This document shows, in pieces, positions 1 through 64,000 of a stretch of 64,000 bases of DNA (the first letter of the stretch is position 1; each line of letters begins with the position of its first letter). A program made the translations under genes and the position numbers. The notes beneath the pieces are model-generated. The model saw only the letters and a list, made by a program, of their open reading frames with translations. It was not told the DNA's origin and made no database searches. Origin of the DNA: Pythium myriotylum (taxonomy: Eukaryota; Oomycota; Peronosporomycetes; Pythiales; Pythiaceae); the NCBI GenBank assembly GCA_023091665.1, contig JALJCQ010000016.1, forward strand, positions 1,488,001 to 1,552,000, given 5' to 3'.

Positions 1-764
1 ATTGAATGTGTTGGCTGTATGTATGAGCATGCAATAGTACGAATCGTACGAACTTGTGACTCCAGCGAGGAGGGCATGTATCTCATTGGAGCGATCACAG
101 AATGGATTTCCTACGAGTGTGGTGCTATCAGCAATCTGTACCTCACCTTGTCGACGGAGATCATCCACAATCCATCACTACCGCCTACGTGGTGAAACGT
201 CGGAATGCCCCAAATCGAACAGTCTTCGTGATGAAGTCTTCAAAGCGAAATCAGGCATCGTCAGCACAGTTTGTCACCTTCATTGTGGATGGGTGCACCA
301 ACAACCCATCACCGAGTCAGTCGAGCGGTGACGGACTGTCAAGAGCAGTCAGGAGATGGAGACTCGGAAACAATCGGCAGGTTGTTGCATACTGTAAGTG
401 GGTTAGTAGACTTCCACTGACATGACGTGGCGACGGCGTTGTCATCTCTGTAGTGGAAAGGCGCTGGCGAGAGAAATTTGGAATTGTTGCTCACCTAGTC
501 TATGCACTCTCACGTCATCAAAGTCGAGCTCTAGCCGCCGTTCTTCAATGCGGACAGTGCACCGGACTGTCTTCCTGGTCCACTGTCCGCGTGAGGTCAG
601 CATTCTGGATGGGGGCGCACCAATGACTAAACCTCACCATCACCATCGAAAGACTTCACTGCTGGAGCTGTTTCAACTTTAACACACAAATCTGAGAACC
701 TGCCATGTTGAAGATTAGAAGCGAGCACTCGGGACCGTGGCCGAACCAACCTCGAAGCTCTCAG
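1..764. other. intergenic, no supported gene
   Basis: Open frames up to about 107 codons occur here but none matches a family I recognise, and several begin with non-ATG codons. A loose 10-bp inverted repeat (GCGGACAGTG at 550-559 and its complement at 581-590) is present. The 3' end holds the leader of the first elicitin gene. Confidence 0.5.
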
Positions 765-778
765 TCATTGTGCATCTT
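765..778 (+). promoter_or_regulatory. initiator (Inr) motif of elicitin gene 1
   Basis: TCATTGTGCATCTT matches the oomycete initiator form TCATTYYNCAWTTT with few mismatches and lies 36 bp before the ATG at 815. The same motif, with the same following leader, recurs before the second elicitin gene (4287-4300), which supports it as a real transcription start element. Confidence 0.6.
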
Positions 779-814
779 GCCTCAACTCGACCACCAGTCC
801 TCCCAGCAAGTACC

Positions 815-1279
815 ATGAAGTTCGCCCTTGTCGCCTTTGCCACCCTTGCCGCCGCCGTCTCGGCCGCCGACCTCCCGGAATGCAACTTGGTTAACATCCT
901 CAAGGTCGTTGGTGGCGAGAACGGCAAGAAGTGCTCTGAGGAGTCGAAGTACAGCTCGACGTCTGGCGAGACCCCGACCGACGATCAGTTCAAGGTGTTG
1001 TGCTTCAACGACGCGTGCGAGAAGTACCGTAACGAGCTCAAGGAGGCCGCTCCGACCGAGTGCACGGTCGGACTGATCTTCGATCCTCCGGCGCCGCTCT
1101 ACGCTACGCTCATCACGCCGATCGTGACGGAGTGCGAGAAGCGTCGCAAGGATGCGGCCGATGCGTCGGCGGCTCCGTCGACGGCTCCATCGACGGCTCC
1201 TTCGCCTACGGGTGCGTCGCCTTCGGTTGCGCCTGCTCCTGTCCCAGCTCCTGCCCCAGCTCCTGGCCCGGCGTGCTAA
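815..1279 (+). CDS. elicitin (secreted sterol-binding family), copy 1
   Basis: A 154-residue secreted protein. The start at 815 is chosen because it begins a clean signal peptide (MKFALVAFATLAAAVSA) and lies just after the initiator; the frame also opens upstream but only through a non-ATG codon. Mature residues 18-110 form an elicitin domain with six cysteines at about 23, 40, 63, 68, 83 and 107, the family pattern for three disulfides. Elicitins are small oomycete extracellular proteins that bind sterols and can trigger plant defence. The domain is followed by a 45-residue Ala/Pro/Ser/Thr-rich tail, probably O-glycosylated and wall-associated, ending in a seventh Cys as the last residue. 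There is no hydrophobic GPI-type tail. It is a close paralogue of the gene at 4337-4771 and shares leader and 3' flank with it. The assignment to the family is firm; the biological activity of this copy is not shown. Confidence 0.95.
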   Translation: MKFALVAFATLAAAVSAADLPECNLVNILKVVGGENGKKCSEESKYSSTSGETPTDDQFKVLCFNDACEKYRNELKEAAPTECTVGLIFDPPAPLYATLITPIVTECEKRRKDAADASAAPSTAPSTAPSPTGASPSVAPAPVPAPAPAPGPAC

Positions 1280-1314
1280 GAGCTGGCTTGGACTCGACAG
1301 CTCGTCGTCTTTAT

Positions 1315-1338
1315 ATCTCCTTTTTGAATCAATACGAG
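1315..1338 (+). promoter_or_regulatory. conserved 3'-flank element shared by both elicitin genes
   Basis: A 24-base stretch (begins ATCTCCTTTTTG, ends AATACGAG) starts 36 bases after the stop codon and is identical to 4815-4838 behind the second elicitin gene, where it starts 44 bases after the stop. The spacer also matches (CTTGGACTCGACAGC, then GTCGTCTT). It is probably part of the 3' UTR, perhaps the polyadenylation region. Confidence 0.5.
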
Positions 1339-2144
1339 CGTGTCTTTTGAATGTTGACGCCGTGTTTCATTCTCTTCAATGCGGCAGTTGCCGATGCCGG
1401 ACCTCCTGCTGGGTGAAGGCAACTGTGCACCATTAGGAACACCATGAGACCATTCTGACCTCTGATCTATAAGGAAGGGCTATTAATAACGTGAGTCGAC
1501 TCACTTCGATCTTCCTCACCTCCTACTCAACCGCCACCCTTAATGATGACCAGACTCTACGACCTTGTTGTGGCACGAGTGCCATTTGGAGAAACGTACG
1601 TGCAGTGCCGGCTTTCACTGGTTTGAGACTCCACTGCGACGCTGGCAGCGTGATCGATCGATTTCTTATAGGGTGCTATTCCGTGACCCGGAGCATGTCT
1701 GCGAGCCAGTAAGCAGATGGGAAAGCGACACAGGAGCTTGGCCCTCCGACGGGGTGTTTGTCTTTGCGTGTGACTTAGGTGTGGCCCACAACTACCGCCC
1801 GCCAGCATTCGTCCTTGAGCTACCCGAAGACCCCGATATGTTGGGTGTGGCTCTCGCTACTACTATTCGATAGTGCTCTCGTCCTGACGTAGATACGACT
1901 CGCTCAAAAGAAAACACAGATGCGCCCACTTTCGTTATACAAACAAGTCAGAACGCTGCAACGTCTTCAGGGAAACCCTAAATGGCAGGAGGCAATCCCA
2001 AAAACACACGACGAGGTCGGTAGAAATCAAAACAACACGATCCTTCAAATTGCTTAAAAAGCTTAGAAGGAGGGAGCGTGACCAACAGGAGTTTCACGCG
2101 TGCGCGACAAAATAGAACATCTCCCATTGGTAGCTATAAGACCC
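1339..2144. other. intergenic with possible degraded ORF remnant
   Basis: No intact gene is seen. A short minus-strand frame at 1557-1808 contains a DHAxxVAxE motif also present in a longer minus-strand frame at 4971-5462, and the DNA around 1625-1700 resembles 5337-5420, so both may be remnants of one degraded element. Confidence 0.35.
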
Positions 2145-2864
2145 TTACAGACCTTTTGAAGTCAACGAAGGGCAAGGCGTCGTGGACGCGGGCGTCGTCG
2201 GGGAAGGCGTCGTCGTTGGCTCAGGCTTGGGCGTCAACGACGGGCAAGGAGCCGATGGCTCCGGCTTCGGCGTCAACGACGGGCATGGAGCCACCGGCTC
2301 CGGCTTGCTCGTGACGGCACAAGGAGCCGACGGAGCCGGCGTGTTCGGCTGCGGGAGCGGACACGGAGCCTTGGTTGGCTGAGGCAACGGGCAGGGGGTC
2401 TTGTTGCTGCTCGGCGAGGTCGGCTGAGGCAGAGGACACGGCGTCTTGTTGCCGCCGGGCTGGGGCAGAGGGCAGGGCGTCTTGCTCGGTGTGGTCGAGC
2501 CACCACCGTTGCTCGACGGAGCCGGCGTCGGCTTCGGGTTCAGGCACCCGACCGACGGGAACACGCAGCCCCACGTGTTGCCGTTCACGATCTCGCACAC
2601 GGCGTCTTCCTTGGCCACGCACTCCTTGCCGTTGTAGGACGGCAGGTACGGGTGGCAGTCGGCCGAGGACTTGTCGCCCTTGACCGGACAGGCCTTGCCG
2701 GCGGGCGCGGCGCCGGCTCCGGAGCACATGGCGCCGCGCGAGCCTGGGAGGATGTAGGTGGCATCTCGGCAGACGGAGACCGGGAGGTCTGGGATGGCGT
2801 CGACGTTGGCGAGGTTGGCGGCGGCGATGGCCGAGGCAACGAGGAGAGCGTGGAGAGACTTCAT
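2145..2864 (-). CDS. secreted Cys-rich / Pro-rich repeat protein (cell-wall type)
   Basis: A 239-residue secreted protein. The start at 2864 is chosen because it opens a signal peptide ([19 protein letters not shown]); the frame runs 13 codons further up without need. Residues of about 25-107 form a compact domain with eight to nine cysteines, including motifs [16 protein letters not shown] and [10 protein letters not shown]. From about residue 110 the protein is a low-complexity tail built of two repeat types: TPCPLPQP units (five or so), then [12 protein letters not shown] units, with regularly placed cysteines. The build, signal peptide plus Cys-domain plus Pro/Ser/Thr tail, suggests an extracellular wall or mucin-like protein. 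I do not recognise the Cys domain by name. It sits between the two elicitin genes on the opposite strand, so the locus groups secreted proteins. Function is unknown. Confidence 0.8.
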
Positions 2865-4286
2865 GGGCTTCGATGAGGTTGCGGAGTGCAGCAATAGCAG
2901 CACTGAGGTGTGGTCTGTCTGTAATGGAGTAGTGCGTGCATGTCCCTTGTTTTACGCACTTCCAGTTATAGTCAGAGAATTATCTCATATTGTGTGATTG
3001 AGTGAATAGTTACTCTTAATGTAGTAGAATATGATCAAATGGTATGGTTTTGAGTGATATTCGCATGTAAAGCGCTCTGCCTTGTTGACAGGGAATTCGA
3101 ACGAACTCACCCCTCCGAGACAGGCTGTGTTCGCTATCCAGGGTGATGGGCGAGCGTTTGAAGGAGGGCGAGCGTCAGCAATCTGTCGCTCTCTGGAGGG
3201 AGACAGCCTTTTGTAGCTGACTGACCCGTGGGAGACGATGGGTCGGATAGTCTGCACAACGCGTACTTCAACGCCAACTCTTGACTGACACCATCCACAA
3301 CGTGCCTCTTTTGATTCGTTCCCATGGCTCTCAGACAGGCTCGGTGAGGTTTGCGCGCTCTGTTCTGAGCACACTCGATTCGTTCCACGCGAGGTACTGT
3401 AACGTGTCCGCAACGGACTGAAAAGAATGCCGCGCGTACTGTACATACATAGTGTACAGTTTGTGCGATCGTAGTCATCGTACAAAGCCTTCAGATCTGC
3501 TCTCCACTGTCAATCCGGACAGTGCATGTCAGTCTGCTGCAACTGTGTCCCTGAGAATGAAATTGTCACCCAAAGCACCTTCTGCATCTCATCAATCCAG
3601 CGTTCCTGATGAGTCCAAGTCCGGGACCGTACGGGTAATGATTGTTACTGAAGTGCAAATATTCAATCCTTGACTCTGAAGTTTATCGCACCCTCGCGAA
3701 TCGAAAAATGGACCGCTGCGAATTTCTACGAGTTATGTTACCTGTACACATATGCAACCAGATCAAACCCCTCGCATCATCTAAAGGCTCCACATTGTAC
3801 GGATACAAATATGCAGACAATGTACTGGACCGTGCGATTGCTGAACTACGGCGGATGGCCATCCGAGAAAGTCTACGTCACTTACGTGAAAGGTCTTCGT
3901 GTGCAATTCTACGTGATGTATACGCACGAGTACGTAGTCTGTATGATGCTGGATGGCGTTTCATCCACGACTTGGATTCCGTGTACATCTTCGAAACTCG
4001 TTCTTCAACCCGAACAGTGGGATCTGCTGTCTGCCAGGCCTACTCTGGATCCGAACTTCAATGCAGACAGTTCGCGATCCACCCCTTTCCTCAGGATGAG
4101 TGTACAGAAGACTAACCCACGCCATTCCACTGGAATGTTCTGGTGTCTGCAGTGATACCACTCTCGCACCGGGACTGCCGCCAAATACTGTATCACCGGA
4201 CGCAGTATGTAACGAGTAGAGAGTCTAATGTGCAGTAGGTACCTTCCAATCCTTTACCATTCTGTGTGCGGGCACCAACTTTTCTC
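2865..4286. other. intergenic, no supported gene
   Basis: Several open frames of 60-160 codons exist on both strands. The largest (about 3670-4155 on +) has no ATG at its upstream end and matches nothing I know. The stretch from 2865 holds the leader of the secreted Pro-rich gene on -. Nothing else is supported. Confidence 0.45.
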
Positions 4287-4300
4287 TCATTGTGCATCTT
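4287..4300 (+). promoter_or_regulatory. initiator (Inr) motif of elicitin gene 2
   Basis: TCATTGTGCATCTT, identical to the element before elicitin gene 1, lies 36 bp before the ATG at 4337. Nearly all of the following leader is also conserved between the two genes. Confidence 0.6.
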
Positions 4301-4336
4301 GCCTCAACTCGACCACCAGTCCTCCCACCAAGCACC

Positions 4337-4771
4337 ATGAAGTTCGCTCTCATCGCTCTCGCCACCCTTGCTACTGCCGTCTCGGCCGCCGACCTACCCG
4401 CATGCAACTTGGCTGATCTCGTCAAGGTCGTTGGAGGCGACAACGGTACCAAGTGCGCCAAGGAGTCGGGCTACAGCTCGACGTCGGGCAAGACCCCGAC
4501 CGACGGCCAGTTCAAGGTGCTGTGCTTCAACGACGCGTGCGAGAGCTACCGCAACGAGCTCAAGGCGGCCGCTCCGACCGAGTGCTTGGTCGGTACGATC
4601 TTCAACCCTCCGGCGCCGCTCTACGCTACGCTCATCACTCCGATCGTGACTGAGTGTGAGAAGCGTCGTAAGGCGTCGGCCACTCCGTCGACGGCTCCGA
4701 CGACGGCTCCTTCGCCGGGTGCGAACCCGTCGCCTGCCACGCCGGCGGCGACGGCCGAAACCTCGTGCTAA
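4337..4771 (+). CDS. elicitin (secreted sterol-binding family), copy 2
   Basis: A 144-residue paralogue of the elicitin at 815-1279. The ATG at 4337 begins the signal peptide MKFALIALATLATAVSA. The elicitin domain again shows six cysteines in the same spacing, with the motif FKVLCFNDAC and the run PAPLYATLITPIVTEC shared exactly with copy 1. The C-terminal tail is shorter (about 30 residues, Ala/Pro/Ser/Thr-rich) and again ends in a terminal Cys. Signal peptide, domain and flanks all align, so the pair arose by local duplication, with the secreted Cys/Pro-rich gene now lying between them on the other strand. The family role is extracellular sterol binding and recognition by plants; nothing here tells whether the two copies differ in role. 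Confidence 0.95.
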   Translation: MKFALIALATLATAVSAADLPACNLADLVKVVGGDNGTKCAKESGYSSTSGKTPTDGQFKVLCFNDACESYRNELKAAAPTECLVGTIFNPPAPLYATLITPIVTECEKRRKASATPSTAPTTAPSPGANPSPATPAATAETSC

Positions 4772-4814
4772 ATGCCAAGTGTCGACTTGGACTCGACAGC
4801 ACGTCGTCTTCTGC

Positions 4815-4838
4815 ATCTCCTTTTTGAATCAATACGAG
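4815..4838 (+). promoter_or_regulatory. conserved 3'-flank element of elicitin gene 2
   Basis: Identical to 1315-1338 over 24 bases and at nearly the same distance from the stop codon; see that entry. Confidence 0.5.
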
Positions 4839-5705
4839 TCTGTTGAAAGTCTCTTTCTGTGTAGTATGCCTTCTCAGTGTCTTTTCTGAGTGTGCCTAGT
4901 GTCCCTCGTGGGCCCGATCGCCGGCTTCAAATCCGCTCGCAGGGCCATGGAGATCCCGGGTAAGGTTTGGCTAATTCCAATCCCTTTTCAATACAATATT
5001 GATACCCCTCCCCCCTCGTCCTCCGGCCATTAGCCTCCCAATATCCACCAAAAGCCCGGAGCGGTTTGAAGAAATCTTTTTATATCCTTGAGCTACTCCG
5101 GCCTTTTGCTGCGTTGTTCTTACATCGCACACAGAAGTTCGCGCGACACGTCCACTTTGAAGGTGAGGTCTATTGGATCGCACTGTTATTTGAATCCTAT
5201 AACCATGTCTGGCGTACCTTTTACGACCAGTGATAACCGCGGAGTAAACATTTCGACTGCCACTTGTAGAGATCGGTCGCGAGCACAGTTGCGCGTGGTG
5301 GGTCCATCGGTGGGTTCGCAGGCCCTGGGCGTTTCTCTTCAACTCCATCGCGACGTTCACTGCGTGGTCAGCAGTCTTATTGAAGGCACGAAGGTGGTGA
5401 TGCCACTCGCAGACCCGGAGGTCGTTAATCGGGCTACACGACATCTGGGTAGTTCCACGCATGTGGTTCGTGATGGCACGGAACTTTCTCTCCCATCGAG
5501 CGTTTGTTTCTACTACACGTACCAGAAGTATAAAGAAAAAGAAAGCATCTATTACCTCCTTAATTAATTAAAAGGTGTTAGACGTCTCAGTGACCTGGAG
5601 GAGACCGGCCGGGCGTCGGCTCCGATGAAGCGACAGCAACTTCTCTCAAATTTACTCGTGGCATACCACCTTCCACCAACGAGGCTTGTGCGTGTGCAGA
5701 ATCAT
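4839..5705. other. intergenic with possible degraded element
   Basis: A minus-strand frame with an ATG at 5462 runs 163 codons to 4971 and an overlapping plus-strand frame covers 5088-5567. Neither has recognisable domains. The minus frame shares a short motif (DHAxxVAxE) with 1557-1808, so a decayed repeat is likelier than a gene. Confidence 0.35.
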
Positions 5706-5734
5706 GCAGCCGCTTCGGTGACCGAAGCGGCTGC
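5706..5734. repeat. perfect palindrome, 14-nt arms, 1-nt loop
   Basis: GCAGCCGCTTCGGT at 5706-5719, a single G, then its exact complement at 5721-5734. It lies just left of the first PAP duplication block. With almost no loop it could extrude as a hairpin. Confidence 0.85.
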
Positions 5735-7041
5735 TGATTGAGTTGGGCGCAGCGGGATGTGGCTACCGCAGGCTACAGCACCGGATGGATGATGGGTGTC
5801 ATGGTGGAATCTTCAACGTTCTGGTCGTGAACGCGGGGATCACCATCAAGGGATCGGTGAGAAGAGAAAGATAACTTCACGGATGTAAGTCCTCGTCTTC
5901 GTGCCAAGACAGCGTAACCAATACACGCACGCTTAAAGCAGTGTCCGATCCGATTCGCTCTTCAATGGACAATGGAAGGTGGAAATACCTTTTTATGTGC
6001 AGATAGAAGCATCTTCCCCAAACCTGGCTCATACAGGAATGCTATTGTCAATCATGGCGCTCTCCAGAGAGTTCAGCGTTGTGCCTGTCTCAGATAATAG
6101 AGTGGGGCTCATTGGGGCTCCCAACCATCCACTACACGTTGTCCCAAATCGGGACAGCGTGCGCGCTGCTGTGCTATTCAGAAGTAGAATCCTTCACTTG
6201 CGGCATCATTGGTGGATGCGACAGCTGATCCAAAGTCATCAGGCTGATTTGTGCACCGAAGGAAGGTTTCGATTCTAAGAGCAGTTGGGTGCGCACTATT
6301 ACCAGCCACCTCCATCGGAAAGTTTTGACCAGAGCTATCAATCCGTCACGGTCGGTTAGTTTCAGACCAGGAAAGCCACTAGGATTCATAAAGTTGAACT
6401 CAGTACAGTAGACTCCACTTACATCGTCGGTCACTTCCGTGGTGCAAACAAATCGGCGCGTGATATCCTCTACCACATCGCTGGCATGGAGAATCCGACT
6501 CACATAGAAGAAATAAATCGCAGAATGACTTGAGAGGAAGGGAATGATGCATTTGCTAATATTCGTAGTCTTCCACCCAGAATTTGACTATGGATCCTAG
6601 ATTCAGTCTGAGATATTGGTTTAGTTGCTTGAAACTCAAAAACGACATATTTTACCCAAGACTCTGCCGACGCCAGTACCCGTGACTCGTTGAACGAACT
6701 CAACCGACTGCATTGTGGCTGATTTATGGCGATCGTGGGTTCTTTTATTCGATAGCGGTGACAGACCGGGCTTGCTTTGCTACCACCAGGCACGAGTGTG
6801 GATCAGCTATACAGTATTGTTTGCCAGACCTCACTCCTCAATGCTCGTGTTGTTGAACTGGATCTCAGGCGTCTACTAACGCGAATGTTTCGTAACCCCC
6901 CCATCCATCGTTTTTAAAATGGTGGAGGTCGGGGCTTTTAGTACGGTAATGGCATGCCATGTCGTGAAGATCGCATGATAGCGCCTTGAGTCGCTTCATA
7001 CTTCGTTTCCCCTGCTTCTTCAAACGTCCGCACTAGTCGAG

Positions 7042-8651
7042 ATGAAGCCTGTCGCCGCGGCATTCGCAATTGTCGTCACTGCTTCCATGGCCGCCCTGAG
7101 TCATGCTATCAATGACAGCCTCTGCCGCCTCGACAACAAGACTATGACGTGCCTCCCATCGTCTCTCTGCACCTTCAAGAACCGCACGCAAACGAAGCCG
7201 TGCAATCTTCGCTCGCACGCACGGATGCTGCCCCAGCAGATCCACATGGCGTACGCGGGGATCCCCACAGGCTCTGGCATGACAATATCTTGGGCTACAT
7301 TTGACAACGTCCAGGACAGCGCCGTCTGGATCGGATCCTCGCCTGCCACCCTCAAACAGCGCACCGATGTGAGTGTCTCAAGCTTCACCTACTACTCCGA
7401 AGGCAACTACTCGCTCTATCAGCACCACGCCCGAGTCACCGGCCTCCGACCTGACACCAAGTATTACTACAAGGTTGGAAAAGCCTCTGATCCGTACTTC
7501 ACGAGTGCCGTCTCGACATTCACGACGGCCCGCCCCTCTTCGGATTCGAGACCATTCGATGTCATCGTCTACGGAGATCTTGGCTTTTTAGCGAAGGGTG
7601 AAGCCACACAAGCCTACGTCAACTCATTTTATGATAAGGACCCCTTCGTGCTCCACATTGGCGACATTAGCTACGCCGATGATGACAATCTCTCTGACGA
7701 TTTTATGACAAGGACACCTTCGTGCTGCACATCGGCGACATCAGCTACGCCGATGATGACTTTCTCTCTGACGAGTTTTCCAACAAGTTCGGTTACGAAA
7801 TCGTGTGGAACCGATGGATGAACGCGTTCGCGCCCACAATGGAGCATATCCCCTACATGACATGTGTCGGCAACCACGAAGCCGAGTGTCATTCGGGCAT
7901 ATGCGGGAAATCGCTTTATAAGCAGCAGCACCTCGGTAACTACACTGCCTTCAATGCTCGCTTTCGCATGCCGTCGCTCGAGTCCAACGGCACGCAGGAT
8001 ATGTGGTACTCATTCGACAACGGAGCGATCCACATCACTGCCATCTCGTCCGAGACCGACTATGAGGGCTTCCCGGAAAATGATTACGCTGGTGTAGACT
8101 TCGGGGGATTCTACAAGAGCTACGGCAACTTCGGCAACCAACTCGCATGGCTCGAGGCCGATCTCAAGAAGGCTGTGGCCAACCGCGCCAATGTCCCGTG
8201 GATTATCGTCGTCATGCACCGCCCCATCTACCAAAAGGGTGGCGTCCTCGCCAACGGAACACTCACCGACTATTCGCTCCCATTGCAGAAGGCATTCGAG
8301 CCTCTCTTCCTCAAGTACAAAGTAGACCTTGTCTACGCTGGCCACGAGCACGAGTTCGAGCGACAGTTCCCAATCGCAAACGGCACAGCCATCAAGGACG
8401 GTGTCTCGGCCGACAACAAGACTTGCACCAACCCCAAGGCTCCTGTCTATGTCGTTACAGGCGGCGCGGGGAACCCGGAGCCAAATGAGGCGGTCGGTAC
8501 TGATGTGTCGGTTCCGTGGAACGTGTACCAGACGGCTGAGTACGGCATCACCTTGATGCACGTGACGCGCAAGAGCCTGACGCTCAGGTACGTCACGTCG
8601 ACCGACAGCGTGCACACGTTGCTGGACGAGTTCACGATCACCAAGAAGTAG
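7042..8651 (+). pseudogene. purple acid phosphatase copy 1, disrupted by 74-bp tandem duplication
   Basis: A metallophosphoesterase of the plant-type purple acid phosphatase family, which hydrolyses phosphate monoesters outside the cell. The ATG at 7042 starts a signal peptide and the frame then matches PAP4 through the N-terminal fibronectin-like domain and the GDLGF and GDISYADD metal motifs. At 7627-7700 and 7701-7774 a 74-bp stretch is present twice. As 74 is not a multiple of three, the first frame shifts and ends at 7821. The rest of the enzyme (GNHE, VVMH, GHEHEFER) is intact in another frame from about 7722 to the stop at 8651. Without the extra 74 bp the gene would be full length. 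The second repeat copy is identical to PAP4, the first is diverged. It could be a recent pseudogene or a fault where two similar copies were assembled together. Confidence 0.85.
7627..7774 (+). repeat. 74-bp imperfect tandem duplication inside PAP1
   Basis: Two adjacent 74-bp units (7627-7700, 7701-7774) encode the GDISYADD metal-binding region twice. They differ at about seven positions; the second unit matches PAP4 exactly while the first does not. Confidence 0.9.
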
Positions 8652-9118
8652 AGCGATTTGGGTCTGGTTCTGGCAGCGAGGCGATAAACTCAGGTCCATA
8701 CGATTGTACCCCAACTTCTCAGTCGTGACTTCTTGTAGTAGCAGGTCTCCATTGGCTATTCGGTATAGGACGAGAATCCCCTACATACTTGCATTTTGAG
8801 CTACACATCGTGGTTCACGCGTTCCATCACAGTAGACTCCATCTTGTAAAAGACGAAAGACAAGAACATGCAGTTTTTGCCTGTCTTCTTGTGGATGGAT
8901 CGCCGACGTTTTGGTCCATACGCTCGCAGAACGGACAGAAGCAAGGACAAATTTCCCAGCAGTCTGAAGTCTGAATCTTGATATCAGGTCGTTTCGAAGT
9001 GCTTCGGTCCTTGAATCGGAAGAAGTGGATCTTCGAAGGACGGAGAAGGGCTCTTCCCACGGCGCGTGTGCCCCCCCCCATAAAACTTACAAGCACCAGC
9101 CTTGTCTAGTCGCCCAGA

Positions 9119-9621
9119 TTATGAAAACCAAAATCCAATAAAGATTTTCAGTCTCGGCACCTGCGTGGTTTACGTGAATTGTGTGGGAGACTTTCGTGTG
9201 TGTGTGTGAGGGGGGGGGGGGGGGGGGGGGGTGGCTCCGCTTCGATGGCACATTGGCCCCAAGTAAATTGATGCTGTACTGACTATCTTCAATATAAAAA
9301 AAACACACACATTGATCCTCCCTTTGGGTGTATTTATTCCGCGCTATGCATCGCACCCCGACGTCTGCTTCTTTAACCCCCCATTCACACACGTTGGAGG
9401 CTCCATTAAGAGCTCGTGAATCCATTCCTTGATCTGTCTCGTAATTTGGCTGATACAAATCCCTTCCAGACGCAGCAGAACCGTAAAAGTAACTGGTGGC
9501 AGACACATTGCAACACGACGTTGCATGGAGAATTACGTAGATGGCGAAGCACCTAAGCATAACAATTGGGTTCATCTCATCGATTATTTCAGTAATTGAG
9601 GGGATCGCGACGCTGATACTG
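9119..9621. other. intergenic with poly-G tract
   Basis: No gene is supported. A long minus-strand open frame passing through here has no family match and reads through low-complexity DNA. The notable feature is a run of 23 G at 9209-9231, preceded by a GT repeat. Confidence 0.5.
9209..9231 (+). repeat. poly-G tract (23 nt)
   Basis: An uninterrupted run of 23 G following (GT)n. Two comparable C runs lie at 16649-16671 and 17079-17106 in the same PAP cluster. Confidence 0.9.
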
Positions 9622-9839
9622 GACCGATTCCCGTAGGATTTAGAAGCCTTCCTAAAGCTAAATCGGTGTTCTATCCTAAAATTTAAGAAACAAGCGACTC
9701 CCGCAGAAAACACGCCATCCAAATTCCAAAAAATATTGCCGTTTCGGAGCATCACTTCTCCAACGCATTTCACTCGGAATGCAGTGGAACGGCTTCGCGA
9801 TTGATCGTAACGACGGTCGCTGCCTTGTCGTTCTCGAAC

Positions 9840-10155
9840 TAGAGAAATTGGACACCAGAGACAAGTCGGCAAACTTGCTCTCGCTCGCGATCTCTTTCTG
9901 CCTTGACTTCCGCGAGCTGCGTGGGAGGGGAGGCTTTCAGTTGTCTGTCGCTCTCGACGTTTCCTCTCCACGTAGCTGGTAAAAAATCCCATCGCGGACG
10001 TGGCGCGGCTGCGCACGTTCTGCACGGCGCGCTCGTTCCAGTAAAGTTGATGGACCGCATTCATTCGTTGCTGCGTTGGTGCCCGTTAGAAGAACAGCCT
10101 TCACACAGTTAAGGAGCGCCTCCACGTCCGTGTCACTGTACCCTTTCGCCGCCAT
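9840..10155 (-). pseudogene. Myb/SANT-like DNA-binding protein remnant
   Basis: An ATG at 10155 begins MAAKGYSDTDVEALLNCVKA, the start of a Myb/SANT-like domain of a kind common in oomycete genomes and often tied to transposons. After about 30 residues the similarity continues only by changing frame: NERAVQN in a second frame and a PPTQLAEVKAERDRE segment, resembling the domain's distal end, in a third. At least two frameshifts are therefore needed. It is a decayed copy, probably carried by a mobile element. Confidence 0.5.
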
Positions 10156-10367
10156 GGTCGCGCTTGCCGAAGCGTGGAGGCTCTTCGTGCCGGTTGCCGA
10201 CAAGCTGGTTTCTTGGGAGCGTTGAAGTGCGAGTCCCTCGTGGGCTGCTCTACTGTGATCCCTCGTTTTGTTCACCGTGTCCCTCGTTTTGAGCTCATTT
10301 GTGTCAACAACTTCCTTATCGTATTGTACAGGTTATCGTTTTTCGACCGCTCAGAGGCTTCTAAATA
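10156..10367. other. flank between Myb-like remnant and mariner TIR
   Basis: No gene. The TA at 10366-10367 next to the terminal inverted repeat fits the target duplication of Tc1/mariner elements. Confidence 0.4.
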
Positions 10368-10496
10368 CTACCTCTGTTCGGTTTTTAATGACTGTTGGAA
10401 GGACTTTGTGGGACGGAGTGGGAACACCGTAAATGTAACCGGTTATGTATGGTTACACTGTTCAACCTACACCGGTACTTGTATTTTGTTGACTAC

Positions 10497-12570
10497 CTAC
10501 TGGTTGTCATGCGCCTGACGTTGACGCTTTCGCAACTCGTTGACGACTGTACGCCAACCGAGCTGGGAGTGCCGACGTTTGCGTTGCTTTCCTGTCAAAT
10601 CTGAGAGTGCAATCGTTTCAGAAACTTCGTCGTAAACACGACAAGCGGTCTCAACATCCACGTTGCGTGCACTCCAGGCAGGATGTCCTCGTGCAGCACT
10701 CTCGAGACGGCTCATCAGGAATCGCAGATCACTAAGTCGCTTCCTCGAGTTGGCTGAGCTCAGGTCGCTCGGTTGGACATGACGTAGTGGTGGGACGCTT
10801 GGCTTTGTGCCACCGCAAGTCCACAACACCCACATCTGTCGAGGAGTTCCGTCGTGGAGCTGATAGTCCTCGGGGAGACGTCTGTACCTGCCTCCCCACG
10901 TATACAAAAAGATCGTCGATTCGTCGGGCGTTGGAGAGGACTGTGTGTCAGGCTGGCAGCCGACTCGCACTTGTTCAACCAGGCCCACGAGACCGAGCTC
11001 TTGGAACGATGCGATGATGGCGCGTTTGACTGCTGCTGCTGACGAGTGCGATTGCCCGTCGATGGCACTTACAACACCTTCCACGACTTGTTCAACAACG
11101 GTGGATCGTAGTGCCTGTAGTTCCTGCTCCACAGACCGTAGACGACCGAGCATGGCACAGTGAGGAGGCACACCAGAAGCAATCTGTGTTGGATCATCGG
11201 AGGCGGTGCCGACACGCACGCGGTCGCGAAGTTGCTTGAGGCGATCGCCTGTCTGGAAGATCGGGGTTTGGAACAAGGGGTGAGCGGCGGGTAGTGTTGC
11301 GATCAGATAGTCGGAGTGGTACGCAAGCGCCGCGAGTGCGTGCTCGCAGACAAATCGAAGGTTCAACGGAACATCACCAAACGCGGTCTTGATGCCGAGC
11401 TTGACGAGTTCGTCGTTGTAGTCGAAACGGGGTGGGAGGGATGCAAAGAGCTCGCTGTTTGGTGGAAGACCGGACACCGTGCGACCAACATGCATGTCGC
11501 CAGCGCCCTGATAGCGAAGATATGTGTTTTGTACACCACCGAGAGACCAACCAGCACGAAGATGGACCGCTGTGGAGGATGGACAAGCAGTTGAACCGGA
11601 TGAGCAGTACGTCGCCGAGCCTTTGCGGATTGAGTGAGTGCCGATGTCGTTTGAATCGACGCCACGTCGGAACAACTCTGCCTTCACTGCGTCTTCGTCG
11701 AGGAAAGCGTGCAGTAGCTTGCGGAATCGGTCGTATTGTGCCGATCCCGGGAACAAGCGGTCTTGGTCCACTGCAAACACAGCCCAATAGATCCCCAGCG
11801 CCAAGAGCGGACAGATACTTGGTCGTAGGGGGTTCGCGTAAATGTGACGAGGATCTCTTGGTCTGGAACCGGTTTGATCGTTCTTCATGTGCGCAAAAAA
11901 ACACACAGAAAGAATCGTCCCGCCACTCGATGTGGCTTGTCATGATGCCCACTGTGTTTGCAGACCTGCACATGAGATTCCACGAGATCACAAGAAAGGC
12001 ATGTGCGAACACCATGTCCTTGGAGCTGGACTTCAACATCTGCGTGCAGATGAACTCATACATCTCCAGCGAGAGTGGATCCTTCCCGACCTTGACGGCA
12101 ACGTCGCCATTCGCTGCTTGCTCGGCGGTACTACGCTTGAGGCCTCGAAAGTACGTAGTCAGCTCGGTCTGGAGCTCATTGCTCATCAGACAGCGATACT
12201 CTCGAAAGAGATTGAACAGCGCCGCCCGGTGGTTATTGAACGTTGAGAAGCCGGGGGGCTTTCCGTCGCGTTTGCGCAGGGTCAGGAGCCACTCCACAAA
12301 GTCTGCTGCTTGCAGCCGCTCGAAATCCAACGGAGGTCGGGTGTGGTCAACGTCAGCGTCGATCGCAGCGAGGATAGCTTTGCGCGTGCGACTGGGGTCG
12401 TGAAGCTGCTCCACAAATGGTATCGGGATGAGGTTGCGCTTGTGCTGGAGCATCCACTGGACTAAAGCCGACCACGTCGCGCGATACGAGCGACGTGAAG
12501 TTGCTGATATCGTGTTCGCGCGAATGAGTGCGACACGTTCCCGTACACTTAGTGCCTCAGACGTCTCCAT
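10497..12570 (-). pseudogene. Crypton tyrosine recombinase with GCR1-type DNA-binding domain (one frameshift)
   Basis: Read on - from the ATG at 12570, the product is a tyrosine recombinase that would cut and join DNA for a Crypton transposon. The N-terminal SAM-like core-binding region (residues 1-190) is followed by the catalytic fold: Arg in WNLMCRSAN, the HSIRKGS motif (H-x-x-R), and the nucleophile region AGWSLGGVQNTYLRY. After about 200 further residues comes a GCR1_C-like domain (YTWGGRYRRLPEDYQL, WVLWTCGG, PPLRHVQP), typical of Cryptons. The frame breaks once, at a run of seven A/T at 11895-11901: one base fewer would join SFCVFF to AHMKNDQ. The defect is a single-base indel in a homopolymer, so the copy may be recently dead or the base may be a sequence error. 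Total length is about 690 residues. Confidence 0.85.
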
Positions 12571-12789
12571 CTTTGTCTGTGGGATGCGAGGTACACAAAA
12601 TCCTGTTGATTGCTCAAAACACTGAACGCCGAGCCACACAATAGCAATCAACAAAACCGATCAGCGGAAAAAATGATGACATCTGTCCCACAGAGCCACC
12701 CGATCAGCCAGTCTGATCCCATAAAAGTCTGATAATGAGCGTTTGAAAAAAATTTGTGCAGCGCTCCGCCTCGTTATTTTGCCCAAATA

Positions 12790-13448
12790 TAAGGCCGTGT
12801 TCGGGCAGACGTCAAAATCGTCATTTCAGAGCCAAAATGAAGATTTCGCGAAAATGAACCAACCGAACACAAGAAATTGAAAATTGAGTTTTGGCATCGA
12901 AACCCTCATTTTGAAAATTTTCCAGAACCTTGAATTTTGAAAATCGCATTTGAGGCCAGGGCGGGAAGAACGACGGGGGTAGGTCAGGAGTGTGTGTCGA
13001 CGCGAGGCGCGCCAACACCTGCAAAGCGAAACGGAAAGCAAAGCAGCTGAAGAAAAGCAAATTTGGACGTGCCCGAGCGCGCTCAATTTTAACGAGAGGC
13101 GAGAGGATGTCGAGCGAGCGCCAACTGGACGGAGACGGACCTCAATGTTCTGCTTGACGCGTATTTGGAGAAGCGCAGCAGTCCAGCAGCTTGAGCGCGA
13201 GAACCAGCATCATTTCATCCTCGCTTTCGTCTTGGTTGAAGTTTCCTCCAACGCGAGTCGAGCAAAGCTAGATTGGTCACTATAACGAGAGATTTCACCT
13301 TGCTTTAACGTCTACACAATACGAACATCTTCATTATGGAACCGAACACGATTTTTAGGAAATCCAATTTTGGGAACATGATTTTCGAAACTTGGAATCA
13401 GAAAATGTTCACTTGGGGCAAATGAAGCGTCACCCGAACACAGCCTAA
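12790..13448. mobile_element. PIF/Harbinger-like MITE, 653 bp, TAA target duplication
   Basis: The element spans 12793-13445. Its ends are GGCCGTGTTCGGG and the complement of CCCGAACACAGCC (12 of 13 match). It is flanked on both sides by TAA (12790-12792, 13446-13448), the 3-bp target duplication of PIF/Harbinger elements. The interior is AT-rich with many AAAATT-type words and has no ORF of note. Confidence 0.75.
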
Positions 13449-13581
13449 AGTCGCAAGGATCGCTCAAGTCCCGCTCTAAAGTAAATTTTGAAAAAAAAAT
13501 GGGATGAAACAAAACGTCACTAGACCAAGAAACACAACGAAAATGAACACATGCAGATGAGGGTGTACACGTTCCACCACA

Positions 13582-14346
13582 TCACATGCCAAGCGCCTCC
13601 CTCTCACTAGCCGTAGTCTTGTTACTCTGAGATACTCTTTGGAACTCGAGCGCGTCATCGTAGACTTGTCGATCGCATGGCAGACTTGTTGGTAGCGACT
13701 CCAGCCGCAGGAGCGCGTCCTTCTTCAAGTGGCCGAGTCGGAAATCGTTCCTGCCGTTGCGACTCAGGATGTGCTCCATCATGAACTGGAGAGTCAGAAA
13801 AGTCTTGTTCAGCGTCGTCGCGGCCGTGGCGAGGTACGCGCACACAACCTCCATGATGAGTGCTTGTTCGGTGCTTGGAATCGTACGGTTCTGAAGGCAC
13901 TGGATGGCGTTAAAGAGCGCAGAGCGTAGCCCTTCGCAGAGCGTGTCGGAGATAGCCCTCCGTAAGTATTCGCTGCAGAAGATAAGCGCTGATGCCCGTT
14001 GCATATTGGATGACACGCTGGTTTGTTCGAGCTTCAACGGGAGCAGACCTGACGAGCTGACAAAGCGCAGAGCGATTCTTCTTCTTCTTGCGGTCATGGC
14101 GGCGCGCGCGAGAGGCGACACATGCGGCAATCCGGGGCCCCATTGAGGAAACGCCGCGCACTGTTCGTGAGTTGGGTCCAGGCTGTCGGGTGGCGTGGGG
14201 CCATGGGCTCTGGGGCGGAGTCGGTTGTCTTGCGAGGGGGGCGGAGAATGCGAAAACGGGGCTTTGGATTCACGAGACCGCCAGGCCGCCTTCGCTGAAC
14301 GTGAGTTTCGAAAAAGGCGCGCAAAATTCCAAGGTCCAGAATTCAA
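13582..14346 (-). pseudogene. Tc1/mariner-like transposase remnant
   Basis: The 254-codon frame ends in about 110 residues that resemble the C-terminus of oomycete Tc1/mariner transposases: FNAIQCLQNRT, LNKTFLTLQFMMEHIL and FRLGHLKKDALLR. The catalytic DDE core is missing; upstream of the match the frame reads unrelated sequence, so the middle of the gene has been deleted. Its position just inside the right TIR and its orientation fit the element. It is non-functional. Confidence 0.65.
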
Positions 14347-14441
14347 ACTATGGCATCGATTTAGAAGGGATATGTTCTTAAGGCGACATCACCCATCCGA
14401 TACAAGCGCTCATTAAAAACCGAACGGAGGTAGTATCTATT

Positions 14442-14476
14442 ATCTGGAGAGGGGGAGGGACCCCCCCTCTCCAGAT
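14442..14476. repeat. perfect inverted repeat, 13-nt arms
   Basis: ATCTGGAGAGGGG at 14442-14454 and its exact complement at 14464-14476, 9-nt spacer, directly outside the right mariner TIR. Confidence 0.8.
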
Positions 14477-14578
14477 TGTGATCTGAGGAGGGGGTCTGAC
14501 GGCCAACATAAGATTTAGATTGTCGAAACCCGAAATTTTAGCTTTAGGAAGGCTTCTAAATCCCTACGGGAATCGGTC

Positions 14579-14972
14579 ACTGAGATGGGCAAGTGGACAG
14601 TCAACGTTTGAGAACTTGTTCAGTTACCTCCTCAGACCGTACGCAAAATCCACAGACCACAGTTAGTTCGCCGAGAACGGGTCATTCTTGACTCCCTAGG
14701 CTGCAGTGCGAAGACACGCCACCCACGAAGTGGTCAGGTGCCAACTAGGATCAGTACCCCTGCTCATCTCCCGCCCATCACCAAACGGGAAGTCGAAGCA
14801 TAAGGGATTAGAGGTCTATAAAAACATAGCGTGCTTATCCCCGGTACCGACTGTACTCAACTGCGGCGAGCCTCCACTAGAAAATAGTTCCGCCAGGTTG
14901 TGCGAAGTCATGGTATGGAAGGACCGGAGAAGAGTGGATCGACGGTACCCATGGAGAGATGCAGCATGAGCC
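14579..14972. other. intergenic, nothing seen
   Basis: Short open frames only; no family match, no repeat noted. It forms the 3' flank of PAP2. Confidence 0.5.
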
Positions 14973-16456
14973 CTATGATTTGATGATCGTGAACTCGTCC
15001 AGCACCGTGTGCACACTGTCTGTCGACGTAATATACTTGAGTGTGAGGCTTTCGCGGGTCACATGCATGGTGCTGATACCGTACTCAGCCGTCTGGAACA
15101 CATTCCATGGGACTGAGTTGTTTGCACCCGGTGCGTTGTTGGGCTCTGGGTTCCCCGCGCCTCCTGTGACGACGTAGACAGGAGCCTTGGGGTTGGTGTA
15201 AGTCTTGTTGTCGGCCGAGACACCATCCCGGATGGCTGTGCCATTATTTATCGGGAGCTGCCGTTCGTACTCGTGCATATGCCCGGCGAAGACAACGTCC
15301 ACTTGGTACTTGATGAAAAGTGGCTCGAAGGCTTTCTGCAGCGGTAGCGAAATGCCTGTGGGCCCTTCGTCGTCTTCGCGAACGTAAATCGGTCGGTGCA
15401 TGGCGATGATAATCCACGGGACGTTGGCACGGTTTGCCACAGCTTTTTGGAGATCGGCCTCGACCCACGCGAGCTGGTTGCCAAAGTTGCCGTACGTTCG
15501 ACCGAGATACGCGTTCGCGGGGAAACCCTCGAAATCCGTCTCGGACGAAATAGCAGTGATATGAATTGGTCCATTGTCGAACGAGTACCGCATGTCTTCA
15601 GTGCCGTAGGACTCGAACGATGGCATGTGAAAACGAGCGTTGTATGCCGAGTAGTTACCGAGGTGGTCCTTCTTGTAGGTTGAGGTGAAACAAGCACTCG
15701 AGTGACACTCTGACTCGTGGTTACCGACGCACACCATGTAGGGAGTGTCATCCATCGTAGGCGTGAGTGAGTTCATCCATCGGTTCCATACGATTTCAAA
15801 CCCGAAATCTGTGTTCAGGGTATCATCAAAGAAGTCATCGTCCGCATAGCTGATGTCGCCAATGTGGAGCACGAAGCTGTAGTTATCGGCAATCGAGTTG
15901 ACGTAGGCCGCTGTGGCGTCGCCCTTCTCCCGAAACCAAGATCTCCGTAAACAAGCACGTCGAACGGCGTCGAATCCGACGACGAACGAGCTGTCGTGAA
16001 GGTCGAGATGGCGCTCGTGAGCGATGGATCCGAGGCTTTTCCGACCTTGTAGAAATACTTGGTGTTGGGCTGAAGGCCGGTGACTCGTGCGTGGTGCTGG
16101 AAACCTTCACGTCCGAACGCTCTACGAGGGAAGAGGGTGTCGCACCAATCCATACTGTGCTATCTTCAACTTTGTCGAACGTGGCCCATGACATGGTCAT
16201 ACCGGTACCTGTAGGAATCCCCGCATATGCCAGGTGGATCTGCTGGGGAAGCTTAGGCGCCCAACTCGCAAGCGGCAATGTTCCGCTGTTGGTGTATCGA
16301 GACAAGAAGTTGAGGGAAGGCGCAGAGCGCTGCCGGGCCACACTCGGAGGTCTTGTTGTTGAAGACGCACAAGCTATCGTCGATCACTGCGGCGCGTCCT
16401 TTATCCAAGGACGCGGCGATAATGAGCGCGAGAGCGACGGCGCAACTTCGCTTCAT
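14973..16456 (-). pseudogene. purple acid phosphatase copy 2 (frameshifted)
   Basis: On -, the ATG at 16456 opens a signal peptide and the first cysteines (SLCVFNNKTSECGPAALC). The protein continues only after a change of frame at the LPQQIHLAYAG segment (about 16250), another near 16095, where the segment equivalent to TYYSEGNYSLYQ is lost and the frame resumes with QHHARVTGLQPNTKYFYKVG, and a third near 15930 after VLVYGDLGFG. The last 299 codons (15872-14973) are open and keep GDISYADDD, GNHE, MHRPIY and GHMHEYER. Three frame changes show gene decay rather than a sequencing slip. The closest relative in the window is PAP3, also on -. Confidence 0.85.
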
Positions 16457-16648
16457 GCTGCTCTTGGTGGCTTTGATTGTCGACAGCGGTGTAGTTGATG
16501 GCGTGAAAGTTGAATTGTGGGTCTAGCTCTTCAGGAGGCCACGATCTTACAAGGTTCTGATGAGTCGTTGGAATCGAGATTGACTCTTCGACGTCTAGGT
16601 CGTGCTTGCAATTGTGATGTGACGAAGGATGCTCGAAGCCATTACTGT

Positions 16649-16671
16649 CCCCCCCCCCCCCCCCCCCCCCC
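16649..16671 (+). repeat. poly-C tract (23 nt)
   Basis: Uninterrupted run of 23 C about 190 bp upstream of the PAP2 start codon (PAP2 is on -, so the tract is poly-G on its sense strand). Confidence 0.9.
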
Positions 16672-17078
16672 TGAAGTCCCGCGCATATTACTAGCATAAG
16701 AGTGGGAAGTCAGAGCTTCCAGTTGCGCATAAACGGGCGAAAGCCAAATTTTGAACAGCTTTTCCAGCCTAATCTTCCCAGTCCATCCTGATCATGATGA
16801 TAAAGTCTATTGAGCTCAACTACTGAATCATAGTAGTTCGGCTGGGTTTGACTTTTAAAGATCAATGCTACTCACGGTGGAACCCGCGAGCCATGAAGGT
16901 AGGTTCCCGATTCCATCCACAAACCCATTTCCAAGACGTTGGTCAAATCGCAGACCATCACCACCAGTCAGAACTGTCCGATCATCCTGTCGGCATCCGC
17001 ACACGGGATTTTCTCAATGATCAGTGCACCACGCCAACTGCTGCCCAATGTTGACGTCTATGGAACGAGAGCAAACAG

Positions 17079-17106
17079 CCCCCCCCCCCCCCCCCCCCCC
17101 CCCCCC
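17079..17106 (+). repeat. poly-C tract (28 nt)
   Basis: Uninterrupted run of 28 C between PAP2 and PAP3. Its true length may be uncertain in the assembly. Confidence 0.9.
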
Positions 17107-17779
17107 ATGGAGAAGTTCAAGGAATGCCGAGAAGACAGTCACTTGGATATTACCGGTCGCGGAAATTCAGCTTTTGGCTACAAGCGTGGGATACCTCGGT
17201 TCTCATCCCACCCGCACTTTCGATTCTCCTGAGCCATCAACATCTTTATCTTCGAGCAGCGTTGACCCACCCACCACTCCCGGACGAGCGTGCAATACCA
17301 CGCTTCGTTGCATTCCTTAGGTTAATTAAGCTTCGCAAGAGATCTGTTGTCCCCCAAAGCGAGCTGCCGAAAGTTGAGGTTGTGGATCACATTTAAATCG
17401 CATCCTCCAATTTGAACAAACCAACGTGGAGAAGAACCTCATCTACAGTACTTGTTTACAACATATTCAAGAATTCGCGGATGCAGTGAAGAGACGACAA
17501 TACGCTCGCAACAATGACGTCATGGGCAGTCCAGACACAGTCCGAGATTAGGTGGTTCTCCTCTGCACCCACTAATCCCTCCGGAGCGATGGCAACAGAC
17601 AAATCTAGAGCAGCAGTTGGTTGAGAGTATGACGGTCAGAGGAATCGTCTATTTCAGCCGATATCTATTCGTCAAAACTGCGGTAGTTTTAGCAAGCGAG
17701 CCAGATATTCCAAGAGGCGCTGCACTTTCTTGCTTTGAATGCTTCCGTCGCACGATCCTCGAAAGTAACAGCGAATAGT

Positions 17780-19311
17780 TTACGCCTTGGTGATCGTGAA
17801 CTCGTCTAAGACCTTGTGCTCACTGTCTGTCGACGTAATGTACTTGAGCGTGAGGCTGTCGCGGGTCACGTGCATGGTGCTGATGTACTCAGCCGTCTGG
17901 TACACGTTCCACGGAACCGACACGTCAGCGTCGAGCGCCTGGTTTGGCTCCGGGTTCCCAGCGCCACCCGTGATGACGTAGACTGGTGCTTTGGGGTTGG
18001 TATAGGTCTTGTTGTCGGTCGAGACCCCGTCACGGATGGCTGTGCCGTTCGCAATCGGGAGCTGCCGTTCGTACTCGTGCTCGTGACCAGCAAAGACGAG
18101 GTCTACCTTGTACTCGATGAGAGGTGCTCGAATGCCTTTTGGAGCGTGAGCGAGTAGTCGGTCAGAGTTCCGTTGGCGAGGACGCCGCCCTTGTGGGTAG
18201 ATGGGGCGGTGCATAATGAGAATGATCCATGGAACGTTGGCCCGGTTCGCCAGAGCCTTTTTGAGATCGGCCTCGAGCCATGCAAGTTGGTTGCGAAGTT
18301 ACCGTTCACGTTGTTCGTGAAGAAAGCGTTTGCAGGGGCCACCCATTGTAGTCCGTCTCAGACGAGATGGCAGTGACGTGAATTGGTCCGTCGTCGAACG
18401 AGTACCACATATCCCTCCGTGCCGTTCGACTCAAGCGACGGCATGTGGAAGCGGGCGTTGAACGGCCGTGTAGTTGGCGAGATGGTCTTTCTTGAAGGGT
18501 GATTCGATGCACGCGGGAGAATGGCACTCGGCCTCGTGGTTACCGACACACACCATGTACGGAGTGTCGTCCATCGTGGGCGTGAGCGAGTTCATCCACT
18601 CGTTATATACCTTCTCGTACGCAAAGCCGATATTTGAGGGGTCGAGAAAGTCGTCATCCGCGTAGCTCACATCACCAATGTGAAGCACGAAGTTGTAATT
18701 GCCGGCAATCGAGTTGACGTACGCAGCTGTGGCTTCCCCTTCGCTCCAAAGCCGAGATCTCCGTAGACGATAATGTCGAAGGGGGTCGAATCCGAGGAGG
18801 GACGAGCTGTCGTGAAGGTCGAGATGGCACTCGTGAGCGATGGATCAGAGGCTTTTCCAACCTTGTAGTAATACTTGGTGTTGGGCTGGAGCCCGGACAC
18901 TCGGGCGTGGTGCTGGTAGAGCGAGTAGTTGCCTTCGGAGTAGTAGGTGAAGCTTGAGACACTCACATCGGTGCGCTGTTGGAGCGTCTCCGGCGAGGAT
19001 CCAATCCAGACGGCGCTATCTTGGACGTTGTCAAATGTGGCCCAAGAGAGAGTCATGCCGGTGCCTGCGGGGACCCCCGCGTACGCCATGTGGATCTGTT
19101 GAGGTAGTTGTGCTGCTCCGTCACGAAGTCGACAATCTTTCGCTTGTGGCGCATCGGAGCATGAGGTCGGCTTGTAGACGCACAGAGCAGCGGGGCCACA
19201 TTCAGAGGTTTTGTTATTGAAGATGCACACGCTTTCGTCGACTGCGGCCTCGCTTCGGCGTACAAAGAGCGCCAAAGTGACGGCGCTTAAGACTACAACA
19301 GGGTTTTTCAT
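17780..19311 (-). pseudogene. purple acid phosphatase copy 3 (several frameshifts)
   Basis: On -, the ATG at 19311 begins MKNPVVVLSAVTLALFV, and the frame matches PAP4 through VYGDLGFGAKG to about 18750. The rest is found in pieces in different frames: GDVSYADDDF to KKDHLANYTA (18688-18480), MWYSFDDGPIHVTAISSETD (about 18420-18360), a middle segment with KGGVLANGTLTDYSL (18342-18103) and the C-terminal third with GHEHEYER to the stop at 17780. At least four single-base indels break the frame. The metal-binding motifs themselves are preserved, so decay is fairly recent. Neighbouring large genes show no such indels, which argues against general sequence error. Confidence 0.85.
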
Positions 19312-19573
19312 TCGGTTTGTACACAGTGCACGTGTGTGAAGTGGAGTGTTGGAGGTCTCGCGTCGATTTGGCTGTGCGAGTTGGACGCAGCGGGCTCTGG
19401 TGGCTGCGACACATGAGGAATGATGGGTGCCGTGATGGAATCTTCAATGTTCTGGTGGTGAGCGGGGATCACAAATCCACGGATCCGTGAGAAGAAGGAG
19501 ATACCGTTACTAACGAATGTGAGGTGTTGTCTTCCTGTCAAGATGGTGTACAGTAGCCACAGTGTTACTGTAC

Positions 19574-19626
19574 AAAAGAGCCTTGACGATTCCTGGGCAG
19601 TTGGCCCAATTCGTCAAGGCTCTTTT
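19574..19626. repeat. inverted repeat, 16-nt perfect arms
   Basis: AAAAGAGCCTTGACGA at 19574-19589 and its complement at 19611-19626; the 21-nt spacer continues with partial pairing (CTGGGC / GGCCCA). The matching site in block 1 has only the right half. Confidence 0.8.
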
Positions 19627-20070
19627 TATGGATAGAATAGCTTTTTTATGTGCAAATAGAAGCAGCCTCCCACCTCAAACCCGGCTTGCAACGGAAGGCT
19701 TCCGCAGATGACGCTCCCCTAAAAGTTCAGCGTGGCGCCTGTCTCAGATGATAGATTGGGGTTCCAGTCCAGCACCGCAAACGCAGTCCGATTTGGGACA
19801 ACGAGAAGGATTCTCTGGCGGCATCAGTGGCGGATACGACAGCTGAGGCAAAAGTCAACATGCTGATTCGCACAACAAAAGGAAGTCATGGATGCAAAAG
19901 ATCAGTTGTGCGCGCCACTACAGTGTCAGCCACCTACAAAGGAAAAGACCCGGGAGAACTACAGACTGTAGTGAGCCTTCTGACTCCAGCTGTGCATTGA
20001 AGCAGATCATAATATATTCTTTCATATTATGAAGGAATCTCCCTTCGAGCGCGTCATCATTCATCAACTA

Positions 20071-20126
20071 CATCTGCAAGATACTGCACTGCACGGGCGC
20101 CCGTGCAGTGCCGTATCTTGCAGATG
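20071..20126. repeat. 56-nt palindrome, 28-nt arms, no loop
   Basis: Left arm 20071-20098 (CATCTGCAAGATACTGCACT...) and right arm 20099-20126 are complementary at 27 of 28 positions with zero spacer. Block 1 has no counterpart. Confidence 0.9.
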
Positions 20127-20244
20127 ACATGATGGATGCTATCCTTCATGTCTCTCAGTCACATTCTGAGCCCAATAAGTCGACGTGGAATCTTCTCAAA
20201 GTGTGAGCAATGTGAGACTCAGACACAAAGCTAAAATGGGGAAC

Positions 20245-20290
20245 TTGACTCGCACATTGGGGAATCAAAATTCCCCAATGTGCGAGTCAA
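20245..20290. repeat. perfect inverted repeat, 20-nt arms, 6-nt loop
   Basis: TTGACTCGCACATTGGGGAA at 20245-20264, loop TCAAAA, exact complement at 20271-20290. Absent from block 1. Confidence 0.9.
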
Positions 20291-20863
20291 ATTCCCAAAA
20301 ATAGAGGCTGACTTGCGAAGAAGGGAAATATTCCTTTAGTGGGATTTGTGGTAGCCCTCCATCGGGATTTTGGCCGTCATGTGATTAGCCCTAGTTTCAG
20401 TCAGACACATTGGTTTGTTCGGTTGAAACCTCAAAGCCGGCTTGCTTTACCCTAGATTCTACCGACACTTCCAACTATGGCTCGTTAACTACTTCAACCG
20501 ATTAGACTGTCGAACGCAGCTACGTTGGTGCGGTGACAGACCAGCTCGTACTTTTGACAAGAAAAAAGAAAGAGGATACCCTCACCCTCGAGCAGCTCAA
20601 GGCCTTGCTTTGCCACCACTTAGCACGAGTGTGGGATCAGCCATATTGTTTGCCAGGCCTCACTCCTCGATGTTCGTGGTGTTGAACTGGGTCGCAGGCG
20701 TCTACTAATGCGAGTGTTTAGTTGCGTCCATCCATCATTTTTAAAACGGTGGAGGTCGTGACTTGTTGACATGAGATGCCATGCCCTGAAGATCGCATGA
20801 CAGCGCTTCGAGTCGCTTCATAGTTCATTACGCCTGCTTCTGGAGACATTCGCGCCAGTCGAG

Positions 20864-22396
20864 ATGAAGGTCACCGTGCCGTTCGCAATTGCCATCACTG
20901 GTTCCATGGCCACCCTGGGTTATGCTATCAATGACGGCCTCTGCCATCTCGATAATCAGACTACAACTTGTCTCCCATCGTCTCTCTGCACCTTCAAAAA
21001 CCGCACCGAGACGAAACCCTGCAATCTTCGCTCGCATGCACATATGCTGCCCCAGCAAATCCATTTGGCGTACGCGGGGATCCCCGCAGGCACCGGCATG
21101 ACTCTCTCTTGGGCCACATTTGACAACGTCCAAGATAGCGCCGTCTGGATCGGATCCTCGCCTTCCACTCTCCAACAACGCACCGATGTGAGTGTCTCAA
21201 GCTTCACCTACTACTCCGAAGGCAACTACTCGCTCTATCAGCACCACGCCCGAGTCACCGGCCTCCGACCTGACACCAAGTATTACTACAAGGTTGGAAA
21301 AGCCTCTGATCCGTACTTCACGAGTGCCGTCTCGACATTCACGACGGCCCGCCCCTCTTCGGATTCGAGACCGTTCGATGTCATCGTCTACGGAGATCTT
21401 GGCTTTGGAGCCAAGGGCGACGCCACACAAGCCTACGTCAACTCATTTTATGACAAGGACACCTTCGTGCTGCACATCGGCGACATCAGCTACGCCGATG
21501 ATGACTTTCTCTCTGACGAGTTTTCCAACAAGTTCGGTTACGAAATCGTGTGGAACCGATGGATGAACGCGTTCGCGCCCACAATGGAGCATATCCCCTA
21601 CATGACATGTGTCGGCAACCACGAAGCCGAGTGTCATTCGGGCATATGCGGGAAATCGCTTTATAAGCAGCAGCACCTCGGTAACTACACGGCCTACAAC
21701 GCACGCTTCCGCATGCCGTCGTTCGAGTCCAACGGCTCGGAGAATATGTGGTACTCGTTCGACAACGGACCAATTCACATTTCCGCCATCTCATCCGAGA
21801 CCGACTATGACGGCTTCCCGCAAAATGATTACGACTATGAAATATTCGGGGGATTCTACAAGAGCTACGGCAACTTCGGCAACCAACTCGCATGGCTCGA
21901 GGCCGATCTCAAGAAGGCTGTGGCCAACCGCGCCAATGTCCCGTGGATTATCGTCGTCATGCACCGCCCCATCTACCAAAAGGGTGGCGTCCTCCCCAAC
22001 GGAACACTTACCGACTATTCGCTCCCATTGCAGAAGGTATTCGAGCCTCTCTTCCTCAAGTACAAAGTAGACCTTGTCTACGCTGGCCACGAGCACGAGT
22101 TCGAGCGACAGTTCCCAATCGCAAACGGCACAGCCATCAAGGACGGTGTCTCGGCCGACAACAAGACTTACACCAACCCCAAGGCTCCTGTCTATGTCGT
22201 TACAGGCGGCGCGGGGAACCCGGAGCCAAATGAGGCGGTCGGTACTGATGTGTCGGTTCCGTGGAACGTGTACCAGACGGCTGAGTACGGCATCACCTTG
22301 ATGCACGTGACGCGCAAGAGCCTGACGCTCAGGTACGTCACGTCGACCGACAGCGTGCACACGTTGTTGGACGAGTTCACGATCACCAAGGAGTAG
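20864..22396 (+). CDS. purple acid phosphatase copy 4 (intact, secreted)
   Basis: A 510-residue enzyme, full length for plant-type purple acid phosphatases. The ATG at 20864 opens a signal peptide (about residues 1-21). Residues 60-165 form the N-terminal fibronectin-like domain (LPQQIHLAYAG ... TKYYYKVG). The catalytic metallophosphoesterase domain has all five family motifs: GDLG (177-180), GDISY (206-210), GNHE (251-254), VVMH (364-367) and GHEH (408-411), which supply the Asp, Tyr, Asn and His ligands of the binuclear metal centre. A C-terminal PAP segment (VYVVTGGAGNPEP) follows. Several N-glycosylation sites (NGT, NYT, NKT) fit secretion. The likely role is release of phosphate from external organic phosphate. 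It is the only undamaged member of the four-copy cluster, and long stretches are identical to PAP1, suggesting gene conversion. The true substrate is not known. Confidence 0.95.
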   Translation: MKVTVPFAIAITGSMATLGYAINDGLCHLDNQTTTCLPSSLCTFKNRTETKPCNLRSHAHMLPQQIHLAYAGIPAGTGMTLSWATFDNVQDSAVWIGSSPSTLQQRTDVSVSSFTYYSEGNYSLYQHHARVTGLRPDTKYYYKVGKASDPYFTSAVSTFTTARPSSDSRPFDVIVYGDLGFGAKGDATQAYVNSFYDKDTFVLHIGDISYADDDFLSDEFSNKFGYEIVWNRWMNAFAPTMEHIPYMTCVGNHEAECHSGICGKSLYKQQHLGNYTAYNARFRMPSFESNGSENMWYSFDNGPIHISAISSETDYDGFPQNDYDYEIFGGFYKSYGNFGNQLAWLEADLKKAVANRANVPWIIVVMHRPIYQKGGVLPNGTLTDYSLPLQKVFEPLFLKYKVDLVYAGHEHEFERQFPIANGTAIKDGVSADNKTYTNPKAPVYVVTGGAGNPEPNEAVGTDVSVPWNVYQTAEYGITLMHVTRKSLTLRYVTSTDSVHTLLDEFTITKE

Positions 22397-22508
22397 AGTA
22401 ATCCGCCCCTGCCTGCTTTGCAGTGCATGTATGAAAGCTTACGAGCGGTTTATCACATACACCTTTTCTCAGTTTGTTCGATTTGATTGTCCCACAAACC
22501 CGCGAACC

Positions 22509-22535
22509 GAACCAGACCTTTCAAAGGTCTGGTTC
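22509..22535. repeat. perfect palindrome, 13-nt arms, 1-nt loop
   Basis: GAACCAGACCTTT at 22509-22521 and its exact complement at 22523-22535. At the homologous site behind PAP1 (about 8660) only the right arm is present. Confidence 0.85.
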
Positions 22536-22825
22536 CGGCAGCCAGACGATGAGCTCAGTTTCATACGTCAGTCGACGCCACTGACGTCTGGGGAGGGATG
22601 AATCCATCTCGCTTCCCTTCCCAGAACGACTCCCATCGTCGGCTTCACAGGAGACTGATCTTTCGCCCGTCCAAGCGCCCTGACTACCCCGACTTCTCTG
22701 TGGTGATTTATCTCAGAGGTAGGTCTCCATCGTCCAATAACCCAGGACAGGAGGCCCCTACATACTTGGATTTCAAGCTGCACTTCATGGCTCGCGCGTT
22801 CCAACACAGCCGAGTCCAATTTCAA

Positions 22826-22885
22826 AAGAAAGAAAGACAGGAAACTGCAGCTTGTGTCACAAACTGCAGTTTCTTGTCTTTCTTC
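22826..22885. repeat. imperfect palindrome, ~22-nt arms
   Basis: The arm AGAAAGACAGGAAACTGCAG (22831-22850) pairs with 22864-22883 with few mismatches; the loop itself is self-complementary (TTGTGTCACAA). A weaker version exists in block 1 near 8855, so this one is older. Confidence 0.7.
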
Positions 22886-23128
22886 TTGCGGAATGAATCA
22901 CCAGCCTTGTGATCCATCCACACGTAAAACGGACAGAGGAAAGGATGAAATTCCCGAAGTATGTGCAGTACAGACTGTACCGAGGTATCTTGATATCAGG
23001 TCGTTCCGAAGTGCTTCGATCCTTCGATCGGAAGAAGTGGATCTTCGAAGGGCGGACAAGGGCTCTTCCCGCGTCGCGTTCGACGCCCGACAGAGCTTCC
23101 AAGCACCAGCCTTGTCTAGTCGCCCAGA

Positions 23129-24018
23129 GTCAGAGAGTACTGTAGGAGACCCTCAGCTCGGACAAGACTCCAATGCCTCTCGACCCTAGCTCCTGGTGGA
23201 TACCAAGACAAGGCGGTCTAGCTTCAAGTGGATACCAAGACTAGCACGCGAGTGGTGTTCAGTCTACCGTAGTCTATGTTTGGTCTTGATAAAACGCTGA
23301 TTCGCCGTTTGACCTTCAGATACTGTTTACGGCTTCTCAGCATTCTACACGAAGTCGCCCAAATCCACGCTGACCCCATCACCAAAAAAGGTCTTTTCCC
23401 TCTGGTAGAGATACGGTTCCTCGAGTCACTGGCAGACGCAACTGCCCGGTGCTTCCAAGCGCCACGTATCGCGATCCTCGGAAACTGGGTTGTGCTAGAG
23501 TTTGTATGGTTAAGACGTGGGTCTTTGCTAAGGCCGCGGGGCGTAAACCGTACGGTTTGATTGAAGTTGAGTTAACGAAGTCAGCGAGACCGATCTTCAA
23601 GGGCCCGATCCTGAGTTGCCATCTTGTTCGAGAAGAGAAAGTCCTGTCGACTGCAACGCCGGACCCGTTATCAAGGATCCAAGGGGAATCGATTTCGAAC
23701 TGCTGCTAACAAATGGACACTTCACGAAAATTGTACAAAGTATGGCAAGGTATCAATTACGCGCAGCGTGTCCTTGCTGAATTCACCCATCAAGAACTCT
23801 CGATGATGGCTCCACAAAAAAAGGGAGCGACCTTGAAGAAGGTCAAACGCCCATAGAGGGTGACCGTTGCCTTGGCAGTTCAACTCCCGAGGTCGCCCGC
23901 TGTGCCGGACGCAGGCGCCGATCCCACAACGCTGCCGATCTGTAACTTGCCAATTCGCCTCGAACCCCGCAAGCTCACTCCCTCCCCCACTTTTCGTCCT
24001 CGTACCGTCTGCACCACC
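23129..24018. other. intergenic, no supported gene
   Basis: Open frames up to about 94 codons without family match. The 3' part is the leader of the MFS gene; the MFS frame itself is open back to a GTG at 23860, but no upstream ATG is present. Confidence 0.5.
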
Positions 24019-25704
24019 ATGACCGACGGCGATCAGGCCCCCAAGAAGAACTGCACGCAAGCCGTCACCGGTGCAATCCGCTCGCACTGGACTGTGCCCC
24101 CCAAGCACCGCACGCCTGAGCAGGACGAGGCAGAGGACCATCTCCTGACGTTCTACCTCGGCAAGAACCGCTACCTCAACGTCACCAACATCAAGTTCAA
24201 CCGCTGGTACCTCTTCTTCGCGTCGTTCCTCGTCCAGTTTTGCATCGGCTCGCTCTACTCGTGGTCTGTCTTAAACCAGCCGATTGACAAGCTCATTTAC
24301 AACGATAAGAATGCGGAGAAGGCCGTGAACGCCTTCTACACGGCGGTCGGGATCTTCGGCACGACAACCTCTATCATGGGACCCTGGATTGAGCGCCACG
24401 GCCCACGTGCTGGCGTCTGCATCGGCACGTCGGCCTTCCTCGCAGGACACATCATATCGGCGATTGCGATCCACCACAAATCCATGGCTGGTGTGATTAT
24501 CGGCTACGGCATTTTCTGTGGCTTCGGCATGGGGCTCTGCTACATCTCACCTGTGTCGGCACTGCAGAAGTGGTTCCCGGACCAGCGTGGTACGGCTGCG
24601 GGCTTTGCTGTCGGCGGCTACGGCGCAGGCTCTGTCGTCTGGGGTAAAGTTTACCTCCCAGTCATCAACAAAGTCGGTCTCTCGTCCATGTTCCTCGTTG
24701 TCGGCTTCACCATGTGCGCGACCATGTACTTGTGTGCGATCGTGCTGCGCTCGCCGCACCACGAGTACACAGTCGGTGGTCTCAACATCCACGGCGAGGC
24801 CGTCGAAGAGCTCCGACAGGCAGTCGAGAAGGGTGAGCGCCACAGCGTCATGTCTGCGCACGAGTACGAGTCGATCAAGACGCCGACGGCCCAGAAGCTT
24901 GCCGAGGAACTCCACAACCCAGACGGCGAGTCGAGCGCCACCCAAGTGCGCAAGCTCACGCTCATCCAGGCCATCTTGACCGTCGACTTCCTGTGCATGT
25001 ACATCGTGTTCTTCGCCAACCAGCTCTTCGGGCTCATCGTGCTCTCCAAGCTGTCGGGCATGTGCGTGAACCTCTTTGGCAAGACAGCCAACCAGGGCTC
25101 GACCATCGTTTCGATCAATGGTGTCTTCAACTGCTGTGGTCGTCTCGTTCTCCCTGCCATCTCCGACTTCCTCATCAAAGTGTTCAAACTCGAACCGTCT
25201 TTCGGACGCAAGTGCATGTACATGTACACGCTTGGAACGCAGGTGATCATCGTCGGCACGCTGCCCACGCTCATCGATAACAAGAACTACTCGCTCTTCA
25301 TCGCCGAAGTGTTCCTCCTCACACTGAGCTACGGCGGTGGCGTCGGCACGATCCCGTGCTTCCTCACCGACATGTTTGGAGCCTACAACATTGGCGCCAT
25401 GCACGGCCTCATCCTTTCGGCGTGGTCCATCGGCGGCGTGGCCGGTGGCATCTCGTTCAACAGTGCTTATCGCCACGCGATCAAGGCCGGCAAGACCATG
25501 GCGACCGCGTACCAGAATAACATCCACAAGATCTTCATCATCGTCGTCATCGGCTTCTGCTTCGTGTTCCTCATCCGCACAAACCCGAAGGATCGCTTCG
25601 CTGGCGGCTACCGCTTTTCGGTCTTTGGCATCACGATCATCAACATCAAGCCTCGCGAGAAGCCCGCCAAGACGACCCACGACGGCCTCCTCAGCGCCGC
25701 ATGA
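24019..25704 (+). CDS. MFS transporter, oxalate/formate antiporter-like
   Basis: A 561-residue membrane protein of the major facilitator superfamily with 12 predicted spans. The ATG at 24019 (context ACCACCATGACC) is the first in frame; upstream the frame opens only through GTG. A 55-residue hydrophilic N-terminus precedes TM1 (FNRWYLFFASFLVQFCIGSLYSWSVLNQ, here in part), whose GSLYSWSV motif is characteristic of the OFA/OxlT-like group. The loop FPDQRGTAAGFAVGGYGAG after TM4 is the family's conserved region. A central cytosolic loop (about 245-320, rich in Glu and His) separates the two halves. Such proteins move small carboxylates across membranes, but in oomycetes the substrate is unknown. 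It is convergent with the CCT-motif gene downstream (stop at 25935 on -). Confidence 0.85.
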   Translation: MTDGDQAPKKNCTQAVTGAIRSHWTVPPKHRTPEQDEAEDHLLTFYLGKNRYLNVTNIKFNRWYLFFASFLVQFCIGSLYSWSVLNQPIDKLIYNDKNAEKAVNAFYTAVGIFGTTTSIMGPWIERHGPRAGVCIGTSAFLAGHIISAIAIHHKSMAGVIIGYGIFCGFGMGLCYISPVSALQKWFPDQRGTAAGFAVGGYGAGSVVWGKVYLPVINKVGLSSMFLVVGFTMCATMYLCAIVLRSPHHEYTVGGLNIHGEAVEELRQAVEKGERHSVMSAHEYESIKTPTAQKLAEELHNPDGESSATQVRKLTLIQAILTVDFLCMYIVFFANQLFGLIVLSKLSGMCVNLFGKTANQGSTIVSINGVFNCCGRLVLPAISDFLIKVFKLEPSFGRKCMYMYTLGTQVIIVGTLPTLIDNKNYSLFIAEVFLLTLSYGGGVGTIPCFLTDMFGAYNIGAMHGLILSAWSIGGVAGGISFNSAYRHAIKAGKTMATAYQNNIHKIFIIVVIGFCFVFLIRTNPKDRFAGGYRFSVFGITIINIKPREKPAKTTHDGLLSAA

Positions 25705-25934
25705 GCGCTCGTCCTGAGACGATTACTCATTGTTTGCATGCGAGTACTATTAGCTGCGTTCAGTGTCGTACATGTTGGATAATCACGGCAAAAATAAGAT
25801 CAGCTCGAGATCGTTATCTTCATCTTTCCTAGTGTACACAAGTCCTTTCACACTTGCCAGTGAGGAAGATGCAAGCCTCGTCATAATACTACGCAGCGAA
25901 GTGAAGGAAATCGTGAATTCTGTGATTGTCTCTT

Positions 25935-26840
25935 TTAAGGTTGCAACGAAGTGATCGATACGAAAGTGTTTTGCTCGCGCACGAAGCGACCATTCACTCG
26001 TCGGCGCTTGGCAGCACAAATGCGTCGCGTCTCCGAGATGGACGGGTCCGGGGTGCGCGCACTGGCCAAAGCAACACACTTGCGCTTTTCGAGTGCACTT
26101 GGCTCAGCATTGAGCCGCACAGGCGGGCCCGCCAAGAGCCCTGGCGGGCCGGCGAGAAAGCCTCCTGTCGAAATACGAGGCAAGGCGACATGGACTGGGC
26201 CAGAAGATCCTTCCATGCGAACGGAAAACTTGGGCACGAAGATCCGCGGGTCTATCGACACCGACGGAGCGACTGGCTTGTCTTCCTCCTGTCTCACTTC
26301 CTCGAGACGTTCAAGTTCCGAGTACAAACTGGAAACGTCCTCGACCTCGAGCGCTGCGATCCAGTCCTGACTCAGTTCTTCTTTCTCTTCCAGCGAGCTA
26401 AACAACTCCGACAGCTCGTCGACGTTCTCGGCATCCACGTCGTCGGCTTCTTCATCGGCCAACTCCATCGAGTCGCGATCCGAGTCCGTCTCATGTTGGC
26501 TTTCCAGACTCGAGAACAGCTCGGCCATTTCATCCACAACAACGGCATCCTCGACATCGCCATCCACTCCGACCGGAGCTGCGGCCGTCTCGAGGTCCGT
26601 AAAAATCTCACTCACTTCCTCCACGTTGATCGCGTGCTCGCCTTCAAGCAGCACGCTAAAGTCGATCGCGCTATCGTCATACTCGCTCTCGATGGTCGAG
26701 AACAAGTCGCTCAGCTCGTTCACGTTTTCCGAGTCGACACACTCGTCTTCCTCTTCTCCTTCATCTTCTTCTTTTTCTTTCTGTTTCTCGGTTGGTTTTC
26801 TATCTTGGCGGACTTCTTCACTAGACTTGGACACACACAC
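25935..26840 (-). CDS. acidic CCT-motif-like putative regulator (5' end unresolved)
   Basis: The frame ending at 25935 codes for a strongly acidic protein with repeated Glu/Asp-rich helices (ENVNELSDLFSTIES, VVDEMAELFSSLES, ENVDELSELFSSLEE: three similar copies). Its C-terminus RRICAAKRRRVNGRFVREQ resembles the distal half of the CCT motif of plant light and clock regulators, which binds NF-Y or DNA. There is no in-frame ATG near 26840; the frame stays open upward to 27098 with plausible sequence (ARRPFVASLWEDGEERV), so the true start is in an upstream exon that I cannot place. The acidic repeats could act in transcriptional activation. Function is inferred from the C-terminal motif only. Confidence 0.6.
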   Translation of the reverse strand: MCVSKSSEEVRQDRKPTEKQKEKEEDEGEEEDECVDSENVNELSDLFSTIESEYDDSAIDFSVLLEGEHAINVEEVSEIFTDLETAAAPVGVDGDVEDAVVVDEMAELFSSLESQHETDSDRDSMELADEEADDVDAENVDELSELFSSLEEKEELSQDWIAALEVEDVSSLYSELERLEEVRQEEDKPVAPSVSIDPRIFVPKFSVRMEGSSGPVHVALPRISTGGFLAGPPGLLAGPPVRLNAEPSALEKRKCVALASARTPDPSISETRRICAAKRRRVNGRFVREQNTFVSITSLQP

Positions 26841-27766
26841 TCGCTCTTCTCCATCTTCCCAGAGCGAGGCAACAAACGGACGCCGCGCAAGCTCGCAAGC
26901 CGGCGCGGGCGCCTCGTGGTGGTGGTGGCAGCGGCTGGTTAGGCCGCCATGCCACCACGCCCCGTCCAGGAGACGTTCATCTTGTGGCGGAACCGCCGCG
27001 CGAAGCGGTTGAGCGTGGTCTGAGAGGCGACCGCGAACATCGCGAAACTGGTTCTTCGGGTGAAAGAGACCGGGAGGAAGCTCGCGCAGAGTCGACGCTT
27101 AGAGCGCGCCTGGTAAAACGAGAAGAGGCAAGAGACGACGGGCGACCACGGGCTGCAGGTCGGTCGGCTCGTCTCTCGCGTCGGCCGGACGGTCCTCTTC
27201 TCCGGATTAGCGAGCGCGGGGGCGGGCTGGTGAGGCTGAGGGCTTGCGGGGGAAGCTTGGGCTCGAGAGTCCAGAATGGGGAATGGCCATGGAGGAAGAG
27301 AGGACCCCACGAGGTGAGATGCGGAGAGGCGTGACCTGTGGGAATTGATATGAGGTCACCCAGAGGGGTGACCGGTGGGAGAGAATGCAGGGGATTGAAC
27401 TTGTGATATGTGATGAAAAGGTCAAAACACATGGAGTATGTGATTTGGCGATCATTACTGCCGACCAGCACTCACACGAGAGAGAATCTCGAAATGGTAA
27501 ATAAGTAATCATTGGTGAAAAAACTGACAATATACTTATTTAGATAGATCATCTCGCAATCATTCCGTTGCGACACAGACTGTGACCGGGTCGGGTTTCG
27601 CAGGCCCTGCGACATCAAGGAAACTGAGCCCATAACCCAAACCCGTGCAAGCCACAAATACCCGACCCGTCAAACGAAGAGCTTCAATGTAGCCATCCTT
27701 CCAAACATCCAACGAAGCACACAGACTACAAACACATCCACCGACACAGAGAGGCTTCTCTCTCTC
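26841..27766. other. probable 5' region of CCT-like gene and intergenic DNA
   Basis: 26841-27098 continues the open CCT-like frame on -. From there to 27766 nothing is supported; the 3' side is the downstream flank of the zinc-finger repeat gene. Confidence 0.4.
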
Positions 27767-28609
27767 CTACACGGCCTCGTCGTCGGCGTCCTCGCGGTGG
27801 CGGATGCAGCGCCCGCCCTTGCGCGCCGCCTGGAAGCACTCGGGCGCCGTGCAGCGCTTGCCGCCGCCGTGGCTGTAGCAAAAGCCGCCGGCCTGCGCGC
27901 TCTTGGTGCAGTCGAGCGACGCGCAGCGCTTGCCGCCGCCGTGCGCGATGCAAAAGCCTCCGCCGTGCGCGCACTTGCCGCAGCCAGCGACCTTGCAGGG
28001 CTGGCGGCCGCCGTGGGCCATGCAGAAGCCCATGCGGCGCGCGACGCTGCTGCAGCCGGCACTCTTGCACTTGCTGCCGCCGCCGTGGGCCTTGCAGAGC
28101 CCGCCGCTCTGCGCGACCGTGTCACAGAACTCGTGACGGCACTTCTTGCCACCGCCGTGCGCGATGCAGAAGCCGCCGCTGAGCGCGTACTTGGCGCAGT
28201 CTTGCATGCCGCACTGGCGTCGGTGGCTGGCTCGGGAGCTGCGCTCGAGCTTGGTGTCGCGCGCGGGCTCGGAGCAGAGCAAGTCCTTCATCGACAGCTT
28301 GCGGCGTCGACACTTCCAGAGCGAGCGGCGTGCGGTCTTCTTGGCGATGGCTTTGTGCTGTGCGACGCGAGACACGGGCGAGAGCGGCAGCAAGCTTGAG
28401 TGGAACGGGCCGGTCACGGCGGTCGCGAGCGAGAGCAGCAAGTGCGACGGCTCGTCGTTCTCGACGAGCCAGTTGAGAGGGCCGAGGATGCTCTGGAGAC
28501 TTGGCAGTGCGGCGTGCGCGTGCGGCGACGAGGTGGCGAGGCTGTCAACCGCGAGGTCGAACTTGGCCAGGGTCTTGTCTTGCACGGCGAGCACAGGAGT
28601 GGTGAGCAT
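27767..28609 (-). CDS. WRKY19-like Cys/His zinc-finger repeat protein
   Basis: A 280-residue protein; the ATG at 28609 (MLTTPVLAVQ) is the first in frame, since the frame above it starts at TTG. Residues 1-110 are a Ser/Leu-rich region followed by a basic stretch (KKTARRSLWKCRRRK). From about residue 128 come six tandem units of about 24 residues of the form C-x4-C-x(5-6)-GGFC-x2-HGGGKRC, for example CAKYALSGGFCIAHGGGKKC. These repeats match the short zinc-binding repeats of proteins often called WRKY transcription factor 19-like in oomycetes, though no WRKY domain is present. A nuclear, nucleic-acid-binding role is probable but not proven. It is the middle one of three same-strand candidate regulators. 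Confidence 0.8.
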   Translation of the reverse strand: MLTTPVLAVQDKTLAKFDLAVDSLATSSPHAHAALPSLQSILGPLNWLVENDEPSHLLLSLATAVTGPFHSSLLPLSPVSRVAQHKAIAKKTARRSLWKCRRRKLSMKDLLCSEPARDTKLERSSRASHRRQCGMQDCAKYALSGGFCIAHGGGKKCRHEFCDTVAQSGGLCKAHGGGSKCKSAGCSSVARRMGFCMAHGGRQPCKVAGCGKCAHGGGFCIAHGGGKRCASLDCTKSAQAGGFCYSHGGGKRCTAPECFQAARKGGRCIRHREDADDEAV

Positions 28610-29816
28610 GGTGGTGTCCTGACGCGGAGGGAAGGAGAGGGAGGAGTAGTCGCTTGGAGGCAAATCGGGGAATGAGAATGCGAGCCCTCGGCATCATTTT
28701 CGCGCGTCTGGGTCCGCGTGATCCTGCGCGTCTGGCGTCTCGTCAAAGGGGATCGTCTGCTCGGGGACGACTGGGTTGCCGGTGCCCGCGTCGCCTGAGT
28801 GACGATTCTGCGCCTACGCGCTGTGCGATGGGGAGCTCCACGAGATCTGGGCTCGCGCTGCCCCAGGGCGCTGTATCAAGATCGCCGGGAAGCCATGTCT
28901 TCACTCGATCGACTGAGCTCGGTCGAGATGTTTGGAAAAAATCGAGCGATTACCAACATGAATTGATACCTTTCACAAATGCAGCCGTGTTAAAGACTGT
29001 ACGAACATCTAATCATTTCGGCGACAGATTTTGTAAAATTATATGGCTACCTTTTCGCTGGAACCACTTCAAGTTATCCGCCTGTTTCTGCACCGGCAAG
29101 TCATCGGTTCGAATATTCCCGGGCTACCTGCTCGCCATCGCACTTCTCGCTGTCAATCCCCACAACTTCTCCATTCCACGGTGCCTTCCTCACCCTCCGT
29201 CCCCATACGTTTGCCCTTTCAACCTCACCGTGTTCCGTGAAAAGAGCGCTCGGCTCTCTCTCCTTGCGCCTCGTCCCACTTCGGCGCCGCCCCATCTCCT
29301 CGCGTGGCCGGTCTCTCTTGGCGTCTGGCCCTCGGAGCCGTTCGCGCGATCACACTCGCGCGCGCGACGTTACCAACTACGAAAGTACATACTGATATCA
29401 ACTGTCCGTGGTCGTGGAACCAAGTCAACGAACCGGTCGCTCTCGGACTCTGGGATGGGTTCACGTCTTGGTGCGTTTGTGGCGAGCTGACTAGCAGACG
29501 GTTCCGACGGTTCCGAGCCACACAGGCGCCACGCACGAGCGCACCCAGTCGCGAGCGAGCGCCACGGAAAGAGTTCAGCACGCCTGTTGGCGCGCCCTGG
29601 TCGTGGATCCGATTTCGCTCAAGCAAAAAAAAATTAATATGAATTAAATAATTCTTTTTTTTTGTGTGTGTTGGCCGAAACGTTTGTTGCGGACCGATAT
29701 TATATCCGGGCCATCGTTGGCGTCGGCGCCGACGAGAAGATAAATTACTTGCAGCCAGATCGCGACGCCACGCCGAGTATGGAGAAGAAGAGTCCTTGGT
29801 GTCTCCTTTTGTCTCT
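28610..29816. other. intergenic, no supported gene
   Basis: A 278-codon open frame on + (28654-29490) lacks an ATG at its start, has no family match and reads low-complexity sequence. A box-B-like GGTTCGA near 29107 has no tRNA fold around it. This is the upstream region of the zinc-finger gene and the downstream flank of the next gene. Confidence 0.5.
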
Positions 29817-30689
29817 TCATGCGAGCAGCAGCGTCTGCAGAAAGTCGATGTCGGCCTCGCTCCAGAGCTCGCGCTCGCTGCGAGCCGAGAGCACGGGTGC
29901 CGCGCCAAACGGTTCGCTCTCGTCGCTGCAGCAGAGCGAGAGAAAGGCGTCCGGCGTGAACTCGTCCATGCCCGTGGGCGAGCCGTCCTCGGGCTTGCGC
30001 TTGTCGTTGGCGTCCTCGTCTCGGTCCTGCTCGTCGTGCTCGTGCTCGTCGTCGTCGGTGGAGAGCTCTCGGCCAAACGCCGAGGGCGTCGTGTACGAGA
30101 GGATGGGCGACGCGAGCCCCTCGGCTGCGCTCGCGAGGAACGACCCTGGGTTCGTGAGCGGCGGCACGAGCGACGTCACGCTCGCGGGGGCCGGGTGGGC
30201 ATTCGCGAGCGAGCCCATCGTGGTGCCCGAAGCGTGGGCGAGGCTTGCACGTGGAGGCAAGCCTTGGTGCGGCACCGAGGTCGCAAGCTGCACGCCGAGC
30301 GTCTTCTGCTGCTGGTGCTCGTAGAAGAGCTGCTGCGCGACAGCCATCGAGACTTGCTTCTTGAGCACAGCGCGACGCTGCGAGCGCTCGCGGCGGCGGA
30401 TCGCGTGGACGGTCTGGTACTTGCGGTCGCTGCGGCGCTGGATCAGGTTCTGCTTGATGCGGTGCTCCTCGCAGAGCGAGTGGACCTCGCCGTTGCGCTT
30501 GAGCGTGCGCTCGTTGAAGCACTTGCCCGTCTTGTACTGGCACTTGCCGTAGTACGGGCGTCCGTCCGGGTGCTCGTCCTCGGACGTGAGCGAACCACGG
30601 TGCGGCTTGCTTCCTTCATCGCCCATGGAAGCCTCGAGCTTGATGGAGCTTGCTGCTGGTGTCGAGAGGCGGCCGTAGGTCGAGTTCAT
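29817..30689 (-). CDS. putative nuclear factor with Cys/His cluster
   Basis: A 290-residue protein with an ATG at 30689. Residues 46-110 hold a basic Cys/His module: YYGKCQYKTGKCFNERTLK, then HSLCEEHR (C-x6-C ... C-x2-H), followed by QNLIQRRSDRKYQ and a helix rich in Arg (IRRRERSQRRAV). The middle is Pro/Ser/Ala-rich, then comes an acidic stretch (DDDEHEHDEQDRDEDAND) and a C-terminal acidic/hydrophobic end (WSEADIDFLQTLLLA) that looks like an activation segment. I believe this module is conserved in oomycetes but cannot name the family. The build fits a DNA-binding regulator. The third of three same-strand candidate regulators at 26-31 kb. Confidence 0.65.
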   Translation of the reverse strand: MNSTYGRLSTPAASSIKLEASMGDEGSKPHRGSLTSEDEHPDGRPYYGKCQYKTGKCFNERTLKRNGEVHSLCEEHRIKQNLIQRRSDRKYQTVHAIRRRERSQRRAVLKKQVSMAVAQQLFYEHQQQKTLGVQLATSVPHQGLPPRASLAHASGTTMGSLANAHPAPASVTSLVPPLTNPGSFLASAAEGLASPILSYTTPSAFGRELSTDDDEHEHDEQDRDEDANDKRKPEDGSPTGMDEFTPDAFLSLCCSDESEPFGAAPVLSARSERELWSEADIDFLQTLLLA

Positions 30690-31451
30690 CTTGTGTGTGT
30701 GCTGGGAGGCGATTTGTACAGTGGCAAATTAGAGACCGAAGGGGGCACCTGGGTCGAGCTCAGGCGATTGCAAACTGAGTATGCGTCAACCGTGCACCCG
30801 AGCGTCACATGGCGACACGCGAGGCAATTGCTCACCAGTCCTGCTGACCCCAAAACCCAGGCCCGGGCTCCCCACCCCCACGGCTCACTTTAGCACGGCT
30901 ACGGCCGGCACCCCAACCACAAGGCCATTGTCAAACAATAGCTCACCGAGCACGCACCCACATAGCAGGAGCGAGGCCGGTGAACTTGATCCCCAGCTGC
31001 TCGAGGCAGATGCAGATTTGTGCCGAGTCTATTATTTGCTGGAGAACCTTCGACGCACACGCTATAATAACTTGGCCAGGATCCACGCTAAAGATAATGG
31101 GGGAGCGTATCTACGTGGCCAAAATCCACGCTCTTCCTCGCACCGGCTTCTTTAGCGTTGAAGATATGTGACCAGGCCAGGAATAACTGGACTGACTCGA
31201 TACGAAGGCGAGCTAGTATATTTTCGAGTCCCGGACTGGCTTCTTCGATCAGTGCACTAATTTGGAGAAACTTGCTCGGGCGATTAGATTGTCGACGCCG
31301 TTGAGGGTATGCCCGGGGTACGCGCGATCTCCAGGTCGCGCTGCTCGTCCTCTTGGGCGTTTCAGACCAGCCCATGCAGATGGCTACAGTTCCATCATGT
31401 CCCACGTGACACTTCCTCACCTGCTGTGGGGATGCGTCAGCTGGCCGTGTC
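30690..31451. other. intergenic, nothing seen
   Basis: Short unrelated frames only. It contains the upstream region of the Cys/His-cluster gene and the 3' flank of the PARP-like gene. Confidence 0.5.
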
Positions 31452-33645
31452 CTACCGGAACGGTCGTGGCTTGGGTGGATCTCTCTTCTGCTTGAACTTG
31501 CCGTTCGTAACGGGTTTGGTCTTTTTGATGAGGTCATCGAGCTTGGCGACGTCTTGCGCCTGGAGTTGGCGAACGAGAGCGAGCTCGCCGTAGAGCTTTC
31601 GAGCCTTCATTGATCGCTGCTTTCCTGCTTCGTTTTGATTCTGAGTGTTTGCTTCCGAGGCTGCGACCTCGTCGACGACTGTCTTTTTTGGCGCAGCTCG
31701 TCGCACTGTGCAGTTGAGTATATCCCACGCTGACTTCGCATGCTGCGGCAATTGTCGTTGAAGCGATTGAAGATCTCTAACAAACTCGCGACGTCTTCGC
31801 CTGTACACATCCAAAGTGGTCTCCGTTGAAAGCCGATCGGGTATACTTTGCTTGCCACGTGATACAGGCTTTCGGGACGGGGTGAATATCGAAGGCAAGT
31901 CAAACTTCTCGGCAAACATGGAGATCACTTGGTTGTGTCTCGACGGGGAATGCTTGCTCAGCGCGTCGACTAATCGCAGCGCTGCGTACTCCAGCATTTC
32001 TGACGGCCGTGGCTCATCGCGTCGAGTTGACGGGGAGACTGGAATAATCCGGTTCCTGGACTCGTGCTCTTCAGCCTGTTGATTGTCTGAATGAATAAAT
32101 CTGTACTGTTTCGGATAGCACGTTAGGAACATTCCCATCCTGCTCACCCACTGGCCGATCTCACCTCAATGATAAATTCTGGCACGACCGATTGAGCGTA
32201 TCGGATAACGTACTCTTCTTCTTCCGAGTGCAATAAACTACCCACAGAGGCGTTGTTGGGAAACTCCGATTCGCTTATCGTGGTTGGCATGTTTGCAACG
32301 CGCTGTATTTTCCCCATCGCGACTCGACATAACGCAAGATATCGGATCGGCGACTCATCCATCGCGAGGTCTTTTTGCGACAGCCCACGGAGTTCGTCGA
32401 GCGTACTGTACCGACTAAAGCGACGTGGGAACTGCAGAGCCTCGGCTTCGAGCACACGTCGGCGAGCGATAGCGCGTGGTCCCGTCCCTGGGGCCTCTTG
32501 TTCTTTCGTTCTGTGGATCTGCAACTTCACATTCGGTCGGTTAAACACCGGATTATCAACGGAGTCTGTCCATCTCGCCCACTCGGCTTCGTCCGCGAAC
32601 ATGCCGCAGACTACAACTCGCTCAAGGCTCTCTGTTGGCACACAGCAAAAGAGGCCCTTGACTTTGCAGTCTCCAGCAGGCGCTTCGTTGATCCAACGTT
32701 CAAAGCCTCTTAGTAGCGGCTGGTTTTCGACCTTGTACACGTCCTTGATCTCGATTCGCGCCTTGACGTCGGAACCGAAGAATCCTTTCTTGATATTCTC
32801 ACTCGCAGCCTTTGCGCACCGCGCGCGCTGCGCGTCTCCGTCTACGAGCCTCCGCATGCGGATTTGACCCAATGTCTCGCTCTCCAAATGCACTGCGAAC
32901 GAGCTGAGAGCCACGACTGTGAGCTGGCACGATCAGTACGCGCCTTTCAAGCAAGCGACAGCGACTACGACCACGTACTCAATATGGTGCCGTCGCTTGA
33001 CATCACGTGCCAATTGCTGGCAACCAGCCATCTCTCGAACTCTCCACGCAGCGATCCACGCGCGCTCTTCTTCCAGCAGTGCGTAGTGCTCCAGCACGGC
33101 ACTCAGCGCGTACTTAGCATACAGCCTCTCAAGCGAGTGGAAGAACGACACATAGCGATCGAACGCCAGCACCGACGACTCTCTCCGTGCGCATCGAGCG
33201 TAAACAAGCTCCCGTGGCTCTTCCACGAGTCCGCCCACCGCTGCTTTCACGGCGTCGTACCGCTTGCGCACGAGTCGCTTCTTCTCCTGGTCTCACGTAA
33301 CGTTAGTCTCACTTGCAAAGGCTTCCTCCATTCCGCTTTCAGCTTCATCCAGCGAAAACGCACCTGAATGAAAAGCCGCTTCTTTTGAATCTGCTCGAGC
33401 TTTCGTCGCCACGGTGCCATCATCTGCTGCAACGTCGGCGGCTCAATGGCCAGCGCTCGCAGCGCCGGCGCGAGGCCATGGGCTGCGCCGTTCTCGGCAC
33501 AGAGCACATTCCTGAGCATGCGAACGCAGATTTCGCCACTATGGATGCCTCTGCGCATGTCTGTGAAACTTTTCTCCGTTGGATCGCGTGGTGCAGCGAG
33601 CTGTGGGCGAAGTGACGCGACCTCGCGATCTTTGAGGAGCTCCAT
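31452..33645 (-). CDS. PARP-like domain protein, four exons, catalytic His motif lost
   Basis: Four exons on -: 33645-33364, 33286-32979, 32903-32165, 32105-31452, joining in frame to 660 residues. Introns are 77, 75 and 59 nt; the last has GTGAG, branch CTAAC and CAG. The ATG at 33645 begins MELLKDREVASLR. Residues of about 70-160 are basic and helical. From about 245 to 455 the protein follows the ADP-ribosyltransferase (PARP) catalytic fold: ARIEIKDVYKVENQPLLRGF, then KVKGLFCCVPTESLERVVVCGMF, YLALCRVAMGKI and EEEYVIRYAQSVVPEFIIEYRF. In active PARPs the second block reads HGT where this protein has CCV, so it is probably not a normal transferase. The last 200 residues are basic and coiled. 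Exon joins are inferred. Role unknown. Confidence 0.6.
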
Positions 33646-33659
33646 TTTCGACGAAATGT

Positions 33660-34252
33660 TGCCGTGCCGCTTCGGTTCATCTCGAGGTGTTGGATAAGGC
33701 GCGACACGGTGTTAGATATGGACATTATGTGCGTGTTATGCACGATTGGCAATTCGCTGAGTGCTGCATGGCTGTCAAGGTCTATTGATCGCAGTAGTTG
33801 TGTCCTACTAGCCTGGTCGAGGAAGATCGAGTCGGAAATCTTCTCAAACACCTTTGTAGTGCGTCGTGCCCAGAATCTCGGCGGTCTTGCGTTTCTTATT
33901 CGCAAATAGTCGATCAACTGCGTCTTCACGACTTGGAAATCGTCGTTTCTTTTGCTCATTGACGATCCTCCTCCCAATTGTGTCATCCACGCCTTCCATC
34001 TGACATAGCTCGTCGTATAAAACAGCTTCGGCGTCTGGTGTTTCCAGAAAACTTCGATACGCGTCGCGAGTAGCTGCGTCGACGAGCTGGAACCACACGC
34101 TTCGCCCCATCTTCTCTCTCCGATCGTAATTTAGAGCCGTGGGTGCTGTTGACACCTCTGGGCCCGTGATTGTCGCTTTCTTGCGAGGGTCTCTTGCTAC
34201 TTCCTTCAGGTTGCGTCTCTGACGGATGTGGAACAGAACTACACGTTCCCAT
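33660..34252 (-). other. possible small gene, structure unresolved
   Basis: On -, an ATG at 34110 starts an 87-codon frame (MGRSVWFQLVDAATRDAYRS...) that ends at 33844. An overlapping frame (33986 down to about 33640) also looks coding (KVFEKISDSIFLDQASRTQL). An intron or a frameshift probably joins them, but I find no convincing splice pair. VWFQLVDAAT...AY resembles the N-terminal segment of some oomycete Crinkler proteins; the rest does not. An alternative start lies at 34252. Confidence 0.35.
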
Positions 34253-34321
34253 CAGTGATGGGGATGTGATGGGCCATCACAGCCCCTGTGGTGGCCTGTC
34301 GCAGGCAATCGCAGAATAAAA

Positions 34322-34350
34322 CTCGAGGTTTCTTGTCAAGAAACCTCGAG
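34322..34350. repeat. perfect palindrome, 14-nt arms, 1-nt loop
   Basis: CTCGAGGTTTCTTG at 34322-34335, T, then the exact complement at 34337-34350. Confidence 0.9.
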
Positions 34351-34351
34351 C

Positions 34352-34418
34352 GAAGAAAGTCTTCAACGGTTGAAAGTCAAGAAAGTTTCTTGACTTCCAA
34401 CCGTTGAAGACTTTCTTC
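34352..34418. repeat. 67-nt near-perfect palindrome, 33-nt arms, 1-nt loop
   Basis: Left arm 34352-34384 (begins GAAGAAAGTCTTCAACGG) and right arm 34386-34418 are complementary at 32 of 33 positions around a single G. It follows the previous palindrome after one base, and both contain CAAGAAA/TTTCTTG, so they share sequence. Confidence 0.95.
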
Positions 34419-35169
34419 ACGGCTCGTTTGGAGTGCTGGATGGCGTTGACCTGTGTGATGAGCGAACACAATGTTTCGTTGACGGATGCTGTTTTCAAGC
34501 ATCTCGTTGAGTATTACGTGCTGCTGGTCAAAAGTCCGCTCATGACGGGGAAGTCTTTTCTGGCAATATTGGTCAGTCTAGGCTTGTAATCAAAGATTGC
34601 CATTGTGAAAAGGTCTGGGCAGTTTTGGAATTTCTTCGAATGTGTTTTGAAAATACGCGTTTCCGAGTGTTGAGGCTTGCAGCGTATTTCTAAACTACCG
34701 AGCACTTTTCGAAAACCATGTCGATATCGCTCGCGCATTGACTTATGAACATTAAATTCTGAATTTTAGCATGCAGGAAAAATGGGGAGTATGTGATCAA
34801 GTGGTTTCATTGCTTCGTGCGTCTTCAAGATACTGCGATACAATTTCCCGCTCTTCTTGCGCTGCTGACTGGTTGCTATGTTGGTCTCTGCATCACTGCT
34901 ACCTTCCTTGTGTTAACTTTGCCAGTACTAGTACCTCTTTTATCTCCCCACCAACCAAGTGAGCTATTTGATGGATCATCGACATGGTGATGTTCGCCAA
35001 CGAGGACAAAGCGATACACATGCTCAGTTTTCAGTGAATACAGACCGTTATATCATGTAATGGCTGCGAAAGGAGCGATTCCTTGCGATCTTTGGTAAAT
35101 TCCATTTTCGATGAAAAGTTGACGTAGAGACAGACGACATACGATAAACAGAACCTGATAGCCTCAAAT

Positions 35170-36288
35170 TTACTCCTCCTCGGCGTCAGGTTCGTAGAAT
35201 GGCACTTCTCCGTGGGGAGTCACGCGAACGGCCTGGCGGTTGCCCGGGAGGTAGTCGAAAGTGCCGATATGGGTCGTCACGCGGTTGTCCCAGATCGCCA
35301 CGGCGTTCTTGGTCCACCGGTAGCGCACTTGGAACTCGTGCCCCTGCGCCTGGTGAGCGAAGAGAAAGCGAAGCACTGCGTCCGACTCGGCCAGCGATAG
35401 CTGCTTGATCCGCGTCGTGAAACCGTAGTTGACGAAAAGAGACTTGCGTTTAGTCACCGGGTGAGTGCGAATGATCGGGTGCTCGGTCTCCAGGTACGGA
35501 CGACGCACGGTCACACCGCTCGCAGCAGCTCGTTCGGCCTGCACCTTGCTGCTATGAATGGCCGTCAGTCCTTCTAGAAACTTCTTGAAGTGCGGCGTGA
35601 GGCGCTCGTAGGCTTCGTAACCCGACGTCCAGATCGTGTCACCGCCCTCTGGAGGCGTTGTGAGCACCTTGAAGCTCGTGTAGGACGGTGGCTGCCGCTC
35701 ATACGTCACATCGCTGTGCCAGTGATTCACCCAGCCGTACTTTTGACGCTCGATAATGCCAGGGCTGCTCTTCAACGATGCTTCGACGACCAAGACCTCG
35801 GGTTTGCCCTCTGGATGGCCGATGTTTTGGTGGATGTGCAGCGGTCCATAATACTTGCCGAGCTCCAGCTGCTGCTCAACGTTGATCTTCTGATCTAGAA
35901 AGAAAACAACGCCACGCTGCGCGACGAGCAATGCGAGTTCATCCTTCTGTGCGTCCGTGAGCTCGTGCAGCTGGATCCCTGTGAGCTGAGTGCCGATCTT
36001 TGGCGCGAGGTGCTGCACCGTCGCGTTCTCGAGCAAGTTCTTGAGCGTCGGGTCGGCGTACTTGGCGCGATCATCGAACGGCAGCTCAGGGATCGGAGGA
36101 TACGTGGTCGTCGGATAGACGCTCGCCAGCTCAGGGTGCTCAAGGGGGTTGTGGGCTACACGCTGGTTGAATGCATTCTTGATGGGTTCCACCTTGACAC
36201 TCGTCTCGACTTGCTTGAGCGAGGCATTCTTCCCAGCGTCATCGACGGCAGTCTGCGACTTGGTGGATTCAGTGTGTTGAGGGGCCAT
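35170..36288 (-). CDS. TauD/TfdA-family 2-oxoglutarate/Fe(II) dioxygenase, copy 1
   Basis: A 372-residue enzyme; the ATG at 36288 starts MAPQHTESTKS. The family couples oxidation of a small substrate (taurine, alkylsulfonates, aryloxyalkanoates or others) to decarboxylation of 2-oxoglutarate. The fold runs from about residue 85 (HLAPKIGTQLTGIQLHEL) to 365. The iron ligands are the H-x-D pair at about 191/193 (NHWHSDVTYE) and the distal His at about 340 (NRVTTHIGTFDY), followed by GNRQAVRVT with the 2-oxoglutarate-binding Arg. All are present, so the protein should be active. No signal peptide is seen, so it is probably cytosolic. It is divergent from the POT transporter at 37338, with 1,049 bp between the starts. 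It resembles copy 3 more than copy 2. The substrate cannot be told. Confidence 0.92.
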   Translation of the reverse strand: MAPQHTESTKSQTAVDDAGKNASLKQVETSVKVEPIKNAFNQRVAHNPLEHPELASVYPTTTYPPIPELPFDDRAKYADPTLKNLLENATVQHLAPKIGTQLTGIQLHELTDAQKDELALLVAQRGVVFFLDQKINVEQQLELGKYYGPLHIHQNIGHPEGKPEVLVVEASLKSSPGIIERQKYGWVNHWHSDVTYERQPPSYTSFKVLTTPPEGGDTIWTSGYEAYERLTPHFKKFLEGLTAIHSSKVQAERAAASGVTVRRPYLETEHPIIRTHPVTKRKSLFVNYGFTTRIKQLSLAESDAVLRFLFAHQAQGHEFQVRYRWTKNAVAIWDNRVTTHIGTFDYLPGNRQAVRVTPHGEVPFYEPDAEEE

Positions 36289-36317
36289 CAGCGTCTGTCT
36301 TCGTGGCGGTGATCAGC

Positions 36318-36332
36318 AAAATTCGCAACTGA
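36318..36332 (-). promoter_or_regulatory. initiator-like motif of TauD copy 1
   Basis: On -, TCAGTTGCGAATTTT resembles the oomycete initiator TCATTYYNCAWTTT and lies 29 bp before the ATG. Confidence 0.4.
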
Positions 36333-37306
36333 GGCCCATCGCCCTGGGACTCCCAAGCACCCTCAGGTTGGAGTCACATGCGTTTCAACTCAACAGTCAG
36401 CCACCATAGATCCGGAACAGATTGCGCGAACCCATTCCCGCACTCACACATCGATTCGTGACTCGAGATGGCGCTCCGAGTTTCGAGGTGCCCATCTTGA
36501 GGTTGGCTGGAGACTATCCGATGAAGCGGAACACGCCACCACATATCCAGCTTCTGATTGGTTGTCGCGGTCTCCAATAAGAGCTCTTGTGTCGAGTCGA
36601 CTGATGCAACTGAGGCAGACGACTAAGGTGCCATTGAGTCGATATCATTTCATCCCGCGAACGCCACGAGGTTGCCTCTGGTGTTGGTCATTGGCTCTAA
36701 GTAGCACCCAATCGGCGAAAGCATTTTGCGAGATTTCGAAGTGTGCATGTCTCCGGTTCTAGGAGTTGACGCAGTCCATGAGACCAAGAACCGGAGACCT
36801 GAACGTGGCGACTTCTGGGGATCTAGAGTGTGTACGAACCGGAAGACCTTGTAACGACTCCAGCTCGAAAAGCTTCGTGATTGAGTAACCCAGGCTAATG
36901 TCTTCGCAGTACGCTTTCTCGGATGCCAAGGCTCCTCTAAGAACTAGGCGAACTCTCCGCCTCTGGGTCACACCATCCGATCCCTTTCATTCAAATGGGT
37001 CCATGACGATTTGCTGCACAAATGGCGATTTGTCGGGCCTTCCTGGGCTCGTGATTGGTTGGTCACACTGACCTTTCTCTTCGACGCGTAAACCCACCGA
37101 TCTTTGTCAGGTGCGACTACCCAAGATCTACGCGTACGTTCTGTACAGAACCACGGACTCACATGGAGATTATCGCTTGACAAGGCACCGTATCTCTTGG
37201 GGAAAGGAAACTGATCCCGGCCCATCTTCATGCTTTCGTTAGTTGCTCTCTGCTAGGAGAGACCCCACCACCCGTTTGTTGTGGCTGTTCGAATTGACAG
37301 ATTGGT
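36333..37306. other. divergent intergenic region between TauD1 and POT1
   Basis: About 1 kb without a supported gene, serving as the shared upstream region of the two divergent genes. A 12-bp perfect inverted repeat (GTCTCCGGTTCT at 36749-36760 and its complement at 36787-36798) lies in the middle. Confidence 0.5.
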
Positions 37307-37320
37307 TCATTCGCCAATTC
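37307..37320 (+). promoter_or_regulatory. initiator (Inr) motif of POT transporter 1
   Basis: TCATTCGCCAATTC is a close match to the oomycete initiator and lies 17 bp before the ATG at 37338, so the leader is very short. Confidence 0.6.
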
Positions 37321-37337
37321 GACAGGTCGCCACGACC

Positions 37338-39158
37338 ATGGGGAAGCACGCCGCCTCGCCGTCGCCGGTGCTGACACCGCTCACGCAGACACCAGGCCTT
37401 GCAAACTATAGCACCAAACTCTGGGACGACCGCCCGACTCACATCAAGAAGTATATCGTGCGCAATGTGTGTCTCTTCCTCTTCATCATCACGGCCATGG
37501 AGGAGACGGCGAGTTTCTCCATGAACCAATCGCTCAAGAACATGTTCCAGAAACTTGGCTGGTCGAACAAGGGATCGAACTCCATGAAGCTCACATACGA
37601 CTCGGTTGCGCAGTTCCTCTGCATTGTCGCTGGTTACATCTCGGACGAACGCCTCGGCAAGTTCAAGACACTGCTCGGGGCCGCATCCATCGACTCGGTC
37701 GGTTTTTCATTGCTTGTGTTTGCCTCACTGCCAACGATTGTTGCCCAGCACAAGAGCCTGGCCAAGATCGTCTACTCTGTGGGACTTTACCTCGGTGTTT
37801 CGACGCAGATCAGCTTGCGCTCCATGATGCTCTCGTTTGGCGGAGACCAGTTCTCGCCCGACTCGCCACCGAAGGAGAAAGGTATCTTCTTCAGTTTCCA
37901 TTACGCTGTGGCCAACATCGGTGCCTCGTTGGGCTACGCTGTCTTCCCATACCTATGTCTTCACGGCGTCGGTGCCATCCCAGCAGCGTATGGCTATACG
38001 GCCAACTACGCTATTGCGCTGCTCTGTTTGATGGGCTTCATCACGATCCTCTACTTCACACGCAAGCGATACGTCCAAGTGCCACCCACCAAGCAGTCGA
38101 TTGGCCAGGTAATCAAGATCCTCGTGCACCGCGCCAAGACGAATTGGCGCGCACGCTTCCTCGTCAGTGGTGCCGTTCTCTATCTCGCGGCCTTTGTCAT
38201 GAACGTTCTGGCATCCTTCCTCGCTGATCACGGCGAGACGGGCCACAACATCTCCAAGGCCGGTGGTGCCTTTATCGTCGTGGCGACTGTGCTTTGGGTC
38301 TTCTTTGGGCGCGACTCGACTTTCATGGAGGGGGCAAAAGAGAGTCAAGGAGGTCGCTTCGACGAGGAGCTCGTGGACGGTGTTAAGCAGGTCATCCGCA
38401 TCTTGCCGTTCAATGCCTTCAACGTCGTCTGGTGGCTTTGCCAGAATCAGCGGTCCAACAACCAGACCATCGTGCAGCAGACCGACATGCGTATCGGCTC
38501 GGGCCCGTTCGCCACGCAGATCCCAGGTCCGACAATGCAAATGTTCAACCCGCTCAGCGTTCTCGTGCTCGTTCCGCTGTTCGACAAGTTCGTGTACCCT
38601 CTGTACGAGCGCATCACGGGCAAGCCAGCCTCGCGCTATGGCAAGATTCTCACGGGTTACTGGCTTGCGGCCTTCACGATGGTCTGGACCGGATGCTTTG
38701 AGATCATCCGCCGTAGCCGTCCCGTGCTCACCTACGTCGATGCCCACGGCGTGACGAAGTTCATCCTCAACAACGATGGTAAGCAGGTCATGAACGACAT
38801 CCCGTGGTACGCTGCAGTCCCGCAGTACTCGCTCATGGCACTTGCGAGTATCCTCATCGTGATCCCGTCGTACGACATCGGCTACTGGGAAGTTCCGCAG
38901 ACAATGCGTTCGACGTCCATCGCGCTTGGTTTCTTCGTCAACTCGATGGGCTCGACGCTTCAGTCGGTCATCGTGCTGTTGCTTGGCAAATACATCCCGG
39001 CCAATCTCAACAACGGTCACATGGAATATCTCCACTTCACGCTGGCAGGCATCATGGTTGTCAACATCTTCTTCTTCTGGATCGTCATGAAGCAGATGCA
39101 GCTCGGTATGGTGCCCAAGCTCGCCAAGAAAGACAAGCATGTTGAGTTCGTTGGATAG
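37338..39158 (+). CDS. POT/PTR-family proton-coupled transporter, copy 1
   Basis: A 606-residue protein with about 12 membrane spans. The ATG at 37338 follows the initiator directly; the open frame above it is the leader. The family moves di- and tripeptides, nitrate or other small solutes with protons. Family marks are the ETASF region in TM1 (replacing the ExxER motif of typical peptide carriers), FGGDQFSPDSPPKEK after TM4, the FFSFHYAVANIGA stretch in TM5, and the second-half motif QNQRSNNQTIVQQTDMRIG. The N-terminus MGKHAASPSPVLTPLTQTPG is shared with copy 2. The replaced ExxER motif suggests altered proton coupling or substrate. It is divergent from TauD1 and converges with the coiled-coil gene, stop codons 17 bp apart. 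The substrate is unknown; pairing with TauD suggests import of that enzyme's substrate. Confidence 0.9.
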   Translation: MGKHAASPSPVLTPLTQTPGLANYSTKLWDDRPTHIKKYIVRNVCLFLFIITAMEETASFSMNQSLKNMFQKLGWSNKGSNSMKLTYDSVAQFLCIVAGYISDERLGKFKTLLGAASIDSVGFSLLVFASLPTIVAQHKSLAKIVYSVGLYLGVSTQISLRSMMLSFGGDQFSPDSPPKEKGIFFSFHYAVANIGASLGYAVFPYLCLHGVGAIPAAYGYTANYAIALLCLMGFITILYFTRKRYVQVPPTKQSIGQVIKILVHRAKTNWRARFLVSGAVLYLAAFVMNVLASFLADHGETGHNISKAGGAFIVVATVLWVFFGRDSTFMEGAKESQGGRFDEELVDGVKQVIRILPFNAFNVVWWLCQNQRSNNQTIVQQTDMRIGSGPFATQIPGPTMQMFNPLSVLVLVPLFDKFVYPLYERITGKPASRYGKILTGYWLAAFTMVWTGCFEIIRRSRPVLTYVDAHGVTKFILNNDGKQVMNDIPWYAAVPQYSLMALASILIVIPSYDIGYWEVPQTMRSTSIALGFFVNSMGSTLQSVIVLLLGKYIPANLNNGHMEYLHFTLAGIMVVNIFFFWIVMKQMQLGMVPKLAKKDKHVEFVG

Positions 39159-39175
39159 AGACCCTTGTTCTTCCA

Positions 39176-42100
39176 TCATTCATCTATCTGTAATACATCC
39201 CCTTCCTCTTGAACATTGACGACCGCCTCAACAGACAGAAGTTGTCGACGCCTTACTTGGCGTACCCAACGTACAATGCACGTCTGGATGTAGAGGCGGC
39301 TCAAATAGTGCTGCGTGAGCTTGGCCGACTGCAGTAACTTGGCACATGCTCGCAGTTCGGTCCACGCCTTTTGAAGCGCCTGTTGGGACGTAGTTCGTGA
39401 AGGCTGTTGCTGACTTTTAGGTCGTCCTGCAATACCGTTGCTCGTTGCTGCCACTCCCGAGGGTTGCTGAGCTGTTGATTGGATATCATGAAGCAACCGC
39501 TCAATCAGTGCACTCTGTTTTTTCAGGTGCATCTTGGTGTTACGACTCTGGTGGAGTGCCTCAATCTGCAAATGGACTTCGACACGAAGTCCCCTCCAAA
39601 AACGCTGCAGGTCTTCGATCTCTCGTGTCATCGAGAAGATGTTTGTACGTCCCACCGACTGCTTGAGCTCATGGAGGTCAGCTTCGTCGAGCAACAATTC
39701 TTGCAAGCCGCTATTAAATAATCGCAAGTGGTACACGTGCGTGACTCGCAGCAGAGTGTCCAAGTCCAGCAGCTCTTGGCCCACATCGCAGAAGACGAGA
39801 AGGCATTCCCTTGGGGACACGCGATGCTGTGTCACACTCGTCACAACCTTAATGAACTGCTCGAGCCCGATGCGATTGCTAGCGGAAGCGTCGAACACCA
39901 CAAACGCTTGACGGTAGCGCTCGTCAACATGGCCGTTCACGAGTCGCCAATGCACCAAGAAGACCTCCATCAGATCATCTAGTTCAACTTTGTCACTATC
40001 TGTGTATGATAACTCTTCCACTTGCTTCAGAAGGTTGTTGATCTCCGGTCCACTGAGAAGCCGGTGGTCGAAAAGCCGAGCAGCTGTTGCGATGGCAGAT
40101 TGCTTCGAGATTGGGCATCCACCGTCGGGGGTCTCTTCAAGGCGGCATTCGGCCTTGAAAATCTTCATCTGACCAAAAAGCAAGTGTCCCAGTGCGTGAG
40201 CGTAATAGAGAAACGTGTCATAACCGTCGTTGACCATATCGGCAGTCCCTGATGTTCGGATCCCGCATGAAGCAGCAAAAAAGGCAACGCGAGGGTCGTC
40301 GTGGAACGCAAAGATCGCCTCGGACAACGAAACAATCCAGGCGCCAACAACTACTGGTGAGTCGTAACGCGTAACCAAGTAGTCGCAAACAAAAGGTGCT
40401 AGACTCCAAAGACAAGCGTTGTCTAGTTGGGCCGTGTCCACTTTAAGAAACTCGATCCACAAATCCAAGATGAAAGTCTTGGTGTGCGCACGGCTGAGCG
40501 TTGGAACGTGAAACTCAGGGGCAAAATCGTGCTGTTGGTGGTGACGCTCGAAGGTGACAACAAATGAGCGCCACATGTGGGGGAGATTCTCGACGACATG
40601 ACTCAAATCGAGAGGAGCCGCATCATCCGGTATGGAGTGTACCGTCGTGTCTGCTTCAATAACTGGCGCTGAATCGTCTTTCTTGGGTACCGAGTGGTGC
40701 GGTCGCTTTTTGATTGGAGACCCCGAAGAACCTCGACGCGCCTTTTTCCCTCTCATGCGGTGTGCTGCTGCCAGCGACGAGGAAGTAACGTGTCGCGGCT
40801 GCTGCGAAGACGCGTCGAGACTGGGGGACACACAAGAAGTAGTAGGTGGGCTGGTTTGGTACGGAAAATGTTCGTGTGGATGATAGCCAACAGTAGCAAT
40901 CGACTGAGAGATTAACGCGCGGAACACCGACGAACCACCCCGCAAATACAGACACTGGGCTCTCTTCCGCCGCGATGCTCCTTCCCTTTCTCTAGCAACG
41001 GCAATATCGGAGGGAGACGCAGCGAAGTCGAGCGCTTCAAGTTTCAGCCCAGCAGTCGTACCTGCCACAACGGCAGTAAACAAGCTAACCAACGTTTCTC
41101 CTCCTGCAAGATGCTCAGTCTACACTCAAGCAAGGTAAAAGTCAGTGCACATCAAGTAATGCTCCGAGCATGAGTGAGCACCCTACCCTGACAATGAGTG
41201 TCTCCTTGAGCATCGTGTCACTTGCAGCGACTGTCTCCACGAAGTAGTGCTTCCAAGTCTCCAAGTCGCTGGAGATGACATCTTGAATTGCCGTCGGGTG
41301 GAACTCACTTAGGCAAGTAGCGAGATACGGAGACGACTGAAGCTGATCCAACAAGTCTCGATTCGCTGGGTCCTTGAACATCTCCCGTAATAATCGTCCG
41401 ATTTCGGCCGAGTCTTCTTGAGCTATCTTCTCGAGCGATACAACAGATGCGCGTTGAATAAAGTTCTGGACCCCTTTAGTGGTCGATAGCTGGACCATCA
41501 CCTTATAGAACGAGCCAACATCACCCTTGTCGTGGAGCTCCACGAAAAGATGCTTTAAAAACTCGGGTCGTTTCAATGCAACGGCAACGAGATCATCCGT
41601 ATGGGCTGTGAACCACTCGGCAAGTTGCACCTCTCCCTGTGTTAAAGCAGACCCTCGGCCACCATCGAGAGTCGAAGACCGCCGCCCTGCCATTTCTTCC
41701 AGCACATCACTGACTGCGCCAAGTGCCGCTGAACTCCTCTGAGAACCCACAGCCCCAAGCGTATTTGGTGTAGCCACAGGGGCTCCGTTATTGGGTGTGG
41801 ACCCCCACAACAGCTGCACACCCTTATTCTTGTAAGCCAACGCATCAAGATACTCACACGCTTTGAGATCGAGCCGCAGAAATCGCTTGACAAGGGGCGC
41901 AAACTTCGTGATCGCGAACCGCAAGATGCCGTTGTTTTGGGTAATTGCGCTGAGAAGAATCTCTGGACTCTGGTTGATCGCATTTACGAGAATCGTCGGG
42001 TTCTGTCGCTGTCGCTGGATAAGAGTGCGCACAACCGAGCTCGAATTGTTTATGTCGTCGAGATCTTGAGACACGGATTCTTGCATGAGGCGTGCGTCCT

Positions 42101-43787
42101 CGCTCTTTTCAAATTTTTCCATGATGAACGATGGAGTGTCCACATAATCACAGAGGAGTTCACACAGACGCTGTTTAGCAGCAAGCAATGGGGTGGGACT
42201 TTCACCAGTTCCTAAACTTGGCCTGTTGTTGTTTGGTAGTTCTTCGCACAGCAAATCAAACACCTCCTCGCATTGACGCAAAATGTCGTCTTGTTCGTTA
42301 GAGAGTTGCTCGATGAGAAGTTGATGCTCTTCCGTGGCAGCAACGTGCTGCCCTTCGGAGAGAGCACCTAACAACACATCAGGAATGGAGGCATTAGGTG
42401 CAGTTGGCTCGGCCACTTGGGTAAGCTGGGAGTCGTCTCTGGGAGGAAAACGCGTTGACAGCATTCGTTGCCGTGATCTTGCCTTCGTAATTGTAGTAGC
42501 TCGAGGACTATCAGACCCGCTTCCCGTCGACGGAGGTCGCAACACAACGCTCGAATGGCGTGTCATAGGTGAGAGGTACATCGAGCGCCGAATAGCGGAA
42601 CGATCGCGTAATTGCTCCGACACATAGACCTCTTCAAGCGTCCTCAACACCCCTTCCAGTGAAAGGCTATCGCCACCATTGAGAGATGGTGTCAAACATT
42701 TGGAGAGTACGTCTTTCTCCTCCAAACTGAGCGTTTGCCACAACACAAGCATAAGTCGGACGCGTTCGTGCAGCACACGTGTCGCCATGACTGAAGCACG
42801 CTTGCGATGCAAAGAGAAGGATTTGGGCTTCACCGTAGCCACCGAGTCAATTTGCTCATCAGCTTCACTGATGGAGTCATCTCTTGCTAAATCTTGGCTA
42901 ACTGTGCGTTTGGCGGTCGCGTTCCACAGCAGCAGCAGAAGTTCATCGCTGAAGAATGGAGATAACACTTCTACAACCAGCTGAGGGACTTGCGTTGGCT
43001 CGTCGATGGATCCAAGGATTGCAGCCGCTAACTGAGCCTTGTCCTCGCTCGTGGTCGCTTGTTCTTCGAGATGGATAGTTGTTAGCTGAGATATCTGCGA
43101 TGACATTTGCTTTTTGCAAGAGACCAGCTCCTCTTTCACCTCGGTGAGCTGCTCGTTCAACTCTTTCGCTGCATCAGCGTGTTGCTTGAGCTCGCGCGGA
43201 TTCTTTTCCACGTCATAACCCTGGAAAATTGAATTGCCCATGGCACCAACTAAAAGATTCGTCAGCATAAGTGAAATACCGCTCGCTTCCAAGATCTTCT
43301 GCAGGATTTCTATCGCCATCAGCGAACAGATTGGGTTTGGTACGTAATCAGTCAGGGTAGAGAACCGTCCGGCCTCGGAGTGGCGCTGGAGTGCCTGCCA
43401 CAATCTTGCCATCTTGCTCTCCTCGCTCCTGCATCAATACGAGCACGATCAACAAAAAGGACAAGCTTCGCTGGCAGCGCGCTCTAGCAGCACCTACACA
43501 GTCGGATCACTGAGCTGCTGGGACCATCGAAGCAGCGTTCGATAGACGATTTCATCACCATCGACTCGTCCGCTTGCTGCATGACTAGGCGAGGAATGGT
43601 TTCTCCTTGGCGTTCCAAGCGAGGGGAGTACCGTTGGATTTGTCAACGCAGGTGGTCGCTTGGGAACTTTCGGTTCGATGAAGTTGAAGCTCGGTAGAGC
43701 CACGCCGACACTCGTCGCACGATCGAGCGGAGAGGACTCGGCGGGCTTTAGCCACACTCGTCGGCGATGGTGTCGCGTCTTGCTCAT
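39176..43787 (-). CDS. large coiled-coil protein with EF-hand-like segment, three exons
   Basis: Exons on - at 43787-43498, 43428-41187 and 41119-39176 join in frame to 1,491 residues. Introns are 69 nt (GTAGGT...GCAG) and 67 nt (GTAGGG, branch CTGAC, TGTAG). The ATG at 43787 begins MSKTRHHRRRVW; an upstream 3' splice-like TTTTTTTGTAG at 43844 could mean a further exon, so the start is tentative. The protein has a basic N-terminus, a helix-rich region with a coiled coil near residues 190-230 (KELNEQLTEVKEELVSCKKQ), a large helical core, a Ser/Arg-rich linker, an EF-hand-like segment (FVVFDASASNRIGLEQFIKV, with imperfect loop) and a basic C-terminal helix (YIQTCIVRWVRQVRRRQ) like an IQ motif. 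I do not recognise the family; a scaffold or calcium-linked role is possible. Confidence 0.65.
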
Positions 43788-43952
43788 GCCTGCAATGATT
43801 TCGCTGACATCAGTCGATCCAAATATACTTGGACAGCGCCTACAAAAAAACAAACATAAACAATCAAAATGGACCGCAAATGGTCCTTACGACGCGGGGC
43901 TTGGAGTGGTGAAAGTGTATACTCGAATACATGAGGCAGCAACGACGCTGGT

Positions 43953-43983
43953 CTAGATCACGGCTGTCTGGTGGGGCTGTTGT

Positions 43984-44015
<32 letters not shown>

Positions 44016-45302
44016 TTGCTGCTGTTGGTGCTGTTGGTGCTGAAGCTGCTGCTGTTGGTGATGGAGCTGTTGTTGCAACTGCTGCTGCTGTTGAAGCTGT
44101 TGCTGAAGCTGTTGCTGCTGGTGGTGCGCCTGTTGTTGTTGCTGCTGCTGCTGCGCTTGCTGTTGCTGCGTCGGCGTGGGTTGCAGCTGCTGCTGTGGCT
44201 GTTGCGGACGCGCCTTAAGCCGGCTCTTCATCTTGGTGAGATCAAGCTCCATGAGTTCTTGGGACCACGACCGCAGCGACTCGATCATCTTCTTCTTGAG
44301 AAACTCTTCGGCTTCACGGTCTCCATCATTGACTGCTTCCTCACCGTCGAGTCCGACGTAGGCATGCGCGTCAGCAGCACCGAGTCCACCGCCGTCTTTC
44401 TCGAGGTAGATCGTGAGGTCTTTGAAGAACCCGGCCATGTCCTTAATACCTGCTGGGAAGACCGCGCGCACGCGCTCCATGGCCTCGGCGTCTTTCTTGA
44501 GCCGCTCGCGCTCCATGGCCTCGAGCGACATGTTGCGCGCCTGCTGCTCCTTGCGGTTGCGGAGACTTCGCACCCATCCGTTCGAGCCGCGAAAGTCTTC
44601 AATGCCGAGCTCTTCGGCAAAGCGCTTGCCGACGTCGCGGATGAGCGTGTCCGAGACCGCGACTTTCTTCTCGCGGGTCACGTCGAACCAGTTCTCGACG
44701 AGTCGATTGAGCTTTTCAAACTTGGACTTTTTGTTAATGTGCTTGGAGCAGCCCGAGATGTTGTCCTTGTAGTAGGCCTTCTTGAACTCGTCCTTGCGCT
44801 TGAGGATGCGGCTGACCGTGCTCTTGTTGAGCCCGAACTGCGCCGCGAGCCGGATGCCGCTCATCGCGTCCTTGCTCGCATCCTGCTTGCCGCTTTTCGC
44901 GCCGCTTCCTCCTTTCGGGTCGTACTGGAACTCCTCGGCGAGCTCAATGAGCCGGATCTTGGTCTGCAGATCGATGCTCGCGTTCGCGCCGCTCTTGCGC
45001 TTGCGGGCCGAGCCGCCCGAGGCTCCGGCGGAGCTCGGTCGATCGAGCTTGACTTCCTCAAAGGCCGAGAGCTCGGCGTCGCTCGGGAAGTAGGCGAGCT
45101 CGGGCGGCGCGGCGCTCTGCCCGGCCTCGCTCAGCAGCGCGAGGCGCGTGTGGACAAAGCCGTGCGCCGCGCCGCCGTGCACGTGCGCGAGCAGCGTGGG
45201 CGACGGCGGCATGGCGAGCGGCACGAGCGCGTCGGGCGCCGTTGCTGCATGAGGGCCGTCGGTGAGCGCCAGCTGCAGCGCCGTCTCCTCGTGCGCGTTC
45301 AT
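43953..45302 (-). CDS. CENP-B-type HTH protein with polyglutamine tail
   Basis: A 449-residue protein; the ATG at 45302 (MNAHEETALQ) is the first in frame. Residues 1-100 are Ala/Pro-rich. Residues about 113-172 form a CENP-B N-terminal (Psq-like) helix-turn-helix (TKIRLIELAEEF, SGIRLAAQFGLNKSTVSRIL), and about 193-253 a second HTH of the Tc5/CENP-B DNA-binding type (KFEKLNRLVENWFDV, GIEDFRGSNGWVRSLRNR). This pair is the DNA-binding half of pogo-like transposases, but the DDE nuclease domain is absent and replaced by a helical region and a tail of about 85 residues that is mostly Gln. It therefore looks like a domesticated, transposase-derived DNA-binding protein, perhaps a regulator. The codons of the tail mix CAA and CAG. 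Confidence 0.8.
43973..44210 (-). repeat. CAG/CAA triplet-repeat tract (polyglutamine)
   Basis: About 240 bp of imperfect CAR repeats on -, coding for the Gln-rich tail, with His and Leu interruptions. Its length may vary among strains. Confidence 0.85.
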
Positions 45303-46294
45303 GGCGGAGGCGCGCGCCGGCGTGAAAAGGGGGGCGAACGAGTCGGCATTGCGCAACCACACGGCCCCCTGAACGAGAAACTACTGAGATTGGGGAATAG
45401 CGAGAACAACAAAAGCTGCAGCCATGTCGGGTGGGAAGACAACACGGGCCACCAGGGAGGGAATCTGGAACGGCGTGTCCCAGGGGGAACGAAAATACCT
45501 TACCAACAAAAAAACCCAAAAAAAGAATAAAATACCGATTGCGGCGCGAGCGAGGGCGTGCTTGCTCGGACTGATCGGGGCTTGTCTCGTGCTTCAGCTC
45601 GCCGGATCTGCGGAACTTATCTGCGGGATCTGAACCTCTGCTGGCGATTTGAAGTGCACGAGGTCGTGGCGACTGAAGTGCACGTTGAAGATCAGGTGGC
45701 GCAGTTGCCACCCGTGACGAGACGAAACGACGTGCTGTGTCCTCTGTCAAGCTTTTGGTGGGAGGCGATCAACGTGGTGGGGAGGGTGCCGGTCCCCTGC
45801 GGGCATTTCTTTCGCTGCGAGGAGCGTCGTTGGCTGGTGCGCCGACTAGGCCATAAGATCCGGCTCGCTCCGGAGCCGACACCCCGCCTTATCCAAACCA
45901 CGTGCTTTTTTCGGCACGGTGGCCCGTTTCTTTCCCTCGCTTTCTCTCTCTTTTTTTTCCATCTCTGTTTTGACACTTTTTTTTTTCTCCCGCCACCACT
46001 GACCATATTTTCCTTCGATATTTTTTTTTCGTCGCACTCACCGCTTTGTTTTTCGCCCTCGGTTTTGCCACGTCGACCCCGCTCCGTCCATCCAGTCAGC
46101 TCCCGACCACAACCGCCGCTCGTTTTTTGTGCCGTTAGAAAAAAATAAAATATTTTTTTTGCCGCGAATAATTTTTGTTTTGTTTCCATTTGCCTGGTCA
46201 GAACAGCTCGGCTCTTCCTCCCCCGGGACTGTAGGTACAGTGCAGTCGGCGAAAGTCGCGCCGAGCTTCACGCACTTCCCGAGAGGCCGCGACC
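45303..46294. other. divergent intergenic region
   Basis: About 1 kb between the start of the CENP-B-type gene (-) and the CSC1-like gene (+), with many T runs on + between 45905 and 46190. No gene is supported; this is likely to be promoter for both genes. Confidence 0.5.
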
Positions 46295-48715
46295 ATGGCG
46301 GACGACAGCGACATCTACGGCGAGAAGGGCGAGCTGGACCTCACGCCGACCAAGACCATCCTCAACGGCCTGCGCGCCTACGGCCCCTTCATCGCGGCCG
46401 GATGGATCGGCTTCGAGATCGCGCGCCGCAAGCTCGAGCGCGCCTACTACGTGCGCGAGAACTCGCCCGAGACGGCGACGCCCACGACGGTCATGGCGCG
46501 CAACGCCGGCGCCTTCCAGTGGATCGTGCCGCTCTACAGGACCAGCGACGACGTGATCCTGCAGACCTGCGGCATGGACACGCTCTTCTTCCTGCGCTTT
46601 TTGCGGCTCTGCCAGAAAGTCGCGTGGCTCGTCATTGGCATGTCGGCCGTGCTCTTCCCGATCTACTTTTACGCGCAGCGCCATGACAAGTTTGACGCGC
46701 TCTACAAGATGACGCTCTCGCATCTCGACTCGGACAACGACGACCAGCGGTGGCGGTTCTGGTTCACGGTGCTCGGCATGTACCTCGTCTCCGGGTTTGT
46801 CTGTTTCTTGCTGCACCGAGAATTCAACGTGTACGTGCGTCGCCGCCACGAGTTCCTGAGCCGCAAGACCACGCAGCAGTACACGGTCGTGGTCAACGGG
46901 CTGCCCAAGCACTTGCGCACGCAGCAGACGCTGCGCAACTACATGGACGTGCTCTTCCCGGGCTCGGTCGTCGATGTGTACGTCGCGCTCGAGTGTGGAG
47001 ACCTCGAAAAGCTCGTCGCGGAGCGCGTCAAAGTGCGCGACCGACTCGAATACGCGCTCGCGCTCAGCGCCAAGAACGGCGAGCGCGTCATGGTCAAGAA
47101 AGGAGCCGCCAAGTGTTGCGGAGGCGAGAAAGTGGACGCCATCGAGTTGTACCAGGAGCAGCTCAAGAACCTCAACGACGCGGTCGAGATGGAAGTGCGC
47201 AGCATCCTGCGCAACCAGGCGGCGATCGCGAACCAAGTGGCCGACACCAACTTTGATGATGGCACAGAGAATGAATTGCCGACGCTCCAGGTAGGACACA
47301 GCGAGGAGGTGAGCGTGGTCGACGAGTACCGCCAAACGGAGACCGACTACATCAAGGGACTGCGCAAGCTGACGGGCGTGTTCGGTATGACGTCGGACAA
47401 CATCATGCGTTCGACCGGTTTCGTGACGTTCAACAAGCTCCGCGCCGCGCAGGCCGCGCAGCAAGTGCTCCAGTGCCGGGACCCGACCGAGATGCACATC
47501 GAGGCTGCTGCCCACGTGGAGGACATTGTCTGGGAAAACGTTGGTCTCTCGCTCAACACCAAGCAGTACTGGGGGCTCATCTCGATGGCCGCTTCCGGGT
47601 GGATTATCTTGTTCTGGACCATCCCAACGTCTTTCGTGGTGACGTTGTCCAAGGTCGACTCGCTTCGAAAAGACTGGCCGTGGCTCGACCGATTCGCGAA
47701 CGACCACACGTGGGTCGCTCCGCTCCTGCAGCAGCTCTCGCCGCTTATGCTTTCCGTCATGAACGCATTGGCCCCGATCATTTTCGGCATCCTGTCCAAG
47801 CGTGAGGGCCACGCCTCAGCCGCTGAGGTGGAGAAATCCCTTTTGAACAAGCTCGTCATCTACCAGTGGTACGTTGTGCTGCTGCTTCCGATTCTCGGTG
47901 GTACTTTCCTCGACAGTCTGCTCGGCAAGAGCAAGCTCGACTTCAACGCCGTCATCAAGCAAATTAGTGAGCAGCTCCCGGTGCAATCGTCTTTCTACAC
48001 GACTTTCCTCATGGTGCAGATGGGTCTACCGACGTCGCTCGCACTGCTGCGTGTGACGCCGATCATCAAGGCCGCGATCTACCACTACGTAGCTCCCAAG
48101 CTCACGCCCCGCCAGCGCTCGACGCCGTGGCTAGGGCTCTCTCCACTGTCCGTGCCCGGCAACTTTGGCCCGACCGATCCGATCGCGCAGTACTTTTTGG
48201 TGTTCATTCTCATCGTCGTGTTCTCGGTCGTCGCGCCCATCTTCGGCTACTTCGCGGCCGCGTATCTCTTCCTCTCGGAGATCCTCTACCGGTGGGAGGT
48301 GCTCTGCATCGACGACCCATCGATCAACACGGGCGCGGTCTACTGGCCGTCTCTCTACCGCTTTTGCATGGGCGCGCTGATCTTTGCCCAGGTGCTCATG
48401 GCCGTGCTCATGGGTCTCAAGAAAGCCGCGGCTGCCGCCACGGCCGCGCTCATCCTGCCCTTCCTCACGGGCGTGTTCCACTTGTTTGTCTGGTCTCGAT
48501 ACCCTCGCACAGCCAAGAACCTGCCGCTCGACGAGTGCGTCGCCGTGGACCAGCGGCGCTCGCGGCAGCTCGACGACCTCGTCAAGAGCCTCGACGAGCA
48601 CTATCGGCAGCCAGCCATGGCCGAGCGCGCGCCCATCTACCCGGACTACGCCGAGCTCGCGAGCGACCCGAACGGTGAGCACCAGATCTCTTCTCCGCCG
48701 CCCGAATACATGTGA
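46295..48715 (+). CDS. CSC1/OSCA/TMEM63-type channel (DUF221 family)
   Basis: An 806-residue protein; the ATG at 46295 (GCGACCATGGCG) has good context. The family comprises mechanically or osmotically gated cation channels of plasma or inner membranes. The order is as expected: N-terminal segment with a few spans (AYGPFIAAGWIGFEIARR; FLRLCQKVAWLVIGMSAVLF; FWFTVLGMYLVSGFVCFLL), a cytosolic RRM-like domain (about residues 185-385, with YTVVVNGLPKHLRTQQTLRN and the matching FVTFNKLRAAQAAQQV), then the RSN1-type multi-span pore region (ENVGLSLNTKQYWGLISMAA to FHLFVWSRYPR), and a short tail. Loop residues typical of the family (FLDSLLGKS; PMYFVG-like IAQYFLVFILIVVFS) can be seen. It is probably intact. 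It lies 6 kb from an MLO-like protein, so two putative calcium-related membrane proteins share this block. Confidence 0.9.
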   Translation: MADDSDIYGEKGELDLTPTKTILNGLRAYGPFIAAGWIGFEIARRKLERAYYVRENSPETATPTTVMARNAGAFQWIVPLYRTSDDVILQTCGMDTLFFLRFLRLCQKVAWLVIGMSAVLFPIYFYAQRHDKFDALYKMTLSHLDSDNDDQRWRFWFTVLGMYLVSGFVCFLLHREFNVYVRRRHEFLSRKTTQQYTVVVNGLPKHLRTQQTLRNYMDVLFPGSVVDVYVALECGDLEKLVAERVKVRDRLEYALALSAKNGERVMVKKGAAKCCGGEKVDAIELYQEQLKNLNDAVEMEVRSILRNQAAIANQVADTNFDDGTENELPTLQVGHSEEVSVVDEYRQTETDYIKGLRKLTGVFGMTSDNIMRSTGFVTFNKLRAAQAAQQVLQCRDPTEMHIEAAAHVEDIVWENVGLSLNTKQYWGLISMAASGWIILFWTIPTSFVVTLSKVDSLRKDWPWLDRFANDHTWVAPLLQQLSPLMLSVMNALAPIIFGILSKREGHASAAEVEKSLLNKLVIYQWYVVLLLPILGGTFLDSLLGKSKLDFNAVIKQISEQLPVQSSFYTTFLMVQMGLPTSLALLRVTPIIKAAIYHYVAPKLTPRQRSTPWLGLSPLSVPGNFGPTDPIAQYFLVFILIVVFSVVAPIFGYFAAAYLFLSEILYRWEVLCIDDPSINTGAVYWPSLYRFCMGALIFAQVLMAVLMGLKKAAAAATAALILPFLTGVFHLFVWSRYPRTAKNLPLDECVAVDQRRSRQLDDLVKSLDEHYRQPAMAERAPIYPDYAELASDPNGEHQISSPPPEYM

Positions 48716-49354
48716 ACAGACTGTTAATGCTCAATGGTGGTGTCTCTCTCTGCAATGCTTGGTGGCTCTTGTAGATGAACCCCCCCCGACGCTCGAAAGC
48801 CCGCGCGACGGCACGAGCTACCTAGCCCACAAGGCATCCTCGTGAGCTCCGTACCTCTCTCTCTCTCCATGCGACAGCGAATAAGAATCGACATGTGACT
48901 CACATGTCCGATGGGATCCGGATCTGTGCCTGCTCCATCGACCCTATTCTTCAAGTATTCAAGAGACAAACCTAGACTTTTATATAAGTTTTTTTTTTTT
49001 CGTGAAGGAAAAAAAAGAAGAAAATGGCCACAATGAGTTCTGAGAAGCTGACACTGCCATCAAGAAAGCTGTCCTCGTGGGTGATTTCGGTTCAGCGGCG
49101 GTGGGTGCCGCGTCCTAAAAAAACCAAAAAAAAACCGCCTGGCTGCTGTCTCACTGTGTTCTTCCGAACCCTTCCCTTCCTTCGTTCTCTCCTTCGTTCT
49201 TTTGGGTGCAAGAGATGTATCATCACTTCGCTTTTTGTGTCGCTTTTTTTTTATCAACTCTTTTTTTTTCTTTTCGAGTAGACCCCCTCCCATTCCCCGA
49301 CTCGCCGACTCTGAGATAAGACCCCCCTTGTAACCCTCGTCCCCGAGTGTAGCC
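48716..49354. other. intergenic, nothing seen
   Basis: T and A runs (around 48990 and 49120) and a short frame with no match. It forms the upstream region of the next gene. Confidence 0.5.
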
Positions 49355-51802
49355 ATGTGGTGGTCAAGCCCTCCAGTCGGCGACTGGCCCTCTCCCGCTC
49401 TCTCCATGGCGCCTCGCGTCTCCAGCGAGCCTCTCCCACAACTGCTTCCGCGCTCCGCCGCCAGTGGCGACCTCATCTGCACCGCCTCGACCATGCCGTC
49501 GTCGCCGCTCGCCATCTCCAACATCGTGCTCTCGCAGAGCGAGCACAGTGGTGGAGGCGGCGTGGAGACGCCCAAGGTCTCGTGCTACCGCGAGGCGCTG
49601 CAGCCCAACCCCGTGCCCGTGCTGCTGCGAGTGCGTCGGGCTCGCGTCGTGCTCGCGTCCTTCGCACTCGCGGGTGCCGTCGCGGCGATCGTCATCGTGC
49701 TGGCGAGAGGCGTGACGTTGCGCACGATTCGAAATCCACAAGAGATCGCGACCCAGGCTCAGAGAAATGACCTCGTGCAAGAGTACAATGCGTACGTGGC
49801 GATGGTCACGACAGTGTTGGTGCGACCGCTGCAAGTGCTCACAGCGCTCGTGGTGCCCGTGTGGTTCTGGTGCTTTCTCACGCCGACCGCCATGGCCGCC
49901 GAGTCGCGAGGAAACAAAAAGGCCAAGATCATCTTGTCCGCACTCGCATTCGTGCTCTTTTGGTTGCTCAGCAACGCGACCCACGGCATCAACGTCCAGC
50001 TCGAGAGGATCCAGCCTCAGCAACAAACTACCAGTCTTAGTAGTAGCGCAAGCCCCTCTAGTGTCGTCAACGGAAGCGACACGAACGCCCCCTCAAATAG
50101 CTCCGACTCCTTAGCAAACTCTATTCTCCGCTCGGCCGTCACGCTCGACTACCGATCTGCAGGTTCCTCTTGTACACGAACGTCGCCGCAACGGCTTATC
50201 GCCGCAGTGGACTATGGATTCCCTTCTCGCACTTGGATGAACAGCCTCCAAGACGCCAGTATTAGTCGATCGACTATTGCGATCACATCTTCATCCAGTT
50301 CGATTATCCCAAAAACGGCCAGCAGCCTGATAGCCTACGCCTTCCCAATGATGGAAGCTCTTTTCCTCTCCTCGGCAGAGAGAGCCACTCGGTCATTCAA
50401 CAGCACAGCCTTTGCCAATGATTTCCTGCCCGGGAAAGCAGCATCCACCAGCTCCGAGTTGTCGCGTCGCGTCAATGCGTCGCTTAACGAGTTTACGACC
50501 AATCCAGGATCGACTCGTCTCCAGTGGTTTGATGTCGACAACGTCAATGTCTCATTAAGTTCTGCGAACGTCTCGAGCTCTCTTGTGTTCGAGAGTGTGA
50601 CGCTCGACATCCCGTCCGTGCGTTCGTACATGCAGCGACGGCTGACGCTCATCAACAGCGACACCACCTCCAGTGTCTCATACGACAACAGACAGTCCAC
50701 TGACTACTTCTTCGACATCAACGTGAAGGAAGAGTGTGGTGAGCACGCCTGTATAGTCAGCCCTCGTAGCGAGAAGGCCACAGACGCCGCCGCTGACGGT
50801 GGAGCTCAGATGTGGGCGATCCCGATCTGCTCCACAGCCGATGGAGATGAAGATATGGTCTCAACAATGCAGCTGAACGCGTCGGCCTGCGCCACGATCT
50901 CCAAGAACTCGTTCCTCGTGCTCAGTTTCGCTCAGCGCATCGAAGGCGAGTCCTTTAACCAGACAGACACGCACCTCGTCCAGCTCAAGAACGCAAGGAA
51001 AGTCTACTCCGTGACGGTAGGACGGCTTCATGTGATGCCCAGCGACTCGACGGCGGCTCTTCGATTGAATGAGAACGAAGTCGTCGTGGCTGACCAGACA
51101 GCTCTCCCGCTTGCACAGCTTGCGCTTGTCTCATCACCCAGCTCCTGGGTCCAGCTTGTCTCCACGACGGCCCAAGAGATCGACGCCGGTGGCAATCTCA
51201 AGGGCGACCTTGTCTTCCCAGACGACTTCGACCAGACGACCTCGCTCGACACGAAGACCTCAGGCTGCGAAACGCAGCGAGGCAGCTTCCTGGCCACAAT
51301 TCAGCAGAACCACTGGTTCTCACGTGAGGCTCGTGATGATCACGCGTTCGCGGCGAGCGTCTTCTGGTTGTTCCGCGACGGCGTCGTTCGCTCGGACTTT
51401 GCGTCGTCGCCATCGTCTCCACTGAGCGTCTCGTCGTACGCTCGGTTGGTAGTCAAAGTGCCTCGTCTCTCAGCGATCCTCGCCTACTGCGGGTGCGCGA
51501 TCGTGCTGCTGCTGAGCGTGGCCATCGCGCTCTTCAGCAAGCGCCACGAGTCGCGGCTCGAGAAGTACTTCACGCCCTTCCACCTCGCGCAGCGACTCGC
51601 CGGCTCTGCGACGTCGCTCGTGCCGAGCTCCTGGCTACTCCACGCGGACCTGCTCAACCTCGGCGGTGATCTACTCACGAGCTCCGAGCCACTAGATGAG
51701 TTTGAAATCGTGTCGCTGACACTGAGGCACCGCCATTCGCCCACGCTGATCGCCGTGCCCAAGCCGCTGTCCCTGACCTCGGGCTCGTCGTTCATGGCCT
51801 GA
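49355..51802 (+). CDS. unknown four-span membrane protein with large glycosylated ectodomain
   Basis: An 815-residue protein with no family I recognise. The ATG at 49355 is first in frame; another at 49406 (MAPRVSS) could also serve. A hydrophilic N-terminus (about 90 residues) precedes three hydrophobic spans: VVLASFALAGAVAAIVIVLA (about 97-117), VLTALVVPVWFWCFL (about 160) and IILSALAFVLFWLLS (about 190). A region of about 480 residues follows that is rich in Ser and Thr with many N-x-S/T sites and several cysteines, and so is probably outside the cell. A last span (LSAILAYCGCAIVLLLSVAI, about 708-728) precedes a cytosolic tail. It lies between two multi-span proteins in the same direction. 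The build suggests a surface receptor or sensor, but this is inference only. Confidence 0.7.
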   Translation: MWWSSPPVGDWPSPALSMAPRVSSEPLPQLLPRSAASGDLICTASTMPSSPLAISNIVLSQSEHSGGGGVETPKVSCYREALQPNPVPVLLRVRRARVVLASFALAGAVAAIVIVLARGVTLRTIRNPQEIATQAQRNDLVQEYNAYVAMVTTVLVRPLQVLTALVVPVWFWCFLTPTAMAAESRGNKKAKIILSALAFVLFWLLSNATHGINVQLERIQPQQQTTSLSSSASPSSVVNGSDTNAPSNSSDSLANSILRSAVTLDYRSAGSSCTRTSPQRLIAAVDYGFPSRTWMNSLQDASISRSTIAITSSSSSIIPKTASSLIAYAFPMMEALFLSSAERATRSFNSTAFANDFLPGKAASTSSELSRRVNASLNEFTTNPGSTRLQWFDVDNVNVSLSSANVSSSLVFESVTLDIPSVRSYMQRRLTLINSDTTSSVSYDNRQSTDYFFDINVKEECGEHACIVSPRSEKATDAAADGGAQMWAIPICSTADGDEDMVSTMQLNASACATISKNSFLVLSFAQRIEGESFNQTDTHLVQLKNARKVYSVTVGRLHVMPSDSTAALRLNENEVVVADQTALPLAQLALVSSPSSWVQLVSTTAQEIDAGGNLKGDLVFPDDFDQTTSLDTKTSGCETQRGSFLATIQQNHWFSREARDDHAFAASVFWLFRDGVVRSDFASSPSSPLSVSSYARLVVKVPRLSAILAYCGCAIVLLLSVAIALFSKRHESRLEKYFTPFHLAQRLAGSATSLVPSSWLLHADLLNLGGDLLTSSEPLDEFEIVSLTLRHRHSPTLIAVPKPLSLTSGSSFMA

Positions 51803-52357
51803 TGGAAGGAGCAAGAGGATCGCTAGATAGGTGTCTGAGTGTCATTTGAGTGCGAGACGAAGACGAGTATGAAGGCCCACGGCCCCGTTTACCAAATAGA
51901 CGAGAACCAAAAAAAATATAAGTTTATTGGCTTGCGTCCTTCAAGGAAAAACCAAAAAAAATTATAAAGTGAGCGAAGAGATGGTGAAGAACTCGAGGTC
52001 CTGGAGTCCACCAGCCGTGGCAAAAACGACCGGGTGGTCTATTTGACAAAACGTGACCGCCCTTGTCTTTCTTTAGCTAGATGGTATACTCAATCTCCGT
52101 GATATTACTCACTCTTCGTCGGTTGTGGGTTCATTCTCCATCCCGCTCGGTCATTGGCTGCCAATGTATCCATCTCTGGCCCGAAAAGGGGTTCGGGGAA
52201 GATTTCTGGACCCCCCCCCACGTGGGTGCACATCCGCCATACAAACTCCAAGAGTGGATACACCACCCGCCCGCCCACCCATGGCGCTCGCCCGCCCATG
52301 CGCTCATTCCCACACCCGACGCCAACGCAAGACGCCAACAAAGAGAATCGATCGACC
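51803..52357. other. intergenic and leader of MLO-like gene
   Basis: No gene supported. An upstream ATG at 52281 (ACCCATGGCG) is out of frame with the MLO-like start and overlaps it; if transcribed it could lower translation. Confidence 0.4.
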
Positions 52358-54373
52358 ATGGGCGGCGGCGGCGGCGACGACCACAGCGGCTCCATGTTCC
52401 ACGTGGGCGACAACGTGGAGCTCTCGCGCGTGCTCGTCATGGTCTCGATCCTCGTGGTCTTCATCATGATCTTCGAGCGATACCTCCACAAGCTCGAGCA
52501 CCATTTGCACAAGTACCCCAAGTACCACGAGATGATGACCAAGGTCTTTGGCGAGCTCATGATCCTGGGGCTCATCGGTCTCGGCATCAAGATCTTGAAA
52601 GAGCTCACGCGACTCAACGCCTACTCCAAGCCCGTGATCGCGTTCCAGGCCGCCGATCTCACCATCTTCCTCGTCGCGATCGCGCTCATTCTCCAGGCGA
52701 CCGTGGTGTTCTTACGCATGCGCTTCAAGAACATCCAGGTCGACAAGGCCGAGCTCATCTCGACGCAGCACCTCGTGGACCTCATCGCCGCCACGGCCGC
52801 GCCCCGGCTCTTCCAACGCGTGACTGCTCTCTGTGCATACAAGAACCCACAGGATCGTAAGAAGATCACCTCGGCCGACATCCCCGAGGTCGCGCAGATG
52901 CGCATCCTGCGCCACTACTTTCTGCGCAGCTACGGGCTGCCCGAGCTCTTCCCGTTCTCCAAGTACTTGCGCCAGGCGCAGGACAACCAGATCTCCAACA
53001 TGATCGAAGTCGAGATGTCGACGTGGATCGTGCTGCTGCTCATCGCCTGGGGCATGGAGGCCGTCTCGCAGATCGCCAAGATCCACTGGACCGAAAAGTA
53101 CTCGATCGTCGTGGCCTTTCTCGCGTTCACGTGGCTCTCGGTCGCGCTCCACGCCGCGATCACGGCTTACTTTGACTGGGCTATCAATGAACTGCTCAAC
53201 GCCGCCACGGGCTCGGGCTCGCGCCACGCCAACCATTACTTGTACTTGACCGACATCGCCGAGTACGAAGCCCAGGCCATGGACCGCGAACTCGCCACGG
53301 ACGCGATCGCCGTGATGGAGCGCGTCCGGGAAGACGAGCAACTCAAGCACAGCAAGCGCAAGCACAAGCACGTGACCCACGACACGGGCTTCCAGCTCGT
53401 CGCGACGATCTCGCGTAACGTGCGCAAGTCGGCCAAGAAAGAGAAGCTCGCGAACGACGTCGACGTCGAGCAAGAAGCCGGTCCCAAGCCAGGAACTAGT
53501 GACGCACACGCTGCCCCGACGTCTGTGCACCAGATCAACCTGCGCTGGTTCTCACGCAAGGCCTGGCACTTTATCGTCATGGCGGCGCTGATGCTGAACG
53601 CTCTCTACGTTGCGCTCTTTTGCCAGTGCGTTATCTACCAGATGCGATCGATCAAGCACGAGTTTGGCACTGTGGTCATGTGCTTCATTCCGGTGCCGCT
53701 GCTCATCAACGTGTTTATCTTCCAGCCGCGCATCTTCCGCAACTTTATCCTCGTGTCGTCCATTTTCCGCGTCGACGATACAGCGCTGGGCGAAGTCATC
53801 GACCACTTCACCGAGACTGTGCAGCTGCGAGCAAACTTTGTCAAGACGATTCACGCGTACCTGGACTCAACCAACCAGACCATCGCCGACATCCAGAACG
53901 AGTTTGAGAGCCGCGATGTGGACAAGAGCGGGTTCCTCGAACTGGAAGAAGTGCGACTCGTGCTCAAGCGATTCGGCTTCAAGCTGTCCTTCTTCAAGTT
54001 CAACAGTGTCGCCAGGCTGCTCTTCGATCTCCAGGGCATCGACGTTGAGTACGCTCAAGTGCTGAGGCTGTTGGAGTTTGGTCGCAGCGACGAAGTGCGA
54101 GCCTTTGCGAACTCGACGCTGTACACGGGCGAGACGCCATACACTTCCTCGTCGATCTTCGGCGTGGACAGCACGGAGACGCCGAAGCCGTACGTTCCCG
54201 ACGCAGACACTGTTGATGATCTCAAGCCTCGCGAAGGCATGCCTGCTCCAATGATGCGAGCCAAGTCCAGTGCTGCCGCCTCGCTGTATCGAATGAATTG
54301 GACCAGTCAGAGCCAGTCGTCACACCCCGCGAACTCGTCGTCGCCCAATGCCCCTCAATACTTGCGCATGTGA
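52358..54373 (+). CDS. MLO-like seven-span membrane protein with EF-hand
   Basis: A 671-residue protein. The ATG at 52358 (CGACCATGGGC) has the best context; another in frame lies at 52298, and the frame above that starts at TTG. The first spans and loops resemble plant MLO proteins: LVMVSILVVFIMIFERYLHKLEHHL, then KYPKYHEMMTKVFGELMILGLIGLGIKIL, a loop (about 120-220) with LRHYFLRSYGLPELFPFSKYLR, and further spans near 222-240, 250-270, 405-425 and 438-456, making seven. The long loop at 280-395 is charged. After the last span comes an EF-hand loop (DVDKSGFLELEE, about 519-531), which plant MLOs lack. Plant MLOs act as calcium-permeable channels and bind calmodulin, so a calcium-linked role is possible. 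The family call rests on topology and motif resemblance. Confidence 0.6.
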   Translation: MGGGGGDDHSGSMFHVGDNVELSRVLVMVSILVVFIMIFERYLHKLEHHLHKYPKYHEMMTKVFGELMILGLIGLGIKILKELTRLNAYSKPVIAFQAADLTIFLVAIALILQATVVFLRMRFKNIQVDKAELISTQHLVDLIAATAAPRLFQRVTALCAYKNPQDRKKITSADIPEVAQMRILRHYFLRSYGLPELFPFSKYLRQAQDNQISNMIEVEMSTWIVLLLIAWGMEAVSQIAKIHWTEKYSIVVAFLAFTWLSVALHAAITAYFDWAINELLNAATGSGSRHANHYLYLTDIAEYEAQAMDRELATDAIAVMERVREDEQLKHSKRKHKHVTHDTGFQLVATISRNVRKSAKKEKLANDVDVEQEAGPKPGTSDAHAAPTSVHQINLRWFSRKAWHFIVMAALMLNALYVALFCQCVIYQMRSIKHEFGTVVMCFIPVPLLINVFIFQPRIFRNFILVSSIFRVDDTALGEVIDHFTETVQLRANFVKTIHAYLDSTNQTIADIQNEFESRDVDKSGFLELEEVRLVLKRFGFKLSFFKFNSVARLLFDLQGIDVEYAQVLRLLEFGRSDEVRAFANSTLYTGETPYTSSSIFGVDSTETPKPYVPDADTVDDLKPREGMPAPMMRAKSSAAASLYRMNWTSQSQSSHPANSSSPNAPQYLRM

Positions 54374-55085
54374 TGAATGATAACGAATACATTGACTCGA
54401 CAGCTTTTCAGACACCTCAACACCCCAGTGCATTCAGTGAAATCGTTCATGGCATGATCTTCATAGTGTCGTTGGATGAACGTGTGCATGGCATGATCTT
54501 CATGTTGTTGTTCGTCAACACGAGATCCGTATCTGACTCTTCAACGTTCCTTATCTAACGTCATGAAGCGTTGGCACTTCGATCATATTGCCGACGTCCT
54601 TGAGCCCTCCTCACCAGATCACCACCACTCCCCAAGTTACGAGCCTTCTCTTTTAGTTCATCATGGATGTGAGATGACGCTTAAAGTACAGTGCGTTATC
54701 CTGTGTTGTCGAACTCCTAAATAATACTACTTGTACAACGTCGTAAAAAAAATTGGAGTGTGTCATCTCGGACACTGAGTGACGAACCATTTCCGCATTT
54801 TCGGCTCAAGTCAGTTGGTGACGAGACAGAGAGGAGATCTTACCATACGCAGTACAAGCTGTACGAAGTGTACGTCTCACGACAACATCTGACTGGGGAT
54901 CATCTCACGTGTTTACTCTACATGCTGAATAGACCACCCTAGCTGAAGCGTGGACAAGACTCGCCTTCTTCTGTGAAAAATACTTCAAGTATACAAATCG
55001 ACTCAGAGGATAGTCTGAAGATCCTTATCGGAATTATATACACCATACGAACCAAAGAGTCTAGCTTGGGTCCCAGTTTAGAGGT
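54374..55085. other. intergenic, nothing seen
   Basis: Between the convergent MLO-like gene and POT2. Short frames only. A near-duplicate pair CATGGCATGATCTTCAT lies at about 54449 and 54488, a small local repeat. Confidence 0.5.
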
Positions 55086-56957
55086 TTACTGGGTCTTGTC
55101 GTTGACGAGCTCTGTGTTTTCCTTGGCCTGGGAGTCGTTGATGATGAGCGGTGTCTCGCCCTTGGCGTTCTTGTCAAGCTTGGGGATCATGCCAAGCTGC
55201 ATCTGGTTCATGACAAGCGTGAAGAAGAAGATGTTGACGCACATGACGCCCGCGAGCGTAAAGTGGAGGTACTCCATGTGGCCGTTGTTGAGGTTGGCCG
55301 GGATGTACTTGCCGAAGAGCAGCACGATGGCCGAGAGCAGCGTCGAGCCCATCGAGTTGACGAAGAAGCCGAGCGCGATGGACGTCGAGCGCATGGACGC
55401 CGGGACCTCCGAGTAACAAATGTCGTACGACGGGATCACAATGAAGACACCGGCGAGTGCGACGAGGAAGTAGTGCGGCAGGCCGGCGAACCACGGGATG
55501 TCGTTCATGACCTGCTTGCCGTCGTTGTTGGTGATGAACTTGGTCACGCCGTTCTCCTCGTACGTGAGCACAGGACGGCTGCGGCGAATGATCTCGAAGC
55601 AGCCCGTCCAGATCATAGCGATCACGGCGATGCAGTAGCCCGTGAGCACCTTGCCGTAGCGCGAGGCCGGCTTGCCCGCCCAGCGTTCATACAGCGGGTA
55701 GATCACACGCTCCGTGAGTGGCACGAAGAGCAGCACGCCGATCGGGTTGAACATCTGCACGGTCGGGCCCGGGATCTGGCTTGCATGTGGACCGCTGCCG
55801 AGACGCACGTCGGTCTGCTGGATGATGGACTGGTTGTTACCACGCTGGTTCTGGCAGACCCACCAGAAGACGTTGAACGCGTTGAAAGGCAGGATGCGGA
55901 TGACCTTCTTGACGCCGTCGACGAGCTCATCGTCAAACTTGCTGCCGTACGACTCCTTGACGCCTTCGAGGAAGGCGTTGTTGCGACCAAAGTAGACCCA
56001 GATGGCCGTGGCCACGACGATGACGCCGCCGGCAGCCTTGGAGATGTTGCGGCCGAGCTCACCGTGGTCCGAGTAGAAAGACGCGATGACGTTCATGAGG
56101 AAGGCCGAGAGGTAGAGCAGAAAGCCGAAGGCCACAAAACGAGCTCGCCAGTTGGTCTTGGCGCGGTGGGCGACGATCGTGAGCACCTGGCTGATCGAGC
56201 CCTTGGTCGGCGGCACATTCACGTAGCGGCTGCGCGAGATCCAGAGGAAGAATACGAAGAGCACAAGCGACGCGAGACCGATCGCAAAGTTGGTCGTGTA
56301 GCCGTACTCGGCCGGGATGGCACCGAGGCCGTGGAGAGAGACCGACGGGAAGACAGCGTAGCCGATGAACGCACCGATGTTGGCGACCCAGTAGTGGATG
56401 CTGAAGAACACACGTTTTTCTTCGAGCGGCGTAGTCGGCGAGAACTGGTCACCACCGTACGAGATCGAGACCGAGCGAAGACAGATCTGCGTGAGCGCGA
56501 CGCCGAGGAAGAGACCGACGTTGAAGATGACCTTGGCCAGTTGCTGGTGCTTGAGCACAGACGGCAGGGACGCGATGACGAGCATAGCGAAGCCGACCGA
56601 GTCGATCGACGCAGCACCGAGCAGCGTCTTGAACTTGCCGATCTTCTCATCCGAGATGTAGCCCGCGACGATACACGAGAACTGCGCGATCGCGTCGTAC
56701 GTGAGCTTCATCGAGTTGGAGCCCTTGTTCGACCAGCCGAGCTTCTGGAAAAAGTTCTTGAGCGACTGGTTGATCGCGAAACTCGCGGTCTCTTCGAAAG
56801 CCGTGATGATGAAGAGGAAGAGGCAGGCATTGCGGATCACGTGGTTCTTAAGATACGACGGGCGGTCGTCCCAGAGCTTCGTGCTGTAGTCGGCGATGCC
56901 CGGCGTCTGCGTGAGCGGTGTCAGCACGGGCGACGGCGAGGCGGCGTTCTTCCCCAT
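55086..56957 (-). CDS. POT/PTR-family proton-coupled transporter, copy 2
   Basis: A 623-residue paralogue of the transporter at 37338. The ATG at 56957 starts MGKNAASPSPVLTPLTQTPG; the frame above is the leader. Long stretches are shared with copy 1 (LGWSNKGSNSMKLTYD, KFKTLLGAASIDSVGF, FEIIRRSRPVLTY, NNDGKQVMNDIPW). The same ETASF replaces the classical ExxER motif, and GGDQFSPTTPLEEKRVFF and QNQRGNNQSIIQQTDVR are present. The C-terminal tail is 17 residues longer. It is intact, with about 12 spans. It is divergent from TauD copy 2 with 2,047 bp between starts, repeating the arrangement at 36.3-37.3 kb in mirror image. The substrate is unknown. Confidence 0.9.
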   Translation of the reverse strand: MGKNAASPSPVLTPLTQTPGIADYSTKLWDDRPSYLKNHVIRNACLFLFIITAFEETASFAINQSLKNFFQKLGWSNKGSNSMKLTYDAIAQFSCIVAGYISDEKIGKFKTLLGAASIDSVGFAMLVIASLPSVLKHQQLAKVIFNVGLFLGVALTQICLRSVSISYGGDQFSPTTPLEEKRVFFSIHYWVANIGAFIGYAVFPSVSLHGLGAIPAEYGYTTNFAIGLASLVLFVFFLWISRSRYVNVPPTKGSISQVLTIVAHRAKTNWRARFVAFGFLLYLSAFLMNVIASFYSDHGELGRNISKAAGGVIVVATAIWVYFGRNNAFLEGVKESYGSKFDDELVDGVKKVIRILPFNAFNVFWWVCQNQRGNNQSIIQQTDVRLGSGPHASQIPGPTVQMFNPIGVLLFVPLTERVIYPLYERWAGKPASRYGKVLTGYCIAVIAMIWTGCFEIIRRSRPVLTYEENGVTKFITNNDGKQVMNDIPWFAGLPHYFLVALAGVFIVIPSYDICYSEVPASMRSTSIALGFFVNSMGSTLLSAIVLLFGKYIPANLNNGHMEYLHFTLAGVMCVNIFFFTLVMNQMQLGMIPKLDKNAKGETPLIINDSQAKENTELVNDKTQ

Positions 56958-56978
56958 GGCTGATGTGTGGCACAAGGC

Positions 56979-56992
56979 GAGTCGAAGAATGA
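56979..56992 (-). promoter_or_regulatory. initiator-like motif of POT transporter 2
   Basis: On -, TCATTCTTCGACTC preceded by GC matches the oomycete initiator well and lies 21 bp before the ATG. Confidence 0.5.
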
Positions 56993-58969
56993 GCTGCGGG
57001 AAAGTCAGGCGTCTTGCGGTGGTCGGGGTCTTCCCCCCAGCAAGAAAAGCGTTTACGACACCCCTTCTGTTCAACGATCCACGCTCGGCTTGTCCATCCG
57101 TCCCTCACCGCTACGGAAGTTCACTCCTGGCTCGTCCACGACGCTGAAATGGTCACCGCCTCTCGCTGTTCCGAGTTCGCATCCAAGGAGGATGCGCACA
57201 CCCGGGGCGATTGGCTGCATGGGATCCGCCAGTCGACCAATGGCATGCCCAGGATCCTTAGACGAGCATTTTCATAAAAAGCCCGGGCTCGATGTGACCG
57301 CGGACATCCATGAGTCTTGGAGGAGGAACTTTCAGGCCGCCTCTGGTCGTCTCGACGAGAGGCGGAGAGCACTGGTTGAGCAAACAGAGTGTATCCTGTA
57401 CAGTACAGTACGGTACGCCTCCTGTACTATGTCGCTCGCTCGTCAGAATAGTGGGATCCGCCTGCGCTGACCACGAAAGGCGTGAGGCCGGCGCCACCGA
57501 GATGTTCAGAAGATGAGGCAGCCGCTTCAGCCAACGTGAAAAGCGTGATATTGCACAACCATCAACGAGGTCGTTGATGTAGACGCTCCGGAGGACTCAT
57601 CCTCGGGATCTCAGAAGAACGAGATCAACCGGAGAAGACAGGAAGACAATCTCATGTGTAGGGCTCCGTAAATGGCGATTCTCTGCGAAGAGATCGTCGC
57701 CATGTCCTCGACTACCAGAGAAGCCTTCGATCATTTGCATTCACGAGAAGGAAAGACGCTGCCTCGCGTATGCATCGCGTAGGATGGCAAACGCTTTTTC
57801 GAGCCTTGAGGATCTGGATTAAGATAAACACGATTTAGGGGGTTCTGTTCTGGTGACATGACGGCTTAGAATGGACGACTCTCATTCGACTGCAAGTCGA
57901 CTACGAGCTCGAATGGAGGCATTGGATTGGTGACTCAACTGCCAGGTCACACATGACACCAACCAATCAGAGACCGTAAAGAGGGACATATCCATTAGCG
58001 ACTGGTAAGATTCAATGAACAGGTATCACTGAAATCGCGTAGACAGGACGTAACCTTCTTTTCTAAATAAAATACTTGAATGAAAGTACGATATTACAGC
58101 AACTATACATACTATACTGATTGTTAACACTGTAAGAACAAATATGGAAGTCAAACGTGGGATCTTTGCCTTCGTGGAATGTGAGACCTTCGGTGGGCCT
58201 GGAAAACCATCCCGCACTCCCCCTCAATTGCTGCACTGAACTTGGAAATTCTAACGAACAAGTGAGCATCTTTCGTTGTTAGGAGGCCTCGGCTCATGTC
58301 TGGTACAGTACTGTAGTAGCGCTCTCGATGGTTGACAGCCCTCCTTTCGCGCTGTGAACCACCAAGACCCCCCCCCCCCACGAATCTCTCTTTCGCCTTG
58401 ACTCTAGATCTTTTTCTCGAATTTCCACCGCCCGCATCCGGATCTCTACGCATCCACAGCTGCCTGTCGTGCCGAGTGCCGCAATCGTTGATGGCAAAGC
58501 CTCTGGCTGTCTACGTGAGCAGTTCCCTCGTGCGTTCCACTCACTCATCCATCAAACTTCACCGTTTCGTCCTTGGCTCGTGCTGTTGCTGGGATGGACT
58601 CGCCACCCCGTCTCTTGGCCATTCAGATGCCGTGGAAATTGACCCTCTGCTTCCAATTCTTCTCGCCTGTCAACTTTGCACACCTCAGCCGCGAGAAGAG
58701 GAGCCCACTTCGCCTTGATCGCGTTCGTTGATTGGATTTATCGAAGAACCAATGGGCTTTCCTGCGTGCTTTGCTGTCACGCCAGACTCGACTTTCGCGA
58801 GCCGCCGAGTTTCCGGCAAAGTGTGTGGTGTGCGTCTGTGACGTGAGAGAAGAGAGCGACGTAGTGTATTACGCCATCGAATCGCGCCAACAGAGCCACG
58901 CGCCTCGACCACCTAGCGCCCGCCCAAGCGACACGCGCCTCAACAGCGGAATACGCCGATCTTTTCCCG
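56993..58969. other. divergent intergenic region between POT2 and TauD2
   Basis: About 2 kb without a supported gene. A small palindrome (ATCAACGAGGTCGTTGAT, near 57559) and a run of about 11 C near 58370 are present. The TauD2 frame is open up to 58732 but without ATG until 59005. Confidence 0.45.
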
Positions 58970-58983
58970 ACATTCGCGAATTC
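58970..58983 (+). promoter_or_regulatory. initiator-like motif of TauD copy 2
   Basis: ACATTCGCGAATTC resembles the initiator of POT1 (TCATTCGCCAATTC) and lies 21 bp before the ATG. Confidence 0.45.
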
Positions 58984-59004
58984 GCCTCCCCACGCCCAAG
59001 CGCC

Positions 59005-60075
59005 ATGGCTCCGCAAAACACCTCCACCGACGCCAAGACCGAGCAGTTGGCCGCGACTACCGGCCCGATCAAGAACGCCTTCAACCAGCACACGGAGCAC
59101 GAGATCTTTGAGCACCCGGAGCTCCACTGCGTCTTCCCAGAGACCAAGTACGATCCGATCCCCGAGCTGCCGTTCGTGGACCGTGCGCAGTTCGCGGACC
59201 CGACGCTCAAGAACCTTCTTGAACACGCGACGGTCGAGCACCTCGCGCCCAAGATTGGCACGCAGCTCACGGGCATCCAGCTCCACGAGCTCACGGACGC
59301 ACAGAAGGACGAACTCGCTTTGCTCATTGCGCAACGCGGCGTCGTCTTCCTGCTCGACCAGGAGATCACGCTCGAGCAGCAGATCGAGCTCGGCCGATAC
59401 TGGGGCCCTCTCCACGTGCACCAGAACCTGGGCCACCCGGAAGGCAAGCCCGAGGTCGTCGTGGTCGAGAACTCGGTCGAGAAGAGCGCGGCGCTGATCG
59501 AGCGCCAGCGTTTTGAGCCAACGAACGAGTGGCACAGCGATGTCTCGTGCGAGCGCCAGCCACCGTCGTACACGAGCTTCAAGCTGCTCACCAAGCCGCC
59601 AGTCGGTGGTGACACGATCTGGGCCTCGGGCTACGAGGCCTACGACCGCCTCACCGAGCCCATGAAGAAATTCGTCGAAGGTCTCACGGCCATCCACAGC
59701 AGCCGCCAGCAGGCCGAGGAGGCTGCGGCTCGTGGCTTCACGATCCGTCGTCCGTGGGTCGAGTTCCGCCACCCGGTCGTTCGCACGCACCCGGTCACCA
59801 AGCGCAAGGCGCTTTACGTGAACAAGGCGTTCACGACGCGTATCCCCGAGCTCTCGCTGAACGAGTCGGAGGCGGTGCTGAACTTCCTCTACCGCCACGT
59901 GAGCGAGGGCCACGAGTTCCAGGTGCGCTACCGCTGGAGCAAGAACGCCGTGGCGATCTGGGACAACCGCGTGACGTTCCACTACGCCACGTTCGACTAC
60001 CTCCCGGGCAACCGCCAGGCCGTGCGCGTGACGCCGCACGGCGAGATCCCGTACCTCGAGAAGGACGAGCAGTAG
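59005..60075 (+). CDS. TauD/TfdA-family 2-oxoglutarate/Fe(II) dioxygenase, copy 2
   Basis: A 356-residue paralogue of TauD1. The ATG at 59005 (GCGCCATGGCT) starts MAPQNTSTDAK, aligned with the starts of the other two copies. All active-site elements are kept: NEWHSDVSCE with the H-x-D pair, the distal His in NRVTFHYATFDY, and GNRQAVRVT. It is the most diverged of the three (HTEHEIFEHPELHCVFPETK where the others share AHNPLEHPELASV) and has the strongest GC bias at third positions, so it may be highly expressed. It is divergent from POT2 and in line with TauD3, whose start lies 1.84 kb downstream of its stop. The substrate is unknown. Confidence 0.92.
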   Translation: MAPQNTSTDAKTEQLAATTGPIKNAFNQHTEHEIFEHPELHCVFPETKYDPIPELPFVDRAQFADPTLKNLLEHATVEHLAPKIGTQLTGIQLHELTDAQKDELALLIAQRGVVFLLDQEITLEQQIELGRYWGPLHVHQNLGHPEGKPEVVVVENSVEKSAALIERQRFEPTNEWHSDVSCERQPPSYTSFKLLTKPPVGGDTIWASGYEAYDRLTEPMKKFVEGLTAIHSSRQQAEEAAARGFTIRRPWVEFRHPVVRTHPVTKRKALYVNKAFTTRIPELSLNESEAVLNFLYRHVSEGHEFQVRYRWSKNAVAIWDNRVTFHYATFDYLPGNRQAVRVTPHGEIPYLEKDEQ

Positions 60076-61915
60076 ATCGTCGTCGTTGTAGTGCAGAGTC
60101 GTTTGGAGTTTGCTGGTGGAGCCTAGGGCGACTAAATATCATTATTTTGGGAGAAAATCATGTTTACATGAGCTGTTGGCACAATTCGTGGACTTTCTAA
60201 ATGAAATGTACCGGTTGGAGAAGAGTAAATCCGAGTTTAAAGGCAGCTTGAGAGTGTAGCCATGTTACCTGGGATCTCTTTGGGAGGCCTGTAGACGAGA
60301 GAGCCGACCCATCTCCTCGCTGTTGGTGACGCGCCGCATCGACTGTCCATCATCCGAGGGCTCCGCCGAGATGTTCTGTCGTCTCCGTTAACTCGCTTGC
60401 TCGTCGTCATGGCCGAAACAATTTTTTCCTCGTGCCACCTCGCAGTTCCCGCTTCTGCGCTCCCCGACTCTGTGTTTCTGTCCGTCACACTTCAGAAAGT
60501 GCCTTCCTCATCCACTGCCGAGAGGCAGAATGCTGTTTACTCTATCAGCGTCATCATCTGCTTGTCGACAGCGGCGGAACCGCTCGCTCTCGGCGATAGA
60601 ACGGAACGAGATCCGGTTGTGGGTTTCGTCTTGTCCCGGTCGCGAAATGCAGTACCGCGCCAGTCATCAGGTGGCAACAACTCAGTATCCGTGTGACGTC
60701 GCCTGTCGTCGTGTCGGGAATGTGCCTCCCATCCACTGAGGCAGCAACTGCCTTCGCTGGCCTGAACAAGGTGTGTGGCCCACATTCCCCCGCTGCCTTG
60801 CAACCGGTCCTACTCGAAGTTCTGAGTCAATGCATGCAGAAGTTGCGCTTGTATGAGTGGAGAGAACACGAGAATCAGCAAACCATCAAGGTGATTTGAG
60901 TCTACGGCTTGTTTGTAACCCTCTTGCTTGATACACCAAAGCGATTAGCTAGGCTGTTAGTTCTCGCACTGGCCTAGACCTTGATTCGTTGTTTTCGTTG
61001 CAAACAAAAAACGACTGCAAGCACCAGCCTGGACTTTCGATCGCGGATTACAGTTCAAGATGAATTGTGTGCCCCTTCGGCGGAGAAGGTCTGTCTGAAG
61101 TCGCCCCGACTGACGTGATTGGTCTTCTCTTCTCAACGACAGGACAGCCCAGACAGAACACCTCAAAGCGACTCCTACACTGGAGTTGCATGATATTTTA
61201 CTGCAAACCACTGCTGAGCATTGGGTTGAAGGAAGTTGCCTTAGTTTCAACTGAAATCATCGACTGGATATCGCCGAGTTGCTAAAAGAAGCACGTAGAG
61301 TTCCACTGTTGAAATAAAAGTTGACAAAGATCTCCACCTAATCAGCGTTCTCGTCGCTCCTTCGGCCTAAGCGCTGTCATGAGCTACAAGGCCTTGAGCA
61401 GTGTCATTTCGTCAGAGACATTGTCCACGGGGTTACGCTGCGAGTACAACTGGTGAGGACAAATCGCTTGGAAGATTTACTACGGAGCCCACGCAATATA
61501 TCCGCATCAGACCCTCGGTAGACAACACGAAACCTTTCAAACTTAAAGGTAAGGTCTACGGCAATGAATCTCAATGAGTGGATTCGGACGGCACGGAGCC
61601 AAGACGTTGCTCTTCCGAAGAATCCCATTGAGATGGTCTTCCGCTGAGACCGAACTTATTGCGATTGGAGACCTTGAAGTTCGTCTCCATCTCCAGGTGA
61701 TTGGCTCGTTAATGTGGCCAATCGCCATGCTCACTACTGCCTGTGTCACGCTGGACGCGCCAAGGAAATGGAAAGTTGGCGATGGCGCTCACCTATCGCT
61801 TGGCGTCGTTCGGCCCATCCATGGCCCCGTGATACCCTCATCCCAATAGCCCGTAGAGATCCTTCCCAAATGTTCCGGCCCATTCGGGAAACTGCAGCCT
61901 TCCGACGACGAAACC
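60076..61915. other. intergenic between TauD2 and TauD3, nothing firm
   Basis: Short frames up to about 100 codons on both strands without matches. TauD3's leader contains CCCATTCGGGAAACT (about 61880), a weak initiator. Confidence 0.5.
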
Positions 61916-62995
61916 ATGGCACCGCTCAACAGCGACACACAGCGTTCCTCTCAGCAGCTCAAGCAGAGCGAAACGGAGCCTATCAAGAACGCGTTCAACC
62001 AGCGTGTGGCCCATAACCCACTTGAACATCCAGAGCTCGCCAGCGTCTTCCCGACGACCACGTACCCTCCGATCCCTGAGCTGCCGTTCGACGACCGCGC
62101 CAAGTACGCCGACCCGACGCTCAAGAACCTGTTAGCGAACGCGACAGTGCGCCACTTGGCGCCCAAGATTGGCACGGAGATCACGGGCGTGCAGCTGCAC
62201 GAGCTCACGGACGCGCAGAAGGATGAGCTGGCACTATTGACGGCTCATCGAGGTGTGGTGTTTTTCCGGGATCAAGAGATCAATGTCGAGCAGCAGTTGG
62301 AGCTGGGAAGATACTACGGCCCGCTGCACATCCACCAGAACCTGGGCCACCCACCGGAGAAGCCCGAGATCGTCGTCGTCGAGGCCTCAGTGGAGAAGAG
62401 TCCGGCGATGATCGAACGCCAGCTCTACGATCCCATCAACCACTGGCATAGCGACGTGACCTATGAGCGGCAGCCTCCGTCTTACACGAGTTTCAAACTG
62501 CTGACGACACCTCCCGAAGGCGGCGACACGATTTGGGCCTCGAGCTACGAGGCCTATGAGCGTCTCACACCTGCTTTCAAGAAATTTCTCGAAGGTCTCA
62601 CGGCCATCCACAGCAGCAAAGAGCAGGCTGAGGATGCTGCGGCGCGCGGACTCACGATCCGTCGACCGTACGCCGAGTTCGAGCATCCAGTGATTCGCAC
62701 ACACCCAGTGACCAAGCGCAAGGCACTCTTCGTGAACCAGGCCTTCACGACGCGCATCAAGCAGCTATCGCTGGCCGAGTCAGACGCCGTGCTCCGATTC
62801 TTGTTGGCCCACCAGGCCCAGGGCCACGAGTTCCAGGTGCGCTATCGCTGGAAGAAGAACGCTGTGGCGATCTGGGATAACCGCATCACCACACACTTTG
62901 GCACGTTCGACTACTTGCCGGGGAATCGACAAGCCGTGCGCGTAACGCCGCACGGCGAAGTGCCCTTCTACGAGCCCAACGCTGACGAGAAGTGA
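61916..62995 (+). CDS. TauD/TfdA-family 2-oxoglutarate/Fe(II) dioxygenase, copy 3
   Basis: A 359-residue enzyme with an ATG at 61916 (AACCATGGCA). It is very like TauD1: PIKNAFNQRVAHNPLEHPEL, PIPELPFDDRAKYADPTLKN and IKQLSLAESDAVLRFL are shared almost without change, though TauD1 is 25 kb away on the other strand. Iron and 2-oxoglutarate ligands are complete (NHWHSDVTYE, TTHFGTFDY, GNRQAVRVT). FFRDQEINVEQ keeps the Arg-Asp of the family where TauD1 has FFLDQK. It is in the same direction as TauD2 and should be active. A (TC)n repeat follows the stop at 63027. Confidence 0.92.
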   Translation: MAPLNSDTQRSSQQLKQSETEPIKNAFNQRVAHNPLEHPELASVFPTTTYPPIPELPFDDRAKYADPTLKNLLANATVRHLAPKIGTEITGVQLHELTDAQKDELALLTAHRGVVFFRDQEINVEQQLELGRYYGPLHIHQNLGHPPEKPEIVVVEASVEKSPAMIERQLYDPINHWHSDVTYERQPPSYTSFKLLTTPPEGGDTIWASSYEAYERLTPAFKKFLEGLTAIHSSKEQAEDAAARGLTIRRPYAEFEHPVIRTHPVTKRKALFVNQAFTTRIKQLSLAESDAVLRFLLAHQAQGHEFQVRYRWKKNAVAIWDNRITTHFGTFDYLPGNRQAVRVTPHGEVPFYEPNADEK

Positions 62996-63696
62996 ACTGG
63001 AGGACAGAGAGTCCGCACACACGGTCTCTCTCTCTCTCTCTCTCTGCTCACACAGACCGCGCTATTCCCTGGGTTGAACGAAACTCAATTCGTTTTGAAT
63101 GAAGATGTATTGTTTGTTGGGTACGTGGTAAATCGTCAATCGACGCTTTTAACATCTAAGACCAATCATGCATTGAAGGAGATCGCAAAAGTGTAGTTTG
63201 ACTCAAGCAGAAAAGCTCGCGCTCGTCATTTTGCCATCACGAGCTGATGTCGAGAAACCATGCCACAGGGCGAGCAGCGATATGTGATCGCTAGGATTCT
63301 GGGCGCGTACGACCAATTTGAGCGACCCTCTGGTAGCGGCTTGCTTCGAAGCCCTTGGTTCGGTGGTGGAGTTCCAGTGTTTGTTTACCTCGCAACGCTG
63401 TGAGTAATTCCCAACTTTTGCAGAATCCTTGTGAGTTTGAAGACTTCTAATGACGACGCCGTATCGACTACTTGCCATCACACCGGCACGCCAGAACCAA
63501 GTTCAATGTATGTATCGGCTTGATCGTGATCATCCCCATAATCCAGTCAAGAGGGTCAATGGGCAAAAGAGAATCATACGGATCGCTGTGTAGGCGCGCA
63601 ATCCGACAAGTCGGATTACGTTTTAGTTTGCCGGCGCTTTCAAAGCACCGGCAAACAACTCACTCCTGATCTCACGGGGCAGCGGACACAATAGTC
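62996..63696. other. intergenic with TC microsatellite and palindromes
   Basis: A (TC)9 run at about 63028-63046. Two palindromes lie at 63600-63617 and 63626-63656 just before the last gene. No other gene is supported. Confidence 0.5.
63626..63656. repeat. near-perfect palindrome, 15-nt arms, 1-nt loop
   Basis: GTTTGCCGGCGCTTT, C, and its complement with one mismatch, ending 40 bp before the start of the terminal gene. AATCCGACAAGTCGGATT at 63600-63617 is a smaller one beside it. Confidence 0.85.
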
Positions 63697-64000
63697 ATGT
63701 GGGACTCTCATCTCCCAACGCGACTCCCTCTCGACCTCACACCCCCACAAATGAGCGAATACGCCCAGATTGCTGCCACGCTACTACGACAGACTCTAAA
63801 ACTCTACGCCCAACACCTCGAGCTGCCTTGTGACGCTCATGCCGGCGCTGGCCCTCAGTGGAAGCTGTTCAAGCGGCGTGGGGACACGCACGTATTTGAG
63901 TCGCGCAACAAGCACCATGTATCAGCGTTTCACGAGTCCAATTCGTTGCGCTCGAAGAGTGCGATCGCGCGATCGGCGGAATGGATTCCTCAGGCCAAAA
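63697..64000 (+). CDS. partial gene, possibly a START-type lipid-binding protein
   Basis: An ATG at 63697 opens a frame that stays open to the end of the window (101 codons); a second in-frame ATG is at 63751. The sequence MWDSHLPTRLPLDLTPPQ, then a helix, then WKLFKRRGDTHVFESRN resembles the N-termini of the oomycete START/FYVE protein family, where a helix precedes WK-x(4-6)-D-x-x-V-Y/F. The match is short and most of the gene is outside the window, so the family call is tentative. Confidence 0.45.
   Translation, partial: MWDSHLPTRLPLDLTPPQMSEYAQIAATLLRQTLKLYAQHLELPCDAHAGAGPQWKLFKRRGDTHVFESRNKHHVSAFHESNSLRSKSAIARSAEWIPQAK

Follow-up and report, generated by a model that had tools for sequence, protein, structure and literature searches.

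The window (the whole stretch of DNA that was analysed, 64,000 nucleotides, C16:1488001-1552000 in the searched genome of 58.7 Mb and 55 contigs) holds three genes of the TauD family (PF02668) and two of the POT family (PF00854), located where a sequence-only reading had placed them. All five are intact single frames that match their Pfam profiles (206-215 bits for TauD and 125-126 bits for PTR2 in the profile scan), and their coordinates and strands bear out the layout then proposed, namely two divergent POT/TauD pairs plus TauD3:

35170-36288, minus strand: TauD1, intact ORF of 372 aa, TauD-family Fe(II)/2-oxoglutarate dioxygenase (PF02668, 206 bits)
36289-37337: TauD1/POT1 divergent intergenic stretch, 1049 bp
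37338-39158, plus strand: POT1, intact ORF of 606 aa with a POT fold model (PF00854, 125 bits)
55086-56957, minus strand: POT2, intact ORF of 623 aa, paralogue of POT1 (PF00854, 126 bits)
56958-59004: POT2/TauD2 divergent intergenic stretch, 2047 bp
59005-60075, plus strand: TauD2, intact ORF of 356 aa (PF02668, 214 bits)
61916-62995, plus strand: TauD3, intact ORF of 359 aa, unpaired, 1840 bp downstream of TauD2

The mirrored copies are inverted repeats of 72-83% identity, essentially confined to coding DNA. POT1 and POT2 are 72.7% identical, and TauD3 is nearer to TauD1 (83.8%) than TauD2 is (71.9%), as had been noted before. High GC3 is common to POT2 (0.878) and TauD2 (0.894), with POT1 (0.768), TauD1 (0.743) and TauD3 at 0.74-0.77. 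Elsewhere in the window, a CTG/TTG-rich tract at 43951-44208 encodes a long glutamine-rich run in a minus-strand frame (43953-45380).

A third pair and the genome-wide complement

A Pfam search of the genome gave 26 TauD and 12 POT matches. With POT1 as the query, three places lie at 55-100% identity and the next best at 35-39%; with TauD3, six genes lie at 64-100%, beyond which there is one 44-residue scrap. All nine genes of these types (three POT, six TauD) are situated either in the window or at C29:429-438 kb, where the genome carries a third divergent POT/TauD pair beyond the two first noted:

C29, break at about 430,250-430,310, minus strand: TauD5, split by a retroelement end
C29:431174-432298, minus strand: TauD4, intact
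C29:433125-434978, minus strand: POT3, intact
C29 from 436676, plus strand: TauD6, facing POT3 across 1697 bp, frame lost near the C-terminus

Every POT of this type (three of three) thus has a divergent TauD neighbour, the partner of POT3 being broken. The insert in TauD5, which sits between the copies of a target-site duplication, is a short retroelement end that is truncated on its 5' side and carries a poly-A tail; its 3' end recurs at 12 genomic places with no more than three mismatches; assembly error may be an alternative cause of the breaks in TauD5 and TauD6. Viral contigs scanned with POT1 gave no match.

The remaining members of both families were also located. Seventeen further TauD matches are distributed over C11 (12), C22 (two) and C7 (three), and 15 of them sit in long frames of 571-694 aa; all three that were scanned (L008, L009 and L022) are DIT1_PvcA-TauD fusions, as in isocyanide synthase/dioxygenase proteins, and isocyanide synthases have been reported in 10 oomycete species (PMC5974471). 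Five PTR2 matches, 25-28% identical to POT1, form a cluster at C6:1176774-1205560, some of them with stops or in pieces, perhaps caused by introns.

The sequence-only reading had placed initiator-like motifs near both starts of each pair, which holds for TauD1/POT1 and fails for POT2/TauD2, where POT2 alone has one. A scan of the 300 bp upstream of the nine genes with an initiator-like consensus, allowing three mismatches, found such sites upstream of TauD1 (44 bp before the gene), POT1 (31 bp before), POT2, TauD3, TauD4 and TauD5, and none in the same interval of TauD2, POT3 or TauD6, so that TauD1/POT1 is the only one of the three pairs with sites at both starts. Six matches in nine upstream regions compare with 1.16 on average, and five at most, in 100 single-base shuffles. 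The three divergent stretches have no 10- or 11-base word in common; they share two overlapping 9-mers (chance mean 0.3, maximum two in 60).

Duplication history and linkage in other oomycetes

Relationships were drawn from two protein searches, one with POT (7,997 candidates scored, best 120 of 197 matches used) and one with TauD (best 120 of 3,846 matches used). In these searches, and in a further one with a neighbouring gene, the closest named relatives among the matches listed are oomycetes. The POT matches listed include 71 oomycete-like rows at 47-66% identity, from Phytophthora, Globisporangium, Nothophytophthora and unnamed metagenomic sources, after which E-values climb from 1e-85 to 1e-16 (vertebrates); the best 120 TauD rows comprise about 49 oomycete-like sequences and then fungi at about 50%. 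The TauD tree took 29 of the about 49 oomycete and 17 of the about 71 other rows of those 120, together with seven of 80 bacterial loci; unnamed rows above 60% identity were classed as oomycete, and four other TauD loci of the genome were left out. The POT tree used 37 of the 71 oomycete rows and a short search.

The six TauDs of the genome, joined by two metagenomic rows, make up a single clade (96/99), in which TauD2 is basal to the other five, TauD1 groups with TauD3 and TauD4 with TauD6. POT1-3 likewise form one clade (SH-aLRT 99), with POT3 on a long branch. The TauD tree upholds the earlier view that more than one duplication took place. The proposal of a co-regulated unit had drawn weight from the pair being kept twice, and this falls away, both pairs descending in the trees from a single duplicated ancestral unit; independent double assembly is ruled out by the single TauD and POT clades. 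Since those clades are single, and POT1/POT2 and TauD1/TauD2 are about equally diverged, the likeliest course is that this lineage duplicated the pair as a whole. Rough dN/dS values of 0.08-0.36, at dS of about 0.6-1.4, show that the proteins are under constraint (purifying selection).

The idea of a functional unit had been staked beforehand on the two families being linked in related genomes as well, and the records compared here support such linkage. Each protein row gives its longest contig, and a POT and a TauD on contigs of identical size were taken as linked, a comparison that uses protein rows, contig sizes and locus tags and that speaks to linkage rather than to orientation. Among the matches listed, both families were seen in 15 other oomycete species, and in 6 of these a POT and a TauD agree in contig size, against 0 of 345 cross-species pairs:

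G. polare: shared contig of 16,220 bp
P. palmivora: shared contig of 6,665 bp
P. oleae: shared contig of 151,157 bp
P. cinnamomi: shared contig of 1,328,261 bp
P. sojae: shared contig of 11,587,142 bp
P. infestans: shared contig of 11,760,846 bp

Locus tags adjoin in two cases (PInf_008813/008814 and PHYSODRAFT_324095/324096) and are close in a third (V7S43_018039/018042), and P. idaei has consecutive tags (PI124_g6395/g6396), though no equal contig size. The linkage in P. cinnamomi is loose, because its contig measures 1.3 Mb, and the nine species with unequal contigs are weak counter-evidence, because for each protein cluster the row names its longest contig and no other. Judged by these protein records, the POT/TauD linkage looks old. 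Among the literature matches listed, no title or abstract opening describes a TauD/POT unit in oomycetes; in the available portions of oomycete papers, 'taurine' is absent from PMC6493774, PMC10234565 and PMC5795050, both 'TauD' and 'taurine' from PMC6264045, and 'POT', 'oligopeptide' and 'dioxygenase' from PMC5635513.

Features of the dioxygenases and the transporters

The TauD proteins exceed the curated cut-off of PF02668 and have the TauD fold with its HxD...H and Arg residues. Their best fold match is E. coli TauD (1gqw, 1os7, 1gy9), with catalytic and sulfonate-contact residues kept. They differ from it in having about 75 extra N-terminal residues, in a Leu or Ile at the position of the amine-contact Tyr73, and in falling below the NCBIfam cut-off for taurine dioxygenase PRK09553 (235.6 against 313 bits for TauD3). 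The transporter differs also: E. coli imports taurine through an ABC system, whereas here the dioxygenase adjoins a POT-family gene. Among the best 120 of 3,846 matches, the nearest annotated relatives are fungal 'sulfonate dioxygenases', an automatically assigned name. In the TauD tree 52 oomycete and fungal rows separate from the seven bacterial rows (100/100), a Jlp1-type grouping with fungal relatives apart from bacterial TauD, in rows that do not include yeast Jlp1 itself. Horizontal transfer of TauD from fungi is unsupported, oomycete and fungal rows standing together against bacteria and fungal monophyly not being rejected (p-AU 0.525).

POT1 and POT2 are members of the POT/PTR2 family by profile (PF00854, above cut-off) and by fold. 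An earlier claim that ETASF replaces the ExxER motif was correct as to the loss of the motif and wrong in register: in the alignment the corresponding positions read TAMEE in POT1, TAFEE in POT2 and QCLDG in POT3. All three are without the Lys in TM4, the acid in TM7 and the Glu in TM10, and within ExxER they have neither the first Glu nor the Arg; three aligned canonical POTs of the same genome retain all of these residues. In this respect POT1-3 lack the features of proton-coupled peptide transporters. Across their clade, all 58 informative rows have lost the TM7 acid together with the Arg and the first Glu of ExxER, 51 of the 58 have lost the TM10 Glu, and no row has Lys at the TM4 position, where 44 of the 58 carry Arg. 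These losses distinguish the oomycete clade from POT/SLC15/NPF proteins such as SLC15A4, PepT2 and NRT1.1. As the charges that bind peptide ends in POTs are lost, the case for an amino-acid- or peptide-like substrate appears weakened. Natural loss of ExxER charge within the POT fold has a likeness in plants, where NPF subfamilies without chargeable ExxER residues are described (PMC6288477); plant NPFs, however, are reported there to have an acidic residue at the TM10 position in 95% of sequences, unlike the oomycete clade.

Proposed organosulfonate use and its alternatives

Fungi offer a parallel. Yeast Jlp1 is a verified sulfonate dioxygenase (PMC5857272). According to Holt et al. (PMC5303821), Jlp1 orthologues in fungi are co-localised with the gene for a transporter, and the orthologue of this transporter in yeast, Soa1, was shown to carry sulfonates. 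The three pairs here resemble that arrangement in that a Jlp1/TauD-type dioxygenase, in one case broken, lies beside and divergent from a transporter gene. The transporter family is different, Soa1 belonging to an allantoate-permease-like MFS family and the oomycete partner to the POT family (PF00854) rather than that of Soa1, and the oomycete unit, unlike the fungal pair, is present three times in one genome. By analogy, the idea of import and oxidation, first put forward from the sequence alone, fits fungal biology. A study in Candida (PMC13170222) reports that hypoxic growth on taurine required one of five Jlp1 homologues and none of the Soa1 homologues that it tested, a warning that neither role can be transferred by homology alone.

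The genome also has, elsewhere, a gene for assimilatory sulfite reductase (PRK13504, 760 bits against a cut-off of 457), so that released sulfite could be used. We lean, at slightly better than even chances, towards an old and duplicated pair of oomycete genes that serves organosulfonate import and oxygenolytic desulfonation and feeds sulfite reductase. A POT-derived carrier without peptide-type chemistry would take up an organic sulfonate, or else a closely related sulfur ester; the TauD/Jlp1-type enzyme would hydroxylate the carbon next to sulfur, using Fe(II), O2 and 2-oxoglutarate; the hydroxylated product would split into sulfite and an aldehyde; and the sulfite would be reduced by the assimilatory sulfite reductase. 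In this scheme we infer the substrate class and the inward direction of transport, and the paired genes would be co-regulated and their proteins coupled in action.

A bolder form, which we hold tentatively and at somewhat under even chances, is that oomycetes built a fungal-style divergent sulfonate unit of their own, in which a POT clade with five charges gone or altered became an organosulfonate carrier, was kept beside the dioxygenase since before the Phytophthora/Globisporangium split, and multiplied with it as a unit. If this is true, the carrier would be, to our knowledge, the first with a POT fold that transports sulfonates, and fungi and oomycetes, alike in look and life, would have reached the same two-gene plan with different transporter families. 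Two further gains would be a way into sulfur acquisition by soil and plant-associated oomycetes and a natural experiment in the loss of proton-coupling residues from a peptide transporter.

It is unlikely that the unit instead handles a plant or soil sulfate ester, in an AtsK-like reaction that releases sulfate, or a sulfated glycoside, given that E. coli TauD outranks AtsK in both fold and sequence and that the nearest annotated relatives, among the matches listed, bear (automatic) sulfonate dioxygenase names. Those fungal names also tell against import and oxidation of a carboxylate or a xenobiotic or plant hormone-like compound, in the manner of TfdA, RdpA or AAD-1, or of a purine, in the manner of xanthine dioxygenase, whether for nutrition or detoxification. 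Identity to the TfdA/RdpA/AAD-1-like enzymes is 33% against 40% for TauD in the same comparison table, which did not include xanthine dioxygenase, and we consider this reading improbable to a similar degree. Less probable again is a role in specialised metabolism, with the dioxygenase making a product that the altered POT exports: loss of the ExxER Glu and Arg and of the TM7 acid could suit a facilitator or exporter, and both families are multi-copy in Phytophthora too, but no biosynthetic enzyme was recognised among the scanned neighbours (five in the window, two on C29). That the two genes adjoin without any functional reason, a single chance linkage having spread through segmental duplication, is very improbable, for while all copies in the genome trace to one lineage-specific pair and so make a single independent case, the families are linked in Phytophthora and Globisporangium too and GC3 matches within each window pair, consistent with long co-residence.

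Organosulfonate use, the reading preferred here, may also bear on how the families are distributed. Among the best 120 of 197 POT and 120 of 3,846 TauD matches, neither family carries a downy mildew, Albugo or Saprolegnia name, while the same database returns Hyaloperonospora, Peronospora and Albugo proteins for a neighbouring gene of the window; this hints that both families are absent from Albugo and the downy mildews. For three Peronospora species, a published table lists two genes of the POT family apiece (PMC10234565). Sulfite reductase is reported as undetected in H. arabidopsidis and Plasmopara halstedii and as present in P. effusa and in one isolate of P. tabacina (PMC6264045). The downy mildew pattern is suggestive of a loss of sulfonate use, and such a loss may be tied to obligate biotrophy.
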